Part shown: piece by piece, positions 1 through 64,000 of the stretch | How positions within the stretch are numbered: the stretch's first letter is position 1 | Layout of the letters: each line of letters begins with the position of its first letter | DNA from: a virus | Length of the DNA: 64,000 nucleotides | Direction: 5' to 3' (one strand) | IMG/VR virus record: IMGVR_UViG_3300035181_000357 | Coordinates: 124,001-188,000 of that record | Program-made: the position numbers and the translations under genes | The notes under the pieces: model-generated | Told to the model about the DNA's origin: nothing | Databases searched by the model: none | What the model saw: the letters and a program-made list of their open reading frames with translations, nothing else

Positions 1-2333
1 GTAACTTCAATCTCCCATCTCTCCCATCTATTCCTAATTTCTTCGGGAACTTCACATTTGATGGGTTCAAATTCCCTAAAGGGCAGTTCACTTTTAAACT
101 ATCTTTCGATAAGAATTTTGCGTTTGGACAATGCCGTCTTCGTGGTGGAGATATAGACATCTTCAGAAATTATCCAAAGACGATGGATTGGAATGGTATC
201 CCATGCACTATCCCAGTCTACAGACCACCCCTTAGTGGTTATATCTATGTCAACGGGACTCCACAAAATGTTGGAACCATAAAAGATACCCCATACTATA
301 CAGATTTTGACCCAAATACAGATTTCTATTCTGGATCAGGGTTCCCTGATCCTACTAAGATTGTTAGTGACTACCATATGGCAGTCGATCTCTATATTGA
401 GAGGTTGGCTTCTCTAACAGAAATAATTTTCCCGATCCAGAATGTAGTAGATTCAAACTATGACCCAAATCTAATGGCTGGGTGGTTGATCTTAATCTCT
501 AAGAACAGAAGTTTAAGACAAGGGCAGTGGCTACCTAGATTTCAAGAGTGTTATGACCAGTTTGTAGCTCCGTCTATCGCATACATAGAAACCAATGGTA
601 TCGTCTGGAATAACAAACTAAATGGCCCTGGTCCTCGTGCTGGAGACATAAATATTCCACTGATTCCAATCTTGAAGAGTGGGAATGCTACAAGAGTAGG
701 ACAGATACTCTGGATGTTGACGTTCCTGGAAACAGGGCTGATTGGGTATAATAGAAACAAGAATTTTGATATTTATCAGCTACAGACTGGTACAGATTTA
801 GACTCTATGGTCAAGAACTACCTAGATCCTATAACAGGGGAGTCCACAGATTATGTACAGTACACAAGCAGCATCTCTGAGACTCTCGTTATCGCTTTAG
901 ATTCTGGAGGCAAAGCACAGTATCCAACATCTATAGCAGTACCAAGACCACTATACAATACACTAGTATCTGTCATAACTAAGCTATCTGTTAAAATAGA
1001 TCAGGTTCCAACCTTCATAAGTCAGAGGCCAAAGTACAGATATGTGTATAGTAATTTCGGTGAACAAATAATCCTAGACAAATACTCTCAATACTGGAGG
1101 GAATTGGCTGATAACTGGAACACTCTAATAAGTTCAAATGATTATAATTCTAAATTCTTATTATCATATGAACAAGCTATTGAAGAGACGATAGATCCGC
1201 TGGGTACCAGGGTACTAGCTGCTACTATAAATCTAGATTGTGATACAAGATCCCATACCTGGACTCCAGCAACATACAAGCTACCAATTTTCATACAAGA
1301 TCCCCTAGAATTATACCCACCAACCAATGTAGTACCCAACGATGCAGCCTGGATCGGGGATGAACTTATAGAGGATAAGTATCTGTTGAGAGCGGATATT
1401 CAAGGTCTAGATCTAAATACAAAAATGACTATGATGCAGCTTAATAGAGCGTATAGTGTTCTACGCTCAAATACACAACAGATGATACAAGCGATCGATG
1501 CAACCATATCTGGAGCGAGTACGAGTTCTGTATCTGGGTTTAGTTATTCCCTTGAAACTCAGATAAATGATATACCACAGATAGGTTCAGATCTAGAATT
1601 TACAGTGATGGATTTTGATCAGAGTAACTACTATACGAATGGTGTTTCTTTCAAAATCACTAATCCAGGTGCCTACTCCTTGTCTACAAGTGTTACATTC
1701 CCAAATACAGATGTGGGAGTTAGAACTGTAACTGTGATCAAGAATGGTACTCAAATTCTAGATACAAAGCAATCCACACCAGGATCTGGTCCTGTAACAA
1801 TAGATCTTAATTTCACAGCTGATCTGCTAACAAATGATCAAATAAAAGTCAGAGTAACACATAGTTGCTTGGTACCACAAGATATTTCTGTTGCCTCATT
1901 TATAGGAACTCTGATTGGATCTGTTGGGGCAGTATCTCCAGGTCCTGGAACGACTACTACAACAGCTACTCAATTCACCATAATCACAACATCTACAATA
2001 TCGTCTGGTACATGCTTTAAATTTAATTCAGATGGTACTACAGCAACCAAGTTAGATCCAGCTAACTCAGCTGTTCTACCATTCATAGATGGTGTTGCCT
2101 TGGCTGGAGCGAATTCTGGGACAGCTGTAGCAACAGCTAAGATTCATGGTGAAGTATATACTATTCCAGGCTCCACCTTTACAGCTGGTCCTATATTCTT
2201 GGGTCTAGATGGGCGTCTTACTCAAGTTCAGCCTCTCGCGGCCACAGGATATGCTTGGTATGTTCAGGTAGGTAGAGCATTGAATGCTACCACGGTCATC
2301 ATGGATTCTCAACTTCCTATCTCACTTTTGTAA
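1..2333 (+). CDS. Fibre-like virion protein, 5'-truncated
   Basis: The frame is open to the left edge of the window, so the ATG at 183 is probably internal and the gene starts outside. The visible ~775 residues are rich in Asn, Thr, Ser and Tyr. The last third is beta-sandwich-like (alternating hydrophobic and Thr/Ser strands) and is followed by a Thr-run linker and a C-terminal domain of about 120 residues with many small residues, as in trimeric phage fibre tips. It lies directly upstream of lysis and tail genes on the same strand. No family is recognised; a fibre or baseplate role is inferred from composition and neighbours. Confidence 0.6.
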   Translation, partial: NFNLPSLPSIPNFFGNFTFDGFKFPKGQFTFKLSFDKNFAFGQCRLRGGDIDIFRNYPKTMDWNGIPCTIPVYRPPLSGYIYVNGTPQNVGTIKDTPYYTDFDPNTDFYSGSGFPDPTKIVSDYHMAVDLYIERLASLTEIIFPIQNVVDSNYDPNLMAGWLILISKNRSLRQGQWLPRFQECYDQFVAPSIAYIETNGIVWNNKLNGPGPRAGDINIPLIPILKSGNATRVGQILWMLTFLETGLIGYNRNKNFDIYQLQTGTDLDSMVKNYLDPITGESTDYVQYTSSISETLVIALDSGGKAQYPTSIAVPRPLYNTLVSVITKLSVKIDQVPTFISQRPKYRYVYSNFGEQIILDKYSQYWRELADNWNTLISSNDYNSKFLLSYEQAIEETIDPLGTRVLAATINLDCDTRSHTWTPATYKLPIFIQDPLELYPPTNVVPNDAAWIGDELIEDKYLLRADIQGLDLNTKMTMMQLNRAYSVLRSNTQQMIQAIDATISGASTSSVSGFSYSLETQINDIPQIGSDLEFTVMDFDQSNYYTNGVSFKITNPGAYSLSTSVTFPNTDVGVRTVTVIKNGTQILDTKQSTPGSGPVTIDLNFTADLLTNDQIKVRVTHSCLVPQDISVASFIGTLIGSVGAVSPGPGTTTTTATQFTIITTSTISSGTCFKFNSDGTTATKLDPANSAVLPFIDGVALAGANSGTAVATAKIHGEVYTIPGSTFTAGPIFLGLDGRLTQVQPLAATGYAWYVQVGRALNATTVIMDSQLPISLL

Positions 2334-2379
2334 CTTCGTAATCTATTAATGGACTAGTTGGTTAAGGTCTCTTGGGTGT

Positions 2380-2411
2380 AATGAGGTGTGGCGTATGTGT
2401 CACACCTCATT
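2380..2411 (+). terminator. Hairpin after the fibre-like gene
   Basis: Perfect 11-bp stem AATGAGGTGTG / CACACCTCATT with a 10-nt loop, 47 nt after the stop codon. The tract after it (CTATTTAAG) is only moderately T-rich, so it may be a terminator or an RNA-processing hairpin. A strong AGGAGG ribosome site for the next gene follows at about 2436. Confidence 0.6.
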
Positions 2412-2445
2412 CTATTTAAGGTATTAATATCTCATAGGAGGAAAA

Positions 2446-3111
2446 ATGAAGATATGCAGATATGTACTAGCAGTATCACTTTTTCTAAATGTAGTACTGG
2501 GCTTTTACTGGTTTCAGCTCAGGGAAGAAAATAAAGCATTGAAGGCTCACATCCTTAGCACTGTGAGTTCTGTTGGATCAGTAGAAAGTAAGATTATGTC
2601 TATGGATAAGTCAAGTGTTCAGGTAACGGCATATACGGCTACAGAAGGTCAAAGGTTTGCGAATGGGGTACCAGTAGCAGCTGCCATATCTCCGATGATC
2701 GAGAAGAGCTACAAGATCAAGATGGGAGATACCATAGTTCTGTTTGATAGGAATAAGAAGGCAAATTTCCTATGCAGAGTTGTGGACAGGACATCACAAG
2801 ATGAGACTAGACCTGTAGTAGATCTATTATTCCGGGACAAGAAAGAAGCTGTAAACTTCGGAAGAAAGAATCTTCTAATATCAAAGATAGAGAAGAAAGA
2901 TCTGAAAGAAGCCACCTATGTCTTAGTAACTATGGATGCTAAGACATGGCTGTACTCAAAGGAATTGTTTACGAGAAGTATGGAAGAGGGGATTATTACC
3001 CCTGATGAACTTCCCCTTGCTACAGCGTACTGGTTGAATCTGAATAGAGCTATAGGTTATAACCATGATAAAGAATCACCAAAGCCAAAGAAACAGAATA
3101 TGAAAACTTAG
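2446..3111 (+). CDS. Membrane-anchored 3D-domain (double-psi barrel) protein
   Basis: 221 residues. Residues 4-23 are one hydrophobic segment (signal anchor), followed by a short charged linker. Residues ~60-140 resemble the 3D domain of MltA and related cell-wall proteins: VTAYTATEG near the start, a following ANG and AAAISP, then VVDRT and VVDLLF, with an aspartate in each of the last two motifs. The 3D domain belongs to the double-psi beta-barrel peptidoglycan-active proteins. The ribosome site is a near-perfect AGGAGG. With the endolysin just downstream, a role in cell-wall degradation or lysis is likely; the C-terminal ~75 residues are unassigned. Confidence 0.6.
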   Translation: MKICRYVLAVSLFLNVVLGFYWFQLREENKALKAHILSTVSSVGSVESKIMSMDKSSVQVTAYTATEGQRFANGVPVAAAISPMIEKSYKIKMGDTIVLFDRNKKANFLCRVVDRTSQDETRPVVDLLFRDKKEAVNFGRKNLLISKIEKKDLKEATYVLVTMDAKTWLYSKELFTRSMEEGIITPDELPLATAYWLNLNRAIGYNHDKESPKPKKQNMKT

Positions 3112-3116
3112 TTTAA

Positions 3117-3231
3117 AGGCATTGATGACTTGGGTCCACGGCACCCATGCTTAACAGCGGGTCATCTCCAGGGTAGGAACAACCATACTAAACCAGCTTG
3201 TTTCGGGAAAGTTCGAATCTTTCAGTGCCTA
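3117..3231 (+). ncRNA. tRNA-like RNA, about 115 nt, non-canonical
   Basis: A 7-bp acceptor-like helix AGGCATT (3117-3123) / AGTGCCT (3224-3230; one G-U) encloses a perfect T-arm GAAAG-TTCGAAT-CTTTC (3207-3223), followed by A and CTA. The body is about 40 nt too long for a tRNA. Directly after the acceptor strand comes a helix GATGAC (3124-3129) / GTCATC (3161-3166) containing TGGGT-CCACGGC-ACCCA (3131-3147). I could not find a normal anticodon arm with U33. It could be a tRNA with an insertion, a decayed tRNA, or a tRNA-mimicking RNA. It sits alone between the 3D-domain gene and the endolysin. Confidence 0.5.
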
Positions 3232-3270
3232 CTATAAAATTATTAACGACAACTCATATAGAGGTACGAT

Positions 3271-4080
3271 ATGGAATATACACAAGAGCAAATTGCTAGT
3301 CATTTAGATACATGCCTATCCATTAGTGGATTCTTTGAAGGAAGTAACTTCAATCCCAGATATGATAATGCTACAGACAATTTTGATGGGGCAGGGATCA
3401 GTTGTGGATGCTTACAATGGGCTGCAGGCCCAGGATCTCTATCAACATTTCTAAAACACTGCTTACACAATATGGATGAGGCAAAAGCCAATGCATACTT
3501 CAGTGAATTTGGTGATTCTGTAGTCACAAATATGTCCAATATGAATGGAGACCAGGCTAAGAACTATAGCCTCGCGAATTTTTTAGATGGTGCAGGGAAA
3601 TGGTTACCAAATGCAAAGGCAGCATGGAAAACCTTCCTAGTAGATGAAGATGTTATCAAGACTCAAAGACAAGTCGCACAAGATGATATTCTGATGAAAG
3701 CATATAGTCTAGTCTCAAAGTTCACACCAGGTGAAGAACTAAATTTGAGAGCTATTGCCTTCTTCTTTGATATCGTAGTACAGTCTGGTGGTATGAAGAA
3801 CAGCCGTGGAAGTGTTGAACCAGTTAAGAAAGAGAATGCTGGATCATATGTTAAGGCTGTTGATGAGGCTAGGGCACAAGGCAAGCAATGGACCGCAGAT
3901 CGTTGGGCTAATTCTACAGATGAACCTATTAGCCGCTGGCTTCTACACTACGCATATGAGAGAGCTCAATTAAGCCTCCCTCAGTGGCGTTGGAATGCCT
4001 TAGCCAGAAGAGGTACTATTGCGACCAGATGGGGTTATGTAAATAGTACGAAGATAGATTTAACTAATAAACTGCCTTAA
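3271..4080 (+). CDS. Lysozyme-superfamily endolysin (GH46/chitosanase-like)
   Basis: 269 residues without a signal peptide. The segment FFEGS at ~21-25, then NFDGAGISCGCLQW at ~38-51 and GSLSTFL, matches a pattern seen in lysozyme-like or chitosanase-like phage and bacterial proteins, where the Glu of FEG and the Asp of NFDG are in catalytic positions. Length fits a single-domain muramidase-type enzyme. The gene overlaps the convergent Kelch gene by 4 bases (overlapping TAA/TTA stops). The role in host lysis is inferred from fold and from the neighbouring 3D-domain gene. The exact glycosidase specificity cannot be read from sequence. Confidence 0.6.
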   Translation: MEYTQEQIASHLDTCLSISGFFEGSNFNPRYDNATDNFDGAGISCGCLQWAAGPGSLSTFLKHCLHNMDEAKANAYFSEFGDSVVTNMSNMNGDQAKNYSLANFLDGAGKWLPNAKAAWKTFLVDEDVIKTQRQVAQDDILMKAYSLVSKFTPGEELNLRAIAFFFDIVVQSGGMKNSRGSVEPVKKENAGSYVKAVDEARAQGKQWTADRWANSTDEPISRWLLHYAYERAQLSLPQWRWNALARRGTIATRWGYVNSTKIDLTNKLP

Positions 4081-5705
4081 ACTCCTGGGACTTTAGTAAA
4101 TTCTGCTGTTATAGTATCTCTGACCAGATCAATAATAATTACATATATACCAGCATCATTACTCTCCGCTGTTGGATTAATTATATATGTACAATATATG
4201 TTTCCCCTCGAATAATGAATAGACAGAGGATCTAGATCAGCAGCCACACCGATTGGATGGAGTCTAAAAGCTAGATATTGCCCAACCATAAAGGTCATCC
4301 ACATATCTAGACGGGAATCCTGATCTAAAATTGAGACACTGGTTCTATTCATTAGAATGAGACTGTTATCTGGGAATTTCTTTAAAGATCCTCTATGATC
4401 AGATGTGTCTTCCAGATACCAAGAAGCATAATTGCTACTCGTGACTGGGAGAGTATATATAACATCTGTGGCTTTCTCTAATCCATCGGAACTTCCTAAA
4501 ACATAGTAAAATGCATCAAACTTTATAACAGGATTGAACCATCTTCTAGCAGTGATAGCTCCTAAATTAGTTACAATATCTCCTGATATTGAGTATGATA
4601 ATAATGTTGTAGATGCTGAGGTTCCAAAATCTTCGCCAGCAAATATCAGGAGATTTCCACTCTCTTCCTGAATACCATATCCTGCTCTCCAATTTCCTGT
4701 CGATAGAGGAAGGGATGAGACACCGCCCGTCTTCGTTACTTTTTGTAGAAGTAGGGAGACGCTGTCGGTTGAGTCATATCCACCCCAAATATAGAACTCA
4801 TTATTATATTCTATTCCTGTAACCCCATGAACACCAGATACTAGGGTAGGACCGTCATAAACAGTATATGTTGCTAGATTAAAGATCCTACCTGTCTTAG
4901 TATCAGCACCTGTTACGACAGTATCCTGACCTCCAAGAACCCAAACCTCATTGTTGTTCGGTTGCCATACAGCTGCATCAGTACGTGACATTCTAACTGG
5001 AATTATAATTAGAGTATCATTAACAGGATCAAATATATAGGTGTTCGGATTAGGGGTCAAAACAGTCTTACCCTCATACCCACCGAATATCAGGAATGTT
5101 CCATCTCCTAGAGGGTGTACAATCAATTCAGATAACTCTCTGTCGAAATATGAGACGTAAGTGAACCACTGGTTTGTAGTAGGATTGAAACCATGGATGG
5201 TTGTGTCCTTTGCACCAACTACTCCACCTACTAAGGTTCCTCCAAAAGAAATCACAACATTGTTAATATTCTTAACCAATCTAACAGTTTTATCTATAGC
5301 TGTCGGGTAGTCATTAATGTAGTTCGTCACAGAATACTCTAGAACCCGGTCATATGGATTTAAGGTTCCACATATATTTGGAGTAGCAGTAGAAGTATTT
5401 TCTATAAATAGAATTCTCCCATCCTGTAGAAGTACACTAGCTACGATAGCGTTGTTGGTTAGGTCTTGAGTAACTCTATTAACACTAAAATTAGCAACAT
5501 AAGGAACTTCTATCCCATTCTCATAATATTTACCAGAAGCGGCGTATCCGCTGAAAGAAGGGTCGGGGCTAAAGAATGGATCCAAGATAGATTTTTCTAT
5601 TGTACAAGAGACAATAGAAGTGTCACCAACGATCTGATGTTTCCCAGCCTGATCATAAGACCTGCTACTAATGAGTGGGGGGAAAGTATTTACGGTTTGA
5701 TCCAT
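4077..5705 (-). CDS. Kelch-repeat beta-propeller protein
   Basis: 542 residues on the reverse strand within an otherwise forward virion block. From about residue 150 onward there are repeated blades with the Kelch signature: FLIFGGYEG, VWVLGGQD, FYIWGGYD and LLIFAGED, each a hydrophobic strand plus Gly-Gly (or Ala-Gly), with spaced Trp/Tyr. The first ~150 residues are unlike the blades. Phage propellers of this kind are plausible adhesins or decorations, but this is inference. It converges on the endolysin (overlapping stops) and diverges from the beta-helix fibre, so it has its own promoter. Confidence 0.7.
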   Translation of the reverse strand: MDQTVNTFPPLISSRSYDQAGKHQIVGDTSIVSCTIEKSILDPFFSPDPSFSGYAASGKYYENGIEVPYVANFSVNRVTQDLTNNAIVASVLLQDGRILFIENTSTATPNICGTLNPYDRVLEYSVTNYINDYPTAIDKTVRLVKNINNVVISFGGTLVGGVVGAKDTTIHGFNPTTNQWFTYVSYFDRELSELIVHPLGDGTFLIFGGYEGKTVLTPNPNTYIFDPVNDTLIIIPVRMSRTDAAVWQPNNNEVWVLGGQDTVVTGADTKTGRIFNLATYTVYDGPTLVSGVHGVTGIEYNNEFYIWGGYDSTDSVSLLLQKVTKTGGVSSLPLSTGNWRAGYGIQEESGNLLIFAGEDFGTSASTTLLSYSISGDIVTNLGAITARRWFNPVIKFDAFYYVLGSSDGLEKATDVIYTLPVTSSNYASWYLEDTSDHRGSLKKFPDNSLILMNRTSVSILDQDSRLDMWMTFMVGQYLAFRLHPIGVAADLDPLSIHYSRGNIYCTYIINPTAESNDAGIYVIIIDLVRDTITAEFTKVPGV

Positions 5706-5784
5706 CGGCTTCTCGATCTTATAATGAGTAACATTTTAGAGATTTCCTATTTTTATAATGTAGAAAGATTCTTTCGGTGACATA
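5706..5784. promoter_or_regulatory. Divergent promoter region, Kelch / beta-helix fibre
   Basis: A 79-bp AT-rich gap separates divergent genes. TATAAT at 5754-5759 lies 26 nt before the forward ATG. On the reverse strand a CATTATAAG box lies about 20 nt before the Kelch start. No good -35 box is seen for either; these could be late-type promoters with only an AT-rich -10. Confidence 0.35.
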
Positions 5785-8700
5785 ATGAAGACATATCCAA
5801 GTACAGTTTCAAGAACCCTCACTCCTGAGAATAAAAGTCTTGTAACGGTAATAGGTAGACACGATAAACGTTTGACAGACTCTGAGTTAAACTTAATCCA
5901 AGACATTCAAGATCTTAAGAGAACTAAGGTTCTTGAGAATACAACATTCTCTGGTTGTCTCTCGGCTAGCCCTTTTATGTTTGACAACCAGAAACCACTC
6001 AGTCTTCAGATCCCAGCATTTGATGTCTTATTCTCTGGAAATGTAGTAAGAGTTGGTGGGAACCTGATTAATAATCTTGGGTTAAATAATGTATATATTC
6101 CAAGACCAAATCAGTGGGATGGGGGATCTGCGGCAGATGATGCAAAGATTCTAGTAGTCTATCTGGAATTATGGTTCAAAGCCCTAGAATCAGAATCTGG
6201 AGAAGGTTATGCTGTATCTGGGTCCAATAAATACTTCTATCCCAACGGATGTATCGATGCTGATCCAAGCAATTATATCCTAGACGACACGGTTGATCCA
6301 TACCAGGGCGTCGCCACCTCAGCTAGAGCACAAGTACAATGGGCTATCAGAACAGCATCTGTCCCCCTAGCCTATAACTTTGATACTTTCAGATTTGGGC
6401 TAGATCCATCTCCAGGTGTGGGTGAAGTCTTTGCTCGTGGTGCTGCAGAATCCTTAGGTGATCCTTCAGCCTTTAGTTTCTCTAATATGGGTCCAGTCAA
6501 TGGAGATTCTGGTCTGTGGCGTGCTGGAGATGGGAACATCTACAATTCCCTACGATCAATGGATGGTTATTCCTATGCCATGCCTCTCGCCGTTCTATTC
6601 CAGAGAAATACAGGGTACTACTCTCTTGACCAGAATCCTTTTGGGTCGGCAGATCTCCACGCTGGTGGTGGTACTTATGTGTCTGGTATTAGCGGTAGAG
6701 TAGATGGTAAGTTCAGTGACATTGTATATGCAGACGATCTAGTAGACACTAGACTGACTGTATCATTGACTGGATATGATTATGATAAGATTCTGAAGCA
6801 GAGTTTTCATGATATAATCTCTGGTGAGACTAATATAAAGATCTGCAGAGGGGAATCCCCAGGTTCTAAATCAACCTTCTTAGGGTCAAGATTAGAGTAC
6901 GCTGTTACTTTCGGACAATTGTCAGTGAATAATACCGATAGGGTCGGTTCGTTTGATGGCTTTAGATCTGGATTCTCTAGTGATCAGAGGATATATAGAG
7001 TAACCGAAACACGAACGATAAATCAGAAGATAGATGGAACTCAGGGAGCAGCCTGGGTACTAAATGATACTGTAACTCTTCAACTACCTGCTGAGGTTAA
7101 TCCTGCTGCATCCATTGAATCTCTGGTAGTACAGTCTCTAGTGAGACAAACAGATGGATCTCTAAAGCCAATAAATCTATTCGGTGGACAGGTTCTACTA
7201 ACTGGTATTGGATCTAGATCTGTCATCATTAAGATAAATCAGAATTTAACTGGTTCAAACTTTGATCCAGGATTGAATCCTCTCGTGATAACTGCCTCTG
7301 TTAAGTATCCCTCAGGTCTCGGAGAAGATCTAAAGAAAACCTTGAATAAGATTCAAGGTGGGCTTCTTCATGACTCCACTAAGAATGTGGATCTCAGAAC
7401 CTTCGGAATTTCAGATTATGAGATAAGCAGTCTTCAGAATAAGCAGACCATTGATTCACTCATATCATATAATCCCTCGTATTCAAGTACCATATTTGGA
7501 ACTCGTGCTATTATTCAGATCCCAACTTCCCAGGCAGTCATCTCTGGGGGATTTACAACCTTCTCCGTTCCTAAAAATAATATAGATGGAAGATATACAG
7601 GAATGTATATCTTCAATATCGAGGATTCTGGTGGTGGTAATATATTTACTATTACTAGTAGAAAGACCACGTCTGATAGAATGTTCATCACTATAAATGG
7701 TGATATCACAGGTATGGGAACTACTCAAGTAAGGATTACAGTATTATTAAATAATACAGCACAAATCAGCTTCAATCCATCAGTAAAGGGATTAACTTCG
7801 ATAGAAGAGACTGTAGTAGTTGGGAACAGTACATCTACCACAGATCAGAGAGTTAGAATACTTAGTATCCGAAAATTTGCAGATAGAAATGAACTAATTT
7901 TAGTATCCAACAAATCAATGATCAAGGGTATAGGAGGTAATGACGTTGATAGATTTATCTTCGTTGCTTCTTTATCTGAACCTGGGTCCTTTGATGCCTA
8001 TAAGATAACTTCTATATCACTGAATCTAGGTATTTTAAAGATAGTGGTTCCACCAACCGTAAACTTGGAATCACAAACCTTCTGGATCCCAATGTCTTTA
8101 ATCGTATCTCTAGATAAGACATCAACTATGACCTTAGTAGGTACATACACACCATATCAAGGTGAGGGAATTCAGAATAGAGAATATAGTGTTATAAACG
8201 CAGAAGAAATGGCATTTATATCCACTAATGGAACAGGATCTGCCCCAGTAGTGGGGATCAGGGATATATATCCCTACAATAGAGAACTACCTATCTCGAC
8301 CATCCTCCCAGCCCTAGTATCTTGGTCTGATTCTGACCTAGCTAATCAATCTCTATCCAGTGATCATGCTAGTAACTATGAGACTAAACAAGCTTCAAAC
8401 GTAGAACACACCATCCCAACACAGTTATACACTAATGACTTCATCGATCCAGTAGCAAGCTTTAAGAGAAGAAAACTAAGGCTCTTATCCAAATCAGGAT
8501 CCAGAGGATTCAATAAGACCGCACCAAACGTAGGGTTTGGTATAAAGAAACCAAAGGTACGATCAGTTCTCGGTGATAGTCTCCAAGCTACAGTATCTTC
8601 TGTTACTATGTATGTAGATAACAGATATGGTTCAGATATTAGAGACGGTCTGACTAAAACAACAGCTAAGAAAACCATCTCTGGTGCTATTAAAGCTCTC

Positions 8701-9501
8701 CCTCCTGTATTGAAACATCCGGTATCCGTCGTACTCTTAGCAACTGGAAATAATTATGCTCTAAAGGATATGGTAACATCTGAGTACCAGGTCTCTTTAT
8801 ATGGAGATAACGAGACTAGACCACAGAAGTACTATACATTAGCTAATGTATCCTTCACTATGCAGGAATCCGGAAGATTAACGATTACCAAAGAATCTAC
8901 AAATCCTAATAGAATTGTAATCGATGGGGATCAGGCTCAGTTCGGAGACGGTTCTGTCAGTGCCTTTGTAATATCTGATTCTCGAGTGATATTGAATGGT
9001 CTAGAGATTAAGAATTTTAGAACACCAGCTATCGTATGTGTTGATTCCGATCTTGAATTACTAGACTGTCACATGAATCTAAACCAACAGACTCTTGCAG
9101 CCACACAAGGATCCAATGTTATTATAAACAAAGGAATAATCACCCTCGGAGAATTAGCATCAGGAATTGTAGTGTCGTCAAGTAATCTTCTTGTTAGTGG
9201 GTCTGTTAAGTTAGTAGCTACAAGCACAAAGGTAGATTCATTCTTTAATGCAGATAGGATTTCTAATATAACATTAGAAAAGCATGATTCACAGACGACA
9301 ACCTCTCTAGAAGAAGGAATAACATCTGGGACTGTAGTCTTGAAGGTCAACATGAACTCTACAGCATCATGCTCCAGCACCTGGATATCAAACGGTAAAG
9401 CCATTCTGACAACCAATTCTGTGTTGACCAGATCCATCCTAAAGAATCCATTCCTTGGCAATTCTGAATTCGACAGCAGTTCGAATGTAATAACTAATTA
9501 A
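5785..9501 (+). CDS. Large tail fibre with C-terminal right-handed beta-helix
   Basis: 1238 residues. The first ~920 residues are beta-rich with many G/S/N/T turns and no recognised family. From about residue 935 there is a DUF1565/pectate-lyase-like start (VDNRYGSDIRDGLTKTTAKK, then tandem ~20-residue rungs with ISGAI, VVLLATG, VIDGD, VISDSRVILNGLEIKNF, ELLDCHMN). This is typical of parallel beta-helix domains in phage tailspikes and fibres. It likely forms a trimeric host-contacting fibre. It is followed closely by the giant Ig-repeat gene in the same direction. Confidence 0.7.
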   Translation: MKTYPSTVSRTLTPENKSLVTVIGRHDKRLTDSELNLIQDIQDLKRTKVLENTTFSGCLSASPFMFDNQKPLSLQIPAFDVLFSGNVVRVGGNLINNLGLNNVYIPRPNQWDGGSAADDAKILVVYLELWFKALESESGEGYAVSGSNKYFYPNGCIDADPSNYILDDTVDPYQGVATSARAQVQWAIRTASVPLAYNFDTFRFGLDPSPGVGEVFARGAAESLGDPSAFSFSNMGPVNGDSGLWRAGDGNIYNSLRSMDGYSYAMPLAVLFQRNTGYYSLDQNPFGSADLHAGGGTYVSGISGRVDGKFSDIVYADDLVDTRLTVSLTGYDYDKILKQSFHDIISGETNIKICRGESPGSKSTFLGSRLEYAVTFGQLSVNNTDRVGSFDGFRSGFSSDQRIYRVTETRTINQKIDGTQGAAWVLNDTVTLQLPAEVNPAASIESLVVQSLVRQTDGSLKPINLFGGQVLLTGIGSRSVIIKINQNLTGSNFDPGLNPLVITASVKYPSGLGEDLKKTLNKIQGGLLHDSTKNVDLRTFGISDYEISSLQNKQTIDSLISYNPSYSSTIFGTRAIIQIPTSQAVISGGFTTFSVPKNNIDGRYTGMYIFNIEDSGGGNIFTITSRKTTSDRMFITINGDITGMGTTQVRITVLLNNTAQISFNPSVKGLTSIEETVVVGNSTSTTDQRVRILSIRKFADRNELILVSNKSMIKGIGGNDVDRFIFVASLSEPGSFDAYKITSISLNLGILKIVVPPTVNLESQTFWIPMSLIVSLDKTSTMTLVGTYTPYQGEGIQNREYSVINAEEMAFISTNGTGSAPVVGIRDIYPYNRELPISTILPALVSWSDSDLANQSLSSDHASNYETKQASNVEHTIPTQLYTNDFIDPVASFKRRKLRLLSKSGSRGFNKTAPNVGFGIKKPKVRSVLGDSLQATVSSVTMYVDNRYGSDIRDGLTKTTAKKTISGAIKALPPVLKHPVSVVLLATGNNYALKDMVTSEYQVSLYGDNETRPQKYYTLANVSFTMQESGRLTITKESTNPNRIVIDGDQAQFGDGSVSAFVISDSRVILNGLEIKNFRTPAIVCVDSDLELLDCHMNLNQQTLAATQGSNVIINKGIITLGELASGIVVSSSNLLVSGSVKLVATSTKVDSFFNADRISNITLEKHDSQTTTSLEEGITSGTVVLKVNMNSTASCSSTWISNGKAILTTNSVLTRSILKNPFLGNSEFDSSSNVITN

Positions 9502-9545
9502 AGAGCATATAGAAACTTATAGCATCTATAGTGGTAGGAACAACT

Positions 9546-12500
9546 ATGGCGATAACATTTACTCTAAATTTTAATTCCGTACAGAACCTAGTATATACAC
9601 TGAGTAACAGTGTAGCTAGGATAGCTGCTGTTACAGCGGGTTCTAGTGGCCAGTTAGCCACTATATCTGGAGCTACTGGTGCCTCGGGGACTATAAACTG
9701 GTCTCTATCCAATGCCCCAACATGGCTTACTATCAATAGTTCTGGGATAGTCTCATTCGCTGGAGTAGATGTCCCAAAGATTGGGATATACAACATCTCA
9801 ATCCTGGCAACAGATTCTGGAAATCCAACCAATTTTTCTCTGTATCCTATCACCTTGGAAGTTCTACCAGCTTTCGACCTAAGAGAGTCTGGGAGTTTAA
9901 CAGCAATAACAGCAACAGCCTTGGATGCTTCTCTATCCAACGACATCTTGGCATATGGTGCGGATGGTGTAACTCCTCTGACAGATGTAGAGATTTTGGT
10001 CGTTGGGTCTCTGCCAAGCGGATTAAATCTAAGAACTACTAAAGATTCGGCCACATTATATGGTGATCTGAGTTCATTAACCGATCTTCGTGGTGGTATT
10101 AAATCTGTCGGGTTAAGTCAGAATGTTCAGTTAAGGGCTTTTAAACCTGGAACCTTTTATGATCACCCAGATAGAGCAGCTCTACTAACACTAACTTATA
10201 ATGTATCTGATGCAACACCGGGGTCGATAGAAACTGCAATCTCTGGATACGTAGATTCTGTTTCTAGTCCCTTCATTAGATTACATGCTAGACCAGAAAT
10301 TAAACTAGGTAAGGGAACTGTCACCACATACGCTTGGACAGCTTCTGGAACTGCAACTGGTTCATTCTTAGATTCTGCAAATGCTGCTACTACAACATGG
10401 TCCCCAACCAGTACAGGCCAAGTAATCTTCAATCTCGTTGTCGGTGCTACTGGGGCCTCTGCTCCATCGTTTGCTGCTGATAGCTTAACCTTAGATATAG
10501 CAACTGGAACCAATTGGACATCAACTGGGAAACTTAAGATTGTACCAGCAGATACCACTAAGTTGGAGACTCAAGGGTATTCATCTGAAGTAACTATCTT
10601 TGGAACCAAGTTAACCGATCTTCAGACAGGACAGACTGCAACATTGACTCCAACCGTAGTCGCTGTTGGTACTGCCCCTGTAGCATCTGCTCCTGTGATC
10701 TCGATTCTTGGGACACCAGATAACACTTATACTGATACTAATTCCACCAACGGGGATATTGCTGAAGTAGCTTTCACAATACCAGCTGGTGCCATCATCG
10801 GTGATAAATATGTTATCACTATCGCAGCCGATACTGGTGCAGGTCGTGTTGGAACTTTAGTATACTACGTCCTGTGTACAGGAAATCAAAAGATAGTAAT
10901 CACCCCATCCACCTCTACGATCTCTATAAATAATGGTGTTACGTATACTTCTCTGGCTCCTATTGTCACTATGACAAGCTCCCAATCTGGTGTTTCATTC
11001 GCTTTAGTAAATGCACCAGCAGGATTGTACATTGATGCAAATGGGAATATCCTAGGAAAAGCTTATAAGGGTGGTACAGGTGTAATGCGGGTTTACTATG
11101 GTAAATCCTCATTCTTATATGAAGATTATATTACTATCTCATATACTGTAACAGAGGTAGTTGGTCTCATTAGTCCAACATTATCTACCCCAACCCCTAC
11201 TATCGCAGCTGGTACAAACCTAAAAATTGATTGGGGATTCACTGGTACAGCTACAAATTTCTATATCAAGAGAGATAATGATACAGAGATTACCCTAGCT
11301 GGTAATATTACTACCTATACATTCAATGCCGTAACCACAAACACCGTTATTGGTCTACGTGCTGTATCTGCTGTAGGAGAATCCTTTGCTGCTCCTCTTG
11401 AGGTATTAGTAGGGGCCACTACTGTCACTAGAATACCACAGTCTCCAACTATTGCATATTTATACCAAGACAACATCCTGGAACTCAACTGGTCTCCAAC
11501 CCAGATTGGAGCCGATACAACATATAGTTTATATTCTAATTGGGCTATCTGGACTAGATATAATTCTGGTGGTATTGAGAATCTCGTCGCTACTCTTACT
11601 GGTAAAGAATCTGGTGGTACAGACACTGCTAGAAATGCAACTCTATCACTAGTAACCAATCCCCCAGGAGCTCTGGATACTGTATATGTTGATATGCAGG
11701 CCATTTCCAGCAGCCCAACATCTGTTCTGAGTTCTTTTAGATGGAATAAATCTGATGGAAATGCTCCCTTTGGGATGTTATCATTCCCAAGATTTGGAAC
11801 TGTCGTACTAGATAAGAACACTGCATCCAAAGCAGAACCAATCAAAGTCACTATAGCTGGATTTACTGGTGATAAATGGCGTGTGGTATTTGCTGATGGC
11901 TCTACTACATCTTTTCTACCTATGTCTGCAACCTCTACAGTAATCTCTTTCGTTACTGGTGGGACAAATGAAAATATCAGAATTGAAGTAGAATCTGATT
12001 ACTCCTCAAGTCTACCAAGCGTTAGATTACGAAGCGTCGTTAAAAAGAGTGTGTTCGTTATCGATCAAGATTATGTAGTACCATCTTCTACTGATCCTCT
12101 CGGGAATGTTGGATTTGGTGGTGATGCAGGATTTGAAATAACAGATGCGAACTCTGGATTAGTGACACTACAACCCTATATATCCATCGTTAGATCGTTG
12201 GTAAAGGATGAAGTAACCAATGAATTGAAATTGATGGTAGCTACTTCTAGAACCCAGGATAGTTCAAGTTCAATGGGTACTATGGCTATCGATGTGTTTC
12301 CAATCTTGGGAAGACCCCATATCAAGGACTTGATCAAGCCTCTACCAAGTATCACATATGATGCTCAGATCTTAAATCCTGTAAAGATTTCGACAGATTT
12401 GATTCAAGATATCATCATCGGCCAATTCGTAGAAATCAAGATGGTAGCTTCTGGTGGTACAGGACCGTTCAGTTGGTATGCAGATTCTCTCCCTACAGGA

Positions 12501-15500
12501 TTGAGTATTAGTACAGATGGTACTATCTATGGTTCTGTTTTCCAACTTGGGACATTCACAATTACTGTTTCTATTGCTGACAGTTCAGATCCAGCATTCA
12601 TTGATGAGAAGATATTCAATCTCGTTGTCAAGAGTGATTTAGCTGTCCAGACTTCTAGTGTACCAGCTGCTGCAACTAATTCAATGTACAGTCAGGTTCT
12701 TCTACCATCTGGTGGGGTAGGACCATTCCAATGGTCTCTAGTAGGTGGAGAGCTCCCTCTAGGGTTGACTGTAAATGTTGAAACTGGTGAAATAAGAGGA
12801 CGTGCCACTACATATAATAGTGTTTCAGATTTCTTAAAGACCTACACCTTTGTAGTACAGGTAGTAGATTCTGTCGGAGCAAAAGCAAGTAGACAACTAA
12901 CGATGGTTCTAAATCCATCTGTCTTGACAGTATCTGATCTCGATCAGCCTGTTATTTATCGAGGTGAGAAATTCAGACTGACTTCTAATATCTATGGTGG
13001 AAAAGCACCATACACAAATCTAACTGTGACAGATGGTACTGGGGTTTTAACTACTGTAAATAGTCATATTCACGATGGTGTGATTGAATTCGATGTCCCT
13101 GAAACCGTTACTACTGGGAACTACACTTTCTCTGTATCTGTAACAGACGATCTGGGTACTGTATTATCCAAGACTCTCCTATACTCAGTACGACCATATA
13201 TTGGAGAATTCAGAGTTGTCGGTTCATACATTGATAACACCTACAACACTACAGAAAGTGCTGATCATTTCATCCCTGTTACCACAGTAGCAGGTGCAGT
13301 AACCACGCTGACCGCTCCAGCTGCTCCTTTATCGAATGGGTTAACAGTCACATATAATGACACTACAAAACAGATAAATGTAAAGGGTCCCATAACAGTT
13401 GGTGGGAATCTCGAATTCCCTGTAGCATTTTCTATCACAGGAACAGCCTTCGATGGTGCACTGACTAAAGTGTTCACAATGAATGGTTCTACAGGCCTTG
13501 GAACAAAGGCAAGTCCAACAACTCAGACTATAACACCAAAGCCATATAAGGTAGGATCGTTAGTAACCCTAGATGCCAACCGTCCATACTACAATTCCTC
13601 AACAAACTCTGGAAATTCTCTATTATATACTAGAGTTCAACCAGGACAAACTCTTCCAGCAGGTCTCTCTCTAGATATGAAGACCGGACTCGTATATGGA
13701 ATCGTTGAAAACAATTTAGTTACCTCTACCATCCTTGAAAGGGTTGTCATCACTACGAATGATGTGGTTGGTGTAATAACCATCAATTTCAATATCAAGG
13801 ACGATAAGTCTCTCATCTTAGATACCAGCAATTTGGGTGTTGCGAAAAGAGGATTACCATATACAGGTTCGATCGTTGCTCAAGCTCCTGCAACTGGTCC
13901 TCTTACTCTCACTATTATTAAGGGACAACTTCCAGCAGGTATCTCAACTTCTATCACTGGTACTACGATCAATTTCTCAGGAACACCAACTGTCGGTGGA
14001 TATACAGACATCTGGATGGAGGTTCAGGATCTCTTAGGAGATAAGGAACTCTTGTATAAGAGATTTGAAGTAAGCTATTCTAACGCTGTAAGTCTTCAGA
14101 CATCTAGTATACCCCTCATCATCCAGAATACAGCATATAGTTTCCAACTATCTGCGATCGGTGGTACTACCCCATATACATATGCTACAACATCTGGAAC
14201 TCTCCCAGCAGGTATAACCATATCCTCTACTGGTCTAATTTCTGGTACTACTACAGTAGTAGATTATAACTCAGATATAACTTTCCAGGTGACAGATAGT
14301 AGTTTATCTACAGATTCTAAGATCTTTAATGTTAAAACAGATCCTGGCTATACCATCACTACGGTAACAGGAACAAGTTCTGTAGGTAACTGGCCACAAG
14401 ATCAGCAGGATCTATCGACGATCCAAAGAGTTAATCTTCCGATAGTACCTACATTGCCTGGTGTTCCTATTCCTGTAAATCAGCTATTGCTGGCCTTTAC
14501 AGTTAGGATTGTCGGACTTGATAGTGTAAATACTAATGTGTCCGTTGATGATCCCAACTTGACTGCAACTCTAGTTACAACTCAGATAGAGAATGGTGGT
14601 CTAGTAGGATATGCTAGAATCACAAATCCTGCTAAGACTGCTCCAACTACACTAGGAATATCTGGAACAAGAAATTTCAATCTGACTGTATCAAACCCAT
14701 TAACAGGAAGATCTAAGACACAAACTCTTACCTATGTGGTCCTTCCAGTCAGTGGTACTACTGGCATGTTGGAGGTAACTACCAATGATGGATATAATGT
14801 CGTAACTCCAAGAACAGGTCAGAATGAATTAGCATTCATGGAAACCTACCCTGTAAATGTAAATATACAGACTAATAATGTATCTACATATACGACATTT
14901 ATCGCTGGGTTAGACCTTACTACGTATCCAATGGATGTAGTATCCCTAGGTCTCATCTCCGTAGTAGATAGTACGCCTGGACTATCTGGGAGATTCTCCT
15001 TTGAATACTTCGGGGTAACAGGGGGACAAGCCCAGATAAAGATGAATTACCTTGGATCAGAGTTTGGAACACCAACTCCTGGCCAATACTTAAAACTAAG
15101 AGTTAATGATGTAGCATTCTTAGATACTACATCTGGCCCAAATTATGTGATGGATGTTTTTACAGGGACTCTAAGTGTCGTAGCTCCTAGAGAGATAACT
15201 CTCAATGTCCTACAACTTGTAAAAGTATCTCCAATATCCACTACTACCAGTATATTCCTAAATGAACCATATACTTTCCAGGTCAATTTTGACGCCCCAT
15301 TAAATATAGCTCAGAACCCAACATTCACTTGGAGTGGATTGCAGGGTGTGTCTAGTGAATCTTTTATCTTGAATGCTAGTGGACAGAAAATAGGGTATAA
15401 GATTCAAGGTCTCTGGCCTAAGAACAATGCAGAAACATATCCTAAGTTGTATAACATCGGAATCATGATGGGTGAGACTCTCAAGTTTACTAATGGATTT

Positions 15501-17567
15501 GGGAATGCTGCTCCTGTTGCTATGGTACATTTCAATAGTTTGATCTCAACCACAGTTCTAGAAAATAATAATGCGCTAAATGTGACACTCAATCCTTGGG
15601 ATACGTCATCTCAACTCGTAGGAAACTTTAATATTTATGCTTCTGGTGCTTCTTATAATTATGACCCTGGTATTATTCCAACCCCACCAACTGTCATAGT
15701 AGGAAATGGTATAAGCTCAGGTAACTATAAATTAAAGTTATATGGTACAGACACAACAAATCCTATCTGTGGATACAGTCTCTTAAATCTCCCCAATAAT
15801 CTTCAATTCTATATCAACGGTTCATATTTCACTGAACAGCAAATGGCAACAGCAATCCCAACTGGAGGCTTAGCAGCTACTGCATCTCCATCTTTAGGAT
15901 CTTTGGCATCTCTCTGGTCAACCCCAGTTCCAGGATTCTCGAATGGGTTGAATATGTATACATTCCCAACACCTTCTGTCCCAGTTGCTACTGATTACTC
16001 GACAATAGATAATATCATTACTAATGCTATTCCAATACAAAAATATACGATACCAGTTAAGATGGAAGTACAAGAATTGACTTCTGATAAATTGGCAACT
16101 GGGTATGGGAATTTAATACTAGAACCAAGCTGCTCTTATGATCACTGGCGTAGTAGTTATATGGTAGTTCGTCATATAGCTTCTGGTGTTGCTACCACTC
16201 CTGATACTTTTGAAGTCCTGGGATACTATTATGATGCTAATAATCCAACCGATTATGTATCTGCTACATTCCCTGTAGATGGGAGAACTTATTTCTCCTT
16301 GTCTGAAACTACGAAGATCTATATTATAGGACAAATTCCATATCTGGCTACTCCTACAGAAAGATTCTCTAGAGTAACTTGGACAGGTGGTGGTGCAGCT
16401 TGTACTGTAACGCATGATACTATCACGAATGATCCAGTGTTCACTAAGATCAACAACTATGGTCTGTACCTGAAGGATCCTCATACAGGAGTCCTATATA
16501 CAGAGGGTAGATTCTATACCAACAATTATAACAGTTATACAGTAACATTAGGGGATCTTAACCAATATATCCTAACTTACGATTTATTCACAGGATCAGC
16601 AACTGACCCAACCTTTGCTACCTGGCACACTGGTGGTGTTGGAAGGAAACAAGGAAGGATGAAGTTCAAGCCTCTTCATTCTGTAATCTCTACTGTTGGT
16701 GGAGGTGGAGGTGGAGGTGGTTGCGTCCCTGGGTCTGCTCTGATCACAATGTCGGACAAATCCAAGAAGAAAGCCTCTGAGATAGTAGTTGGAGACATAG
16801 TTCTGTCTTATAACTCTCTGTCTAAACAGAATGAGGACAAGAAAGTAACAGATGTGATTCATAAGGGTTTACAGAAGATCTATGAACTAGTATGTAGCAC
16901 ACAGATCTCTAAGGTTTCAGAACACCACAGAGTGTTTGAAGTTGAAACCGAGACATTCTTTGAAGCCAGATCAATGGTACAGGGTAACATCCTTAAGACT
17001 GAAGATTCTTCTATGGTCTTATTGGATTCTGTCGATACTGGGAAATATGAAGATGTGATGACTTTTACTGTTGAAGACAACCATAATTACTATGCAGATA
17101 GTATCTTAGCACATAATAAGATTGTACTTGATTGTGTTCCTAGTGGCTCTAGAGTAACTATGGGGGATGGATCCTATAAGAACATCGAAGAACTTGAGAT
17201 TGGGGATCAGGTAATGTCCCTGAATCAGAAGACTAAGAAGTTCGAAGTAGATACTGTAGATTCTAAGTTTAAGACTGTGACCCCCAATCTGATAAATGTC
17301 GTTACAGAAGATGGAGATCACCTATCAATGACTCCTAATCACTCTCTATATACTGGGTCTGGTTGGGTCTTTGCTTCTAATCTCGTCGTCGGTTCAGATA
17401 TTTATAAAGCCAAGGATGGTACAGAAAAGGTAGTCAAGGTAACTAGTCTCAAAACTGCTGAAGCCAAGGATCCTTGGGTATATCTCTGTGAGATCAAGAA
17501 GAATCACACTTTAGTAGTCGATGATTTCGTATGCCATAACATTAAATACAAAGACTACACCCTATAA
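9546..17567 (+). CDS. Giant Ig-repeat virion protein with two C-terminal Hint domains
   Basis: About 2,673 residues. I chose ATG 9546 over the in-frame GTG at 9531 because TAGGAA sits 5 nt upstream. Putative-Ig (He_PIG) modules recur, marked by LP-x-GL...G turns: LPTGLSISTDGTIYG (~980), LPLGLTVN (~1070), LPAGLSLD (~1365), LPAGISTS (~1460), LPAGITISSTGLISG (~1555). The region 1-1000 has further Ig/FN3-like strands. After a nine-Gly run come two Hint modules (own entry). Cell-surface-binding or tail decoration is likely for the Ig part. The Hint part suggests self-processing. It is one of the largest proteins expected in a virion. Confidence 0.8.
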   Translation: MAITFTLNFNSVQNLVYTLSNSVARIAAVTAGSSGQLATISGATGASGTINWSLSNAPTWLTINSSGIVSFAGVDVPKIGIYNISILATDSGNPTNFSLYPITLEVLPAFDLRESGSLTAITATALDASLSNDILAYGADGVTPLTDVEILVVGSLPSGLNLRTTKDSATLYGDLSSLTDLRGGIKSVGLSQNVQLRAFKPGTFYDHPDRAALLTLTYNVSDATPGSIETAISGYVDSVSSPFIRLHARPEIKLGKGTVTTYAWTASGTATGSFLDSANAATTTWSPTSTGQVIFNLVVGATGASAPSFAADSLTLDIATGTNWTSTGKLKIVPADTTKLETQGYSSEVTIFGTKLTDLQTGQTATLTPTVVAVGTAPVASAPVISILGTPDNTYTDTNSTNGDIAEVAFTIPAGAIIGDKYVITIAADTGAGRVGTLVYYVLCTGNQKIVITPSTSTISINNGVTYTSLAPIVTMTSSQSGVSFALVNAPAGLYIDANGNILGKAYKGGTGVMRVYYGKSSFLYEDYITISYTVTEVVGLISPTLSTPTPTIAAGTNLKIDWGFTGTATNFYIKRDNDTEITLAGNITTYTFNAVTTNTVIGLRAVSAVGESFAAPLEVLVGATTVTRIPQSPTIAYLYQDNILELNWSPTQIGADTTYSLYSNWAIWTRYNSGGIENLVATLTGKESGGTDTARNATLSLVTNPPGALDTVYVDMQAISSSPTSVLSSFRWNKSDGNAPFGMLSFPRFGTVVLDKNTASKAEPIKVTIAGFTGDKWRVVFADGSTTSFLPMSATSTVISFVTGGTNENIRIEVESDYSSSLPSVRLRSVVKKSVFVIDQDYVVPSSTDPLGNVGFGGDAGFEITDANSGLVTLQPYISIVRSLVKDEVTNELKLMVATSRTQDSSSSMGTMAIDVFPILGRPHIKDLIKPLPSITYDAQILNPVKISTDLIQDIIIGQFVEIKMVASGGTGPFSWYADSLPTGLSISTDGTIYGSVFQLGTFTITVSIADSSDPAFIDEKIFNLVVKSDLAVQTSSVPAAATNSMYSQVLLPSGGVGPFQWSLVGGELPLGLTVNVETGEIRGRATTYNSVSDFLKTYTFVVQVVDSVGAKASRQLTMVLNPSVLTVSDLDQPVIYRGEKFRLTSNIYGGKAPYTNLTVTDGTGVLTTVNSHIHDGVIEFDVPETVTTGNYTFSVSVTDDLGTVLSKTLLYSVRPYIGEFRVVGSYIDNTYNTTESADHFIPVTTVAGAVTTLTAPAAPLSNGLTVTYNDTTKQINVKGPITVGGNLEFPVAFSITGTAFDGALTKVFTMNGSTGLGTKASPTTQTITPKPYKVGSLVTLDANRPYYNSSTNSGNSLLYTRVQPGQTLPAGLSLDMKTGLVYGIVENNLVTSTILERVVITTNDVVGVITINFNIKDDKSLILDTSNLGVAKRGLPYTGSIVAQAPATGPLTLTIIKGQLPAGISTSITGTTINFSGTPTVGGYTDIWMEVQDLLGDKELLYKRFEVSYSNAVSLQTSSIPLIIQNTAYSFQLSAIGGTTPYTYATTSGTLPAGITISSTGLISGTTTVVDYNSDITFQVTDSSLSTDSKIFNVKTDPGYTITTVTGTSSVGNWPQDQQDLSTIQRVNLPIVPTLPGVPIPVNQLLLAFTVRIVGLDSVNTNVSVDDPNLTATLVTTQIENGGLVGYARITNPAKTAPTTLGISGTRNFNLTVSNPLTGRSKTQTLTYVVLPVSGTTGMLEVTTNDGYNVVTPRTGQNELAFMETYPVNVNIQTNNVSTYTTFIAGLDLTTYPMDVVSLGLISVVDSTPGLSGRFSFEYFGVTGGQAQIKMNYLGSEFGTPTPGQYLKLRVNDVAFLDTTSGPNYVMDVFTGTLSVVAPREITLNVLQLVKVSPISTTTSIFLNEPYTFQVNFDAPLNIAQNPTFTWSGLQGVSSESFILNASGQKIGYKIQGLWPKNNAETYPKLYNIGIMMGETLKFTNGFGNAAPVAMVHFNSLISTTVLENNNALNVTLNPWDTSSQLVGNFNIYASGASYNYDPGIIPTPPTVIVGNGISSGNYKLKLYGTDTTNPICGYSLLNLPNNLQFYINGSYFTEQQMATAIPTGGLAATASPSLGSLASLWSTPVPGFSNGLNMYTFPTPSVPVATDYSTIDNIITNAIPIQKYTIPVKMEVQELTSDKLATGYGNLILEPSCSYDHWRSSYMVVRHIASGVATTPDTFEVLGYYYDANNPTDYVSATFPVDGRTYFSLSETTKIYIIGQIPYLATPTERFSRVTWTGGGAACTVTHDTITNDPVFTKINNYGLYLKDPHTGVLYTEGRFYTNNYNSYTVTLGDLNQYILTYDLFTGSATDPTFATWHTGGVGRKQGRMKFKPLHSVISTVGGGGGGGGCVPGSALITMSDKSKKKASEIVVGDIVLSYNSLSKQNEDKKVTDVIHKGLQKIYELVCSTQISKVSEHHRVFEVETETFFEARSMVQGNILKTEDSSMVLLDSVDTGKYEDVMTFTVEDNHNYYADSILAHNKIVLDCVPSGSRVTMGDGSYKNIEELEIGDQVMSLNQKTKKFEVDTVDSKFKTVTPNLINVVTEDGDHLSMTPNHSLYTGSGWVFASNLVVGSDIYKAKDGTEKVVKVTSLKTAEAKDPWVYLCEIKKNHTLVVDDFVCHNIKYKDYTL
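16722..17567 (+). other. Tandem Hint (hedgehog/intein) domains
   Basis: Within the giant protein, Cys at codon 16722 follows a poly-Gly run and begins CVPGSALITMSD...EIVVGDIVLSYN. The block ends in AHN (Asn codon 17115) followed by Lys. Six residues later a second block begins CVPSGSRVTMGDG...LEIGDQVMSLN and ends CHN (Asn codon 17538), 8 residues before the protein end. Both have the Hint N-terminal Cys, a TxxH-like block B (SEHHR; TPNHS) and the terminal His-Asn. Neither has Cys/Ser/Thr as the +1 residue, so full splicing is unlikely; cleavage as in bacterial intein-like domains fits better. Confidence 0.85.
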
Positions 17568-17576
17568 GAGATAAAT

Positions 17577-18146
17577 ATGCCATTTAATTTTCTAGGAACG
17601 ATGACAGAGAAGGATAAGAGAGATCTCAATACCTGGGTCGTCGCTAGATATAAATATTTAGCAGATATAAAAATGTTCTATCAGAATAGAGCAGCCCAGT
17701 TACGTAGAAGTTCTGGGCTGCTAAATAAGGTTCTAGTTTCTCGAGGATTCAATCAAACCTTTAAGAAAGAAGCTATGACTGAACCTAAGGGTGGTATTCG
17801 ACTATTATCTGATAGAGATGATCGATTACCAGCTCTTCTAGTATCTAAAGTAAAAGAAAATTTCAGAGATATGCTTCAGGTAGAAGACGAAGCTACCTTT
17901 CAAATGAACAATCTGTGTGTACTAATCGAGAAGATGGAAGATAAGGCTTATATGACCTCCATCTCTGAAAAAGATACTAAAGACGTCTTGGTGGAGTTAG
18001 ATAAACTATTCTCTGATCCAAGGTTTAGGGACGTCCTGTTGGCAGAGAATGATAAATATGAAGGAGAGGCTAGATTCAGAATTGACAGTCTACAGCCTAG
18101 AACTGCATATGAAAAATATCTATCTGAATCTCTGAAGGACGAGTAA
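17577..18146 (+). CDS. Virion-region protein, function unknown
   Basis: 189 residues, charged and mostly helical (many K/E/D/R with heptad-like Leu), no membrane segment. It starts 9 nt after the giant Ig/Hint gene, and its stop overlaps the next start (TAATG). No family is recognised. The position between a tail protein and the baseplate J-like gene suggests a baseplate or tail-assembly component. Confidence 0.6.
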   Translation: MPFNFLGTMTEKDKRDLNTWVVARYKYLADIKMFYQNRAAQLRRSSGLLNKVLVSRGFNQTFKKEAMTEPKGGIRLLSDRDDRLPALLVSKVKENFRDMLQVEDEATFQMNNLCVLIEKMEDKAYMTSISEKDTKDVLVELDKLFSDPRFRDVLLAENDKYEGEARFRIDSLQPRTAYEKYLSESLKDE

Positions 18147-18895
18147 TGAGTTTCGATTTCGATACAATGCCCACATCATGTGACCATTATCAGATCAAAG
18201 AACGAATGCTGATAGATGACACCGATCTTCGAACTCTGGTAGGGTTGAAGATTGGAAGCAGAATGAGAGCGCCGATTAATGGTAAGAGTACTTTTAAACT
18301 TAGGATTAATGGTAAGAATATCCCTGCTAGTCACGATCTGTATGGTTGGACCATATCTGACGATGAACTAAGTATATATCCAGAAAAGAAATCTAAGATT
18401 GTATTCAATAAGCAGGTTCGGTTGAACAACGCATTAATTGAATTAGAATATGTGACTATTAAGGCTTATTGTAGGAAGTGTATCGGGAAAGATCAAGTGG
18501 TAGATATTAAAAAATCTGTCTCTGGGTCTATCCAGAAGATCAAAGATCAAAGAAAATTAGTACAGAGAGTATACAAATATGTCTTAACTTCAAGATGTTA
18601 TTTCTATCCTGAATTGACATGCCAGATAAAAGAATTCGTGGGAAGAAAATTTGGACTATCTCTCACCAATGATGACATTTCTTACGAGATAACAAATTCT
18701 TTATCTAAGATGAAGAAGGTCCAAGAACAACAAGCTCAGATACAAAAGCTAACACAATTAGAAGTTCTCAGAGATATCAGATCTGTAGATGTTCAGAGAT
18801 CTGAAACAAATCCAACACTAGTTTCAGTAGGTCTAGAGGTATTAAATTTTAGTAACGAGACTTCTAAGTTAAATTTTGGAATAAAGGTTCAATAA
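18146..18895 (+). CDS. Probable baseplate protein, unknown family
   Basis: 249 residues, translationally coupled to the gene before it (TAATG) and one base short of the baseplate J-like gene. It has a CRKC pair at ~110-113 without a second pair, a predicted mixed alpha/beta N-terminal half, and a long charged helix (~185-215, KMKKVQEQQAQIQK). In myoviruses the gene just before gpJ-like proteins often encodes a wedge or LysM-type component, but no such domain is visible here. The role is inferred from context. Confidence 0.55.
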   Translation: MSFDFDTMPTSCDHYQIKERMLIDDTDLRTLVGLKIGSRMRAPINGKSTFKLRINGKNIPASHDLYGWTISDDELSIYPEKKSKIVFNKQVRLNNALIELEYVTIKAYCRKCIGKDQVVDIKKSVSGSIQKIKDQRKLVQRVYKYVLTSRCYFYPELTCQIKEFVGRKFGLSLTNDDISYEITNSLSKMKKVQEQQAQIQKLTQLEVLRDIRSVDVQRSETNPTLVSVGLEVLNFSNETSKLNFGIKVQ

Positions 18896-18896
18896 C

Positions 18897-21800
18897 ATGG
18901 CTCAGCTACAAGATATCACAATTCTGTCACCAAGTGTATTGGGTACATCAATCTCTACAGAGGCTGAATTCCTTACCCTAACTCTTAGCTGTGATATAGA
19001 TGCTGATCGTTTAAATATCAAATTTAACAATGTATCTTCTATCCTAGTCTCTGGGGTAATCGTTGGCCCCAATCGCGTATTTGATGTCCCACTAGTCCTA
19101 CCAACAATAGAAGGTTCTTATTCTCTAATAGTACAAGCCATCAACACTACAACTGGTGACCAATCTGCCTTTAAGATCCTCGATATTGTAGTTGCAAAGA
19201 ATCTCGATGGTATAAGATGTCTACCACCATCTGGAGTATCTGTCTCCAGGAGAAAGAATACATGTAAGATCTCCTGGGTAACTCCTGACTATCCTGGATT
19301 CCTTGGTGTGCGAGTGGCTAAAGCCGATTCTGATATCGGACCATTCATAACTATTGGAAATCTAGTAACTAGAGTAACTTCTGTCGTAAAAGATATCATA
19401 AACTCAGAAGTATCTGTGGTGGACAATATCTCATCCGTTATCACTACTACTGTAGATCTTATCTCCAATACTTCTAAATCTGAGATTGAAATCCAGAGGC
19501 TGACTACAGATACTGATACATTCTATGTCGTATTATCCACCCTGGTCCAAGACCCAGACTCCAAACATATCTTTGAGTCACAGTATAACGGTCCTATTAA
19601 ATGTGGGTATGTGGATCTTAAGAAGGTATCTCCACAAGATTTTCTAGCCCTTCAGAATCAAGAAGACATCGCCACCAGAATGATCTCACAGATAAATACA
19701 ACTAACCCAGACCTAGATCTTAGTCCTAGATCTGAGATTCGAGATCTGATGATAGATCCATTATCTGCTGAGTTATCTAATGCCAGTATTCGAGTTTGGT
19801 TTGATCAAATTTCTAGATCGATCTCAGCATTGGCTCAGATTGATGACATGGATAATGATGGTGTATCTGATCCTGTGGCTTCAAGTGATGTTAAACAAAG
19901 TATAGCTAATGCCTTCTCACTCCCAATCGACAGTGTTCAACCATATATTGATTCTCAGTTTGATATATTCGCCGATTCAAAGGGTACACCACGGCTTGCT
20001 GCTACTACTGCTATCGGATCTGTTAAAATTTATTCTGTATACAAACCAACTCAGAGAGTTGAGATCCTAGTTAATGGACTAGTTGCCACTGTGAAGGATG
20101 AACAAACCCCTTCTGTCAACTTTATTCTAAGAGGGTCAGCTGTAATAGATCCCTCGAATGCTGATGCCCTTTATAATCAAGCTAAGAATCGTTGGGAAGT
20201 AAGTATCCCAATTGAATGTGATTCTGCTGGATCCATAGGAAATGTTGGAGCTGGTACGATTCGTCGTGTCATTTCTGGTGTTCCGAGTGGTTGGCAAGTC
20301 ATCAATGATGAGGCTACTGATTTTGGTTGGGATCAAGAGACTAACTCAAATCTCGCAGCAAGAATAATGGATAGAATGATCGTAGGAGTAGACTCTGGAA
20401 CCAAGATGGGTCTTAAGTCTGTTTCTAAGGCCATTCCTGGTATTCTAGATGTTAAAATAGTGGGAGCCAACGATCAAGAAATGCTACGAGACTGGGATCC
20501 CATCAGAGACAAGCATATCTATGGTTCCGTTGATGTCTATGTGAAGGGTATTACGAAATCGGAAATAGTGAATAAAACACCCTTTGGATTTGGAAATAGT
20601 ACCTCTGTATCTGGATTATTCTCTTCATATGTTGCAATGACAAGGGATTCCCTAGGAGATGGGATCCTACCTATAAGGTATAGAATATCAAATCCAGAAC
20701 ACTATGCTAATAAAGCTCTCGCTATAGTAGAACTGTATATGGACAAGGGTAGCTCATCCAGTTTCTACCTAGATGTATCAAATTCTACTGTAGATGAGAA
20801 CGGTGTATTCTCCATCGATCCAATGGGAACACCATTTAAGATGGTTGGTGGCGAACCTCAAAATATGTCTGGAACCAACTACGGTGTTCTGTCCAGCAAT
20901 ACTGGTGCTATCGCAAGAGGGTTCTTAAGATTCAAGACAGGAGTAGATCATACTCCAGCTACACAGCCCGTATATTCTGTATCCTCTATATCTGGCGAGA
21001 CTGGTAAGATCGGAGTAATCGATAGTAGAAAATATAGAGTAGTGAAATCCTCAGATCCTCTATTATCTGGGAACTCAGATGCTTCTTCTGATCGAATCGT
21101 AGTAGATCAGACATTAGTACCAGATTATAAGGTCCTGCAATTCGTATCAGACAATGAATCCAAGTTAGTAGACACTGGAATATTCTTAACTAATGAGGAT
21201 TTCCTCATCGTAAAAGATAGTGCTGATCCCTCTATTAAATATGTAAAAGGAACCCACTATAATATCGTACCATCTGGTAGATATAATACATATAATATCG
21301 TAAGATTAACAGGAGCCACCACTCCTATCCCACTAAATACAGACTTCGTGGTAGGATATAATAGGCTAAACTTAAGAGAATCTATCACAAAGGTAACAGA
21401 GACTCATACTGTATCCCTGAATCCTGTCTATTTTGATAACAACGGATTCATAGATAATATCTGGCTACCAGAAACTTACAAGTTAACCGACTTGATCACA
21501 GATGTTAATTTAGTATCTATCCCAAGAGCAAAGCGTTATATCAAAGTTATGTATGATAACGGTTCCGGTGCTGTAGCTATGAGAGAAGGTACTGACTTCG
21601 CTATACAGACCTTTGCTGATGGTAGTTGTAGTATTTACAGACTAGCAGGTATAGGATCTAGTCTTCCAGAGAATTCTATTGTGACTATAACATTCTATCG
21701 AATCGAGATGTTAGACATCAGATATCTGTACCCAGCGTATGTCACAATGCTTAAGAACAAAATCGAAGACATGAGACATGCCGGATCTGATGTGGTAGTA

Positions 21801-22478
21801 AAAGATATGATGGATACAAAGGTTGACCTGTCGATTAGCGTTGAGGTCGATTCATATTCAAATGTAGGAAATATCGATTCAAAGATCCGTACTGCAATCT
21901 CGATTGCTATGGACAATGCCAAGGATAGATTGACTCAAGCAGAATTAGTAAAACAGATAAAGAATATCAGTGGAGTGACCAATATCACACTACCATTCAC
22001 CAAATTTACTAAATCAGATGGTGCCTATGAGGTTGGTACAGTAATCCCAGCCGGAACATCCTGGCTTAATGCGAAGGCAACGAATCCTAGTCTCCCAGCC
22101 AATGCCTGGATAACAGAATTTCCTGTACTACCAACACTTACTATCCCTTCTGGTGGTCGCCAGGACGCCTTCGTAGGTCTCCTATATGGTGGAGAACTGA
22201 TGACGAGAGTGTTGAGCATCGGTGCTTTGACTGGTAAGATTGGAACTGAAAGTACAGGATGGTTTTATATCATAGGTGTTGGTGACATCGATCCATATAA
22301 TGCTGCAGGATCCGGAAGAATAATCTTCATTCCACCTACCAAGATAGTGGATCCAGCAAATAAAGCGTATAAGGTGACATATCAGGTATTTAATGAGATA
22401 GGGTCGAAGGATATAAGTATGTCATCCACAGAATATCTAAGACCTGGGACATTGGTCCTAGATTATAAGACGAGATAA
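18897..22478 (+). CDS. Baseplate wedge protein, J-like
   Basis: 1193 residues. The layout is that of large-phage baseplate J/gp6-like proteins. Residues ~245-290 read IRDLMIDPLSAELSNASIR and ISRSISALAQ. The core J segment is at ~480-550, with RIMDRMIVGVDSGTKMGLKS then VKIVGANDQEM. The C-terminal MuF/J-like strand-helix pair is at ~960-1040, with VDLSISVEVDSYSNVGNI, AISIAMDNAKDRLTQAELV and ISGVTNITLPF. This protein builds the wedge that closes the contractile baseplate around the hub. It is the best marker that the phage is a myovirus. The gene lies in a tight forward operon. Confidence 0.85.
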   Translation: MAQLQDITILSPSVLGTSISTEAEFLTLTLSCDIDADRLNIKFNNVSSILVSGVIVGPNRVFDVPLVLPTIEGSYSLIVQAINTTTGDQSAFKILDIVVAKNLDGIRCLPPSGVSVSRRKNTCKISWVTPDYPGFLGVRVAKADSDIGPFITIGNLVTRVTSVVKDIINSEVSVVDNISSVITTTVDLISNTSKSEIEIQRLTTDTDTFYVVLSTLVQDPDSKHIFESQYNGPIKCGYVDLKKVSPQDFLALQNQEDIATRMISQINTTNPDLDLSPRSEIRDLMIDPLSAELSNASIRVWFDQISRSISALAQIDDMDNDGVSDPVASSDVKQSIANAFSLPIDSVQPYIDSQFDIFADSKGTPRLAATTAIGSVKIYSVYKPTQRVEILVNGLVATVKDEQTPSVNFILRGSAVIDPSNADALYNQAKNRWEVSIPIECDSAGSIGNVGAGTIRRVISGVPSGWQVINDEATDFGWDQETNSNLAARIMDRMIVGVDSGTKMGLKSVSKAIPGILDVKIVGANDQEMLRDWDPIRDKHIYGSVDVYVKGITKSEIVNKTPFGFGNSTSVSGLFSSYVAMTRDSLGDGILPIRYRISNPEHYANKALAIVELYMDKGSSSSFYLDVSNSTVDENGVFSIDPMGTPFKMVGGEPQNMSGTNYGVLSSNTGAIARGFLRFKTGVDHTPATQPVYSVSSISGETGKIGVIDSRKYRVVKSSDPLLSGNSDASSDRIVVDQTLVPDYKVLQFVSDNESKLVDTGIFLTNEDFLIVKDSADPSIKYVKGTHYNIVPSGRYNTYNIVRLTGATTPIPLNTDFVVGYNRLNLRESITKVTETHTVSLNPVYFDNNGFIDNIWLPETYKLTDLITDVNLVSIPRAKRYIKVMYDNGSGAVAMREGTDFAIQTFADGSCSIYRLAGIGSSLPENSIVTITFYRIEMLDIRYLYPAYVTMLKNKIEDMRHAGSDVVVKDMMDTKVDLSISVEVDSYSNVGNIDSKIRTAISIAMDNAKDRLTQAELVKQIKNISGVTNITLPFTKFTKSDGAYEVGTVIPAGTSWLNAKATNPSLPANAWITEFPVLPTLTIPSGGRQDAFVGLLYGGELMTRVLSIGALTGKIGTESTGWFYIIGVGDIDPYNAAGSGRIIFIPPTKIVDPANKAYKVTYQVFNEIGSKDISMSSTEYLRPGTLVLDYKTR

Positions 22479-22479
22479 T

Positions 22480-23307
22480 ATGCAACATCCTGATTATGTC
22501 TATGATAGAACCCGATTAGAACTCCTACCCTACGAGGATACAGAGTTCTTAAATCTTCTATCGTTCGTTCCAAATTATTACCTGTCCCCAAATGAACAGA
22601 CTCTCTATGGTACCTTTCTTCAGTCTCTCGCTCGGGAGCTCGGGAGGCTTGAGTACAGGGTGAATTATTCTTTAGTAGCCAAAGATACTCAATATCTAAC
22701 ACCTTCTGATGTTAAGAGAATATATGAAGATCCAGCATATATTAACAAAGAATATCCAACAGCAGATCAGTATGATAATGACTACAAGAACTTGGTGCTA
22801 AGGGTTGTGTCAGCCCACGCCCTCGGATCCACTACTAAGTCTGTCGAGGGTATTATACAAGCATACACTGGGTATGCCACAGAAGTTAAGGAATTATTTA
22901 AGGTAGTGGGCCAGGGGATATATGACATCTCTGACAAGAACTCCATAAATATTAGTATATCTACTCCTTCTGGCGATTTATCGAAGGCTATCCAGATTAT
23001 CACTAAAGATTTGATAGCAAGCATCATGCTTGCTAAGCCAGCTCATATCGGGATAAATCTATCGACTGTCTTCACAGAAGGTCCTGATACAATTACCAGT
23101 AATATAACTGATGAACTGACTATATACTTTAAGTTACCGGAGGATGATCAATTGGAGAACGAATTCATTGTTGGACCATTCATTGACAAGGCACAAGAAG
23201 AATCTCTACTGGCTGGTGGAGCATTAGGTCAAGGTCTGCTGACACCTCGTCAGAATACAGTCTGGGAAATCAAGTCTGACACATTGATCGGGTTGGATAT
23301 AGACTAA
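22480..23307 (+). CDS. Baseplate/tail protein (gpI-like position)
   Basis: 275 residues, starting 2 nt after the J-like gene. Residues ~20-60 have the LSFVPNYYLSPNEQTLYGTFLQSLARELGRLEY helix seen at the start of wedge proteins that follow gpJ. Residues ~112-125 (TTKSVEGIIQAYTG) resemble the helix of P2 gpI/T4 gp7-type proteins. The order J then I is conserved in contractile tails, so a wedge or tail-fibre-adaptor role is likely. The homology is from pattern only. Confidence 0.6.
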   Translation: MQHPDYVYDRTRLELLPYEDTEFLNLLSFVPNYYLSPNEQTLYGTFLQSLARELGRLEYRVNYSLVAKDTQYLTPSDVKRIYEDPAYINKEYPTADQYDNDYKNLVLRVVSAHALGSTTKSVEGIIQAYTGYATEVKELFKVVGQGIYDISDKNSINISISTPSGDLSKAIQIITKDLIASIMLAKPAHIGINLSTVFTEGPDTITSNITDELTIYFKLPEDDQLENEFIVGPFIDKAQEESLLAGGALGQGLLTPRQNTVWEIKSDTLIGLDID

Positions 23308-23334
23308 CTTTTCTGTCTATTAATAGAGGATTGT

Positions 23335-24006
23335 ATGAAGATTGGATATGTGGCTAGTAGAAAAGGAGAGATATCCCTGTTCTTAGACATGGGTGGTTCT
23401 CCTTATATCCAGGTGTCTCTCGATCCATCTATTCCTCAGATCCCCGGAGTAAGTATCAGGGTCCAGGTTAAGGATGACTCAGAGTTTCTAGTAATATCAA
23501 AAATGGCAGTAACCACTCTTTTAGAGGAAGTAACTGCATTTCTAGTTGGTCAGAACGTATCTATGGATGTGGTAAAAGAATTTAGTGCTAATGCATTAAA
23601 GGCCCTAGATAAGAATTTTGAGGAAAAAGATGCAAAACCTATACCTGAGAGCGCAGTTCTTCTTAATAAAATATTGGAATCTGAATCCTCTAAATTATTT
23701 GAGATAGAATTTGATCTTCCTGAAGCTTTCTTTGACGATGTTTACAAGAATGTAGTCACAGCGTCAGGGACTGAATATCGTAGAACGGATCGAGCCAAGC
23801 CCTATAAGCGAGAGCATGGTATAAAGATGGAAGATATCCCAGATAGTATAGATCCTAAGAAGGTTATAAAGAAGTATCGAAATAATATTTATAAGCACAC
23901 ACCATCTAAGAACTATATCCTAACTTATGATATAAATGGTCGTCCAACAGGGATGGTTGAAGCACCCAAATCTCCTATGAGATTTAAATCTAAACTACTG
24001 AAATAA
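23335..24006 (+). CDS. Virion-region protein ending in an FKSKLLK tail
   Basis: 223 residues, unknown family. The N-terminal ~60 residues are beta-rich; the middle is helical and acidic; the C-terminal third is basic. The last residues, MRFKSKLLK, closely match the N-terminal motif MFK-x-x-LLK of three other proteins in the window (35289, 36103, 62304), but here the motif is at the C-terminus. It is encoded between two baseplate or tail genes. Confidence 0.55.
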   Translation: MKIGYVASRKGEISLFLDMGGSPYIQVSLDPSIPQIPGVSIRVQVKDDSEFLVISKMAVTTLLEEVTAFLVGQNVSMDVVKEFSANALKALDKNFEEKDAKPIPESAVLLNKILESESSKLFEIEFDLPEAFFDDVYKNVVTASGTEYRRTDRAKPYKREHGIKMEDIPDSIDPKKVIKKYRNNIYKHTPSKNYILTYDINGRPTGMVEAPKSPMRFKSKLLK

Positions 24007-24015
24007 AGGATTGAT

Positions 24016-24576
24016 ATGAAAGAGAACATGACAATAGAACTCCATGGCCACATTAAGATCTTTCATAAGAACGATCCATCTGTCGTACTCTTCGACGACC
24101 ATAATACGATCGTCGTTGGTGTCAAGAGTTTGTTCTCTAGATTAATGGCAGATAGCCTTGAACCCGCCTATGGGATATGGGGATTAGCTATTGGATCAGG
24201 TAACAGTGCATGGGGAGATAATCCTGGTGCTGCTACCGGAACGGAATGGCAGTTAGAGAATGAGACGAAGCGTAAGAGACGCCTCGTTACTAGATTCTTG
24301 GACACGAATATGAATCCTGTAGTAGGATTCACAGATACAGTAGAAGTTCAGACACTATATAACGCTACTGATGATGGGATTACCACTCCTATTAGAGAGA
24401 TGGGATTGATTGGTGGTGGCTCTACCTCTGGGGCAACAAATATGTTAACAGCCCCATATTGGGATCCATCCACAAAGTTAGCTAACTCTGTTACGTTGAT
24501 CAACTATAAGAAGCTACCAACCTTTAATATGCCTTCTGGTATTGATTTGGTCTTCTCCTGGATAATTCAATTCTAA
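24016..24576 (+). CDS. Small tail or baseplate protein
   Basis: 186 residues. The core AIGSG...WGDNPGA, IREMGLIGGG and the final VFSWIIQF resemble a family of small phage fibre/baseplate proteins conserved at the end of tail operons (strand-turn-strand with Gly clusters). It is last in the forward baseplate operon and is followed by a 106-nt gap with a promoter-like TATAATAT and a hairpin. Function is inferred from place and pattern. Confidence 0.5.
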   Translation: MKENMTIELHGHIKIFHKNDPSVVLFDDHNTIVVGVKSLFSRLMADSLEPAYGIWGLAIGSGNSAWGDNPGAATGTEWQLENETKRKRRLVTRFLDTNMNPVVGFTDTVEVQTLYNATDDGITTPIREMGLIGGGSTSGATNMLTAPYWDPSTKLANSVTLINYKKLPTFNMPSGIDLVFSWIIQF

Positions 24577-24642
24577 GAACAGTTACTTCCTAGATCTAAG
24601 TGAATCCTCTTATCGAGTATAATATGAGTATCGAAATAAGAC

Positions 24643-24675
24643 CCTAGAAATATTACACTTTTGTATATTTCTAGG
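24643..24675 (+). promoter_or_regulatory. Hairpin covering the ribosome site of the next gene
   Basis: Perfect 11-bp stem CCTAGAAATAT (24643-24653) / ATATTTCTAGG (24665-24675), extended by two more pairs past a bulged T. The 3' strand contains the first half of the AGGAGAG ribosome site for ATG 24683. It can act as a translational switch or as a terminator for the baseplate operon; the lack of a T-run favours the former. Confidence 0.55.
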
Positions 24676-24682
24676 AGAGATT

Positions 24683-25108
24683 ATGAAGAAGCAAGATGAA
24701 GTTTTTCGTCAAGTTCAAACAGAAATTTCTAGTATGTTAAAGAGAGATGGTGTCCTCGATAAAACACCCTACGTTGTACTAGAAATCATAGATAGACTTA
24801 AGACGGTAACAGATTGGGAAGATCGAGATCGAACCAAGACTATAGCCAAGTCTATCAGAGAAATAGTAGAGATATGTATTAAAAATCCCAAGGCGAAGCC
24901 ACCATCCAAACCTGTGGCACTTAAATCTATATACGAGGATGCTGAATCGTTCGGAGATGAATTCGATGTTCATCCAGAATTAGAAGTAGATTGGGATAGA
25001 TCCAAGTCTGTGGAGAAATACTCTAATACAGAACTCGGGTCTGCGAAGAAGAATCTCATCAGATCAGCTCGAAGAGAAGAGAAGAAGAAATTAAGAAAAG
25101 CTGGTTAA
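24683..25108 (+). CDS. Small basic protein, unknown
   Basis: 141 residues. The N-terminal ~70 are helical. The last 25 are strongly basic (RSARREEKKKLRKAG), which suggests nucleic-acid or scaffold contact. Its ribosome site lies in the stem at 24643-24675. It converges on and overlaps the reverse-strand kinase-fold gene by 4 bases. No family is recognised. Confidence 0.5.
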   Translation: MKKQDEVFRQVQTEISSMLKRDGVLDKTPYVVLEIIDRLKTVTDWEDRDRTKTIAKSIREIVEICIKNPKAKPPSKPVALKSIYEDAESFGDEFDVHPELEVDWDRSKSVEKYSNTELGSAKKNLIRSARREEKKKLRKAG

Positions 25109-25956
25109 CCTTTGTGAATGTGCATCTGCCTAAGATGTTCTTTAGCCTCAGCTTCTGTTCTATGGCTGGAGATTATCTTATCAGTCTCATGTGATTTAAC
25201 ACACCATTCAGCTAGTTCACCTTTCGAATTTTTATGGCCAGGGCATTTCGTAACAAAAGATAATTTTATCTTAGCCTGTAGTAACTTAGATGCAAACTTC
25301 TTTCTTAGTTCTTTCATGTGCTTCTTACGAGCTAGTAGCTTTCTGAGTATCTCTTGTTTATTTGATGGTCCAATCTCAAGGACAATCTTCCTTATCGAAG
25401 CATCTGGAAGAGATAGGACTTTATCGATTGAGTCCCTGATCTCGTGTTTACTCATCCCGTTGAATACACTATGTGCTGTCTCATTGATATCAGCGTCTCG
25501 TAACGATTCTATCTCTATTACCTGGTCTCCAAATGCTGGGCCCTTTTTCTGACCCTGTGCTCTATAGTCAAGAGAACCACCTGGGTCGATTCTGTGGACT
25601 ACTCCGAGTTCCTTGTCTAGAAGCATGTTGTCATAATCGAGACCAACAACATCCCAATTAGCTAACCATGCATCTACAGCGAAGGCGTCCTTGCCAGAAG
25701 CGAGTTCAGATACATCGTAACTAGGTGCTAGGTTTGAATTCCATTTTGATGCAATACCAAGTTGCCCACTTATCTGAACTAACTTAGCTTCTGGGACATG
25801 GACACCAGCAAGCTCGTATAGCTTGTAGGCCAATAACTCATTCCTCATCCTATCTTCATTAGATAGAAATTTTATGTACCACTTCATACCTTCTTCATCC
25901 TGGTATAATCCACCAGGATTAGAACCCATCTGGTCCTTTAACTTCTTCCAGGCCAT
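25105..25956 (-). CDS. Kinase-fold (HipA/actin-fragmin-kinase-like) protein
   Basis: 283 residues. GSNPGGLY then W-Y-I-K-F at 11-29 looks like a glycine loop plus ATP-binding Lys, RNELLAYKLYEL a helix-C Glu. WDVVGLDYDNMLLD at ~100-113 and VVHRIDPGGSL at ~118-128 have the order of the catalytic D-x4-N and the metal Asp. This pattern occurs in phage and bacterial proteins grouped with HipA or PI3/4-kinase-like folds. The C-terminal 45 residues (KCPGHKNSKGELAEWCVKSH) form a small Cys/His-bearing module known from phage head-associated proteins. Substrate unknown. The ribosome site GAGGT on the reverse strand supports this start. Confidence 0.55.
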   Translation of the reverse strand: MAWKKLKDQMGSNPGGLYQDEEGMKWYIKFLSNEDRMRNELLAYKLYELAGVHVPEAKLVQISGQLGIASKWNSNLAPSYDVSELASGKDAFAVDAWLANWDVVGLDYDNMLLDKELGVVHRIDPGGSLDYRAQGQKKGPAFGDQVIEIESLRDADINETAHSVFNGMSKHEIRDSIDKVLSLPDASIRKIVLEIGPSNKQEILRKLLARKKHMKELRKKFASKLLQAKIKLSFVTKCPGHKNSKGELAEWCVKSHETDKIISSHRTEAEAKEHLRQMHIHKG

Positions 25957-26038
25957 ATCTACCTCTATAATAGGAGATAGAAATCTATTTTAAAGATATA
26001 TCCTGAGTGTGATAATGTAGAAGTCCTGGTTGAGCTCC

Positions 26039-26062
26039 GATTAGAATATAGGAGTACTAATC
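26039..26062 (-). terminator. Hairpin between two reverse-strand genes
   Basis: GATTAG (26039-26044) / CTAATC (26057-26062), a 6-bp stem with a 12-nt loop, 27 nt past the stop of the DUF1599-like gene (reverse strand). It lacks a T-run, so termination is uncertain. The rest of the 133-bp gap holds nothing else obvious. Confidence 0.35.
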
Positions 26063-26089
26063 TATACCCTAAGTCCCTGAAAATATGGC

Positions 26090-26665
26090 TTACTCAAGAT
26101 TTAATGCTAGGAGGATTATTAAATAACCAGTAATGTCTTTCAATGTGTCTTCTAAAGGCTCATAATCAGAACTGATATTCTTCGCTGACATACTAAAATA
26201 TCTACTAATCTTCTCCCAGATCCTAAATTTAATACCAGGATAGCCTGAATTTCTAAAGGCCTGTCCATAATCCTCACTCTTCGACACTAAAATCTGCATC
26301 ATATTATCCAATCCAATATCTTTACCGAATTGAAGACTGTATAGCTCCTGCACATCTTTGATATAACTGAATAGGAATCTCTGACCAGGAAGTTCATCGC
26401 TAGCTTCCATGACTTTGAATCGTTCTAGGATAATCAGAGATAGGGTCTCTTCTCGGGTAGAAGGATTGGGTAGAGTAACAAGACTAGATATATTGGCACC
26501 ACCAATGAACCCTCTTGATATGATTAGACCAGTACACCCCATAGGCTTGTAATAATCATCTTTCTGGTTGTCAACGAAACTTCTAGTCATAGATAGAGTA
26601 AGTTTCCAATCATGGGAAATCTTCTGCATCGTGTTGTAAACTTGCTTATAAAATCCCTGATTCAT
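26090..26665 (-). CDS. DUF1599 / nucleotide-modification-associated-like protein
   Basis: 191 residues. The C-terminal half has the pattern of the nucleotide-modification-associated domain 1 (DUF1599): KSEDYGQAFRNSGYPGI, KFRIWEKISRYFS, YEPLEDTLKDITGYLIILLA, that is D-Y-G, a K-x-x-R helix, and E-D-x-x-D-x-x-G-Y. The N-terminal ~85 residues are unassigned. Family members sit near phage nucleotide-modification genes, but their reaction is not established. It has a clear GAGGAGAG ribosome site and follows the helicase in a reverse-strand operon. Confidence 0.5.
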   Translation of the reverse strand: MNQGFYKQVYNTMQKISHDWKLTLSMTRSFVDNQKDDYYKPMGCTGLIISRGFIGGANISSLVTLPNPSTREETLSLIILERFKVMEASDELPGQRFLFSYIKDVQELYSLQFGKDIGLDNMMQILVSKSEDYGQAFRNSGYPGIKFRIWEKISRYFSMSAKNISSDYEPLEDTLKDITGYLIILLALNLE

Positions 26666-26687
26666 ATATCTCTCCTCATCTATGATA

Positions 26688-28625
26688 CTATTTTATAACG
26701 CCAGTCTCGAAAAGAAATCTACTAGGAGTTACGGTCATATAAGATTGTCCTCGTTTGATTGTAAGAGGTACGCATATGACGAGATTGTCTCTAGCTCTTG
26801 TAACAGCAACGTAGAACAGACGTCGTTCTTCTTCAATCTCAGATTCAGATTGACTCCACATATGGGGGATAGACATCTCATAAACGTTAGCTATATATAC
26901 TTGAGCCCATTCTAATCCCTTACTACTGTGAATAGTAGAGATCGTAACCTTACCATCACCATTATGTTGTTCTGGGACCATATCTTTGTCATTCATGGTC
27001 ATCTGAAATACCACATCTTCCATGGTAATACCTGGACTAGACTCTTCTAAACCAGCAAAAATATCTTCCAGTCTCTGAATGTTAGTAAGTTTCCACTCGC
27101 ATTGATTCTTATCCTTCTTATATCGTTCTTTCACAATCTCATGATATTTAGTAAATTTAATGATAGCATGGAAAGCAGCAAGCGGTTTCATTTCGACGCT
27201 TAGAGTGTGCTCTAGAAAATCCAGGTACATACCCATCTTTGCATGATTATACTTACGAGCACCTAGGATCATATTCCCATCAAAATGTTCAACAGCTACT
27301 TTTCTCATCTTTTCTATAGCAGAATCTCCGATCCCACGCTTAGGAACTGAGACTGATCTAGTCATAGCCTGAACATCCTTAGGATTTACCAGGAGTCGCA
27401 TAAAACTTAGAATTTCTCTAGCTTCTAGGGATTGAAGAAGACCTCTCCCACCTTTGATCGTGTATGGTACACGACATCTAACCAATTCTGCTTCAATATC
27501 GTCTATCTGAGATGCTGATCGGACTAGGATCGCAGTATCCTTGTAGGCTACTTTTCCTTTTAGTAACTGATTACGTCCCCATATCTGTTCTGCCATCTTG
27601 GATGCGTTCTCTCGAGCACTTATCTCAGACATAAGTCGGATAGTACCTGTCTCACCCTTCTCACCACGATCACTCTCCATTTTAAGAGGAATGGTATCGA
27701 TCATCTTGCTTTGGATCAGGTTGGCATACTTAACTACCTGAGGTACAGATCTGTGGTTACGCTGTAGTTTATAGAGAGATGGGACTAATCCTCTCCAGTT
27801 CCTGGAAAATTCTAACAAGATCCCAGGACTAGCACCAGAGAAACCATAGATGGATTGGCTAATATCTCCAACCACATATATGTTCTTGTTGTCTTCTCGA
27901 ACCAGGAGGTTGACGAAAGCCCACTGAACTATGTTGGTATCCTGTGACTCATCCATTAAGATGTGATCGAACTGAAGCCCGAGCTTTCTGGCCCAATCCT
28001 TATCTGTCTTTCCTCGTTGAACCACGAGATGCAGCATATCATCAAAATCTACTACAGACTGAACAGTTTTCTCTTTCTCGTATTCTTCCCAGACTCGCAT
28101 CTCTAGGTCACCAACTGCGTGATAACCACCATGGGCTATTTTAGCCCTTTCTCGAACTTCGTCTGTATACTCGGAAGCAAACCCAACACCTCGTGCTCTA
28201 TGGTATTGAATCTTTTCTATTACTTCCCAGTTTTTAATCACTTCTCCTAGTTCCAACCGGAGAACGATCTTGTTGATCATCTCCTTCTGGTTCCACTCGT
28301 CTAATGGGGATACTTTATCTGACAACCCGAACCCAGTTGGATCCTTCCTAATAGCAGATAATGCTAGACCATGGATCGTAGAAACTCTAGGCTGTACAAT
28401 ATGGACATGTTTTGGATCATATCCAAGACGATCCTTTAACTCAGTAGCAGCTTTATTTGTAAAGGTGATAACCAGAATCTTATTAGCAGGTATTCCTTGA
28501 TCTATTAGATGTTTTACACGAGCTGTTAAGACTCTCGTCTTACCAGAACCCGCACCACTATTAATACAAGCTGGGACATCTAAAGGATGCTCTACAGCTT
28601 GCTTTTGTTCGTCATTCAACTTCAC
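26688..28625 (-). CDS. UvrD/Rep-type SF1A DNA helicase
   Basis: 645 residues, GTG start preceded by TGGAG. The Q motif LNDEQKQAVEHP is at 3-14. Walker A GAGSGKT is at ~24-30, motif Ia ITFTNKAATELKDR at ~53-66, and Walker B DESQD at ~226-230. Motif III GDISQSIYGFSGA follows at ~255-267, motif V TISTIHSSKGLEW at ~562-574 and motif VI VAVTRARDNL near 610-619. Length matches UvrD/PcrA. It unwinds DNA 3'-5' and probably supports phage replication or repair. It heads a three-gene reverse operon and shares a 50-bp divergent upstream region with the forward gene at 28676. Confidence 0.95.
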   Translation of the reverse strand: MKLNDEQKQAVEHPLDVPACINSGAGSGKTRVLTARVKHLIDQGIPANKILVITFTNKAATELKDRLGYDPKHVHIVQPRVSTIHGLALSAIRKDPTGFGLSDKVSPLDEWNQKEMINKIVLRLELGEVIKNWEVIEKIQYHRARGVGFASEYTDEVRERAKIAHGGYHAVGDLEMRVWEEYEKEKTVQSVVDFDDMLHLVVQRGKTDKDWARKLGLQFDHILMDESQDTNIVQWAFVNLLVREDNKNIYVVGDISQSIYGFSGASPGILLEFSRNWRGLVPSLYKLQRNHRSVPQVVKYANLIQSKMIDTIPLKMESDRGEKGETGTIRLMSEISARENASKMAEQIWGRNQLLKGKVAYKDTAILVRSASQIDDIEAELVRCRVPYTIKGGRGLLQSLEAREILSFMRLLVNPKDVQAMTRSVSVPKRGIGDSAIEKMRKVAVEHFDGNMILGARKYNHAKMGMYLDFLEHTLSVEMKPLAAFHAIIKFTKYHEIVKERYKKDKNQCEWKLTNIQRLEDIFAGLEESSPGITMEDVVFQMTMNDKDMVPEQHNGDGKVTISTIHSSKGLEWAQVYIANVYEMSIPHMWSQSESEIEEERRLFYVAVTRARDNLVICVPLTIKRGQSYMTVTPSRFLFETGVIK

Positions 28626-28675
28626 ATGAACTCCATTATCAGAACTTCTTACCTTTATGTTAGTGAGGTAGTTTA

Positions 28676-29527
28676 ATGATAGCCTTCTCAGTCGGGAAAC
28701 AGCTTGGAAATGGTGATTTGAGTATCAGTGTCAGAGACACAGAGGGAAAACCACAAGTCCCTTCTTATATATCATACTCAATTTTCAACGTTTCTGGGAA
28801 ACAACCTTCTCTTGTCTCTGATCCTAAAGCAACTCCTGCTCCTGGTGTAGGGACTGGCCAGTATTGGGTTAACATGACTATTCCAACCTCGTGGGTCGCG
28901 GGGGATTACAGGCTTGTTTGGTACCTTCAACAGAACCCTGATACCATTGAAGTCTCCATATATGAAGACTTCTCTATTGTACAAACCAATGCTATCTCCT
29001 CCTCATTAGAAGCACCAAGTGTGTTCATGAGTAAACGTCTTGGAATAACAGAAAACTCTGCAAATCTAGTGATGATGGTCAGAGAATTACTATCTGATAC
29101 TAACCCTGACAGAAATTACCACTTTAGACCACCAACAGCTGGTAAAGTAGTAGCAGGGTTCACCCAGAGAGTTGGATATATCTGGACAGATCAAGCTATC
29201 CTAAGATTCTTAAATCTAGCAATAGCTAAGATAAACAGTGGGAACCCAAAGAATTTTTACAGCTTCACCATTGATAACATCCCCGATAACTGGTATCAGG
29301 CTGCTGCATTAGGTGCTGCTGCTAGTGCCTTGATGGCCGAAGCTATTAGATGGAATGCAGAAGAATTCAGCTACTCTCTGAACGGGGTCAGCTTGGATAT
29401 CAATAAAGCATCCAGCTATCAAGGCCTAGCTGAATCTTTCAGAACGGAATTCAACGAATGGATAATCCCACTCACTGCAAATCGCCCAACAAGTATGGGT
29501 CTACGTCAACCTCGATGGCTAATATAA
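28676..29527 (+). CDS. Probable neck or connector virion protein
   Basis: 283 residues. The first ~105 residues are a beta-sandwich (VGKQLGNGDLSISVRD, YRLVWYLQ). The rest is helical with an Ala-rich segment (QAAALGAAASALMAEAIRW), which resembles small neck or head-completion proteins of large myoviruses. It has a GAGG ribosome site. The following genes (two tiny membrane peptides and the 407-residue protein) are on the same strand. The assignment rests on pattern only. Confidence 0.45.
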   Translation: MIAFSVGKQLGNGDLSISVRDTEGKPQVPSYISYSIFNVSGKQPSLVSDPKATPAPGVGTGQYWVNMTIPTSWVAGDYRLVWYLQQNPDTIEVSIYEDFSIVQTNAISSSLEAPSVFMSKRLGITENSANLVMMVRELLSDTNPDRNYHFRPPTAGKVVAGFTQRVGYIWTDQAILRFLNLAIAKINSGNPKNFYSFTIDNIPDNWYQAAALGAAASALMAEAIRWNAEEFSYSLNGVSLDINKASSYQGLAESFRTEFNEWIIPLTANRPTSMGLRQPRWLI

Positions 29528-29538
29528 AGAGGAGTACA

Positions 29539-29628
29539 ATGTCATACATAAAATTAGTAGCCGTCATATTATCTCTTCTAGTTTTAATTGGGATGTCAAT
29601 ACTACATGGTGTCTTTAAGAGAAAGTAA
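29539..29628 (+). CDS. 29-residue membrane peptide
   Basis: MSYIKLVAVILSLLVLIGMS... with a single hydrophobic helix (residues 4-22) and a basic tail (FKRK). The AGGAG ribosome site is 4 nt before ATG, and the gene starts 11 nt after the stop of the preceding gene. Small single-span peptides next to structural or lysis genes can act as holin-like or membrane-remodelling factors, but nothing here proves it. Confidence 0.5.
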   Translation: MSYIKLVAVILSLLVLIGMSILHGVFKRK

Positions 29629-29684
29629 ACGCTGGCAAGACCAGACTGGCTGAAATAATCTAAAGGTTAATATGTGTAGAACGA

Positions 29685-29840
29685 ATGAAAATTGTACTCC
29701 TGATACTACTCGTAGTAATACTATACTCGAAGCTAATGGATTATATCTGGCCACCTGGTTCCAGAATGCTCGTCAGGTCTAGAAAGAAACGATTTAAGAA
29801 GTCTACTTTAAGGTATAAACGATGGCGGCTCAAGGCCTAA
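29685..29840 (+). CDS. 51-residue membrane peptide with basic tail
   Basis: MKIVLLILLVVILYSKLMDY... has one N-terminal transmembrane segment (3-16), followed by a very basic C-terminus (RSRKKRFKKS...KRWRLKA). Its end overlaps the start of the next gene by 19 bases. The ribosome site is weak. A second reading frame from ATG 29674 gives a non-hydrophobic 36-residue peptide and is less likely. Confidence 0.4.
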   Translation: MKIVLLILLVVILYSKLMDYIWPPGSRMLVRSRKKRFKKSTLRYKRWRLKA

Positions 29841-31045
29841 TGGTTCTAAATTCAGCATTCTTCGGATCTAGAGATCTATTTTGGATCGATGATCCAGATC
29901 CAGATGTTAGTGGATATAATGTTTATAGAGCACAAGATTCTGTTGGGCCATGGACTAGAATCAATATAGAGATCGTCCCTGGTCATACATATAGGGATGA
30001 AACAACACTCCTTAAAATCTCATATAAAGTTAAGGCAGAGGATTGGGTAGAATTCGGTGAATATGGAAGATATGGATTTCGTGTACCAGAAAAGTCAATC
30101 TATTCAGACATAGCTAAGGGTCGTGCATTCTTAGCCACATCTCCTGATGATGTAGAACTGACAATAGCTGGTGAGAAGATCAGACCATCACAGGTAGAAG
30201 GTTTGGATGGAACTGTATGGATGCCTCAGACTTCCGTTCTTAAAAGAGATGGTGGAAGAACAGAAACTAAATTAGGCCCAGCTCTTACAAAAGATCTAGA
30301 TATCCAGGTTGTATATAGGACTCTACAAAATTATGTAGATATCTATCAAGATATGACTAGAACGTACTACTGTGTCGTTCCAATAAATTCATTAGGACAA
30401 GAGACTGAATTCCCTGGTGATCATGAAATAGTCAATACCATGGAAATCGATAAGATGGACTATATGCAAGCAGAGATGGTCAGGAGAAATGCCTGGCTAT
30501 TTGAGCAGGTAGCAGAACCTGCTTATCTGATGCTTCGTAGAACGAAGGGTCTTCCTTGTGGTTGTACAGATGTAGATACTAAGCAACCTAGAACTGGCTG
30601 TAAAGTATGTTATGAAACAGGTATTCAAGGTGGTTACTATGGACCTATTGATATTCTGTTTGTTGACCCAGACACTGAAATCAGTAGAATGATTGATGAG
30701 AATGGTGTTAAAGTAGAGAGGAAATCAAGGTCATACCTAGGACCTTCACCGATTGTCCAGAATGGTGACCTGATCATCAGAAGAAATGGTGAGAGAATGA
30801 CGATAGGTAATGTCACATATAAGTCACCAAGAGGTGTTTTACTTCAACAAGAATTCGATGCCATATTACTTCCTTCCAGAGATACTAGGTACTTTATTCC
30901 AGTTTATAAGGATTATGAACAAGTAATATACGATCCGTCTACGGATGCAAAGGGTAATGAGCCTGTCACTTTACCAGACACTGGGTGGGAGAATCCAACT
31001 ATCCCAGCAGGTAGAACTGTCACCTTTAAGAGGATTCAAGCATGA
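29822..31045 (+). CDS. Virion protein with FN3-like N-terminus and Cys4 knuckle
   Basis: 407 residues. Residues ~17-75 read like a fibronectin-III or Ig strand set (DPDVSGYNVYRAQDSVGPWTRI). At ~247-267, CGCTDVDTKQPRTGCKVCYE gives two Cys pairs suited to bind zinc. The C-terminal ~120 residues are beta-rich. Proteins of this shape are found among head-tail joining genes of large phages, but I cannot name the family. It overlaps the downstream hydrolase gene by 4 bases. Confidence 0.5.
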   Translation: MAAQGLMVLNSAFFGSRDLFWIDDPDPDVSGYNVYRAQDSVGPWTRINIEIVPGHTYRDETTLLKISYKVKAEDWVEFGEYGRYGFRVPEKSIYSDIAKGRAFLATSPDDVELTIAGEKIRPSQVEGLDGTVWMPQTSVLKRDGGRTETKLGPALTKDLDIQVVYRTLQNYVDIYQDMTRTYYCVVPINSLGQETEFPGDHEIVNTMEIDKMDYMQAEMVRRNAWLFEQVAEPAYLMLRRTKGLPCGCTDVDTKQPRTGCKVCYETGIQGGYYGPIDILFVDPDTEISRMIDENGVKVERKSRSYLGPSPIVQNGDLIIRRNGERMTIGNVTYKSPRGVLLQQEFDAILLPSRDTRYFIPVYKDYEQVIYDPSTDAKGNEPVTLPDTGWENPTIPAGRTVTFKRIQA

Positions 31046-31569
31046 TAGATTTCGGAAATATATGTGAGGGAGATGTTCTCCTATTCAAGAAGAATATTAA
31101 ATATAAGATATCCTTAGTATCCAAGGTTATACGCTTGATACAGGGAAATGAATATGTACATGCCGCTATAGTAGTTTCAGTAGTTCCAGGGCTTACACCG
31201 TTAGTAGCTGAGGTTGATTCTGATTTTAAGTCTAGGGTAGTACCTGTCTCCGTTTCTATGGAACGAGGAACTCCTGATGTTTATAGACTATCTACAACAT
31301 ATACTTTCAGATCGAAGTCTGCATACACTTACGCTCTAGACACTGTAGGTCAAAAGTATGGATATTCTAGAATCGTGGATTCTGCTATAAACCACTTCTT
31401 AGGGAGATTCGATCATGCTTATAATTACAGAGCGTGGTTCTCACCCGATACTAAAGATATCTGTTCTACACTAGTATCTAAGATACTAAATATAGGATTT
31501 GGTGCTAAATATGATAGATTTAGTGAGCCTGATGACTACTGTAAGTCACCATTTATAAGAATATCCTAG
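31042..31569 (+). CDS. Permuted NlpC/P60 (YiiX-like) hydrolase
   Basis: 175 residues. CEGDVLLF at ~8-15, then EYVHAAIVV at ~37-45 supplies the catalytic His. DICSTLVSKIL at ~146-156 supplies the Cys late in the chain. This His-before-Cys order is the hallmark of circularly permuted papain-fold NlpC/P60 proteins (YiiX/YebB-like), which act on peptidoglycan peptides or acyl bonds. It overlaps the preceding virion gene by 4 bases (ATGA). It may be a virion-borne wall hydrolase or a head protein-processing enzyme. Confidence 0.6.
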   Translation: MIDFGNICEGDVLLFKKNIKYKISLVSKVIRLIQGNEYVHAAIVVSVVPGLTPLVAEVDSDFKSRVVPVSVSMERGTPDVYRLSTTYTFRSKSAYTYALDTVGQKYGYSRIVDSAINHFLGRFDHAYNYRAWFSPDTKDICSTLVSKILNIGFGAKYDRFSEPDDYCKSPFIRIS

Positions 31570-31614
31570 CATAGAACGAGGTCTAGAGTATTACCTTAAA
31601 GGGGAAGATATACT

Positions 31615-32169
31615 ATGACTTGTATTGTCGGGATGGTAAAAGATAACAAGGTATGGATCGGTGGTGATTCCGCAGGGTCAGACAACTCATCTATCTGTAT
31701 TCGTAGAGACCCAAAAGTGTTTAAAAATGGCCATTTCTTAATCGGTTTCTGTGGAAGTTTCAGATTTGGTCAGTTACTACATTATAAGTTCACCCCACCA
31801 TTAAACTCTGAAGAGAAAGATGCTTTCAGCTTCATGGTGACCGATTTTGCTGATGCAGTTAGAGAATTAGCGAAAGAACATGGTATCTTGAAGATAGAAG
31901 ATAATGTAGAAGAGTTAGAAGATATCCAACTCTTAATAGGATATCAAGGAAGATTATTCACTCTCGAAGAAGATTTTCAGATTGGTGAAGTAGAGAATGA
32001 ATACTATGCGGTTGGTGAAGGTATGGATCTGGCATTGGGATCTATGTATACTACCAGTAGACAGAAACGTGGATATACACCAAGGAAGAGGCTCGAGATG
32101 GCATTAGAAGCTTCAGCACTCTTCTGTAAGAGCGTGGCTCCCCCGTTCGTTATATTAGGATTACAATAA
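31615..32169 (+). CDS. HslV/proteasome-like Ntn hydrolase
   Basis: 184 residues. The start M-T-C-I-V-G followed by WIGGDSAGSD matches the proteasome beta/HslV/Anbu N-terminus. Removal of Met would expose Thr2 as nucleophile, with Asp-Ser-Ala-Gly forming the strand pair and Lys35 in KVFKNGHFLIGFCGSFR as the expected active-site Lys. The later YYAVGEGMDLALG fits the conserved helix-turn. Length agrees with HslV (~175). No HslU-type ATPase is in the window, so it may use a host partner, act alone, or process capsid proteins. Ribosome site AAGGGGAAG. Confidence 0.75.
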   Translation: MTCIVGMVKDNKVWIGGDSAGSDNSSICIRRDPKVFKNGHFLIGFCGSFRFGQLLHYKFTPPLNSEEKDAFSFMVTDFADAVRELAKEHGILKIEDNVEELEDIQLLIGYQGRLFTLEEDFQIGEVENEYYAVGEGMDLALGSMYTTSRQKRGYTPRKRLEMALEASALFCKSVAPPFVILGLQ

Positions 32170-32399
32170 TGAAAACTATGAGTTTCTATGAAATTTCCAT
32201 AAGATTTATAAAGAGTTACTTTGATGGGATAACTGTTGAAGTAGGTCAAACATGGAGAGATCCAGAAATAGATACATTCAATCTAGATTTTGTTATTGCC
32301 GAGATAGATAAGAATAGAGTATATCTAAGAAGTTCGTCATTCGTGAGAACTAATAAATCTATCCGACATCTAAAGACATTTTATGATTTCGTGAAGTAA
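32169..32399 (+). CDS. Small protein coupled to the Ntn hydrolase
   Basis: 76 residues, start overlapping the preceding stop (TAATG). Alternating charged and hydrophobic residues with predicted strands (ITVEVGQTW, FVIAEIDKNRVYLRS). No motif is recognised. Tight coupling suggests co-expression with the HslV-like enzyme. Confidence 0.5.
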   Translation: MKTMSFYEISIRFIKSYFDGITVEVGQTWRDPEIDTFNLDFVIAEIDKNRVYLRSSSFVRTNKSIRHLKTFYDFVK

Positions 32400-32412
32400 T
32401 AATGAACTGAAG

Positions 32413-32923
32413 GACTTTGAACCCTTCTAATCCGTCGCCTCCGGGGACAAAACAAATACTCGCTTAACGAAAGGAGTCATTATGACCAGATACCGAGTAG
32501 ATATCTTTAACCAACTCGATCCCTTCTTCCTAGGTTTCGAATCCATGTTTGACCGCTTCGATCATTTCTTTGGAGCAAAGCAAGGTAGCTATCCACCTCA
32601 CAATGTTGTAGAGGTTGGAGCTAACAAGTTCGATATTGAGATCGCTTTAGCTGGCTTTAAAAAGTCAGATATTGATATCTCTGTCTTTGAACACAATTTA
32701 ACCATTAAACACGTCAAGACAGAGAAAACTGAGGATGACGGTGTACGATATCGTGGGATCGCTAAACGCGAATTCACCAAGATCTTCACCCTATCTGATG
32801 CGATCAATGTTATTGGTGCTGAATTAGAAGATGGTCTGTTAAAGATTCATCTCGAGAAGATTGATCCTACGAAAACTGCTGCTGTAAAAATTAACATCAA
32901 GTAACTTCGAAGGGTTCAAAGTC
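32413..32923. repeat. 15-bp inverted repeat flanking hsp20
   Basis: GACTTTGAACCCTTC (32413-32427) in the 5' leader and GAAGGGTTCAAAGTC (32909-32923) just after the stop codon are perfect reverse complements, about 480 nt apart. The second copy abuts the terminator stem. Pairing of the two would join leader and 3' end of the hsp20 mRNA; they may also be protein-binding sites. Confidence 0.6.
32482..32904 (+). CDS. Hsp20 / alpha-crystallin small heat-shock protein
   Basis: 140 residues, IbpA-like. The N-terminus DPFFLGFESMFDRFDHFFG is Phe-rich. The alpha-crystallin domain spans ~40-135 with YPPHNVVEVGANKFDIEIALAGF, SDIDISVFEHNLTIK and, near the end, AELEDGLLKIHLEK (the G-x-L signature). The C-terminal tail lacks an obvious I-x-I except VKINI. 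It holds unfolding proteins for refolding, and homologues occur in T4-like and cyanophages. The AAAGGAG ribosome site is strong, and the gene is a single-gene unit with its own leader and terminator. Confidence 0.9.
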   Translation: MTRYRVDIFNQLDPFFLGFESMFDRFDHFFGAKQGSYPPHNVVEVGANKFDIEIALAGFKKSDIDISVFEHNLTIKHVKTEKTEDDGVRYRGIAKREFTKIFTLSDAINVIGAELEDGLLKIHLEKIDPTKTAAVKINIK

Positions 32924-32950
32924 AAAGGCCACCAATTGGTGGCCTTTTTC
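32924..32950 (+). terminator. Rho-independent terminator after hsp20
   Basis: Perfect 10-bp stem AAAGGCCACC / GGTGGCCTTT with an AATT loop, followed by TT. It is the clearest intrinsic terminator in the window. Confidence 0.9.
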
Positions 32951-32977
32951 ATTACTAATTTTCAAGAAGATCCATTA

Positions 32978-34183
32978 CTAACTTCTTACGTAATATTTCC
33001 CACCTGCCACAGTCATGTTATCTGAGAAGATGACGTGCTCTGGGATAGCTTGCTTTAAGAATGTATCGACATGCCAGACACAGAAGCTTTGATGACTCTT
33101 ATTCATTCTCTCTTGATATTCAAAGTCAATCTTAGCCATACAACCCATGACGACCCAGTGAATAGGTCCCATAGTAAGGTTGGCAGTTGATCTCATATCA
33201 GTACGATGTGTATGACCACTGCATCCAGACATTCCGAATCCGTTATCACCATGATGATCAACCACAACAGTGTTGTAGTATACTTTGAAGTTGTTCTTGA
33301 TCTCAGTACGAACATCAGCTGGTTTGAAAGCTGCAAAGTCGATTCTGGATACTAGGTTGATTTCAAATTCGTCTAGGCCTAGGACCTTGGAAAGTGAAAT
33401 ACCCATTAGATCCATGAGGGGTCTGATTTGAGGGCTACGATCAGCCATATACTTCATAATCCTGAGATCATGGTTCCCGATTACAAAATCGATTTGAGTG
33501 TTCGGACAAACCTTACGCAGTGGCTTGAAGATGTGATCCCTGACATAGTCAAAGGCTTCTTTCAAGTTCATCTGTCTTGGATCATTCGTAAATCTGCTAA
33601 ATTCAATCTCATCAAATACGTCGCCAGCAAGAACGATAGTATCTGGTTTCAATCTGGCAGCAACATCCAAGAACGTCTTCCAACAGAATGTATCTAGTTG
33701 CTTATCATGTAAGTCACTACATACCATTACCGTCTTATATCTCTCAGAATCTTCGGGACGCTCGTACTTGCCCAGGTAAGGTTGAACTTCCATTTCGAAG
33801 AAACCTCGATATCTGTCAGTAGCCGCATGACGAGCTATATCTTTCTCGATCTGAGCTGCACCTCTATGTAAATCCAACCCGGCCTTACGTCTAAATTCTT
33901 GGAAGGTTCCAAACTTGTTGGACCAACAACGATCACTATACTTTCCATGAATTCGATAGAAATCTCGAGTTATGTACTTGTATGGATTCTCGTCTTTTAC
34001 TTTTCTAAGATCTTCGATCAGATCCTCGGACTTTGCAGTCGGATCATATTTCTTAGAAAGTTCAGATAGAAGAGCTTGATGTGATTGGGATCTTTTGGAT
34101 TCAGCGTCTACACGCTTCTGTTCTAGTTTCTCTGGTACAATCTTTTTTGATGCCACTCTCGTTCTCCGTGAAAGACTTCTCAT
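32978..34183 (-). CDS. Calcineurin-like metallophosphoesterase
   Basis: 401 residues. The metal-binding motifs appear in order from ~150: VCSDLHDK (D-x-H), IVLAGDVFDE (GD-x-x-D), VIGNHDLR (GNHD), then VVDHHGDNG and GCSGHTHR (GH-x-H). The first ~120 residues are basic and helical, with a segment resembling a DNA-binding fold. It could dephosphorylate nucleic-acid ends or nucleotides; phage members are often annotated as Mre11-like or Ser/Thr phosphatases, and sequence alone does not decide. It is a single reverse-strand gene between two forward blocks. Confidence 0.85.
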   Translation of the reverse strand: MRSLSRRTRVASKKIVPEKLEQKRVDAESKRSQSHQALLSELSKKYDPTAKSEDLIEDLRKVKDENPYKYITRDFYRIHGKYSDRCWSNKFGTFQEFRRKAGLDLHRGAAQIEKDIARHAATDRYRGFFEMEVQPYLGKYERPEDSERYKTVMVCSDLHDKQLDTFCWKTFLDVAARLKPDTIVLAGDVFDEIEFSRFTNDPRQMNLKEAFDYVRDHIFKPLRKVCPNTQIDFVIGNHDLRIMKYMADRSPQIRPLMDLMGISLSKVLGLDEFEINLVSRIDFAAFKPADVRTEIKNNFKVYYNTVVVDHHGDNGFGMSGCSGHTHRTDMRSTANLTMGPIHWVVMGCMAKIDFEYQERMNKSHQSFCVWHVDTFLKQAIPEHVIFSDNMTVAGGKYYVRS

Positions 34184-34297
34184 AGGACCTTGAAGTTAGG
34201 AAATAGTTCGTGGTCCCCAGTTAGAAGACTAATAGCTCAAGGCAGTGGATTCTGGGATAAATAATCTGCTAGGACTATAGGAAATAGACTTAATAGA

Positions 34298-34330
34298 TTG
34301 TCCATTATTAAGATTGTTTGGTAATCTAGT
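34298..34330 (+). promoter_or_regulatory. Phage promoter, TTRYCY-N18-TAATCTA class (1 of 7)
   Basis: TTGTCC (34298-34303), 18-nt spacer, then TAATCTAGT (34322-34330). It precedes the transglycosylase start by 13 nt. The same layout recurs at six other sites. Confidence 0.75.
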
Positions 34331-34342
34331 TTGGAGGTAACT

Positions 34343-34990
34343 GTGCTCAGAGATTCTCTCAAACCCAGAATTGAAGAGGCTTCGGCTTCTAAATCCTATG
34401 GTCCAGAGATTCTCCACGGTCTCATCGAGAAAGAATCCACGTACCGACCCGATGCTGTGTCAGAGACTGGTGTTCGAGGTCTATGTCAATTGACCGAGGC
34501 TACAGCGAAGGAAGTCATCCAAAAACATGGTCTGAAAATGCCGATATCAGCTATCTTAAAACCTGAAAATCAGGTGTTGTTAGCAAGTTTGCGTTTAGAA
34601 GAGATGATTGGACGAGTGGAAGCCAGGTATCCCAAGCTGTCTGAAGAAAAACAACTGGAACTCGCTCTTCATGCCTACAACGCTGGTTACTCAGCCGTTA
34701 CAACGGCAGTATCTAAAGGTGGGATAAAGGGTTTCAAGCAGTTCTTGCCTAAGACTGCTGATAAGAAATATGCGATGAAAGTAATGTTCCACAGTAAATC
34801 CTGGAAAGTAGGAAAGGTCCAGACCCAGGTTCCCACACCAAGGATTACGATCGCTCCTGAATTTTACCACTTCCTCCCATTCTTGACATTTTTATTTTTA
34901 GTATTCTACTTTGCTAAGAAGTATCAGACTACTGGTATCTTCGAGGTCGAGCCATGGGATTTGAAACAGGATGTGTTGAAGACGCTATAA
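34343..34990 (+). CDS. Lytic transglycosylase (SLT fold) with C-terminal membrane helix
   Basis: 215 residues from GTG 34343, chosen because GGAGG ends 6 nt before it; an in-frame TTG 12 nt upstream lies on the ribosome site and is rejected. The SLT pattern is clear: LIEKESTYRPDAVSETGVRGLCQLTEATA (catalytic Glu in IEKES, G-x-R-G-L-x-Q-L), then ALHAYNAGYSAVT. Residues ~180-198 (FYHFLPFLTFLFLVFYF) form a membrane span. It cleaves the glycan backbone of peptidoglycan, and the anchor suggests action at the inner membrane. It is the first gene after a class promoter. Confidence 0.85.
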   Translation: MLRDSLKPRIEEASASKSYGPEILHGLIEKESTYRPDAVSETGVRGLCQLTEATAKEVIQKHGLKMPISAILKPENQVLLASLRLEEMIGRVEARYPKLSEEKQLELALHAYNAGYSAVTTAVSKGGIKGFKQFLPKTADKKYAMKVMFHSKSWKVGKVQTQVPTPRITIAPEFYHFLPFLTFLFLVFYFAKKYQTTGIFEVEPWDLKQDVLKTL

Positions 34991-35256
34991 TCCTCATCCA
35001 TCAGATGAAGAGTGAGTTTCTCGGTGATCTGGAAGGGCATAATAAGTTAGCTAACGAGGTGATCGCTACTCTCCGAGTAGAAGGCCCACGTATAGAGAAA
35101 AATAGAGATGTATTAGGGATCATAAACTTCCAATTGGTGAGATTGGCTGTATGTATACCAGATGAATTTGATGATCATCCACTGGTAGAGAAATTCAAGG
35201 ACAAGGTGCAGGATCTCTGCAATTGTTATGATGGTGGATTGGATTCCGGGGACTAA
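34954..35256 (+). CDS. Small acidic protein, unknown
   Basis: 100 residues, overlapping the transglycosylase 3' end by 37 bases in another frame, with GAGGT before the ATG. Mostly helical and acidic with four Cys. No family recognised; expressed with the transglycosylase. Confidence 0.5.
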   Translation: MGFETGCVEDAIILIHQMKSEFLGDLEGHNKLANEVIATLRVEGPRIEKNRDVLGIINFQLVRLAVCIPDEFDDHPLVEKFKDKVQDLCNCYDGGLDSGD

Positions 35257-35288
35257 AGAACTTTAGATCTCTTATGTAGAGAGTTTTG

Positions 35289-36110
35289 ATGTTCAAATCC
35301 CAGTTACTTAAGACAGCTGCTCCACCAGATCTTAATCCTAAGATCAGATATGTCTATCTCGGTGCGGAAGCTGCCAAGCTGATTCGTGATCTGGAGAAAT
35401 GTAAGGGTAAATTCCTAATACTTGAAGGTGTAGCAGGAGTATCCTCCAGCGCAGGTATCTTCCACAGCTTTGGAAATATAGATGTCACAATTCCATATAG
35501 AGAATTCCTATCGTTAAATAACGTGGAAAGAGTAGACTATAAGGATCATGACGACATAGTAAAGAATACAGCTATGTTCTACTCCAGGATTGTTGATGGT
35601 GAGTTGGTCGAAGCAAATTATTATGTCATCAGGGGAATTATATCATCTGTCCTATATGATAAGATGGATTCAGGAAAATTAAAATATCTAGCTAGTAAAG
35701 ATTTCGATGAATGGCATGAAGTATCTAATGGATATCGCTGGACAGACCACCATCAATCTACTCTACAAAAGATGCTCCGGAAGACTTCATTCGACAGTGT
35801 TAATGAATTGGTATGGTTTATTTTGATGTTCCTAGAACGAACTCTAAAATGTTGGGATCAATTTACAGACAAAGATATCAACAAGATTGAAGAAGTGTTG
35901 AGATCTGGGGTAAAGGATAAGATAAGACAGAGTACTGGATATACAGGTGAAAAAGAACTGATCATTATGGATAAGAGATTGGTGTTACCTCATGGGACTT
36001 CAATACACCATCTATATAATAAGATCATAGCACAGGATGGTAGTGGATATCTATTCGAGAAACTAAGAAAATTTGGAATAACCATGCCTGACGGTGACGA
36101 CGATGTTTAG
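35289..36110 (+). CDS. Paralogue pair member A with MFKxxLLK leader
   Basis: 273 residues from ATG 35289 (the TTG one codon earlier is not needed). N-terminus MFKSQLLKTAAPP. It aligns along its length with the next gene: RYVYLG, LILEGVAGVS, PYREFLSLNNVERVDY, IVKNTAMFYSR, FDSVNELVWFILMFLERT, ELIIMDKRLVLPHGT. No known domain was found. The tandem copy indicates a recent duplication. The shared leader occurs again at 62304, which suggests a common targeting or processing signal. Confidence 0.6.
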   Translation: MFKSQLLKTAAPPDLNPKIRYVYLGAEAAKLIRDLEKCKGKFLILEGVAGVSSSAGIFHSFGNIDVTIPYREFLSLNNVERVDYKDHDDIVKNTAMFYSRIVDGELVEANYYVIRGIISSVLYDKMDSGKLKYLASKDFDEWHEVSNGYRWTDHHQSTLQKMLRKTSFDSVNELVWFILMFLERTLKCWDQFTDKDINKIEEVLRSGVKDKIRQSTGYTGEKELIIMDKRLVLPHGTSIHHLYNKIIAQDGSGYLFEKLRKFGITMPDGDDDV

Positions 36111-36984
36111 ATCTAGTCTCTTAAAATCAGCTGCTCCTCCTAAGATGGATAAGAGGATAAAGTACGTATACCTAGGTCCAGATCATAGAAAATTTCTTAG
36201 AGATCTTCTAGAATCCAAGGGACGAAATCTCATCCTAAAGGGTGTAGTAGGGGTTTCCACAAACAAGAATATACTACATGAGTTCGGTGACTTTGGTATG
36301 ACAATGCCATATCAAGATTTTCTGAGACTCAACAATGTTGAGAGAATCGACTACAATAATCACAATGAGATAGTAAAGAACACGAACATGTTCTATAACA
36401 GAATGATCCATGGGTTCTTACAAGAGGCTAGTCCGAGTATCCTTAGCAATATCATGTATAGTATCCTAGGTGGTCTAGCTAGAGCATCTGAGATGAAAGA
36501 CCTATATAAGGTATTAAATCCACGAAAACTTATCCCGCCATTTGCTGAATCCGGGTATTACATTCAGACCTTCTATAAAGATTTCTGTGAACTGGTTGAT
36601 ACCACATCATTCGATAGTATAAATGAACTCGTATGGTTCACCATGATGTTCTTGGAGAAGACGTGGTCAGCATGGAAGAAACTAACTCAGAAAGATATAA
36701 ATCTTATAGAAAAGACCATAAGATACATAGTCAAGAAAAAGATAAAGGATGACGCTGATGCGTTCGCTCACGAGGAAGAAATTTTGATCATGGATCAGAA
36801 GCTCGTAGTACCTCGCGGTACGAAGATAGAAAATGGCCTCGGATACATCTTGGGTGGTAGGAAAGATCTAGATATTTTGATGGCAAAATTGAAGCAATTT
36901 GATCTCGTCTTAGAAGAAGGTGAGATGCTTGAACTCGAGATCCGAGTAGAGAATAATAAGAAGACATTGTCTTTAGCCAAATAG
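36103..36984 (+). CDS. Paralogue pair member B with MFRxxLLK leader
   Basis: 293 residues. I place the start at ATG 36103 because the protein then begins MFRSSLLKSAAPP, matching member A; a GTG 9 nt upstream is in frame but adds residues absent in A. Shared blocks: KYVYLG, LILKGVVGVS, LRLNNVERIDY, IVKNTNMFYNR, FDSINELVWFTMMFLEKT, EILIMDQKLVVPRGT. It overlaps the end of gene A by 8 bases. Unknown function. Confidence 0.6.
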   Translation: MFRSSLLKSAAPPKMDKRIKYVYLGPDHRKFLRDLLESKGRNLILKGVVGVSTNKNILHEFGDFGMTMPYQDFLRLNNVERIDYNNHNEIVKNTNMFYNRMIHGFLQEASPSILSNIMYSILGGLARASEMKDLYKVLNPRKLIPPFAESGYYIQTFYKDFCELVDTTSFDSINELVWFTMMFLEKTWSAWKKLTQKDINLIEKTIRYIVKKKIKDDADAFAHEEEILIMDQKLVVPRGTKIENGLGYILGGRKDLDILMAKLKQFDLVLEEGEMLELEIRVENNKKTLSLAK

Positions 36985-37012
36985 CCTCTGGTAATTACTA
37001 TCTGAGGTATAT

Positions 37013-37408
37013 GTGTGTAAATGGTCTAGAGGGTTTGACGTAGCATCTGCTGCAGCTAAGCATTCTAATGCTCCATTCACTCGTGTACGTATGGGTGCCG
37101 CACTGTTTAGTGGTTCAAGATTGGTGAGTCTTGGATTCAATACCTATTACAAATCACATCCAGATCACCATGCACATGGTAGGGTAGGCCGTTGTTTCGA
37201 GAACATCCATGCAGAACAAGGTGCTCTGATCAAGAGAAAGCACTATGAGGATACTAACCTTATTATGTATGTGTGGCGGGAACTTGAATCTGGTCAGGCG
37301 GCTAGTTCCAAGCCTTGCCCGATGTGTATGACCTTAATGACTAAGGCTGGTGTGAAAAAGGTTAGATTTATGGAAATTGACGGTTCCTGGGCTGAAATCA
37401 AACTTTAG
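37013..37408 (+). CDS. Cytidine/dCMP deaminase-fold protein
   Basis: 131 residues, GTG start 5 nt after GAGG (the ATG 2 nt upstream is in another frame). The zinc signature is complete: NIHAEQGAL (H-A-E) at ~60-68 and SKPCPMCMTLM (P-C-x-x-C) at ~98-108. This is the short single-domain form. Such phage enzymes usually convert dCMP to dUMP or cytidine to uridine for nucleotide supply; an RNA or DNA editing role cannot be excluded. It is the last gene before a class promoter. Confidence 0.8.
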   Translation: MCKWSRGFDVASAAAKHSNAPFTRVRMGAALFSGSRLVSLGFNTYYKSHPDHHAHGRVGRCFENIHAEQGALIKRKHYEDTNLIMYVWRELESGQAASSKPCPMCMTLMTKAGVKKVRFMEIDGSWAEIKL

Positions 37409-37441
37409 TTACCCAGAACAGTAATTCTTACGTAATCTATT
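37409..37441 (+). promoter_or_regulatory. Phage promoter, TTRYCY-N18-TAATCTA class (2 of 7)
   Basis: TTACCC (37409-37414), 18-nt spacer, TAATCTATT (37433-37441), starting directly after the deaminase stop codon and 36 nt before the next start. Confidence 0.7.
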
Positions 37442-37476
37442 CCAGAGCGATGATGCTCATCTCCACGAGGAATCCC

Positions 37477-37713
37477 ATGCAGAAGCTGGTCAATCCTATC
37501 CTGATCGCCAACAAGCCTGAGACCTTCACTCCCTACCAGGTTCGCCAGGTCCAGAAGTTGTCTGAGAAGTTCCAGATGGTTTCGATCCCTGAAGCCGACC
37601 TGAACCGTACCCAGAAGGCTCCCCTGTCGGTCCTGTTCTACGACTGCAATGGGAAGCTGAACCTGTACCGCATCGGCCAGCATAACGTCCTCGGGAAGCG
37701 GGTTACTCGGTAA
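37477..37713 (+). CDS. Small early-type protein, unknown
   Basis: 78 residues from ATG 37477, which has CGAGG 6 nt before it; the longer reading from 37450 lacks a ribosome site. Compact alpha/beta composition with YQVRQVQKLSEKFQM and LSVLFYDCNGKLNLYRIG. From here to ~47.25 kb the codons are visibly richer in C and G at third positions than in the structural block. Confidence 0.55.
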   Translation: MQKLVNPILIANKPETFTPYQVRQVQKLSEKFQMVSIPEADLNRTQKAPLSVLFYDCNGKLNLYRIGQHNVLGKRVTR

Positions 37714-37738
37714 ATCTACTGTTCAGAACCCCAATTCA

Positions 37739-37771
37739 TTGTCCAAAACGGTAAGAATCGCGTAATCTAGT
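37739..37771 (+). promoter_or_regulatory. Phage promoter, TTRYCY-N18-TAATCTA class (3 of 7)
   Basis: TTGTCC (37739-37744), 18-nt spacer, TAATCTAGT (37763-37771). GGAGGT and ATG 37788 follow at once, giving a very short leader. Confidence 0.75.
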
Positions 37772-37787
37772 GTTCTGGAGGTGTTAA

Positions 37788-38474
37788 ATGGCTAAGACTG
37801 CCGTGATCGACGTGTTCGGTGCTGCCCCTGTGGTGCCCAGCAAGAGGAAGGCTGAAAAGGGTGAAAAGCCTGGTATCGAGTCCGGTGTGGCTCTCGCCAA
37901 GGTCGCCGCCATCGACTTCATCATGAAGTCTCTGAAGGGTGTTCGCGAGACCTACGAAGGCATGCTCAAAGACGAGATGCTGGACAAGTTCGTGGAAACT
38001 GGCCTGGCTGGTCAGAAGCGTCCAGACAACTACCGTGGTGTGAACGGTAAGGGTGAAGCTAGCTGCGAGATGCGCAAGCGTTCCACGGCATCACCTCTGT
38101 CGGATGATGAAGTGTCTGAGCTTGCGAAGCTCGGCATCGAAATCAAGCTGGAAACCGTGCAGGAAGAGATGTTCGTGTTCAACGCTGAAGTGCTGAAGAA
38201 CCCTGAACTTCGGGCCAAGATCTCGGCAGCTTTCGCCAAGATCGACTTCGGTGACATCCAGCCCATCTCCAAGATCGAAGCCCAGCAGAAGTACGTGGCC
38301 TCTGAGGAAGCGATCGAGGAAGTGTTCAAGAAGTCCAAGACCCAGGCGATCGGCTCCAAGTTGCTGTCGATGCTCACGACCCTGGCGGTCAAGAGCAAGT
38401 GGAATGGTAATAAGTCTGATGCCTACGCTCTCCTCGCGGAAGAGGACAGCATCACCTCGGTCACTCTGTCCTAA
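37788..38474 (+). CDS. Charged alpha-helical protein, unknown
   Basis: 228 residues, rich in A/E/K, no membrane span. A basic segment SKRKAEKGEKPG is near the N-terminus; long amphipathic helices follow. Strong promoter, strong GGAGGT and biased codons point to high early expression. Stop and the next start overlap (TAATG), so it is coupled to the ligase-like gene. Possible nucleic-acid binding, not shown. Confidence 0.55.
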   Translation: MAKTAVIDVFGAAPVVPSKRKAEKGEKPGIESGVALAKVAAIDFIMKSLKGVRETYEGMLKDEMLDKFVETGLAGQKRPDNYRGVNGKGEASCEMRKRSTASPLSDDEVSELAKLGIEIKLETVQEEMFVFNAEVLKNPELRAKISAAFAKIDFGDIQPISKIEAQQKYVASEEAIEEVFKKSKTQAIGSKLLSMLTTLAVKSKWNGNKSDAYALLAEEDSITSVTLS

Positions 38475-39058
38475 TGTTCTACCCTCCTCGTCCAGAGAAG
38501 GCTGTCGATCCATCCGAGTTGGGGCGATTTGAATCACTCGGATGGATCGGTCAGTTCAAGAAGAATGGTACGTACACTGTACCGGATAGAGAGAAGGTCT
38601 ACACGAGGCATCTCGAACCTCACAAGTTGTGGAACCCAAACGACAGCAAGGCGATGACAGAGATCCGAAAGATTCCTGGGATCACTCTCTGTTCCGAACT
38701 CCTTCATAAGAAGGTTAGTGGTGGAAGCCAGGATACTCTGTACATACATGACATCCTCGTCATCAACAACGAAGATCTCGTTGGAGTATCCTACGAAGAC
38801 AGGTACAAGATGCTGTTGAATTTGTTCGTATGGAAAGATGAAGGAAACCCTGACTATTTTGTCGTAAACAAGAATCTATGGATCAGCAAGTGGATCTACA
38901 AAGGTTTCCTGAAAACGTTCAATGCCATGACCAATCCTGAAGATGAAGGTTTGGTTCTGAAGAATCCCAAAGCCAAACTGGCTTTCTGTGGTAAACCAGG
39001 AAGTAACAGTAGTTGGCAGATTAAGTGTCGCCGACCCCATAAGAATTACAGCTTCTGA
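38474..39058 (+). CDS. Minimal ATP-dependent ligase-like nucleotidyltransferase
   Basis: 194 residues. Motif I is QFKKNGTYT (K-x-N-G, with Lys as the adenylated residue). Motif III-like YIHDILVINNEDL, motif IV EGLVLKNP (EG-x-V-x-K) and motif V QIKCRRPHKNY follow in the correct order. Only the nucleotidyltransferase domain is present; there is no OB fold. It could seal RNA or DNA nicks, or act with a partner. The later RNA ligase at 57134 is of a different subfamily. It shares an operon with the charged protein before it. Confidence 0.75.
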   Translation: MFYPPRPEKAVDPSELGRFESLGWIGQFKKNGTYTVPDREKVYTRHLEPHKLWNPNDSKAMTEIRKIPGITLCSELLHKKVSGGSQDTLYIHDILVINNEDLVGVSYEDRYKMLLNLFVWKDEGNPDYFVVNKNLWISKWIYKGFLKTFNAMTNPEDEGLVLKNPKAKLAFCGKPGSNSSWQIKCRRPHKNYSF

Positions 39059-39073
39059 ATTGACCATTAAAAG

Positions 39074-39106
39074 TTACCTATTAGAGAAATGACCAAGTAA
39101 TCTAGT
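39074..39106 (+). promoter_or_regulatory. Phage promoter, TTRYCY-N18-TAATCTA class (4 of 7)
   Basis: TTACCT (39074-39079), 18-nt spacer, TAATCTAGT (39098-39106), followed by GAGGAGG and the rIIA start at 39124. Confidence 0.75.
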
Positions 39107-39123
39107 GGGTCGAGGAGGAAATA

Positions 39124-41271
39124 ATGAAGCTGAGTGGCGTGCAGGAAGCGGGTTCGGTTCAGGTGATGGCACCTGGTGTCCAGAGAACCTTCCAGATCCA
39201 CAATAACATCAAGTCCTTCAGGATCCTGTCTGATGGCCTTTACAGTGATAAAATCACTGCGGTTATCCGGGAACTGTCCTGCAATGCCTGGGATTCTCAT
39301 GTGGCAGCTGGTAAGAAGACCGTGCCATTCGAGGTCCATTTCCCCACTGGCCTGGAACCCTGGTTCAGCGTCCGTGACTTCGGGATCGGTCTTTGTGAAG
39401 AGGACATCTACGACCTCTACACCACGTACTTCAGTTCCAGCAAGGACCAGTCGAACGAGTTCATCGGTGCACTCGGTCTCGGTTCCAAGTCTCCCTTCTC
39501 GTACTGTGAGACTTTCACGGTAACTTCGAACTTCAATGGTTCGAAGCAGATCTTCAGTGCTTTCATCAGCGAAGAAGGTCTCCCGACCATCATCAAGATG
39601 CACGAAGAGACTACGACTGAAGGCAATGGCCTGGAAGTCAAGTTCCCGGTGAAGCGTGATGACATCAGCAACTTCCACTACAAGGGTGCCAATGTCTTCG
39701 AGTTCTTCGAAGTCGCTCCCAAGCATAATCTCAGTGGACAGCGTATTCCCAAGAACGACTACATCCTTAAGGGTATCGTGGATGGGTGCTGGTGGGGGAT
39801 TCGTGCTGGTGCTGGCAACGTTCGTGCCGTCATGGGATCCATCTCCTATCCTCTCGATCTGAGTGGGCATGGTCTCAGCTCTGAAGAGCAGACTGTCGCC
39901 GCCTGTGGTATCGATATCCAGTTCAATCTTGGGGATCTCGAGATCGCTGCCAGCCGTGAAAAGCTGTCCTTCAACAAGATCACGATCGCCAACGTGACCA
40001 AGCGTTATCGTGCCATTTTCGAGCAGATGAACAAAGAGATCCACGACAAGCTCGATGCCGCTACCACTGTGTGGGATGCTCGCAAGGCTCTCTTCTTGAT
40101 GACGAATGACCAGTCGGTTGGTCGCATCGTTCGCAACCTGATCCAGACCAACTCGATCAAGGGCAAATACACCAACTTCGAGTTCGATGGTAGTACCTCT
40201 GGATCTTTCAAGGCCACGGAGTATCCGGAACTGAATGTCATCGGTGTCTCTCCTGCTTCTGGGATCTGGGCCAAGAAGAATCTGTATTCCAGTGACTACA
40301 AGGTTAAGATCGAAGCCTCTAGCAGTCAGCGATTCATCCTGAACGATATGTTCCGTGGTCACAACCAGATCCTCGCTGAACTGGTCAAGGATGGTAGTCG
40401 CTTCATCATGCTGACTCCTCGCAAACTCAAGGATCTCTCGGATGACGAGAAGGTCGAGGCTGCAAAGCTGGCTGCTGAACAGGTCGAGAAGTTCATGGCG
40501 AACTTCGAAGGTGCCAAGCTCGAGAAGATCAGCGACTACCATGATCTGCTTGAAAAGCGTGTCCCAGGTGAAAAGAAGACCCGGATTCGCAAGAACTACT
40601 TCCACTACGTCGGTAATAAGACCTGGGGTGGTTCGTTTGAGCACATCCCCGACGCCGAGTTCGATACGGCTACCGATGGCGATGTCTTGTTCTTCCCAAT
40701 TCACAACATGAAGCCAGCCCAGGACCGTATGGAGCAGGAAAGTGCCGAGGATTTCAGCACCTTCATCTATCGGCTTCGTCAGGCCGGGATCATAGGCAAG
40801 GATACCAAGCTGGTCGCCTACAAGGTTCGGGAAGAGTTCGAGATCTCTGAGCCTGAGAAGGATCTGCTCACTTTCGTGGACGAGACTATCGCCAAGAAGC
40901 TGACCGATCCCAAGATCGCTAGCTACTACAACGATGACAATTCCTTCACTGTCCCCGATCTCTTCAACTCCTATGAGATCTGGAACACTCGCAAGGGCAC
41001 AAAGGGTCAGGCTTTCTTCGCTACCAAGTTCGGTGCCTTGATGGCCGAATACCGAGAGTACAAGGATGGCCGGGACAAGAATTCTGAATTCATTCGTATG
41101 TGCTACACCCTTGGTATCAAGAAGCAGAAGAGTATGTTCACCAAGGATCTGGCCGATAAGTGCAAGAAAGTTGCCACCAAGTATCCCATGCTCAGTCTTC
41201 TCCAAACCTACTACATCGCCAACAACCTTGAAATTCTAACCGATTACCTGAATCTCGTTGATTCTCAGTAA
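39124..41271 (+). CDS. rIIA: rIIA-like GHKL-ATPase protein
   Basis: 715 residues, close to T4 rIIA (725). The N-terminal GHKL fold shows the N box RELSCNAWDSH (~49-59), the G1 box VRDFGIGL (~82-89) and G2 GALGLGSKSPF (~111-121). The rest is unassigned as in T4. It is followed directly by the rIIB homologue, the classic gene pair. T4 rII proteins protect infected cells from RexAB exclusion and act at the membrane; the role here is by homology. A 712-codon open frame on the opposite strand is a by-product of codon bias. Confidence 0.85.
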   Translation: MKLSGVQEAGSVQVMAPGVQRTFQIHNNIKSFRILSDGLYSDKITAVIRELSCNAWDSHVAAGKKTVPFEVHFPTGLEPWFSVRDFGIGLCEEDIYDLYTTYFSSSKDQSNEFIGALGLGSKSPFSYCETFTVTSNFNGSKQIFSAFISEEGLPTIIKMHEETTTEGNGLEVKFPVKRDDISNFHYKGANVFEFFEVAPKHNLSGQRIPKNDYILKGIVDGCWWGIRAGAGNVRAVMGSISYPLDLSGHGLSSEEQTVAACGIDIQFNLGDLEIAASREKLSFNKITIANVTKRYRAIFEQMNKEIHDKLDAATTVWDARKALFLMTNDQSVGRIVRNLIQTNSIKGKYTNFEFDGSTSGSFKATEYPELNVIGVSPASGIWAKKNLYSSDYKVKIEASSSQRFILNDMFRGHNQILAELVKDGSRFIMLTPRKLKDLSDDEKVEAAKLAAEQVEKFMANFEGAKLEKISDYHDLLEKRVPGEKKTRIRKNYFHYVGNKTWGGSFEHIPDAEFDTATDGDVLFFPIHNMKPAQDRMEQESAEDFSTFIYRLRQAGIIGKDTKLVAYKVREEFEISEPEKDLLTFVDETIAKKLTDPKIASYYNDDNSFTVPDLFNSYEIWNTRKGTKGQAFFATKFGALMAEYREYKDGRDKNSEFIRMCYTLGIKKQKSMFTKDLADKCKKVATKYPMLSLLQTYYIANNLEILTDYLNLVDSQ

Positions 41272-41292
41272 TCCAACCCAGAAGGAGATACC

Positions 41293-42408
41293 ATGTTTCC
41301 AATGATCATCACCAAGTCGTATATCAATCTCGTGATTGGTGGACGCTCTCGAACGGTGGAAGCTTCCAACAAGTTCTTCCCTCAGCTTCTTGATGCAGTC
41401 AAGAACCAGGCTTGGGAGGCTGTTGATACGCTCTCCGATCTGGCCCAGGCCATCAACAAGGCTGGTGCTGGCAAGGTCGTGGTCGAAGACGGTGTTGTCT
41501 TCTACGATGGTATGCCTGTCCACAACATCGTCGCCACCAGAATCCTGGACATGCTGGCCGAGGGTTGGACTGTGGATCCTATGATCAAGTTCTTGGAGAA
41601 CCTGCTCCAGAACCCTGTGGCATCTGCCATCGATGAGCTCTATCTCTTCATGGAAGCCAATTCCCTGCCTCTGACTCCGGATGGACATTTCCTGGCCTAC
41701 AAGGTGGTCACTTCCAACTTCAAGGACAAGCAGACCAAGACCTTTGACAATTCGGTCGGTGCTGTCCTGGATATGGATCGTGCCAAGTGCGATCTGGATC
41801 GGAACAACCATTGCAGTAGTGGTTTCCACTTCTGTGGCTTCAGCTATCTCTGTCACTTCGGTTCTGCCGATGACCAGATCATGATCGTCAAAGTGAATCC
41901 CAAGGATGTCACCAGCATTCCTAGCGACTACCAGAATGCCAAGGGTCGTGCCTGTCACTATGTGATCCAGGAGCACTACGGCAAGTTCAGTGACTTCTTC
42001 GAAGTCGATCGTCTGGCCACTGCGGCTGTCACCGAGACCAGTGAGATCGAGTTCCTTGCTGTCGAAGGCAATCCCATTCGTAGCCTTCGTGAGCTTCTCG
42101 GATTCAGCCAGCGCGAAGTGGCCGAGTATGCTGGCTACAGCAAGTCAACGCTGTGGAATGCCGAGCAGATCTCCAACACTCCCAAGGTCGAGACGATGGA
42201 TCGCTGGGCCCAGGCCATGACCGATCTTCGCAACGAGCGAGACGAGACGAGTGTTCGTAAGTACACCTTCAAGATCGATGAAGCCATTCGCATCATGATC
42301 GAGACCCTCCCAAGCGAGGACGAGGCTGAATTCGAAACCTCCTTGAGTGACTTCGAGCCTGAATACTGCGAGGACTGTGATCAGGATCTCGACGACTGCG
42401 ACTGTTAA
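41293..42408 (+). CDS. rIIB: rIIB-like protein with a helix-turn-helix insert
   Basis: 371 residues, GGAGATACC before ATG. Core rIIB motifs: MIKFLENLLQNP, DELYLFMEANSLPLTPDGHFLAYKVV, NSVGAVLDMDRAKCDLDRN, CSSGFHFCGFSYLCHFG. At ~262-291 there is an XRE-type helix-turn-helix (LRELLGFSQREVAEYAGYSK), followed by an acidic tail with CEDCDQDLDDCDC. T4 rIIB (312 residues) ends differently, so the added DNA-binding-like segment is notable. It follows rIIA by 21 nt and precedes a terminator. Confidence 0.85.
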   Translation: MFPMIITKSYINLVIGGRSRTVEASNKFFPQLLDAVKNQAWEAVDTLSDLAQAINKAGAGKVVVEDGVVFYDGMPVHNIVATRILDMLAEGWTVDPMIKFLENLLQNPVASAIDELYLFMEANSLPLTPDGHFLAYKVVTSNFKDKQTKTFDNSVGAVLDMDRAKCDLDRNNHCSSGFHFCGFSYLCHFGSADDQIMIVKVNPKDVTSIPSDYQNAKGRACHYVIQEHYGKFSDFFEVDRLATAAVTETSEIEFLAVEGNPIRSLRELLGFSQREVAEYAGYSKSTLWNAEQISNTPKVETMDRWAQAMTDLRNERDETSVRKYTFKIDEAIRIMIETLPSEDEAEFETSLSDFEPEYCEDCDQDLDDCDC

Positions 42409-42432
42409 GTCCTACAATCCCAATGACTTCCG

Positions 42433-42454
42433 ATGGGGCCTTAAGTGGCCCCAT
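42433..42454 (+). terminator. Terminator after rIIB
   Basis: ATGGGGCC (42433-42440) / GGCCCCAT (42447-42454), 8 GC-rich pairs with a 6-nt loop, followed by TTCATT. It ends the rII operon before the next class promoter. Confidence 0.8.
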
Positions 42455-42470
42455 TTCATTGGTTAAGAAA

Positions 42471-42503
42471 TTATCCTGAATGGTAAGAACCCAGTAATAT
42501 AGT
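42471..42503 (+). promoter_or_regulatory. Phage promoter, TTRYCY-N18-TAATATA variant (5 of 7)
   Basis: TTATCC (42471-42476), 18-nt spacer, TAATATAGT (42495-42503), directly between the rIIB terminator and the next gene. Confidence 0.7.
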
Positions 42504-42521
42504 TTCTTGAGGAGAATCGCC

Positions 42522-42923
42522 ATGATCACCACCATCAGCCGTTCTGACATGTCTGTCCTTCGTTCCGAGGTCAATGCGGCCATCGCCGCTGTCGCCACCA
42601 AACATGGTCTGGTGATGGCCCTGGGATCCGGGAAGTTCAATGAAAAGAACGCTTCCTTCAAGCTCGAGATCTCCACCAAGGATCAGAATACTGGGATGGT
42701 GAAGAGCAGGGAAGCCACCAGCTTCGAAGTCAATGCCCATTTCTACGGCTTCAAGGCCGAGGATCTCGGTACCACCTTCAAATCGAATGGTCGGACTTTC
42801 AAGATCACGGGTCTCAACACTCGTCGTCCCAAGTTCCCTCTCCTGGCTGTCTGTGTGGAAGATGGGCGAACCTACAAGTTCCCTGACACGACCGTCCTGG
42901 CCTACCTTGGCCGAAAGAAGTAA
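42522..42923 (+). CDS. Small conserved-looking phage protein, unknown
   Basis: 133 residues from ATG 42522; a TTG at 42507 in frame overlaps the GAGGAG ribosome site and is rejected. Beta-rich second half (FKSNGRTFKITGLNTRRPKF, VCVEDGRTYKFPD) looks like a small barrel that could bind nucleic acid. First gene of an operon with the receiver-like protein and the 267-residue protein. Confidence 0.55.
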   Translation: MITTISRSDMSVLRSEVNAAIAAVATKHGLVMALGSGKFNEKNASFKLEISTKDQNTGMVKSREATSFEVNAHFYGFKAEDLGTTFKSNGRTFKITGLNTRRPKFPLLAVCVEDGRTYKFPDTTVLAYLGRKK

Positions 42924-42925
42924 CG

Positions 42926-43282
42926 ATGCTCAAGGTCCTGTTCATCGACGATCAGATCGAGCGTGTGGAAGCTGCTAAAGCGTATCTGACCAGAGAGGGG
43001 GACGAATTCACCTGGGCTACTGAAGTCCCCAACAACCTCGAAGACTACGACATCATCTCTTTCGATAACGATCTCGGTGTTGCTCCTGAAAAGGATGTCG
43101 TGATCCAGTTGGGTAAGCGTCTGTTCTGTGGTAACTGTTCTCTCGCGAACAAGATCATCACGGTCCATTCTATGAACCCTGTGGCCGCTGCCCGTATTGG
43201 AAGCTTGTGTGAAGGTTTGGGTGCCACCAATGTGGCCATCGTTCCCTTCTCTCGTATGTTGTTAGGTCCCAACCAGTTGTAG
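42926..43282 (+). CDS. Cyclic-phosphate-processing receiver-like (cREC) protein
   Basis: 118 residues with a receiver fold: VLFIDDQ at 4-10 (acidic pair), YDIISFDNDLG at ~41-51 (phosphoacceptor-like Asp in a SFDNDLG context), ITVHSMNPVAAARIG at ~78-92. These H-S-M-N-P and D-N-D-L-G signatures are those of the cREC/cyclic-phosphate processing domain, which is found beside RNA ligases and kinases and is proposed to process cyclic phosphate ends. It starts 2 nt after the previous stop. It fits the RNA-repair set elsewhere in the window. Confidence 0.7.
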   Translation: MLKVLFIDDQIERVEAAKAYLTREGDEFTWATEVPNNLEDYDIISFDNDLGVAPEKDVVIQLGKRLFCGNCSLANKIITVHSMNPVAAARIGSLCEGLGATNVAIVPFSRMLLGPNQL

Positions 43283-43290
43283 GAGTTGTG

Positions 43291-44091
43291 GTGCACAAGT
43301 TCTATTCTGACCGTTCCGATAACGATGACCACGCCGATCAGAACGGCTGGAACCATGGTCTTGGTAAGGTTGTTCGCAAGGCCGTTCAGGATCCTGAGGC
43401 TACTGCCTACGATAGCTTGGATTCCCTTCCGAAGCACGAAAACAACCACAAACGCCTTGGGTACTGGGGACATCGTCGTCCCAACATCCACTGGCGAAAG
43501 GTCAATCGTTGGGTTCTGGCCCAGGTTGGTAGGCATATCGACGATGTCCGTTCTGAGTTCATCAAACTGGCCAACGAAGGTGATCCCTACATCCGTGAAC
43601 GCCTCGTCTCAGCTTTCGAATCCAATGTCCCGACCATCCGTGGGCAGATTGAAATCTGCATCAGCAAAGAGGGTGGATGGCCATACCTTGGTCTGGTTAC
43701 TGAAACCGGGCACATCGAAAAGAGCTACTACCGTCGTCGAGATCTGTACATCAATCTCTCTGGGATCATCTGTCAGGTTTCCAACAAGACGTACAAGGAG
43801 CTTGAACGCCTTCAGGAGAAGCAGCGGAAGGAAAGCAACAACAAGGTTATCTGGGTTAATGATGTCCGAGGTTTCATCTGTCTCCGGGATCAGTGGTTCG
43901 AAGTCATCTATGCTAAGTTGAACTCTGATTTCAATCGCAATCTTCTTAGCCTTGACTGTCTTCTGTGTCGGAAGCTGAAGAAGAGCTGGTATAACTCGCA
44001 CCTCGAAGTCTTCGGTCATCTCCACGGTAATATCTACTGTGTCGCCCTTCGGTCTGTGTCTTATCGAGATATCGAAAAACTTCTTGTGTAG
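43291..44091 (+). CDS. Trp-rich basic protein, unknown
   Basis: 266 residues from the second of two adjacent GTG codons (43291), because TAGGAG lies 5 nt before it and only 2 nt before the first. Aromatic and basic, with GYWGHRRPNIHWRKVNRWVL and CLLCRKLKKSW (C-x-x-C). Unknown family. Its 3' end (about 80 bases) has a degraded copy at 44330-44412. Confidence 0.55.
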   Translation: MHKFYSDRSDNDDHADQNGWNHGLGKVVRKAVQDPEATAYDSLDSLPKHENNHKRLGYWGHRRPNIHWRKVNRWVLAQVGRHIDDVRSEFIKLANEGDPYIRERLVSAFESNVPTIRGQIEICISKEGGWPYLGLVTETGHIEKSYYRRRDLYINLSGIICQVSNKTYKELERLQEKQRKESNNKVIWVNDVRGFICLRDQWFEVIYAKLNSDFNRNLLSLDCLLCRKLKKSWYNSHLEVFGHLHGNIYCVALRSVSYRDIEKLLV

Positions 44092-44164
44092 TTCTTTTAA
44101 ATCAAAGACGATTCTTTTAAGTTTGCTATGATTGCTGATGAACTTAACTTAACAAGGTGAAGTA

Positions 44165-44299
44165 ATGTATCGTGAACATGATGAAAAAGAATGTAAGAGC
44201 TGTAATTGCCCTGAGCATGGTAAGCCAAATGGTGGGGCAGGAGAGATTACCCTCCTGTTTGTAATCATTGTTGTTGTTGTTCTCTTGTATTGGAGATAA
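44165..44299 (+). CDS. 44-residue Cys-rich membrane peptide
   Basis: MYREHDEKECKSCNCPEHGK... carries a C-x-x-C-x-C cluster at 10-15 and a C-terminal hydrophobic span (ITLLFVIIVVVVLLYW). Ribosome site AAGGTGA 5 nt before ATG. It is likely a small membrane protein with a cytoplasmic metal-binding head; function unknown. Confidence 0.55.
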   Translation: MYREHDEKECKSCNCPEHGKPNGGAGEITLLFVIIVVVVLLYWR

Positions 44300-44329
44300 C
44301 ATGGCTGAATGTAGGCAATGTCAAAATCC

Positions 44330-44412
44330 TCATCTCAAAAGTCTTCGGATCTCTACATGGTAATGTCTACTACATTATCGAGATATCGAAAAACTTCTTG
44401 TGTAGTTCTTTT
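44330..44412 (+). pseudogene. Degraded duplicate of the 43291 gene 3' end
   Basis: Positions 44338-44370 match 44005-44037 with scattered substitutions (both contain GTCTTCGG...GGTAAT.TCTAC). About 20 bases are then missing, and the match resumes as the exact 38-bp repeat. A 20-codon frame (44301-44363, C-x-x-C) starts just after the membrane peptide and runs into it; I do not count it as a firm gene. Confidence 0.6.
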
Positions 44413-44494
44413 GACTTCGAGTAATAATTATGTAGAACCAAACGGTTCTCTTCCCACAGAGAGTGGGTCGTATTAAAAATACACGGAGAGTGTC

Positions 44495-45508
44495 ATGCAT
44501 GAATATGCGATCGTCATCGGAAGATTTCAACCCTTCCATCTGGCCCACAAGCAACTGCTCGAGAAAGCGTTCGAGGTTGCGAGTAGGGTCATAATTATTT
44601 TAGGTAGCCATGCAGCTGCCCAAACTTCCAAGAATCCCTGGACTAGTCAAGAACGAATCAAGATGATCGAGTCGGCTCTGACACAAGAGCAGAGTGATCG
44701 CATTACATTCCTTCCAGTCCGCGACTATCTTTACAATGAGAATGTCTGGTTGTCTGAAATTCAGCAGAAGGTTAAGGTGGTCACCAACAACTCCAAATCG
44801 GTCGTGTTGATTGGTCACATGAAGGATGAGTCAAGCAGTTATCTCAAGACTTTCCCTCAGTGGGAATTCATTGAGACCAAGGCCGCTTTTGATCTGTCTG
44901 CTACTGATATTCGCCATTCTCTGTTCACCACTGAAGGATGGGCTGACTCAGCTCAAAAAGTTCCTCAGAAGGTGCAAAACTATCTGGTCAACTGGTGCCG
45001 AACTTCGGACTATGTTCGCCTGAAGGAAGAGTACACCTACCTCCAGAAGTATAAGGCTTCTTGGGCTGTGGCTCCTTATCCTGTGACCTTCGTGACTGCT
45101 GACGCTGTCGTGATCAAGTCTGGTCACGTCCTAGTGGTCAAGCGTGGTGGAAATCCTGGCAAGGGCTTGATCGCTCTCCCTGGTGGATTCGTAAATCAGA
45201 ATGAAAGCCTTGATGTGGCTTGCCTTCGAGAGCTCAAGGAAGAGACCAAGATAAAGGTCAGCATGGATAAGCTGACCTCTGCTCGTCAAACCAACCACGT
45301 GTTCGACCACCCACAGCGTAGTCTCCGTGGTCGTACTATCACTTATGCCTACCTGTTCGACTTGGGTAAAGAGGGAGACCTCCCAACCGTCAAGGGTTCA
45401 GATGATGCCGAGACTGCTTTCTGGATGCCTATTGGAGATGTATATTCCAATGAGGCTACCTTCTTCGAAGATCATCGCGACATCATTCTCTATTTCCTCG
45501 GCCGATAG
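44495..45508 (+). CDS. nadM: Bifunctional NMN adenylyltransferase / Nudix hydrolase
   Basis: 337 residues. N-terminal NadM-type domain: VIGRFQPFHLAHKQLL (H-x-x-H equivalent), ILGSHAAAQTSKNPWTSQER, and FDLSATDIRHSLF (the S-x-T-x-I-R motif). The C-terminal Nudix box is complete: GGFVNQNESLDVACLRELKEE (G-x5-E-x7-RE-x2-EE). It makes NAD+ from NMN and ATP; the Nudix half may hydrolyse ADP-ribose-type products. It is the second step of the salvage path started by NAMPT at 45849. Same architecture as in cyanobacteria and T4-like phages such as KVP40. Confidence 0.9.
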   Translation: MHEYAIVIGRFQPFHLAHKQLLEKAFEVASRVIIILGSHAAAQTSKNPWTSQERIKMIESALTQEQSDRITFLPVRDYLYNENVWLSEIQQKVKVVTNNSKSVVLIGHMKDESSSYLKTFPQWEFIETKAAFDLSATDIRHSLFTTEGWADSAQKVPQKVQNYLVNWCRTSDYVRLKEEYTYLQKYKASWAVAPYPVTFVTADAVVIKSGHVLVVKRGGNPGKGLIALPGGFVNQNESLDVACLRELKEETKIKVSMDKLTSARQTNHVFDHPQRSLRGRTITYAYLFDLGKEGDLPTVKGSDDAETAFWMPIGDVYSNEATFFEDHRDIILYFLGR

Positions 45509-45514
45509 GCTACC

Positions 45515-45826
45515 ATGAATTCTCACAAACCTACTCCAACCATTTCCTACAAGGACAACTGGTACCATCACGAATACTATGTCGATGGGAAACAACTCAA
45601 GGACATTAGACGAGTTGAGATCGGAAAAGAATTAAAGTCATTCGTAGTTCCTGTCAACTCGTTCAAGGATGCTGTGACCTATAACGATATGGGTCATGAA
45701 TATACGTCATATTCAACTCAGTTTACCGTGACCATGCGCGACGAGATGCTTCTGATTCCAAACGAAATCCCTCTATCACGTCTTCTCAGTCTTGGCTTCT
45801 TCGTCAAACTCGTTGATGGTGAATAA
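45515..45826 (+). CDS. Small protein between the NAD genes, unknown
   Basis: 103 residues, starting 6 nt after nadM and ending 22 nt before nadV. Beta-rich with W-Y-H-H-E-Y-Y-V-D-G-K near residue 15-26. No family recognised. Its position suggests co-expression with the NAD salvage enzymes; it might be an accessory or an unrelated insert. Confidence 0.5.
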   Translation: MNSHKPTPTISYKDNWYHHEYYVDGKQLKDIRRVEIGKELKSFVVPVNSFKDAVTYNDMGHEYTSYSTQFTVTMRDEMLLIPNEIPLSRLLSLGFFVKLVDGE

Positions 45827-45848
45827 ACTTTCCTAAAGGAGAAATACC

Positions 45849-47261
45849 ATGTATAATTATAACTTGATACTAGATTCGGATAGTTACAAAATGTCTCACT
45901 GGGTACAATACCCACATGGAGATAACTTCAAGACCACTTCCATGTTCTCCTATCTGGAGAGTCGTGGTGGTAAATATGATTTCACCCTTTGGTTCGGACT
46001 CCAGTATCTCTTGAAAGAATACTTGTCCCAGCCCATCACGATGGAGATGGTCGAAGAAGCCAAGGAGATCACTGAACTCCACGGTACTCCCTTCAATTAT
46101 GATGGTTGGAAGTACATTGTCGAGAAGCTTGGTGGTCGTATTCCTGTTCGTATCCGTGCCGTCCCTGAAGGAACTAAGGTTCCTATCCACAATATCCTGA
46201 TGTCCGTCGAATCCACTGATGGGAATGTGCCATGGATCGCCAGCCATGTGGAAACCATGCTTATGCGTTGTTGGTATCCTACTACTGTAGCCACTCAATC
46301 CAAGACCATCAAGGATCTTATCCTCAGCTATCTCACAAAGACATCAGAAGATCCTCAAGATGAGATCGCTTTCAAGCTTCACGACTTCGGTAGCCGTGGT
46401 GTCAGCTCCTTTGAATCTGCTGGCTGGGGTGGTGCTGCCCATCTGGTAAACTTCATGGGAACTGATACGATTGCTGGTCTTCTCCTAGCTCGTAAGTTCT
46501 ATCATGAACCTATGGCTGGTTACTCTATCCCTGCTGCCGAGCACAGTACTATCACTAGCTGGGGTCGTGAGAACGAAGTCCAAGCATATCGTAACATGCT
46601 CAAGCAGTATGCTAAGCCTGGTGCATTACTGGCTGTGGTCTCTGATTCCTACGATATCTACAACGCTTGTGAGAATCTCTGGGGTGGAGAGCTTCGCCAG
46701 GAAGTCATTAACTCCGGCGCTACCGTGGTTATCCGCCCTGACTCTGGTCATCCTGCTACTGTGGTTCTCAAGTGCCTCGAGCTTCTCGGTTCAAAATTCG
46801 GCTACACCATTAATTCTAAGAACTACCGCGTACTCAATAACGTTCGTGTTATCCAGGGTGACGGTGTGAATTACGACTCCATCCTGGAGATCTTGGAAGT
46901 TGCCACTCAACATGGTTGGTCTGCCACCAACATCGCCTTTGGTATGGGTGGTGCTCTTCTTCAAATCGTCAACCGTGATACTCAGCAGTTCGCCTATAAG
47001 TGCAGCAGCATGACTCGTACCTACACTGATGGGCACGAAGAGCAGATTGATGTCTACAAGCAGCCTAAGACCGACTCTATGAAGAACTCTAAGCGTGGTC
47101 GGCTGGATCTGATCTTGACTGAGACTGGGTATCACACTGTCAAACTCCTTCTTGGTGAACAGGCCCATCCTGCCTCTGCAATGCAGACCGTCTATGAAAA
47201 TGGTGAGATCCTGGTTGATGACACCTTTGATATTATTCGTGAGAGGTCCAACCATGTCTAG
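45849..47261 (+). CDS. nadV: Nicotinamide phosphoribosyltransferase (NAMPT)
   Basis: 470 residues, matching bacterial and phage NadV. N-terminus NLILDSDSYKMSHWVQYP (substrate-binding D-S-Y-K-x-S-H), then WFGLQYLL, FKLHDFGSRGVSSFESAGWGGAAHLVNF (D-F-G-x-R-G core), ISWGREN-like STITSWGRENE, VVSDSYDIYNA, VIRPDSGHP and IQGDGVNY (phosphoribosyl contacts), FGMGGALLQ. It converts nicotinamide and PRPP to NMN. AAAGGAG ribosome site. Its end overlaps the RlmN-like start by 8 bases. Confidence 0.95.
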   Translation: MYNYNLILDSDSYKMSHWVQYPHGDNFKTTSMFSYLESRGGKYDFTLWFGLQYLLKEYLSQPITMEMVEEAKEITELHGTPFNYDGWKYIVEKLGGRIPVRIRAVPEGTKVPIHNILMSVESTDGNVPWIASHVETMLMRCWYPTTVATQSKTIKDLILSYLTKTSEDPQDEIAFKLHDFGSRGVSSFESAGWGGAAHLVNFMGTDTIAGLLLARKFYHEPMAGYSIPAAEHSTITSWGRENEVQAYRNMLKQYAKPGALLAVVSDSYDIYNACENLWGGELRQEVINSGATVVIRPDSGHPATVVLKCLELLGSKFGYTINSKNYRVLNNVRVIQGDGVNYDSILEILEVATQHGWSATNIAFGMGGALLQIVNRDTQQFAYKCSSMTRTYTDGHEEQIDVYKQPKTDSMKNSKRGRLDLILTETGYHTVKLLLGEQAHPASAMQTVYENGEILVDDTFDIIRERSNHV

Positions 47262-48159
47262 TTGGAATAAGATCGAGATCAAAGAATCGTCTGAGGGTAA
47301 TGTCTGGAAGTTTGTATTCACCAAGGACGATGCCATTGTTGAGGCAGTTCTTTATCGCTATGAGTCATTTGAAGAGAGAACTGTCATTTGTTTTTCTGTT
47401 CAATCGGGTTGTCCCGTTGGTTGTAAATTCTGTGGAACCGGGGGTCACTATGTAAGAAATCTAACAGCAAACGAAATTGCATCCCAAGTTTGGCACATCA
47501 TCCGTCTAATGAAGATTGACCCATTTAAGGTCAAAAAATTTCAATTGATGGGAATGTCGATGGGTGAGCCGATGCTCAATTGGGAGAATCTAAAGGAAGC
47601 AATTACCCTCCTAAAAGAGTTCGGATACACTCATGCTCAATACCTAATCAGCACAGTAGGTATCGCAGATCTCGATACATTCAATGACATCATCGGATTT
47701 TCTAGAGAGAATCCCCAGATCGGTCTTCAATTCTCTATCCACAAGTCTACAGATGAACAGCGAAATAGACTTATTCCATACAAGAATAAGCTGACCTTAT
47801 ATGAACTCATGGTAGCTGGTGTCAACTGGCATTCTGCAACAGGACGTCCAGTATATCTCAACTATTGTATCGATGGTACCAATAACACAGAAGATGATTT
47901 CAATAACTTGAGGGGTATGTTCAATCCTGAAGTATTTAATTTGACATTTTCTGTGATCTGTGCTAAGAATGAATCTATCAAAGATGCGGCATATCGTAAT
48001 CTCGATGTCATCAATGCTTTCAGTCAGAAATTCCTGGAAGATGGATACAACGTCCGTGTCTTCAATCCAGCAGGTCAGGACGACATCGGTGGTGGATGTG
48101 GCCAGTTATTCGCTGTTCAGAACTGGTTCGAAAATCATAAACACCGTGGGGAGGTTTGA
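47254..48159 (+). CDS. RlmN-like radical SAM methyltransferase
   Basis: 301 residues from ATG 47254; a longer frame reading back into nadV is rejected. CPVGCKFCGTGG (C-x3-C-x2-C) binds the 4Fe-4S cluster, GMSMGEPMLNW the SAM-binding G-E-P, and GGGCGQLFAV near the C-terminus carries the second catalytic Cys of RlmN/Cfr. Shorter than E. coli RlmN (384), missing most of the N-terminal accessory domain. It probably methylates C2 of an adenosine in tRNA or 23S rRNA (or C8 if Cfr-like). Base composition drops back to AT-rich exactly at this gene. Confidence 0.85.
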   Translation: MSSWNKIEIKESSEGNVWKFVFTKDDAIVEAVLYRYESFEERTVICFSVQSGCPVGCKFCGTGGHYVRNLTANEIASQVWHIIRLMKIDPFKVKKFQLMGMSMGEPMLNWENLKEAITLLKEFGYTHAQYLISTVGIADLDTFNDIIGFSRENPQIGLQFSIHKSTDEQRNRLIPYKNKLTLYELMVAGVNWHSATGRPVYLNYCIDGTNNTEDDFNNLRGMFNPEVFNLTFSVICAKNESIKDAAYRNLDVINAFSQKFLEDGYNVRVFNPAGQDDIGGGCGQLFAVQNWFENHKHRGEV

Positions 48160-48190
48160 GTATAACCTAGTTAGTTCCCAGGAGATATCC

Positions 48191-48838
48191 TTGTCAAAAA
48201 ATGATGAACCTATCCTAATCCCTATCTCCATGGAAAAAGACGAAGAGACATGTAGAGAAGTCTTGTGTAAGTATACTCCCACTATCTACGTCCGTGGTGA
48301 GTTTAATGATGAGATGGTTGAGTCGTTTAGAAAAGCGGTCAACACTATTAAGTATGAACGAAATATTGACATCGCTACCGTAGATATCAGTAGCCCAGGT
48401 GGTTCAGTTCTGTCTCTGTTCGAGATGCTTGGAACCATGCAACAGTCTGGGTTAAAGTATCTCACATACTGTAGTGGACAAGCAGCATCCTGTGCAGCGA
48501 TCTTGTTATCGGCTGGTGAACCAGGACAACGATGGATTTCACCGATGGGATCTACCATGATCCATGGTGTTAGTAATTTCTTGGGATATGCACCGTTTGA
48601 AGAGCATGTAGTAGAACAGGAATTTATTGCAAAGACTAACGAGAAGTTGATGCACCTGTTAGCTAAAAATTGTAAGATGCCGTATAAGGGTTTGATGAAG
48701 AAGATCAAGGATTCTGGTGCTCGTTCTCTATGGCTACTGGCCGAGGATACACTACAACTTGGTCTCGTAGATAAGATCGGGTATCCTGTCGTCATCAAAG
48801 AAAATCAGTACGCAGTAAAGAATGCTTTAGATAAGTAA
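48191..48838 (+). CDS. ClpP-like serine protease
   Basis: 215 residues from TTG 48191, preceded by CAGGAGATATCC; the frame extends upstream over the previous gene but lacks a site there. ISSPGGSVLSLFEML and YCSGQAASCAAILLSAG (Ser of the Q-A-A-S motif), then GSTMIHGVS (His), follow ClpP/TepA layout; the Asp of the triad is expected near 170-180. No cognate ATPase is seen here, so it may replace or poison host ClpP, or process phage proteins. Neighbouring Ro60 and the phage tmRNA make an RNA/protein quality-control link plausible. Confidence 0.8.
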   Translation: MSKNDEPILIPISMEKDEETCREVLCKYTPTIYVRGEFNDEMVESFRKAVNTIKYERNIDIATVDISSPGGSVLSLFEMLGTMQQSGLKYLTYCSGQAASCAAILLSAGEPGQRWISPMGSTMIHGVSNFLGYAPFEEHVVEQEFIAKTNEKLMHLLAKNCKMPYKGLMKKIKDSGARSLWLLAEDTLQLGLVDKIGYPVVIKENQYAVKNALDK

Positions 48839-48846
48839 ATTCCTTG

Positions 48847-48862
48847 TTATACAATTGTATAA
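48847..48862. promoter_or_regulatory. 16-bp palindrome upstream of the Ro60 gene
   Basis: TTATACAATTGTATAA is a perfect palindrome in the 75-bp gap, 51 nt before the Ro60 start, overlapping AT-rich promoter-like sequence (GTATAAAGTAATAAC follows). It looks like an operator for a dimeric regulator; the XRE-type protein encoded at 50424 is a candidate. Confidence 0.5.
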
Positions 48863-48913
48863 AGTAATAACTTAGGACCTACTCAGGTATTTCGATCAAA
48901 CAGGAGATCGCCA

Positions 48914-50434
48914 ATGAGATTCATAAACGAATACACCCAGAAATCAGCTAATACCCCAGAGATCAAGGTCTTCACTGATAAGAGCACATATCACAAGCTA
49001 GCGAAAGTAGCTTTGACTGGTGTACTAAACGGTCAGTACTACAAATCTGAGGACAAGATAGTCAGTGAACTAACTTCTGTAGTTGAGAAGATGGCAATCG
49101 AAGATCCTATCTTCTTGCTAAAGGCAGCTAAGGCTAGCCGTGCCCTCAACATGAAGTTGTTCCCTAAGCTAGCTGTCGCTGCTGTCCTATCGAAGTCACA
49201 GGACAAGTCTGTAGATCCAGAGATCGAAAAGATTCTGGCTACCTACAACCCAAACCAGCTTTTAGAGTTCATCTTGATGTTGAAGAACCGTCAGTATGGT
49301 TCTGGCCTGGGGTCTAGATCACAGAAGCTCGTCGCTCGTGGACTAGCTCGTGTCTCAGCTAAGCGTCTAGAGGATTGGACTCTGTCCGAAGGTTCTAGCC
49401 TTAACAGAATCCTACGTCTCGTTCACCCAACACTTAATCCAGTCGTCAAGTACGTCCTGAAGGCTGATAAGGAAGCAGAGTGGACTGATCGTCAGCGTGC
49501 ACTCGAGACCATCAAGATGCTTCAGCAGAAGAGAGAAGGGGATTACGAGGCTGAGGTAGCAGCATTAATCAAAGTCTACAATCTTCCATTCAATTCTTTG
49601 AAGGGTGTAATCTCAGCTACCAACAAAGCTGCCTGGGACGAGATCGCAGAGAACATGTCTGTGATCCAGCTCCTAATCAACCTCAAGTCCCTTGACAATA
49701 TGGGTGTGATGACCACTTCTAGACTTCGTCGTCTTCTAGATGCCAAGTTTGTAAAGGGCAAGACCAGGATTCTTCCTTTTGACATCATGCGGCCAATGGC
49801 TAATGCAGATGCTAAGTACAGGGATGTCTTGATCGAGTTCTTGGAGAAGCTAGTCCTAGATCCTATTCCATCCCTTGAGGGTAAGACCGTCGGTCTAATC
49901 TTTGACGGTAGTGGATCAATGGGTGGTCCTAACTATGCTGGTAGCCCATGGATGACTTCTATGGCCTTGGGTCTGCCTCTTATGTCCAGCTGTAATGTAG
50001 CTGAGTCCATCATCTATTCTACCACTGTCCGAAAGGCTCCAGAGTTCAGAAAGTATGATGGTGCAGAGAACTTCAAGCGTATCTCCGAGGCATTCCCATC
50101 TGGTGGAACCAACACCGATATGGCGATTGACCACTTCACCAAGAACAACATCGTTGTTGATGTTCTTGTTCTCATCACTGATGAGCAGCAGAACGGCTAC
50201 AGGTGTGGTGGATTCCAGAACGCCTGGGCAAGATACAGAAAGCTTCACCCAGAAGCAGAACTACTTATCGTAAACGCTACTCCATATGAGTGGCACATGA
50301 CAGAGACTGGAACCAATGGTGTCACCATCGTCCAGACTCTGACCCCAGCTGTTTACCAGATGATCCAGTACCAGGGTCAGGATATGGTAGACGTCATTTC
50401 CAACATGGAACTAGGAGACAGCAATGAAGATTAA
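48914..50434 (+). CDS. Ro60/Rsr (TROVE domain + vWA) RNA-binding protein
   Basis: 506 residues. Residues ~1-290 are the HEAT-like TROVE ring (LKAAKASRALNMKLFPKLAVAAVL, MLKNRQYGSGLGSRSQKLVARGLA). The C-terminal vWA domain carries the MIDAS: GLIFDGSGSMGG (D-G-S-G-S), GGTNTDMAID and LVLITDEQQNG. Size agrees with Rsr/Ro60 (~520). Ro60 binds misfolded RNA ends in the ring and Y RNA on its outer face, and in Deinococcus it links to PNPase. A candidate Y RNA lies at 62945-63095. The GGAGATCGCC ribosome site is clear. Confidence 0.9.
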   Translation: MRFINEYTQKSANTPEIKVFTDKSTYHKLAKVALTGVLNGQYYKSEDKIVSELTSVVEKMAIEDPIFLLKAAKASRALNMKLFPKLAVAAVLSKSQDKSVDPEIEKILATYNPNQLLEFILMLKNRQYGSGLGSRSQKLVARGLARVSAKRLEDWTLSEGSSLNRILRLVHPTLNPVVKYVLKADKEAEWTDRQRALETIKMLQQKREGDYEAEVAALIKVYNLPFNSLKGVISATNKAAWDEIAENMSVIQLLINLKSLDNMGVMTTSRLRRLLDAKFVKGKTRILPFDIMRPMANADAKYRDVLIEFLEKLVLDPIPSLEGKTVGLIFDGSGSMGGPNYAGSPWMTSMALGLPLMSSCNVAESIIYSTTVRKAPEFRKYDGAENFKRISEAFPSGGTNTDMAIDHFTKNNIVVDVLVLITDEQQNGYRCGGFQNAWARYRKLHPEAELLIVNATPYEWHMTETGTNGVTIVQTLTPAVYQMIQYQGQDMVDVISNMELGDSNED

Positions 50435-50903
50435 TATCGACTGTGGTGTAGAGAAGTATGTCATCAAGATTGATGATGGCGCTGTTTCTTTCAAGAATGG
50501 AGATCTGTTCTTGAAGTCTGATAGTGTCACCATCAATAGGAGTGTCTTCGAACCAACGAAGATCCTAGTAGTTCCAGATGCTGTCAAGACTAAGGGTCAG
50601 CAACTGAGAGAGCTCCGTGTTCAGTATGGCCTGACTCAGAAGGAACTTGCAAAGAAGCTATCACCAAATCCTAGCAGGTTTAGTAATGGTCTCACGGATA
50701 AAGACATCTCAAACTATGAAACAGGTAGGAAAGATGTTCCATTCTGGTTGCTACCACATGCTAAGGAATTGTTAGAAGCTGAGAAAGAGCAATGGGAACT
50801 CCGATCAGACGCGGATGGGTTATTATGTCGTGGGCGCCATTCTCGTCGTGTTCTGTCCAAGGCAGAGATTGGAAAGGCACTAGAGACTTCGAAGAAGCGA
50901 TGA
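50424..50903 (+). CDS. XRE-type helix-turn-helix regulator
   Basis: 159 residues, overlapping the Ro60 end by 11 bases. After a ~50-residue strand-rich N-terminal part, QLRELRVQYGLTQKELAKKL then DISNYETGRKDVPFW is a canonical XRE helix-turn-helix. The tail is basic (RRGRHSRRVLSK). Coupled to Ro60, it may regulate that operon through the palindrome at 48847. Confidence 0.7.
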   Translation: MKINIDCGVEKYVIKIDDGAVSFKNGDLFLKSDSVTINRSVFEPTKILVVPDAVKTKGQQLRELRVQYGLTQKELAKKLSPNPSRFSNGLTDKDISNYETGRKDVPFWLLPHAKELLEAEKEQWELRSDADGLLCRGRHSRRVLSKAEIGKALETSKKR

Positions 50904-51145
50904 GTTGGTGGATTAAGTTTAAGAAGCTGCTAGGTTTGGAAACGCTAATAGTTCATGGAATGTTCCCGGACGAATATGAACTATTAGCGTACCATATATC
51001 CTTCGAATCCACTAGAGGGGTATCTAGAAATAGTGCTATTAGAACTTGGGTTCTATCTAGGAACGAGTATTTAAGGAGAAAGAGAACTAACTTTGATTTT
51101 GTCGATGCAGATTCGAAGAGAAGGATATGGATAGAGGAACGATAA
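50900..51145 (+). CDS. Small basic protein, unknown
   Basis: 81 residues from ATG 50900 (ATGA overlap with the preceding stop); a longer upstream frame lacks support. Rich in Arg, Trp and Tyr: WWIKFKKLLGLE, YLRRKRTNFDF. No domain recognised. Part of the chain of coupled small genes after Ro60. Confidence 0.5.
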   Translation: MSWWIKFKKLLGLETLIVHGMFPDEYELLAYHISFESTRGVSRNSAIRTWVLSRNEYLRRKRTNFDFVDADSKRRIWIEER

Positions 51146-51243
51146 TAATGGATAGATAACTAAAAAGAAAATAGCTATTATCAAGAGAAAATTACTATAT
51201 CCTGCCTTTCATTTCGCTGATCCTGTGAGCACTGGGGGATGAT

Positions 51244-51429
51244 ATGACCAGAGATCCTAATGGTAATCTCGAACCACATACTTATCCTGAGTTAGTTGCT
51301 ATCATCAACGATCTAGATAAGAGAGTCCTCGCTCTAGAAACTGAACTCACAGAAGTCAAAAAGATAACTATTTCAGGTGCACGAGAAGCACATGATGTGA
51401 GAGTGATGGGTCCTATGAGGTTCAAATGA
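51244..51429 (+). CDS. 61-residue coiled-coil protein
   Basis: ELVAIINDLDKRVLALETELTEVKK forms a clear amphipathic coiled coil (residues ~16-40). Preceded by GGGGGATGAT. Ends in an ATGA overlap with the next gene. Unknown function. Confidence 0.5.
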   Translation: MTRDPNGNLEPHTYPELVAIINDLDKRVLALETELTEVKKITISGAREAHDVRVMGPMRFK

Positions 51430-51776
51430 GTTGGTCATTTATTTCTTCTCCTCCTGGTTGGTGGGCTATCTATTGTCGAGATGGTAATCGAATGGCTATG
51501 CCTATCGTCGCCTGGAGAATGGATACAGATAACCGTGATCCAGAGGATATTTTAAATAATCCTGAGGCAGCTTCTCCATACGGAGAGCCTATGATCCAAT
51601 CTGGTGATGGTATGCTAGAATCAGCGTTTGGTCAAGGTGGATATATTGGCCATGAACTGAAACAGCGATCTGATTTTCGAGATGGTTGGATGTTCGAATA
51701 TGCAGACTTCATTCCTAAAACCAAAGGCATTCTCCGTAGACCTAAGGGTGACTGTATCTGGTGGGAGCTAGTATGA
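51426..51776 (+). CDS. Small acidic/aromatic protein, unknown
   Basis: 116 residues coupled on both sides (ATGA overlaps). SSPPGWWAIYCRDGNRMAMPIVAWRM looks like a strand-turn-strand sensor fold; the end is WWELV. No recognised family. Confidence 0.5.
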   Translation: MSWSFISSPPGWWAIYCRDGNRMAMPIVAWRMDTDNRDPEDILNNPEAASPYGEPMIQSGDGMLESAFGQGGYIGHELKQRSDFRDGWMFEYADFIPKTKGILRRPKGDCIWWELV

Positions 51777-52108
51777 GAATCTTCGATGTCGTTGCATTCT
51801 CAATCATAGGTATTATCATGTACTTCATGGTCGCATGGGCTTTATCTGACATGTGCCTGATGCTCTTTGAGAAGTATGATATCAAGGTTCGTAAAACTAT
51901 ACATGTAGCTTGCTTTGCTGCAATGCCTCTCATGCTAGTTATAGTTACTATCTACGTCATGTATCTGATGATCGTAGGATTTGTGAATATCCTATATATC
52001 ATTGAAAAGAAATATGGCTATTTGATCTTGGTAAATAAGTTCCTTCGATGGATTAAGAGAAAGATCGTTAACTTCTTCAGATTTAGAGGTGAAGATGAAC
52101 AGGTATGA
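51773..52108 (+). CDS. Membrane protein, two spans
   Basis: 111 residues from ATG 51773 (ATGA overlap). Two long hydrophobic segments, ~5-32 and ~45-78, then a basic tail (RWIKRKIVNFFRFRGEDEQV) that should be cytoplasmic. Could be a holin-like or superinfection protein; unproven. Confidence 0.55.
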   Translation: MRIFDVVAFSIIGIIMYFMVAWALSDMCLMLFEKYDIKVRKTIHVACFAAMPLMLVIVTIYVMYLMIVGFVNILYIIEKKYGYLILVNKFLRWIKRKIVNFFRFRGEDEQV

Positions 52109-52239
52109 ACAAACTAGCTACTAGATATGGATTTGGTGGTCATTTCAGATATGTAAAGAATGAAAATCCATCTAATGATCTACCATATCATAACATGTGT
52201 ACAGTTATCGAACTTTCTAACTGTAATATACATAACTAA
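52105..52239 (+). CDS. 44-residue peptide, unknown
   Basis: MNKLATRYGFGGHFRYVKNE... coupled by an ATGA overlap to the membrane protein and followed by the terminator at 52311. No motif beyond two Cys near the end. Confidence 0.4.
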   Translation: MNKLATRYGFGGHFRYVKNENPSNDLPYHNMCTVIELSNCNIHN

Positions 52240-52310
52240 GTATCCTTTGTCTGGTCTTCAAGGGAGAGTACTACGGTACCGGAGAAAGACCTAAATAATT
52301 ATTGGATGGG

Positions 52311-52336
52311 TAAGAGCCTGGGTTTCCAGGCTCTTA
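52311..52336 (+). terminator. Intrinsic terminator
   Basis: Perfect 10-bp stem TAAGAGCCTG / CAGGCTCTTA with a GGTTTC loop, followed by TTAT. It closes the chain of small genes after Ro60. Confidence 0.8.
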
Positions 52337-52354
52337 TTATAGAGGTTCATATCT

Positions 52355-52612
52355 ATGATTCAAGAATGGGTTCTACAAACCGTCCTATGTGATGATCCAG
52401 GAGCTATGGCAGTAGATTGGGACACTTTTAATATCGGTGTGGTAGAAGATGGGGTATTCAGGTCGATATACAGTTGCTGGTGTCTCCCTGATGCAGAACA
52501 TCTGTTATCAGCATTGCGTTGGTATTCCACATTCTCTAAAGATGGTATCATAAAAGAACCTGTACAACCTGTTCCTCAAACAAAGAAACGAAAGAAAGTA
52601 TCTGATGTATAA
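52355..52612 (+). CDS. Small protein, unknown
   Basis: 85 residues: an acidic N-terminal half (CDDPGAMAVDWDTFNIGVVEDG) and a basic tail (QTKKRKKVSDV). Overlaps the next gene by 8 bases. TAGAGG lies upstream of its ATG. No family recognised. Confidence 0.5.
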   Translation: MIQEWVLQTVLCDDPGAMAVDWDTFNIGVVEDGVFRSIYSCWCLPDAEHLLSALRWYSTFSKDGIIKEPVQPVPQTKKRKKVSDV

Positions 52613-55052
52613 TCCTTTAACTGGTTTCGAAAATGATCCAAAGGTATCGAATTGTATTCGTGCTTTCGCTGAACATCCAGAGATTGCTGAAGAGATTAAA
52701 GCATACTATATCCTAGAAAAGGTAGACGATGATGGATATACAGAAGACCGTCATCTCATAGCAGAAACCACCTGGAAGACTGGTGATTTCATTCATTTCA
52801 CACATAAGATTGTAGGTAGAGACTTTCAAGATCCATATGAAGGTCACGAAGGTCCTACTGATGGTAGAGATTTTGAAGGTCAGTTTGCTATAATCCCAAA
52901 GAAGAGAGCAAAGAAGATCATAGATTTTCAGAAAGCTTTAGGAAAAGTTACTAAATATAGAAATCTTGAAGATATCCCAAAGAGAGAAGACATGAAGAAG
53001 AAATCTAGACTAGTGACTAAAAAATCTACCGGACCTACTTTGTATTCAAAGTTAGAAGATATCAAAAATGAAATCGATAAATATCTGAAGTGGGATCATG
53101 TCAATGACGACACAAATGAAGATATTCCAGAAGACAATATCACTGCCTCCTATAGACTGTATACAAAAGAAGGAATCATCATATTCTCTGTATCAGTCTT
53201 TGATAAGACGAAGAATGGAAATGAGATCTTCACCGGATTCTCTAAGCCAGGATCCGAACAATTTGAGAACACTGGTCTATATAATTTCAACAACGTGAAC
53301 AAGATGCTGAAGAATGTAGCTAATGTCGCAGCTACAAAATATCATATCGAGGAAGCACCTGTCGAAGATCTTCCAGAGATGGGTAACGATGATGACAAAG
53401 AATTCCTAAAGTCGATCGGGATTCGTTCTAGTCAGAAGAAGGCATATGCTCCTAATGTAGCTCAGGCAGCTAACACTTTTTTAGAGAAATACATTGGAAA
53501 GATTCTGTCTCCGAGTGAGTTGAAGGAAGCTATATCTTCCGTATCTAGTTCCTGGAAAGATGTAGTAAACTACATGAAAGATTTCAGTTTGATAGTACCT
53601 GATGGGAATAATTTTAAGATCTTAAATAGAGATATGGTGGATGACATGAAGATTCGTACTGGTTCAAAACATGCAGCAACTAGCCCAACTCCTCCTGGAG
53701 CTGCGTTGGTATCAGCGATCAAAAATCGTAAACAGAACCCTGAAGATTTCGAGACATTCAAGGCCTTGTTTAATGCCTTTAAAGAAGATTTCAGTGCAAC
53801 CAGCGGTCAGGAAGGATGCTACTACATCATGGAGCGTCTAGGATTCTTAGAGAAGGATATAAATCCTCTCTTAGGTTTGGGTAGTACTGGAACTCCTGAA
53901 GAGAAGTTCGTCAGAAATTATTGGGATGAAGTGAACCGTCAGTATGATGAAAAGAAGAATCAAGATCGTACTACCAAGTATGGCCCAGACTTAGTGGCTC
54001 TCTGTAAGGAAGTTTATGCCTACGCAAACCAGCCTGAGAATTACGAGAATGGCTGGGACACGGTTGCAGAAGCTTGGGACCTAGAAGAACTGGCTGAAGA
54101 GATTAAGGACTGCAAGACCTTGGATGAAGCTCTCTCGATTATGAAGCAATACAAGACAGCATCCTCAAAGACTGGTAAGCAGAAACGCTCGAGATTGATG
54201 AAGCGCAGAGCAGGGATCGAGTTAGATTGGGATCCAGCTACCAGAAGAGACATAGGTAGAGAAGAAGCCAGAGCTAGTGACAAGATCCTAAGAGATCTCG
54301 GCACATATGTAGAGAAATTAAAATCTAGCCTGATACAAAATGGTGTATCTCTTGGCCAAGCTCTATCAAACATGAATCTGAAAGAGTTATTCACCTCTAC
54401 TGACTATACAAAGAGATCGCTCGGTAACAAGTTGAGATCACAGACAGAACAGTTCCTAAAGAACTATCCAGAGAAGGAACAGAACTTCTTTAAAGAGAAT
54501 TATGGACAGAACATTTCAGATATTCTAAGAAAAGTGGTAAAGACTAGTAATATAGATCCACAGATGTATGATATCAAACCTGATATCTCTCAAGATGTAT
54601 TGGAGAAGAAGTCCATGGATGCAGATCGTTACTATGGTGGACCTGACGAGAGTGGTCCAGATCCCGACGAAGTTACACAAGCACTAGTCTCTAAGTTCCC
54701 AATGGCTTTAGGGTTCATTTCTCAGAAGATAGATCCTCAGAGTCCTGACTGGGATATCATGAATAAAGTCAGTGACGAGATGTATCCAAAGGAATTTATC
54801 GACAGAGTAGAGGTTGATCTTTGGGATGGTGATGACGTATACTATTTCGATTATGATGTAGACGCTTCTGAGATTGAGCAGATCAATGCCAATTTCTTGA
54901 AGAGACAACATGAGTTGGGTTCTACGAATCCTGAACCTCTCTGCAAGCTCGAACTCGTCCCATATCACGAGCTACCCAATAAGGTCATTGAGAAGCTAGA
55001 AGAAGACTTCGAAGACTATGTGGACCTGGATCCTGAACCATGGGTTGATTAA
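52605..55052 (+). CDS. Large charged protein, unknown (815 aa)
   Basis: Alternating Lys- and Asp/Glu-rich segments, no membrane span, no recognised fold. Residues ~270-370 are an Ala/Ser helical block (YAPNVAQAANTFLEKYIGKIL). Two short basic repeats, KKSRLVTKK (~128) and KRSRLMKRR (~528), look like cleavage or binding sites between blocks, and the C-terminus is very acidic (EEDFEDYVDLDPEPW). Multi-block charged proteins in large phages are often injected internal virion proteins or scaffolds; this is only a possibility. Confidence 0.55.
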   Translation: MYNPLTGFENDPKVSNCIRAFAEHPEIAEEIKAYYILEKVDDDGYTEDRHLIAETTWKTGDFIHFTHKIVGRDFQDPYEGHEGPTDGRDFEGQFAIIPKKRAKKIIDFQKALGKVTKYRNLEDIPKREDMKKKSRLVTKKSTGPTLYSKLEDIKNEIDKYLKWDHVNDDTNEDIPEDNITASYRLYTKEGIIIFSVSVFDKTKNGNEIFTGFSKPGSEQFENTGLYNFNNVNKMLKNVANVAATKYHIEEAPVEDLPEMGNDDDKEFLKSIGIRSSQKKAYAPNVAQAANTFLEKYIGKILSPSELKEAISSVSSSWKDVVNYMKDFSLIVPDGNNFKILNRDMVDDMKIRTGSKHAATSPTPPGAALVSAIKNRKQNPEDFETFKALFNAFKEDFSATSGQEGCYYIMERLGFLEKDINPLLGLGSTGTPEEKFVRNYWDEVNRQYDEKKNQDRTTKYGPDLVALCKEVYAYANQPENYENGWDTVAEAWDLEELAEEIKDCKTLDEALSIMKQYKTASSKTGKQKRSRLMKRRAGIELDWDPATRRDIGREEARASDKILRDLGTYVEKLKSSLIQNGVSLGQALSNMNLKELFTSTDYTKRSLGNKLRSQTEQFLKNYPEKEQNFFKENYGQNISDILRKVVKTSNIDPQMYDIKPDISQDVLEKKSMDADRYYGGPDESGPDPDEVTQALVSKFPMALGFISQKIDPQSPDWDIMNKVSDEMYPKEFIDRVEVDLWDGDDVYYFDYDVDASEIEQINANFLKRQHELGSTNPEPLCKLELVPYHELPNKVIEKLEEDFEDYVDLDPEPWVD

Positions 55053-55078
55053 GTCCACTATCTATAGTAAATAGTAAA

Positions 55079-55111
55079 TTGTCTCCTGGTACCATAAAAC
55101 GGTAATCTAGT
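55079..55111 (+). promoter_or_regulatory. Phage promoter, TTRYCY-N18-TAATCTA class (6 of 7)
   Basis: TTGTCT (55079-55084), 18-nt spacer, TAATCTAGT (55103-55111), before GGAGGT and the gene at 55135. It probably drives the operon through the RNA kinase, Nudix and RNA ligase genes. Confidence 0.75.
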
Positions 55112-55134
55112 CTAGTTCCTTTCTGGAGGTAGAC

Positions 55135-55641
55135 ATGCTGTTAATCAACCAGTGTCCAGTTTGTGGTGCTAGCACTCGTGAACATAAGCCTGGTGGAGAA
55201 TATCCTGGATACAAGGAGACTAGGAACCAGTGTCTTGGTTGTGAACCTGGTCGTCCCAAGCAGATCACGATGCTCTATACCACAAGCGATGCTGGCAACA
55301 AGCCTTGCTACACCCATTTCAAGGCGTCTTCTGACTATCGAGAGATCCAGAAGCATCTCCGAGAGAACAGCACAACGATGGGTTTCTCCATCCAGTACGC
55401 CTACAATCCTGATACCAAGCACGTGGTATCAATCATGGTTAAGGGTAAGATGGGCTTGAAGCTTACCAAGAAATTCGTGGAACTCGGATACAGTGAATGG
55501 TTCTATTCTCATTCTTTCAGTACCAAGAAATTCCTGCTTCCCAGTGGTGAAGTCGTAACCTTGAAGCCTGAGGACGACCTCGACCTCGTGTCAACAACCG
55601 ACATAATGCCCTGGGCACGTGCCTTCGGATATGTCAACTAG
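55135..55641 (+). CDS. Zinc-ribbon protein, unknown
   Basis: 168 residues. CPVCG at 7-11 and CLGC at ~33-36 form a Cys4 ribbon. The remainder is alpha/beta with no known signature. It has the C/G-ending codon bias of the other early-type genes and is first after a class promoter. Confidence 0.6.
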   Translation: MLLINQCPVCGASTREHKPGGEYPGYKETRNQCLGCEPGRPKQITMLYTTSDAGNKPCYTHFKASSDYREIQKHLRENSTTMGFSIQYAYNPDTKHVVSIMVKGKMGLKLTKKFVELGYSEWFYSHSFSTKKFLLPSGEVVTLKPEDDLDLVSTTDIMPWARAFGYVN

Positions 55642-55652
55642 GAGAAGAACAA

Positions 55653-55982
55653 ATGTCTGATTACGATGGAAACGATCTCAGTGTCCTCGCTGTCCTCGGA
55701 GTGATCGTCGCTATCCCCCTAACCATTATCACCACAGGATATACTCTTTCTGTGTTGTGGGGATGGTTCGTCCTTCGACTCTTCCCAAGCCTTCCTCCTC
55801 TCTCGATTCCTCTGGCTGTCGGGTTGTCGATGACAGTTCGCTATGTCACCAACCAGAGCTTCGATTGTGCCAAGGACGATAGCAAGAGTCCAGTCGAAAA
55901 GCTGATCTACGCTATCTTCACTCCCTTCGCCACATGTGGATTCGTACTGTTGTTTGGTTGGATCCTCCTCAAGTTCATGTAA
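55653..55982 (+). CDS. Membrane protein
   Basis: 109 residues with two or three hydrophobic spans (LSVLAVLGVIVAIPLTIITTGYTL, LFPSLPPLSIPLAVGLSM, FATCGFVLLFGWILLKF). GGAGAAG ribosome site. Unknown role; in the operon leading to the RNA kinase. Confidence 0.6.
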   Translation: MSDYDGNDLSVLAVLGVIVAIPLTIITTGYTLSVLWGWFVLRLFPSLPPLSIPLAVGLSMTVRYVTNQSFDCAKDDSKSPVEKLIYAIFTPFATCGFVLLFGWILLKFM

Positions 55983-55991
55983 GAGGCTACC

Positions 55992-56246
55992 ATGTTCCAT
56001 GGAAGTACCAGGAGTGATTTTGCTCTGAGTATGATTCAGGCTCGAGAGATGAACGTGGATCCTGAGATCATGCGATTGCTCGAAGATTTCGAAGCTGCGT
56101 ACGAACGAGCTTTCAAGTTTGCGATCGAACTCAAGAAACATAAGAATTTTGAAGACATCGGTGAACTACTCCGGCTTGAACTTTTCGGAGACAAAGAAGC
56201 TATCGATGATCTCTATAAAGAAATCAAAAACCGAAAGAGGGTGTAG
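55992..56246 (+). CDS. Small helical protein, unknown
   Basis: 84 residues, nearly all helix, with acidic and basic faces (LLEDFEAAYERAFKFAIELKKHKNFE). Starts 9 nt after the membrane protein. No family recognised. Confidence 0.5.
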   Translation: MFHGSTRSDFALSMIQAREMNVDPEIMRLLEDFEAAYERAFKFAIELKKHKNFEDIGELLRLELFGDKEAIDDLYKEIKNRKRV

Positions 56247-56247
56247 T

Positions 56248-56742
56248 TTGAAGAAGTCGCATAAGGTCATCATCCTGGCTGGTATCCCTGGTTCTGGAAA
56301 ATCCACCTATATTGAAGGTCTGATGAAGACTTTCAGTGAAGACATCTCGGTATCTATCGTGTCTGCCGATCACTATTTCATCAAGTACGGTACGTACAAG
56401 TATGTGGCACATGATATCCCACATGCTCACAAGCAGTGTCAGAACAGGTTCTCTGACGCTCTGGACATGGACGTTGACGTTATCTTTGTAGACAACACCA
56501 ACATCCTGAGTAAGCATCGCAAGCCATACGTCCAGGAGGCTCTGGATTGTGGCTATGAGGTTGAGATTCATGCTCTTCCTGCAGATGTCGAGGCTAGTGC
56601 AAGTAGGAACATTCACGGTGTGGACCTGGATGTCTGTCAGCGAATGTTCGATTCTTTCGATCTGGAGTTTGGAACTATCTACGACCATAAGCGTCAGAAG
56701 ATTGGGACTATCACCAAGGAACAGGTAGGCTTGAGTGGCTAA
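56248..56742 (+). CDS. P-loop polynucleotide kinase-like protein
   Basis: 164 residues from TTG 56248 (GAGGGTG just upstream; previous stop 1 nt before). Walker A AGIPGSGKST at 11-20, VSADHYF at ~41-47, then AHKQCQNRF and VIFVDNTNILSKHRKPYVQEAL. This is the AAA_33/N4BP2L-type pattern of RNA 5'-kinases (P-loop, S-A-D-H/D, D-N-T-N). It would phosphorylate RNA 5'-OH ends before ligation. It is coupled to the Nudix gene (8-base overlap) and then the RNA ligase: a repair operon. Confidence 0.75.
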   Translation: MKKSHKVIILAGIPGSGKSTYIEGLMKTFSEDISVSIVSADHYFIKYGTYKYVAHDIPHAHKQCQNRFSDALDMDVDVIFVDNTNILSKHRKPYVQEALDCGYEVEIHALPADVEASASRNIHGVDLDVCQRMFDSFDLEFGTIYDHKRQKIGTITKEQVGLSG

Positions 56743-57130
56743 ACAGCTATCATGTGGTGTCCTGGTTACACACAAGAATTCACTTCTTCTATGTCATGTA
56801 ACTGGGACTTACAATCGTTGGGATATTCCTAAAGGAATGCCTAATGATGGAGAAGATCACGTAGCTGCTGCTGTTCGAGAACTCAACGAAGAAACAGGGA
56901 TTGTACTCGGTGTTAACTACAGAGAGTTGGGTTACACCGAGTACACCAAGACGAAGGATTTGTTCCTTCTCTACCATGAAGGTCTGTACGAAGTATCGGA
57001 TATGACCTGTTTGTCGTTCTTTGAAGATGATCGTCCAGAGATGGATGGTTTTAGGTATTTTGATTTTAATGAAATTGTTGGCCACGTCACACCTAATCTG
57101 TATAAGGTATTGACTAAGTTCTTAGGGTGA
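56735..57130 (+). CDS. Nudix hydrolase
   Basis: 131 residues, GTG start overlapping the kinase end. Complete Nudix box GMPNDGEDHVAAAVRELNEETGI (G-x5-E-x7-RE-x2-EE-x-G), preceded by RWDIPK, the W-x-x-P-K signature of Ap4A/mRNA-end-type Nudix enzymes. Candidate substrates are Ap4A, 5'-triphosphate or NAD-capped RNA ends. Lying between RNA kinase and RNA ligase, processing of RNA 5' ends or of adenylylated by-products is a reasonable inference. Confidence 0.85.
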   Translation: MAKQLSCGVLVTHKNSLLLCHVTGTYNRWDIPKGMPNDGEDHVAAAVRELNEETGIVLGVNYRELGYTEYTKTKDLFLLYHEGLYEVSDMTCLSFFEDDRPEMDGFRYFDFNEIVGHVTPNLYKVLTKFLG

Positions 57131-57133
57131 GTT

Positions 57134-58225
57134 ATGGAAAGAAAGCTAGTAACTATTAGAGAGATCGCTGCAGTGAATCCTATCCCCGATGCAGATGCCA
57201 TCGAGGTGGTAACTGTAGATGGATGGAAAGTGGTCTCCAAGAAAAATGAGTTCAAGCCAGGAGATCTCTGCCTATACTTCGAGATCGACAGCTTCCTACC
57301 TATCAAGCCAGAGTATGAGTTTCTGCGTAAGAGTAGCTACAAGAAGGTCATCGATGGTACGGAAGGATTCAGACTCAAGACCGTAAAACTGCGTGGTCAG
57401 ATCAGCCAAGGTCTGGTTATGCCTATCTCAGAAGATATTCTGAAGACTCTGGCTCCAGTAGCTAGTTCGGATCTCAGGACTCTTCTGGACCAAGATCTCA
57501 CCGAGTTGTTTGGTGTGACCAAGTGGGAGCCACCTCTGTCTGCCTGTCTTTCTGGGTTGGTTAAGGGTAACTTCCCATCACATACTCCGAAGTCTGGCCA
57601 GGAGCGTATCCAGAATCTGAAATACTTCTTCGAACTCTATAAAGATGAAGAGTTCGAGATGAGTCTGAAACTCGATGGAAGTTCATGCACTATGTATTTG
57701 GATCGAGAGGATGTCTTTGGAGTCTGTTCACGTAATCTGGATCTGAAACCAGACGAGAGCAATAGCTTCTGGAAACAAGCCTATATTCATGGTGTTGAAG
57801 ACAGACTCAAGATAATTCATTCTGTATCTGGGTTGAATCTCAGTATCCAAGCTGAATTGGTTGGGGAAGGAATTCAGGAGAACCACGAGAAGATCAAGGG
57901 CCAAGATCTGTATGTCTTCAATATCTGGGACCAACACCTCGGACGATCCTTGACCCCATCTGAACGACATGCTACACTGGATGCTCTAAACGATCTCCAG
58001 GTCTTAGGTTCCAAGCCACTTAAACATGTCCCTGTAATTGGGTATGAGAAGGTCTTCACCAAGTATCAGACACTAGAAGCTCTCTTTGAATTCGTGGAAA
58101 GCCTAGCTGGGATGAATCCTGGTGTAATCCTCGAAGGCGTAGTGTTCAAGAGTGTAAGACCTATAAATGGTAGCATTGTAAGCTTTAAGATCGTCAGCAA
58201 TAAGTACCTTCTTTCCAAGAAATAA
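57134..58225 (+). CDS. RNA ligase, DraRnl/Rnl5-like
   Basis: 363 residues. The N-terminal ~110 residues form the OB-like domain of the Deinococcus Rnl family (TIREIAAVNPIPDADAIEVV, VDGWKVVSKKNEFKPGDLCLY). The nucleotidyltransferase domain has motif I SLKLDGSSCTMY (K-x-D-G-S-S), motif IIIa-like LYVFNIWD, motif IV LEGVVFKS and motif V VSFKIVSNKYL. It joins 3'-OH and 5'-phosphate ends, sealing breaks with at least one RNA strand. It sits directly before the tRNA array, as expected for a tRNA-repair enzyme against anticodon nucleases. Confidence 0.9.
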   Translation: MERKLVTIREIAAVNPIPDADAIEVVTVDGWKVVSKKNEFKPGDLCLYFEIDSFLPIKPEYEFLRKSSYKKVIDGTEGFRLKTVKLRGQISQGLVMPISEDILKTLAPVASSDLRTLLDQDLTELFGVTKWEPPLSACLSGLVKGNFPSHTPKSGQERIQNLKYFFELYKDEEFEMSLKLDGSSCTMYLDREDVFGVCSRNLDLKPDESNSFWKQAYIHGVEDRLKIIHSVSGLNLSIQAELVGEGIQENHEKIKGQDLYVFNIWDQHLGRSLTPSERHATLDALNDLQVLGSKPLKHVPVIGYEKVFTKYQTLEALFEFVESLAGMNPGVILEGVVFKSVRPINGSIVSFKIVSNKYLLSKK

Positions 58226-58228
58226 GAA

Positions 58229-58261
58229 TTGTCTGATTTACGAATTATTAAGTAACCTAAT
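58229..58261 (+). promoter_or_regulatory. Phage promoter, TTRYCY-N18-TAACCTA variant (7 of 7), tRNA array
   Basis: TTGTCT (58229-58234), 18-nt spacer, TAACCTAAT (58253-58261), immediately after the RNA ligase stop and before the structured leader of the array. No coding gene follows for about 2.7 kb, so it should drive the tRNA/tmRNA transcript. Confidence 0.7.
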
Positions 58262-58596
58262 AATGCCCGACGAAGTTTGCCCTGAAACCAAGTTAGAAAT
58301 TTCTTGTTCAGAGCCTGGTTGGTTGGGTAATAAGTGAAGTGAAGCGGCTGAGGCCACCCTGCTCTCTGAAAAATCAATAACTTAATGGTATCGAACGCAT
58401 CCGAGATTCAGGTCTCCGATGCTGAGATGAAACCACTACCTTTCCTGAATCTTAGAAATAAGGCTGTCGTGAGACTGCCTGTTTCCGTATGATTGCAGGA
58501 GGTTCCAACAAAATGTGGTCGCAGTTTATGGATGAAACTGCAGATATCTAGTATATGCCTGGTTCTCGATGATCCTATAAAATCGAAAACGAATTT
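58262..58596 (+). other. Structured leader of the tRNA array
   Basis: No gene found. It holds several helices: TGCCCGAC (58264) / GTTGGGTA (58322); AGATTCAGG / CCTGAATCT (about 58413-58453); and a perfect GCAGTTT-ATGGATG-AAACTGC hairpin (58521-58541). These may be processing signals or separate small RNAs. Confidence 0.4.
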
Positions 58597-58712
58597 GATC
58601 CCATAGCTCAGTTGGACAGAGCAACAGCCTTATCGCACTCCTGACCAGGTGGGTTTGGAACTGCATGGCTCTAAGCTGTAGGTCGCTGGTTCGAGCCCAG
58701 CTGGGATCACCA
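58597..58712 (+). tRNA. tRNA-Arg(UCU) with a 39-nt insertion in the anticodon loop
   Basis: Acceptor GATCCCA/TGGGATC-ACCA, D-arm AGCTCAGTTGGACAGAGC and T-arm GCTGG-TTCGAGC-CCAGC are perfect. Anticodon stem ACAGC (58624-58628) / GCTGT (58675-58679) encloses 46 nt instead of 7; removing about 58632-58670 restores CTTCTAA, the Arg-UCU loop, as in E. coli tRNA-Arg(UCU). The insert is too short for a group I intron. An intact second tRNA-Arg(UCU) exists at 63332. It is either an unusual intron or an inactivating insertion. Confidence 0.7.
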
Positions 58713-59006
58713 AATTGGTTTCTGGATAGTGTGGCAATGCTGATACTGTTGGTTAGACCTGATACCAACAAAATACCGCTTCTAAGTAGTTGTAGCGGGT
58801 AGTCGGATAACTACTAGACTCCGACATGTTAACGCTGTTGAAGAGTCCATAACACTTGGTAGCATTACCTAAGTGGCGCGGAGTTTGGACACTGTTAGCT
58901 AAACCGCCTAATGCTAACAAATACATCTTGGGGAATACTCTCCAGTTCATAATGAAAGATGGTAGTAGGATAGAAACGGGCTAACTCCTACATGTTAACG
59001 CTGTTG
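58713..59006 (+). other. Structured inter-tRNA spacer
   Basis: No gene found. Two similar hairpins, TGTTGGT/ACCAACA (58747-58770) and TGTTAGC/GCTAACA (58893-58919), are each followed by AAA. The 18-mer ACATGTTAACGCTGTTGA occurs twice (58824-58841, 58990-59007). GTCGGA/TCCGAC lies between. Confidence 0.45.
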
Positions 59007-59045
59007 AGTCTATCTTGGTGGGCATCGCTCCCACCAAGATAGACT
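59007..59045 (+). terminator. Strong 16-bp hairpin
   Basis: Perfect stem AGTCTATCTTGGTGGG / CCCACCAAGATAGACT with a 7-nt loop, followed by GTTTT. It is either a terminator within the array or, given more tRNAs downstream, a double-strand processing site. Positions 59046-59200 hold a further long-range helix (CGTGGTAC / GTACCACG) but no gene. Confidence 0.65.
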
Positions 59046-59200
59046 GTTTTACCTCCTGTCTGAATCGCCCTGATCTCGTGGTACCTGAACTTTATGTCCA
59101 TCTATATCCTGCAAATGAACTGTAGACATGGCTACCATCAGGGTTTCGAGACTCAGATCATAGGTATAGAATACTGTATTCAGTGGAGTACCACGATCCT

Positions 59201-59275
59201 GTGGCCTTAGCTCAACGGTAGAGCATCGCCCTTTTAAGGCGAGGGTTGTGGGTTCGAGTCCCACAGGCCACACCA
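59201..59275 (+). tRNA. tRNA-Lys(UUU)
   Basis: Canonical cloverleaf: acceptor GTGGCCT/AGGCCAC-ACCA, anticodon arm TCGCC-CTTTTAA-GGCGA, T-arm TGTGG-GTTCGAGT-CCCACA region. CCA encoded. Confidence 0.95.
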
Positions 59276-59643
59276 TCCGAGGTGGGTTAAGCGTCACTGT
59301 GATGGCAGTACGGATACCCACAGCATAAACTGCATGATGCTGGTCTTTACCTCCCGATAGTAGAATCTCGAAAGAGACTACTATTATACCCGACAAACCA
59401 TTCCACTACTGACATAGTGGAAACATAAATCGGAGCCGTGTCAGCGGTAATGCGGAACATGAACTATTTGTTGCGATAGTCGTGAGTTCGCCGGGAGTTA
59501 TTAAATCCCCATGTGATGGCTCGTATTAGAGCGAAGGATGCGTAAGCACCCAACAGGCTGAAGATAACACAGCGTATCATATGTTTTTGTTTTAGGAGAG
59601 CCCTGTCAGAACTCTTCGGAGGAGGGTTAGACTCCCTATTAAT
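59276..59643 (+). other. Structured inter-tRNA spacer with a decayed tRNA-like part
   Basis: No clear gene. At 59433-59522 a 7-bp helix GAGCCGT/ATGGCTC encloses an anticodon-arm-like hairpin ACTAT-TTGTTGCG-ATAGT (GUU at the anticodon place) but no T-loop; it may be a decayed tRNA. Other hairpins: TAGTAG...CTACTA near 59355-59400 and CCACTA...TAGTGG at ~59403-59420. Confidence 0.35.
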
Positions 59644-59719
59644 AGCCCTATAGCTCAGCGGTCAGAGCTGACGGCTCATAACCGTCTGGTCCTAGGTTCG
59701 AACCCTAGTGGGGCTACCA
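59644..59719 (+). tRNA. tRNA-Met(CAU), elongator type (or Ile-CAU)
   Basis: Acceptor AGCCCTA/TGGGGCT-ACCA, anticodon arm GACGG-CTCATAA-CCGTC, T-arm CTAGG-TTCGAAC-CCTAG. Pair 1-72 is A-T, so not an initiator. Lysidine-modified Ile2 cannot be excluded. Confidence 0.9.
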
Positions 59720-60179
59720 AATCGTTTACTAGTTCGATTCTAATAAAAACTAGTCGAGGGGGATGGGTGAAGAATGCTGGTCTCAGGATAGAGACTATTC
59801 CCATCGGGTGAGACCTTATCCAATCTCTTCCTGCAGGAGCCGCGTAAAAAAGTCAAAAGAACCTTGGTGCTACACTATGCGCGAGTTATTGATAAAATCA
59901 ATAGCGTCTCCTTTATGGATAGCGGTAGGAATTCGCTGCAAAATCCAAGGCTACCCTACTTAGGCATGCGGTAGGGTAAATTTCTCGAAATCTCAGGTTT
60001 CGTTGAACTACGAAGTAACTGTACCGTAGTGAGGAATCTGTGACAGCGACATGGGTCGGGCCATGGCTGGCGACACCAGCTAAAAAGATGTTCCTGTGGG
60101 AAGGGTAACGTATACTTTCTTCAGAAGACGTGCCAGTCCGGCTGGTGTCCAGCATGTATCTACCTCTACTGGACTTAAA
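59720..60179 (+). other. Structured inter-tRNA spacer
   Basis: No gene found in 460 bases. It contains perfect 7-bp helices: ACTAGTT/AACTAGT (~59730-59756), GGTCTCA/TGAGACC (~59779-59814) overlapping GATGGG/CCCATC (a possible pseudoknot), and TATTGAT-AAA-ATCAATA (59887-59903). Confidence 0.4.
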
Positions 60180-60264
60180 GCTCCCATGGCGGAATTGGTA
60201 GACGCTACGGACTTAAAATCCGTCGCCTATGGGCATCCCGGTTCGACTCCGGGTGGGAGCACCA
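60180..60264 (+). tRNA. tRNA-Leu(UAA)
   Basis: Class II. Acceptor GCTCCCA/TGGGAGC-ACCA, anticodon arm ACGGA-CTTAAAA-TCCGT, long variable arm GCCTATGGGC, T-arm CCCGG-TTCGACT-CCGGG. 85 nt. Confidence 0.95.
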
Positions 60265-60443
60265 AACTGTTCTCTGTTACAGTCTTAACAGAGTGGTCCA
60301 GGCGGGGAAATTCCCCATCCGTAGTCCCTATGCTACAGAAGGTCATAGGGTGGTGGAGGCGGTGTGACCTCGGTCATGCTTCTAGGTGTCGGGTGCGTAA
60401 GCAACATGACTCGAGTCAGATCCTCTAAGTCTGACATATTTCT
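60265..60443 (+). other. Spacer with stable hairpins before tmRNA
   Basis: No gene. Perfect hairpins CTCTGTT/AACAGAG (~60272-60293), GGGGAAATTCCCC (~60304), CCCTATG/CATAGGG (~60327-60351) and GTCAGA/TCTGAC directly before tmRNA. Confidence 0.4.
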
Positions 60444-60783
60444 GGGCCTGACAAGGTTTCGACAGGTTGTTAGCTTGGGATTGCGGTGCAGGGACTGGTT
60501 GATCAGCAGGCCAGTATAAAAGCAGATCAAACTTTAATTGCCGAGCCACAGCTCGCACTAGCAGCTTAAACACTGCTACGAGGAACCGCGAGAGGACAGT
60601 AGCGGGGAATCGTCACCACCGTCCTAGTTTCTACTAAGAGTTCGGGTAAGTAGGAGCGAAACTACGCGATCAAACGATAGTAGGCTGTCAGTCGCCGACC
60701 TATCGAGACCAGACTGACTAACCCTGTGAATGACTTCAATACAACTCTTCTTGGACGTGGGTTCGAATCCCACCAGGTCCACA
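60444..60783 (+). ncRNA. ssrA: tmRNA
   Basis: 5' GGGCCTG pairs with 3' CAGGTCC (one G-U); GACAAGGTTTCGAC after the 5' strand and a T-arm GTGGG-TTCGAAT-CCCAC near the 3' end form the tRNA-like domain. The tag frame runs 60522-60569 and encodes ADQTLIAEPQLALAA-stop, ending in LAA like bacterial degradation tags. Only ACA, not ACCA, follows the acceptor. It rescues stalled ribosomes and tags nascent chains for ClpXP-type proteases. Found only in some large phages. Confidence 0.93.

Positions 60784-64000: not shown

What the first reader, a model, noticed from the sequence alone, without database searches (positions are those of the whole stretch)
16722..17567. Tandem Hint domains end a giant Ig-repeat tail protein
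Two intein-like Hint modules lie back to back after a poly-Gly run. Both start with Cys and end in His-Asn but lack the Cys/Ser/Thr needed for splicing. Known bacterial intein-like domains of this kind cleave the chain at their ends. The phage may use them to release, cross-link or attach the ~2,390-residue Ig part to another molecule through an activated Gly thioester, like hedgehog attaching cholesterol.
Basis: partly seen in the sequence, partly recalled or inferred. Interest (0 to 1): 0.82.

Follow-up and report, generated by a model that had tools for sequence, protein, structure and literature searches.

The report
Self-processing tip on phage tail protein
A giant tail protein of a large bacterial virus ends in a string of glycines and two intein-like domains that probably cut themselves off, and distantly related viruses carry a similar, previously unlabelled ending on their tail proteins.

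Summary
ORF 9531-17567 (+, 2,678 aa) ends in Gly8, then two Hint domains of 132 and 136 residues. Each runs from Cys to His-Asn and is followed by Lys or Ile. Pfam and NCBIfam models of Hint, pretoxin-Hint and intein termini score above their cut-offs. By synteny with the jumbo myovirus Tunturi_5 this is a baseplate-proximal tail protein; Tunturi_5's copy has no Hint. The tandem itself was found nowhere else, but the anatomy recurs. I collected 22 non-identical C-terminal modules: Cys, about 130-160 residues, His-Asn, 4-9 residues; 19 of 22 follow a Gly-rich run. They come from related viral contigs and from Xanthomonas and Stenotrophomonas phages. The five members scanned have no significant Pfam match, yet the predicted fold is a Hint (Z 14 to an intein). 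One contig ends its phrog_358 protein in canonical tandem Hints, where phage DLP6 has the Gly-run module. Most likely these are type-A-BIL-like self-processing modules that cleave at Gly|Cys, and at Asn|X, once the tail protein has folded. Hedgehog-like sterol attachment is not supported: no sterol-recognition region follows. Covalent attachment by aminolysis remains possible. No activity is shown; most modules have lost the block-B His.

The parts
9531..17567 (+). ORF of 2,678 aa: giant tail-associated protein with Ig-like stretches ending in tandem Hint domains
   Evidence: residues 6-1172 31% identical to Tunturi_5 gp246; residues 1-1500 have relatives in the fetched viral contigs, 1750-2678 none
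16698..16721 (+). run of eight Gly codons directly before Cys1 of Hint1
16722..17117 (+). Hint1: Cys2398 to Asn2529; block B SEHH, block F region EDNH, ends LAHN, then Lys
   Evidence: closest solved structure Tetrahymena BUBL1 BIL2 6y75, E 2.1e-7
17118..17132 (+). linker KIVLD between the Hints
17133..17540 (+). Hint2: Cys2535 to Asn2670; block B TPNH, block F region KKNH, ends VCHN, then Ile
   Evidence: PT-HINT 38.6 bits and Hint 37.5 bits above cut-off; intein_Nterm above cut-off; like HINT domains of polymorphic toxins
17541..17564 (+). eight-residue C-terminal tail IKYKDYTL
5785..9501 (+). upstream neighbour, 44% identical to Tunturi_5 gp247 'tail fiber protein'
17577..18146 (+). downstream neighbour, 34% identical to Tunturi_5 gp243
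18897..22478 (+). baseplate wedge subunit (phrog_6, E 2.1e-21; 36-37% identical to Tunturi_5 gp241)

Best explanation
The C-terminal 281 residues are two type-A-BIL-like Hint domains in tandem that process a baseplate-proximal tail protein. SHOWN: the sequence families, the Gly-Cys junction, the retained block-B His and C-terminal His-Asn in both domains, the non-nucleophilic +1 residues, and the recurrence of a Gly-run-Cys-Hint-HisAsn-short-tail ending on other phage tail proteins. INFERRED: after folding, Cys2398 makes a thioester with the last Gly. This is resolved by hydrolysis, or by the amine freed when Asn2529 or Asn2670 cyclises, so the Hint part leaves and the mature tail protein ends in poly-Gly or in poly-Gly plus a short spliced-on peptide. 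The Hint part would act until then as a disposable C-terminal cap or folding domain, and the Gly run as a flexible, cleavage-friendly hinge. Hint2 would remove itself likewise, or separate from Hint1 at Asp2534|Cys2535.
For: Hint models over cut-off. Cys1, block-B SxxH/TxxH, block-F NH and HN all kept in both domains, which are only 25% identical to each other. Gly at -1, as in hedgehog and ubiquitin-BIL proteins (recalled). No homing endonuclease and no domain after Hint2. 22 of 22 collected C-terminal modules start with Cys and end in His-Asn; 19 of 22 have at least 4 Gly in the 14 residues before Cys; 3 of 22 have Cys/Ser/Thr at +1; tails are 4-9 aa. In the six found without any sequence pattern (L115-L118 by tblastn, L170-L171 by profile) Cys1 and His-Asn are 6 of 6. 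A tail after Asn is needed only if the Asn bond is cut (inference). The module fold is a Hint: Mtu RecA intein Z 14.1 (121 aligned, rmsd 2.0), Hedgehog 1at0 Z 13.9 (132 aligned, rmsd 3.3). L194 (canonical Hint, Gly-rich stretch, second Hint) and DLP6 AAY80_267 (Gly run, degenerate Hint) are the same protein family, phrog_358/877, with different Hint endings. BIL chemistry: PMC4031507, PMC7664689 (passages).
Against: No activity or virion mass data. The window's own tandem has no close relative in viral contigs (0 of 6 stretches confirmed), so conservation of its own active site cannot be tested. Most collected modules lost the block-B His (1 of 22 keeps it; not read in one, L171). No direct profile link between the window Hints and the module (probability 0.6%, E 0.1). 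The Tunturi_5 relative does without Hints. The structure of the tandem could not be modelled (pLDDT 30).
Confidence: 0.55

Rival explanations
1. Conjugation: the Gly thioester is passed to an amine (a Lys side chain or a free N-terminus) of another tail protein or of the host surface, so the Hint part is a one-shot ligase that fixes the tail protein covalently.
For: Closest solved structure to Hint1 and to both together is BUBL1 BIL2, reported to form isopeptide bonds with Lys (PMC8616854 passages). The +1 residue of Hint1 is Lys; +1 Lys also follows the HN of the first Hint of L194 and of the J-protein Hint of L187. A poly-Gly end suits an acyl donor (inference).
Against: No acceptor protein identified. 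The +1 residue is not Lys in any of the 22 modules nor in Hint2. Three cases of +1 Lys is a small number, and L187 and L194 came from a pattern scan.
Confidence: 0.17
2. Catalytically dead Hint fold kept as a structural tip or receptor-binding domain on a poly-Gly stalk.
For: Block-B His lost in most modules; some phage tip domains are structural (recalled).
Against: Cys1 and His-Asn are kept in 22 of 22 while most other positions vary (partly biased by search patterns). The window's own Hints keep the block-B and block-F His as well.
Confidence: 0.2
3. Remnant of ordinary inteins that lost the C-extein, without function for the phage.
For: Related phage records carry internal intein-like hits; the closest tblastn hits of the Hints in phage records are annotated as helicase, terminase or recombinase genes.
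Against: Position at the very C-terminus after a Gly run recurs in unrelated tail proteins; two different Hints in tandem; no endonuclease remnant; frame open through 281 residues.
Confidence: 0.05
4. Polymorphic-toxin module: Hint2 is a pretoxin Hint whose toxin domain was lost or is swapped in.
For: PT-HINT above cut-off for Hint2; plasmid hits annotated as polymorphic toxin-type HINT proteins.
Against: Only eight residues follow Hint2 and the next gene is a baseplate-region gene conserved in Tunturi_5.
Confidence: 0.03

Closest known systems
Type A bacterial intein-like (BIL) domains
   Same: Cys1, block-B T/SxxH, C-terminal His-Asn, variable non-nucleophilic +1, one open frame without endonuclease
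   Different: Two in tandem at the very end of a phage tail protein after Gly8; C-extein of only 5 or 8 residues; activity untested
Tetrahymena BUBL1 BIL2 (PDB 6y75, 6tmm)
   Same: Best sequence match in the PDB to Hint1 (E 2.1e-7) and to the two-Hint profile (E 1.8e-12)
   Different: BIL2 lies between ubiquitin-like domains and conjugates them to Lys; no ubiquitin-like domain was found here
Pretoxin HINT (PF07591)
   Same: Hint2 scores 38.6 bits, above the cut-off
   Different: No toxin domain follows
Hedgehog C-terminal Hint (Hog)
   Same: Gly-Cys junction and Hint fold
   Different: No sterol-recognition region; here the domains end in His-Asn
Phage proteins already annotated 'Hint' (names seen in BFVD search)
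   Same: Hint-domain proteins of uncultured Caudovirales are in public tables
   Different: I did not read those proteins; whether they bear the poly-Gly ending is unknown

Membership tests
Type A BIL domain | Hint-family sequence | tested here: met
Type A BIL domain | Cys or Ser at position 1 | tested here: met
   Cys2398, Cys2535
Type A BIL domain | C-terminal His-Asn | tested here: met
   AHN at Asn2529, CHN at Asn2670
Type A BIL domain | no Cys/Ser/Thr at +1 | tested here: met
   Lys2530 and Ile2671
Type A BIL domain | self-cleavage or splicing activity | not testable with these tools
   needs expression of the fragment
Canonical intein | Cys/Ser/Thr at +1 | tested here: not met
   Lys and Ile
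Canonical intein | inserted within a conserved host protein with a real C-extein | tested here: not met
   C-terminal position, 8-residue tail
Hedgehog Hog domain | sterol-recognition region after the Hint | tested here: not met
   stop codon 8 residues after Hint2
Pretoxin HINT protein | PT-HINT model above cut-off | tested here: met
   Hint2 38.6 vs 27.7 bits
Pretoxin HINT protein | toxin domain directly after the Hint | tested here: not met
   eight residues, then stop
   0 matches of A6 in G000; hhalign probability 0.6%
   same anatomy, except two Hints in the window

The most novel reading that the evidence does not exclude
Tailed phages use C-terminal Hint domains as built-in one-shot ligases: a poly-Gly thioester on the tail protein is transferred to an amine of another virion protein or of the host envelope, giving a covalent tail cross-link or irreversible covalent adsorption. 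The tandem in this phage gives two such steps, or a built-in acceptor (Lys2530, freed by cleavage after Asn2529).
Probability: 0.12. Interest if true: 0.88.

Novelty: new variant of a known kind. Interest (0 to 1): 0.58.

Why it matters
If the modules are active, several large phages mature their tail proteins with intein chemistry instead of a separate protease or the known intramolecular chaperone domains (recalled), and the product carries an unusual poly-Gly end. The degenerate modules are not recognised by Pfam (best E 0.2 among the five members of A4; the best match of four further modules was E 0.048 to an unrelated family), so such processing sites are missed in annotation; isolates (Xanthomonas XacN1, LucasX, PhiXhv-15; Stenotrophomonas DLP6) make the idea directly testable. 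They could also be new self-cleaving tags.

Tried and rejected
Close relatives of the tandem: viral-contig scan gave 0 confirmed of 6 stretches; the single-protein scan with the baseplate wedge gave 0 of 1. DNA pattern Gly4-Cys-x-Pro-Gly in viral contigs: 41 stretches, none a Hint ending on reading the translations. Pre-Gly region 15531-16694 against phages: no match. tblastn with the Hints in phage records returned genes annotated as helicase, terminase, recombinase and the like, or unannotated places; I did not open each one. L194 tandem against phages: no match. J-type Hint of L187 against phages: the named features were helicase, RNA ligase, reductase, endonuclease or unnamed. Profile-profile comparison of module and window Hints: no support. 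AlphaFold of the tandem from one sequence: pLDDT 30, not used. Other Hint hits in related records: of the 22 loci from L139-L165 looked at, none was shown to be a Hint at a C-terminus after a Gly run; some of these loci were not in the reading orientation and were not re-read.

Rows dropped before the count of 22: identical copies; L132/L137 (cut at the 5' end); L172 (partial) and L183 (internal match). Ascertainment: 5 modules were found by looking for Gly runs before Cys, 9 by scans whose patterns include CPA[VI]EM, YTHN or CVAATSYV peptides, 2 by a genome-contig scan with similar patterns, 4 by tblastn and 2 by profile. So 22 of 22 for Cys1 and His-Asn and 19 of 22 for Gly is biased upward; the pattern-free six give 6 of 6, 6 of 6 and 4 of 6.

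Literature: searches (PMC open-licence library only) listed no paper on Hint domains ending phage tail proteins; phage papers opened for 'Hint domain' put it in terminase or ribonucleotide reductase, or only list a helicase (passages). A remembered cyanophage family with a similar ending was not confirmed.
Full report
WHERE IT IS. The window is bases 124001-188000 of a 210,611-base virus record. ORF 9531-17567 encodes 2,678 residues. Its neighbours match, in order, the tail module of the cultured jumbo myovirus Tunturiibacter phage Tunturi_5 (PP885688; Acidobacteriota host): 5785-9501 is 44% identical to gp247, annotated tail fiber protein; residues 6-1172 of the giant protein are 31% identical to gp246; 17577-18146 matches gp243; 18897-22478 matches the baseplate wedge subunit gp241. 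Tunturi 5 is described as a jumbo phage with a contractile tail (PMC11924767, passages). So the giant protein is a baseplate-proximal tail protein by synteny; no virion data exist for it.

WHAT THE END LOOKS LIKE. Gly8, Hint1 (Cys2398-Asn2529), KIVLD, Hint2 (Cys2535-Asn2670), IKYKDYTL, stop. The two Hints are 25% identical. Hint2 passes the Pfam cut-offs of PT-HINT and Hint; Hint1 passes NCBIfam intein_Cterm. Each keeps Cys1, the block-B His (SEHH, TPNH), an Asn-His in block F and the final His-Asn. The block names are those of the intein literature (PMC4031507, passages); the register in block F is my reading. In the PDB, Hint1 is closest to Tetrahymena BUBL1 BIL2 (E 2.1e-7); Hint2 is about equally close to chain 8w20_A and to BIL2 (E about 5e-5); a two-row profile of both gives BIL2 at 1.8e-12. 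In plasmid records the hits shown lie mostly on Hint2 and are mostly annotated as polymorphic-toxin HINT proteins (37 records with a match, 20 listed). The two therefore do not look like a recent duplication.

IS THE ENDING PECULIAR TO THIS PHAGE? The tandem is: no close relative in viral contigs, no other Hint (PF01079) or Gly4-Cys place in the own record. The Tunturi_5 proteins gp243-gp247 have no Hint (0 of 5). Protein residues 1-1500 have relatives among the fetched loci, residues 1750-2678 have none.

BUT THE ANATOMY RECURS. Scanning loci of relatives of the neighbours (27 loci, 42) for Gly runs showed Ig/tail-region proteins of about 790-930 aa that end in Gly5-9, CPA(V/I)EM..., (T)HN and 5-6 residues. 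In L011, L022 and L025 this gene follows the relative of the giant protein; in L034 it lies upstream of the baseplate wedge gene. tblastn from one of them reached Xanthomonas phages PhiXhv-12, -15 and -16, LucasX and XacN1, Erwinia phage Ep032 and Stenotrophomonas phage DLP6 (7 records); in the four I opened (PhiXhv-15, LucasX, XacN1, DLP6) the match ends a protein annotated hypothetical or 'VlrC protein', in or near genes annotated as tail, virion or baseplate in three of them. A nine-row profile (A6) matched 14 of 42 records at E 0.01 or better, not the own record; DLP6 has two matches, PhiXhv-15 three. After further scans I counted 22 non-identical modules: Cys1 22 of 22, His-Asn 22 of 22, +1 Cys/Ser/Thr 3 of 22, at least 4 Gly in the 14 residues before Cys 19 of 22, tail 4-9 residues, block-B His 1 of 22. 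The search method biases these figures (see Tried and rejected); in the six found without a pattern they are 6 of 6, 6 of 6, 1 of 6, 4 of 6.

THE MODULE IS A HINT FOLD. Pfam finds nothing convincing (best E 0.2 among five members). AlphaFold2 on five rows gave pLDDT 75.9 and pTM 0.74. The 50 best Foldseek matches in the PDB are inteins, Hedgehog Hint or BIL domains; VIA-align Z 14.1 for the Mtu RecA intein (rmsd 2.0, 121 aligned) and 13.9 for Hedgehog 1at0 (rmsd 3.3, 132 aligned). The last aligned module residue is Asn153, against residue 440 at the end of the RecA intein chain range. The N-terminal register is uncertain: pLDDT about 53 there, and residue 3 rather than 1 is the first aligned in many rows.

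A BRIDGE BETWEEN THE TWO KINDS. A scan with the two window Hints (9 confirmed of 432 stretches) brought L194. Its 1,546-aa protein has PHROG matches 358, 877 and 17266 and Pfam DUF4815, as has DLP6 AAY80_267. DLP6 ends in a Gly run plus a degenerate module; L194 ends in a canonical Hint (Hom_end_hint 36.4 bits, cut-off 32.1...LAHN-Lys), a Gly-rich stretch and a second Hint start (22.1 bits, under the cut-off). Thus one structural-protein family carries either type of Hint ending, one of them in tandem as in the window. The same scan brought L187, a J-type central tail fiber (phrog_31) with a Hint at its N-terminus, ending RVHN-Lys-Gly-Gly-Gly.

MECHANISM. Literature seen in passages: BIL domains lack the +1 nucleophile and mainly give cleaved products (PMC7664689); type A BILs can still splice by attack of the freed amine on the N-terminal thioester (PMC4031507); BIL2 conjugates a ubiquitin-like protein to Lys (PMC8616854); inteins without the block-B His can be active through compensation (PMC7664689). 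From this and the anatomy I infer self-processing at Gly|Cys and Asn|X as the likeliest role, conjugation or a dead structural tip as the main alternatives. The Gly-run modules keep Cys1 and His-Asn but rarely the block-B His, which fits a slow or conditional first step, or decay of that step.

VERDICT. Real, well delimited, a new variant of a known kind (type-A-BIL-like Hints used as the ending of phage tail proteins). The tandem itself is one example; the wider interest lies in the recurring, unannotated Gly-run Hint ending in jumbo and other phages, which can be tested with cultured phages.

Noticed in passing
window 59201-63933: Dense cluster of 19 tRNA genes and one tmRNA gene (60444-60782, tag AEPQLALAA) in the phage record.
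   Followed up: no
window 45849-47261: Nicotinamide phosphoribosyltransferase-like protein (NAPRTase and NAMPT_N); Tunturi_5 has an annotated relative by name in its fetched stretch.
   Followed up: no
window 4077-5705 (-): 542-aa ORF with Kelch-like repeats on the opposite strand inside the tail gene cluster.
   Followed up: no
window 32978-34183 (-): Calcineurin-like phosphoesterase with a weak homing-endonuclease-associated repeat in its N-terminal part.
   Followed up: no
L187 5923-12351: J-type central tail fiber with a Hint domain at its very N-terminus, ending HN-Lys-GGG before the J part: possible maturation of the N-terminus of J.
   Followed up: partly
L193 4378-6423: Subtilase-family protein in a viral contig that ends in a Hint domain without His-Asn.
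   Followed up: no
L003 7682-16958: Tunturi_5 gp245 and gp246 are annotated 'regulator of chromosome condensation' but Pfam finds Ig-like He_PIG domains.
   Followed up: no
L184, L185: The module occurs on contigs binned into a Methanoregulaceae and a Granulicella MAG from peat or bog samples, possibly phage contigs.
   Followed up: no

Follow-up and report, generated by a model that had tools for sequence, protein, structure and literature searches.

In bacteriophage T4, middle promoters have TATAAT as the -10 box and a Mot box centered at -30 in place of a -35 box. The early promoters of T4-like phages have lineage-specific logos in which A-11 and T-7 are conserved and the stretch at -40 to -44 is A-rich, and they are located before new ORFs, tRNA genes and rII-type genes (PMC1524935). 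The sigma factor of phage 7-11 reads GTAAtg-(16)-aCTA, whereas in the related phage phiEco32 the sequence read at similar positions of the genome is tAATGTAtA (PMC8948821). The main text of the paper on the Tunturi phages mentions neither promoters nor sigma factors (PMC11924767), and our literature search found no paper connecting TAATCTA with a phage promoter.

We analyzed a set of promoter-like sites in the genome of a giant soil phage (viral record of 210,611 bases, 41.5% GC), using a 64-kb window that comprises bases 124001-188000 of the record; positions are those of the window unless marked as genome positions. Like the early promoters of T4, RB69, RB49, 44RR, RB43 and Aeh1, the sites have an A-rich stretch at -40 to -44, a -35 box at -36 to -31 and an 18-nt spacer, keep A-11 and T-7, lie upstream of rIIA, small new ORFs and a tRNA leader, and share a logo particular to the phage (PMC1524935). 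By contrast to that group, their -10 hexamer is TAATCT and not TATAAT-like, they number about ten, they include a near-invariant 10-bp core, GTAATCTAGT, and they are known here from sequence. Since the hexamer is not TATAAT-like, the class was named T4-early-like and was not filed as a T4-type member. The rigid phage-specific boxes, the differing letters of relatives at similar positions and the presence of a phage sigma gene (here predicted) recall phiEco32 and 7-11, whose promoters are however middle/late, proven to be sigma-dependent and of another consensus (PMC8948821). The sites resemble T4 middle (MotA) promoters in being bipartite phage promoters, but their 16-site logo has neither a Mot box at -30 nor TATAAT at -10.

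Promoter-like sites and their uniqueness in the genome

The seven sites listed by the first-pass annotation, all on the plus strand, were found exactly where it had placed them, each with an 18-nt spacer. The first (TTGTCC-N18-TAATCTA, 34298..34328) is followed by GGAGG and a GTG start at 34343 for an SLT transglycosylase-domain gene of 215 aa, and the second (TTACCC-N18-TAATCTA, 37409..37439) lies upstream of an 87-aa ORF at 37450. Site 3 (TTGTCC-N18-TAATCTA, 37739..37769) precedes GGAGG and an ATG at 37788 (228 aa), while site 4 (TTACCT-N18-TAATCTA, 39074..39104) is upstream of the early-type gene rIIA (39124..41271, plus strand; PHROG 612, E 1.8e-124). Behind site 5 (TTATCC-N18-TAATATA, 42471..42501) is an ATG at 42522 (133 aa), and behind site 6 (TTGTCT-N18-TAATCTA, 55079..55109) an ATG at 55135 (168 aa). 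Site 7 (TTGTCT-N18-TAACCTA, 58229..58259) is upstream of the non-coding leader of a plus-strand tRNA/tmRNA array (58597..63933) that begins with a tRNA at 58597 and extends past the last tRNA listed in the window; about 340 nt between this site and the array are untranslated. The site at 58229 (TAACCTAAT) is the weakest of the seven, and those at 37409 and 55079 are also weaker. In addition, TTACCT-N19-TAATCCA (41244..41275, plus strand), with one mismatch and a 19-nt spacer, is probably a divergent variant of the site that serves rIIB (41293). With rIIA, small new ORFs, the SLT-domain gene and the tRNA/tmRNA array behind the sites, the gene content supports an early-type regulon; the annotation had proposed an early or middle one.

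No exact match to TTRYCY-N18-TAAYMTA other than these seven was found on either strand of the window, and the whole record contained nine, the additional two being at genome 202440(-) and genome 203068(-). A tenth site with one mismatch, TTACTC-N18-TAATCTA, was detected at genome 93182(-). All exact matches point toward a gene or the tRNA array, those at 202440(-) and 203068(-) toward ORFs of their own; the small ORFs behind genome 161409, 202440 and 203068 were overlooked by the gene caller. By contrast to the nine matches observed, the number in 200 order-2 Markov sequences averaged 0.33 and never exceeded 2. When the spacer was varied from 5 to 40 nt, nine matches were found at 18 nt and zero to three at each other length.

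In the whole-genome matrix search that had been proposed beforehand, ten sites (the nine exact matches and 93182(-)) scored at least 23 bits (23-35), while the next genome scores, one-base shifts of the ten aside, were at most 15.6 and the shuffled maximum was 13.5; this weight matrix was trained on the same ten sites. A matrix built from six sites of a close relative (G001, described below) weighs more, since the first matrix was trained on the sites that it scores. By this approach, seven of the ten sites took ranks 1-7 in the phage genome and two more took ranks 10 and 14; genome 179079 (window 55079) was absent from its top 16. An equal number of matches inside genes, which the annotation had regarded as grounds for rejecting its proposal, was not observed (0/10 sites lay in called genes). 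For six of the ten, 8-20 nt separate the modelled end of the site from the called start. Similarly, a start codon lies 10-25 nt past the seven-base box at six of the seven window sites, which would place the 5' end of the transcript at the ribosome site or immediately ahead of it.

Motif anatomy and conservation in a close relative

G001, a fragment from IMG/VR, was the one close relative used to compare conservation; it is 89% identical to the phage in rIIA, 88% in the capsid protein and around 70% in DNA. Five of its sites match exactly and a sixth nearly does; five of the six precede homologues of the genes behind sites 1-5, with unrelated spacers. The homologue of the site 1 gene has a one-mismatch site at 53031, that of site 2 has a site at 54832, and sites 3 and 4 (rIIA) are kept at 56690 and 58074; the site 5 homologue is relocated, yet has a site at 54394. 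That all these sites share one specificity, as first proposed, is supported by the nine matches (against 0.33), by their single spacing and by their retention at homologous genes while the spacers diverge. A motif search of viral contigs returned G001 and two lone matches with no ribosome site behind them.

Alignment of the 16 sites from the two phages revealed a motif longer than the one reported, composed of an A-rich stretch, rTTRYCY, N17 and GTAATCTAGT with a ribosome site close behind. In the A-rich stretch, A ranks first or ties for first from -8 to -2 as counted from the -35 box, or about -44 to -38. The ten-base core hardly varies, and the spacer shows weak preferences but is otherwise unconserved. 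T-12, A-11 and T-7 (TA...T) are kept in 16/16 sites behind a spacer of 18, and there is very little variation at A-10, T-9, C-8 and the flanking G and GT. As a -10 hexamer, TAATCT is present in nearly all of the 16 sites and TATAAT in none; the two agree at 3/6 positions.

A standard primary sigma does not need an invariant A-10, T-9 and C-8 with fixed flanks and would accept TATAAT. Since no site has TATAAT, something fixes the new spelling; the candidates are a host sigma of an unusual kind, a factor from the phage and an overlapping operator. With an operator, the rigid core would be in part the target of a phage regulator that binds GTAATCTAGT, and perhaps the upstream box too, over an ordinary weak promoter so as to turn the early genes off or time them. 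The upstream and core boxes are indeed alike (AGTTATCCA and AAGTAATCTA, 7/9, with a chance of about 0.013 by simple simulation), which is a hint only, and relatives likewise have rigid cores that extend beyond the -10 box (GTGGTATACTG..AAGT in G028). We consider an operator unlikely, as no inverted repeat was found in the core, no candidate regulator was identified, and the placement of the sites, facing genes and directly ahead of ribosome sites, is promoter-like.

Predicted early promoter classes across the phage family

Among deposited terminases, the best match was from Tunturiibacter phage Tunturi_5 (47%), the capsid protein of which is 67% identical to that of the phage. Tunturi_5, with an acidobacterial host (Tunturiibacter), was the only isolate of the family that we found; many further members are present in IMG/VR, and no DNA match to deposited phages was detected. 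When more distant members were searched for the TAATCTA motif, only single matches at chance level were found and no set. De novo searches of these genomes instead revealed an early class at the same position before the ribosome site, with letters that differ by lineage: TATACA-N18-TATAAT in G016, TGGACA-N18-TATACTAG (TGGACA-N18-TATACT) in G025, TGGTATACTG in G028, GGTATAAT in G007, and two classes in Tunturi_5. The phage is like its family in the place of the sites, in some of the genes served and, for G016 and G025, in the 18-nt spacing, and unlike it in the letters of the boxes.

This replacement could be followed gene by gene. In relatives, rIIA has a sigma70-like promoter (TATACA-N18-TATACT in G016 and TGGTATACTG in G028), and in these same two genomes rIIB has an early-class promoter of its own upstream. 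The site 3 gene has GGTATAATG in the distant relative G007, and the site 5 homologue has TGGACA-N18-TATACT in G025. At rIIA, at rIIB and at the homologues of the site 3 and site 5 genes, one or two of these four members have a TATAMT-type promoter where the phage has TAATCTA or its variant. TATAMT near starts exceeded expectation in four relatives (15 observed versus 4.8 expected, 22 versus 8.0, 17 versus 5.6 and 20 versus 4.5) and showed no excess in the phage (10 versus 8.0); the gene calls came from a simple home-made caller that missed some small ORFs, so that the direction of these counts is expected to hold, with precise values that are caller-dependent. The excess in the relatives and its absence in the phage indicate that the TAATCTA class stands in for a sigma70-like early promoter. 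Canonical sigma70 sites were also considered as the early class of the phage and rejected, as near-consensus sites were not clearly enriched in its genome.

Based on these results, we favor as the probable explanation that the sites are early promoters of the T4 type for the RNA polymerase of the host, with a -10 box that was respelled from TATACTAG to TAATCTAG. From the sequence we infer a polymerase, timing, start site and ancestral state as follows. At the onset of infection, host core RNA polymerase with a primary-type sigma would read the TAATCTA sites. In each, the A-rich element would lie upstream at about -44 to -38, TTRYCY at -36 to -31 as the -35 box and, past an 18-nt spacer, TAATCT at -12 to -7 as the -10 box within the near-invariant core. 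Transcription would start about 6-7 nt beyond the -10 box, just ahead of the ribosome site, and its products would be rIIA, the tRNA array and small proteins for host takeover. Genes for structural proteins, among others, would be transcribed later from a separate late-type promoter, probably by use of the phage's own sigma. The ancestral early promoter of the family was probably TATAMT-like, and the respelling would have affected all sites of the set together, in the phage as in G001.

Several findings count against host-read early promoters. A site is present at just one tRNA array and is the weakest of the set; TAATCT agrees with TATAAT at no more than half of its positions; the core is rigid; and no promoter-like match was found when about 85,000 bacterial and archaeal genomes were scanned with the strict motif. 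The earlier statement that the motif differs from sigma70 thus held in part: the hexamer and the lack of a promoter-like match in the scanned bacteria and archaea uphold it, whereas the spacing, T-12/A-11/T-7 and the A-rich stretch are sigma70-family-like, and relatives have TATAMT at some of the same genes.

The strict scan also bears on the idea that the phage copies the promoters of a host whose unusual primary sigma has a TAATCT-like -10 box. In favor of such a sigma, the isolated relative of this 41.5% GC phage infects an acidobacterium; a search for the host by way of phage contigs in genome assemblies found none. By contrast, the scan gave five isolated matches, three of them within long opposite-strand ORFs and 0/5 with a ribosome site and start, and this origin appears highly improbable. 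With five unrelated bacterial and archaeal matches, the motif was rejected as a host promoter class.

More tentatively, a lineage factor, brought in or phage-made, may re-specify the polymerase such that every early promoter has TAATCTAGT in place of TATAMT; sister lineages would have their own versions, and the family would switch its early code repeatedly as a set with the late code nearly fixed. As judged from the motifs, the family appears to keep respelling its early signal while the late signal stays nearly constant. The genomes form a natural series, with promoters that stay in place at the same genes and differ in spelling, which makes it testable how a promoter set shifts its specificity jointly and whether host or phage drives the shift. 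They also provide a promoter map for a giant-phage family for which one isolate and host were found (Tunturi_5 on Tunturiibacter).

A late-type motif and a predicted sigma factor

A search for phage-encoded readers of the sites gave mostly negative results. By Pfam, no sigma70 region 2-4 domain was found in the phage genome, nor a match to Rpb1_3 of multisubunit RNA polymerase (for which the control was good), and no DxDGD-type RNA polymerase motif was found. T7-type RNA polymerase gave no match with a control that was silent too, and MotA and AsiA gave none with control genomes that also fell under the cut-off. The ECF-like second sigma of Tunturi_5, gp211, was discarded as a reader, having no homologue in the phage. 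A gene at genome 48323-49132(-), however, encodes a protein 28% identical to Tunturi_5 gp3, which is annotated as a sigma factor. Homologues of the gp3 family are present in most members examined, both with and without TAATCTA.

The G001 copy was modelled by AlphaFold2 from 12 sequences with middling confidence (pLDDT 69, pTM 0.43). The best PDB matches by Foldseek were sigma factors, none below E 0.001, and in a second structure comparison (VIA) all rows of Z>=5 were sigma chains, at Z 5-7.3, which is below 8 for a helical protein. The whole-chain rmsd was large, while single domains, resembling sigma regions 2 and 4, fitted at 2.3-4.3 A. A profile of the protein gave no credible match to the sequences of solved structures. 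Based on the model, the gp3-family protein is likely to be a two-domain sigma.

This protein is central to the alternative that host core polymerase is directed by a phage specificity factor (the family sigma, or another virion or early protein), with the sites being factor-dependent early or middle promoters. A core more rigid than sigma70 needs, the absence of the motif as a promoter from the scanned bacteria and archaea, the sigma-like gene itself with its model, and the precedent of the 7-11 and phiEco32 boxes (PMC8948821) speak for such a factor. By contrast, the sigma-like protein is also present in relatives that lack TAATCTA, and neither MotA, AsiA, sigma70 region 2-4 nor a T7-like or multisubunit RNA polymerase was found, the controls for T7-like polymerase, MotA and AsiA being weak. 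Moreover, if the sites are not early, no other early class is visible in the phage, as near-consensus sigma70 sites do not clearly fill that place. Weighing these points, we regard a phage specificity factor as rather doubtful and retain host-read early promoters as the preferred reading.

A better candidate target for the sigma-like protein is a second motif, RACTTC-N5/6-CTWTTRTGA, which was found de novo in the phage with a log-likelihood of 151, compared to 86-100 in shuffles. The same motif is present in Tunturi_5, G016 and G007 (de novo, with the early class masked) and in G021. Because it precedes the sheath and other structural genes in Tunturi_5, it was labelled late. The spread of the gp3-family proteins across members argues for this motif, and not TAATCTA, as their target; their distribution would fit the shared late-type motif better than a lineage-specific early motif. 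In the window, a late-type example outside the set first reported (AGAACTTCTTACCTTTATGTTA, 28641..28662, plus strand) lies before a gene at 28676, and the motif can be used for the annotation of late genes.

GC content and a possible eleventh early promoter

Regions with several of the predicted early promoters (TTRYCY-N18-TAAYMTA) were found to be GC-richer (47-51%) than the genome (41.5%), namely genome 160-168 kb (window ~36000-44000) and genome 200-204 kb. A possible eleventh site, TTGTTC-N18-TAAGATA, was detected at genome 92362 (- strand), 42 nt before a gene, and ranked eighth under the weight matrix built from six motif sites of a close relative.

Late-type motif and promoter-like classes of Tunturi_5

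The late-type motif, RACTTC-N5/6-CTWTTRTGA, was found to be family-wide, occurring in this phage as well as in its relatives. The two parts of the motif lie unusually close together; examples are at genome 83943 and 62568 (both - strand) and window 28641-28662. In Tunturi_5, an isolated phage of the same family (L019, L021-L026), two distinct and highly conserved promoter-like classes were observed. The first, TCATCTTT-N12/15-GTAGGTTG, had 26 exact matches, all 26 before starts, and the second, also promoter-like, reads GATAWTC..GGGTATTA.

Interrupted tRNA-Arg(TCT) and its surroundings

A tRNA-Arg(TCT) at window 58597-58712 (+ strand; Rfam, 58 bits), not picked up by ARAGORN in a default run, carries a 39-nt insertion in its anticodon loop that is a candidate small tRNA intron. 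An RNA ligase gene (ending at window 58225) lies a short distance upstream, and a second, intronless tRNA-Arg(TCT) is located at window 63332. The mostly non-coding 0.9-kb stretch bounded by the RNA ligase gene and tRNA-Lys (window 59201) also contains an 18-nt direct repeat, ACATGTTAACGCTGTTGA, with copies at window ~58823 and ~58991.
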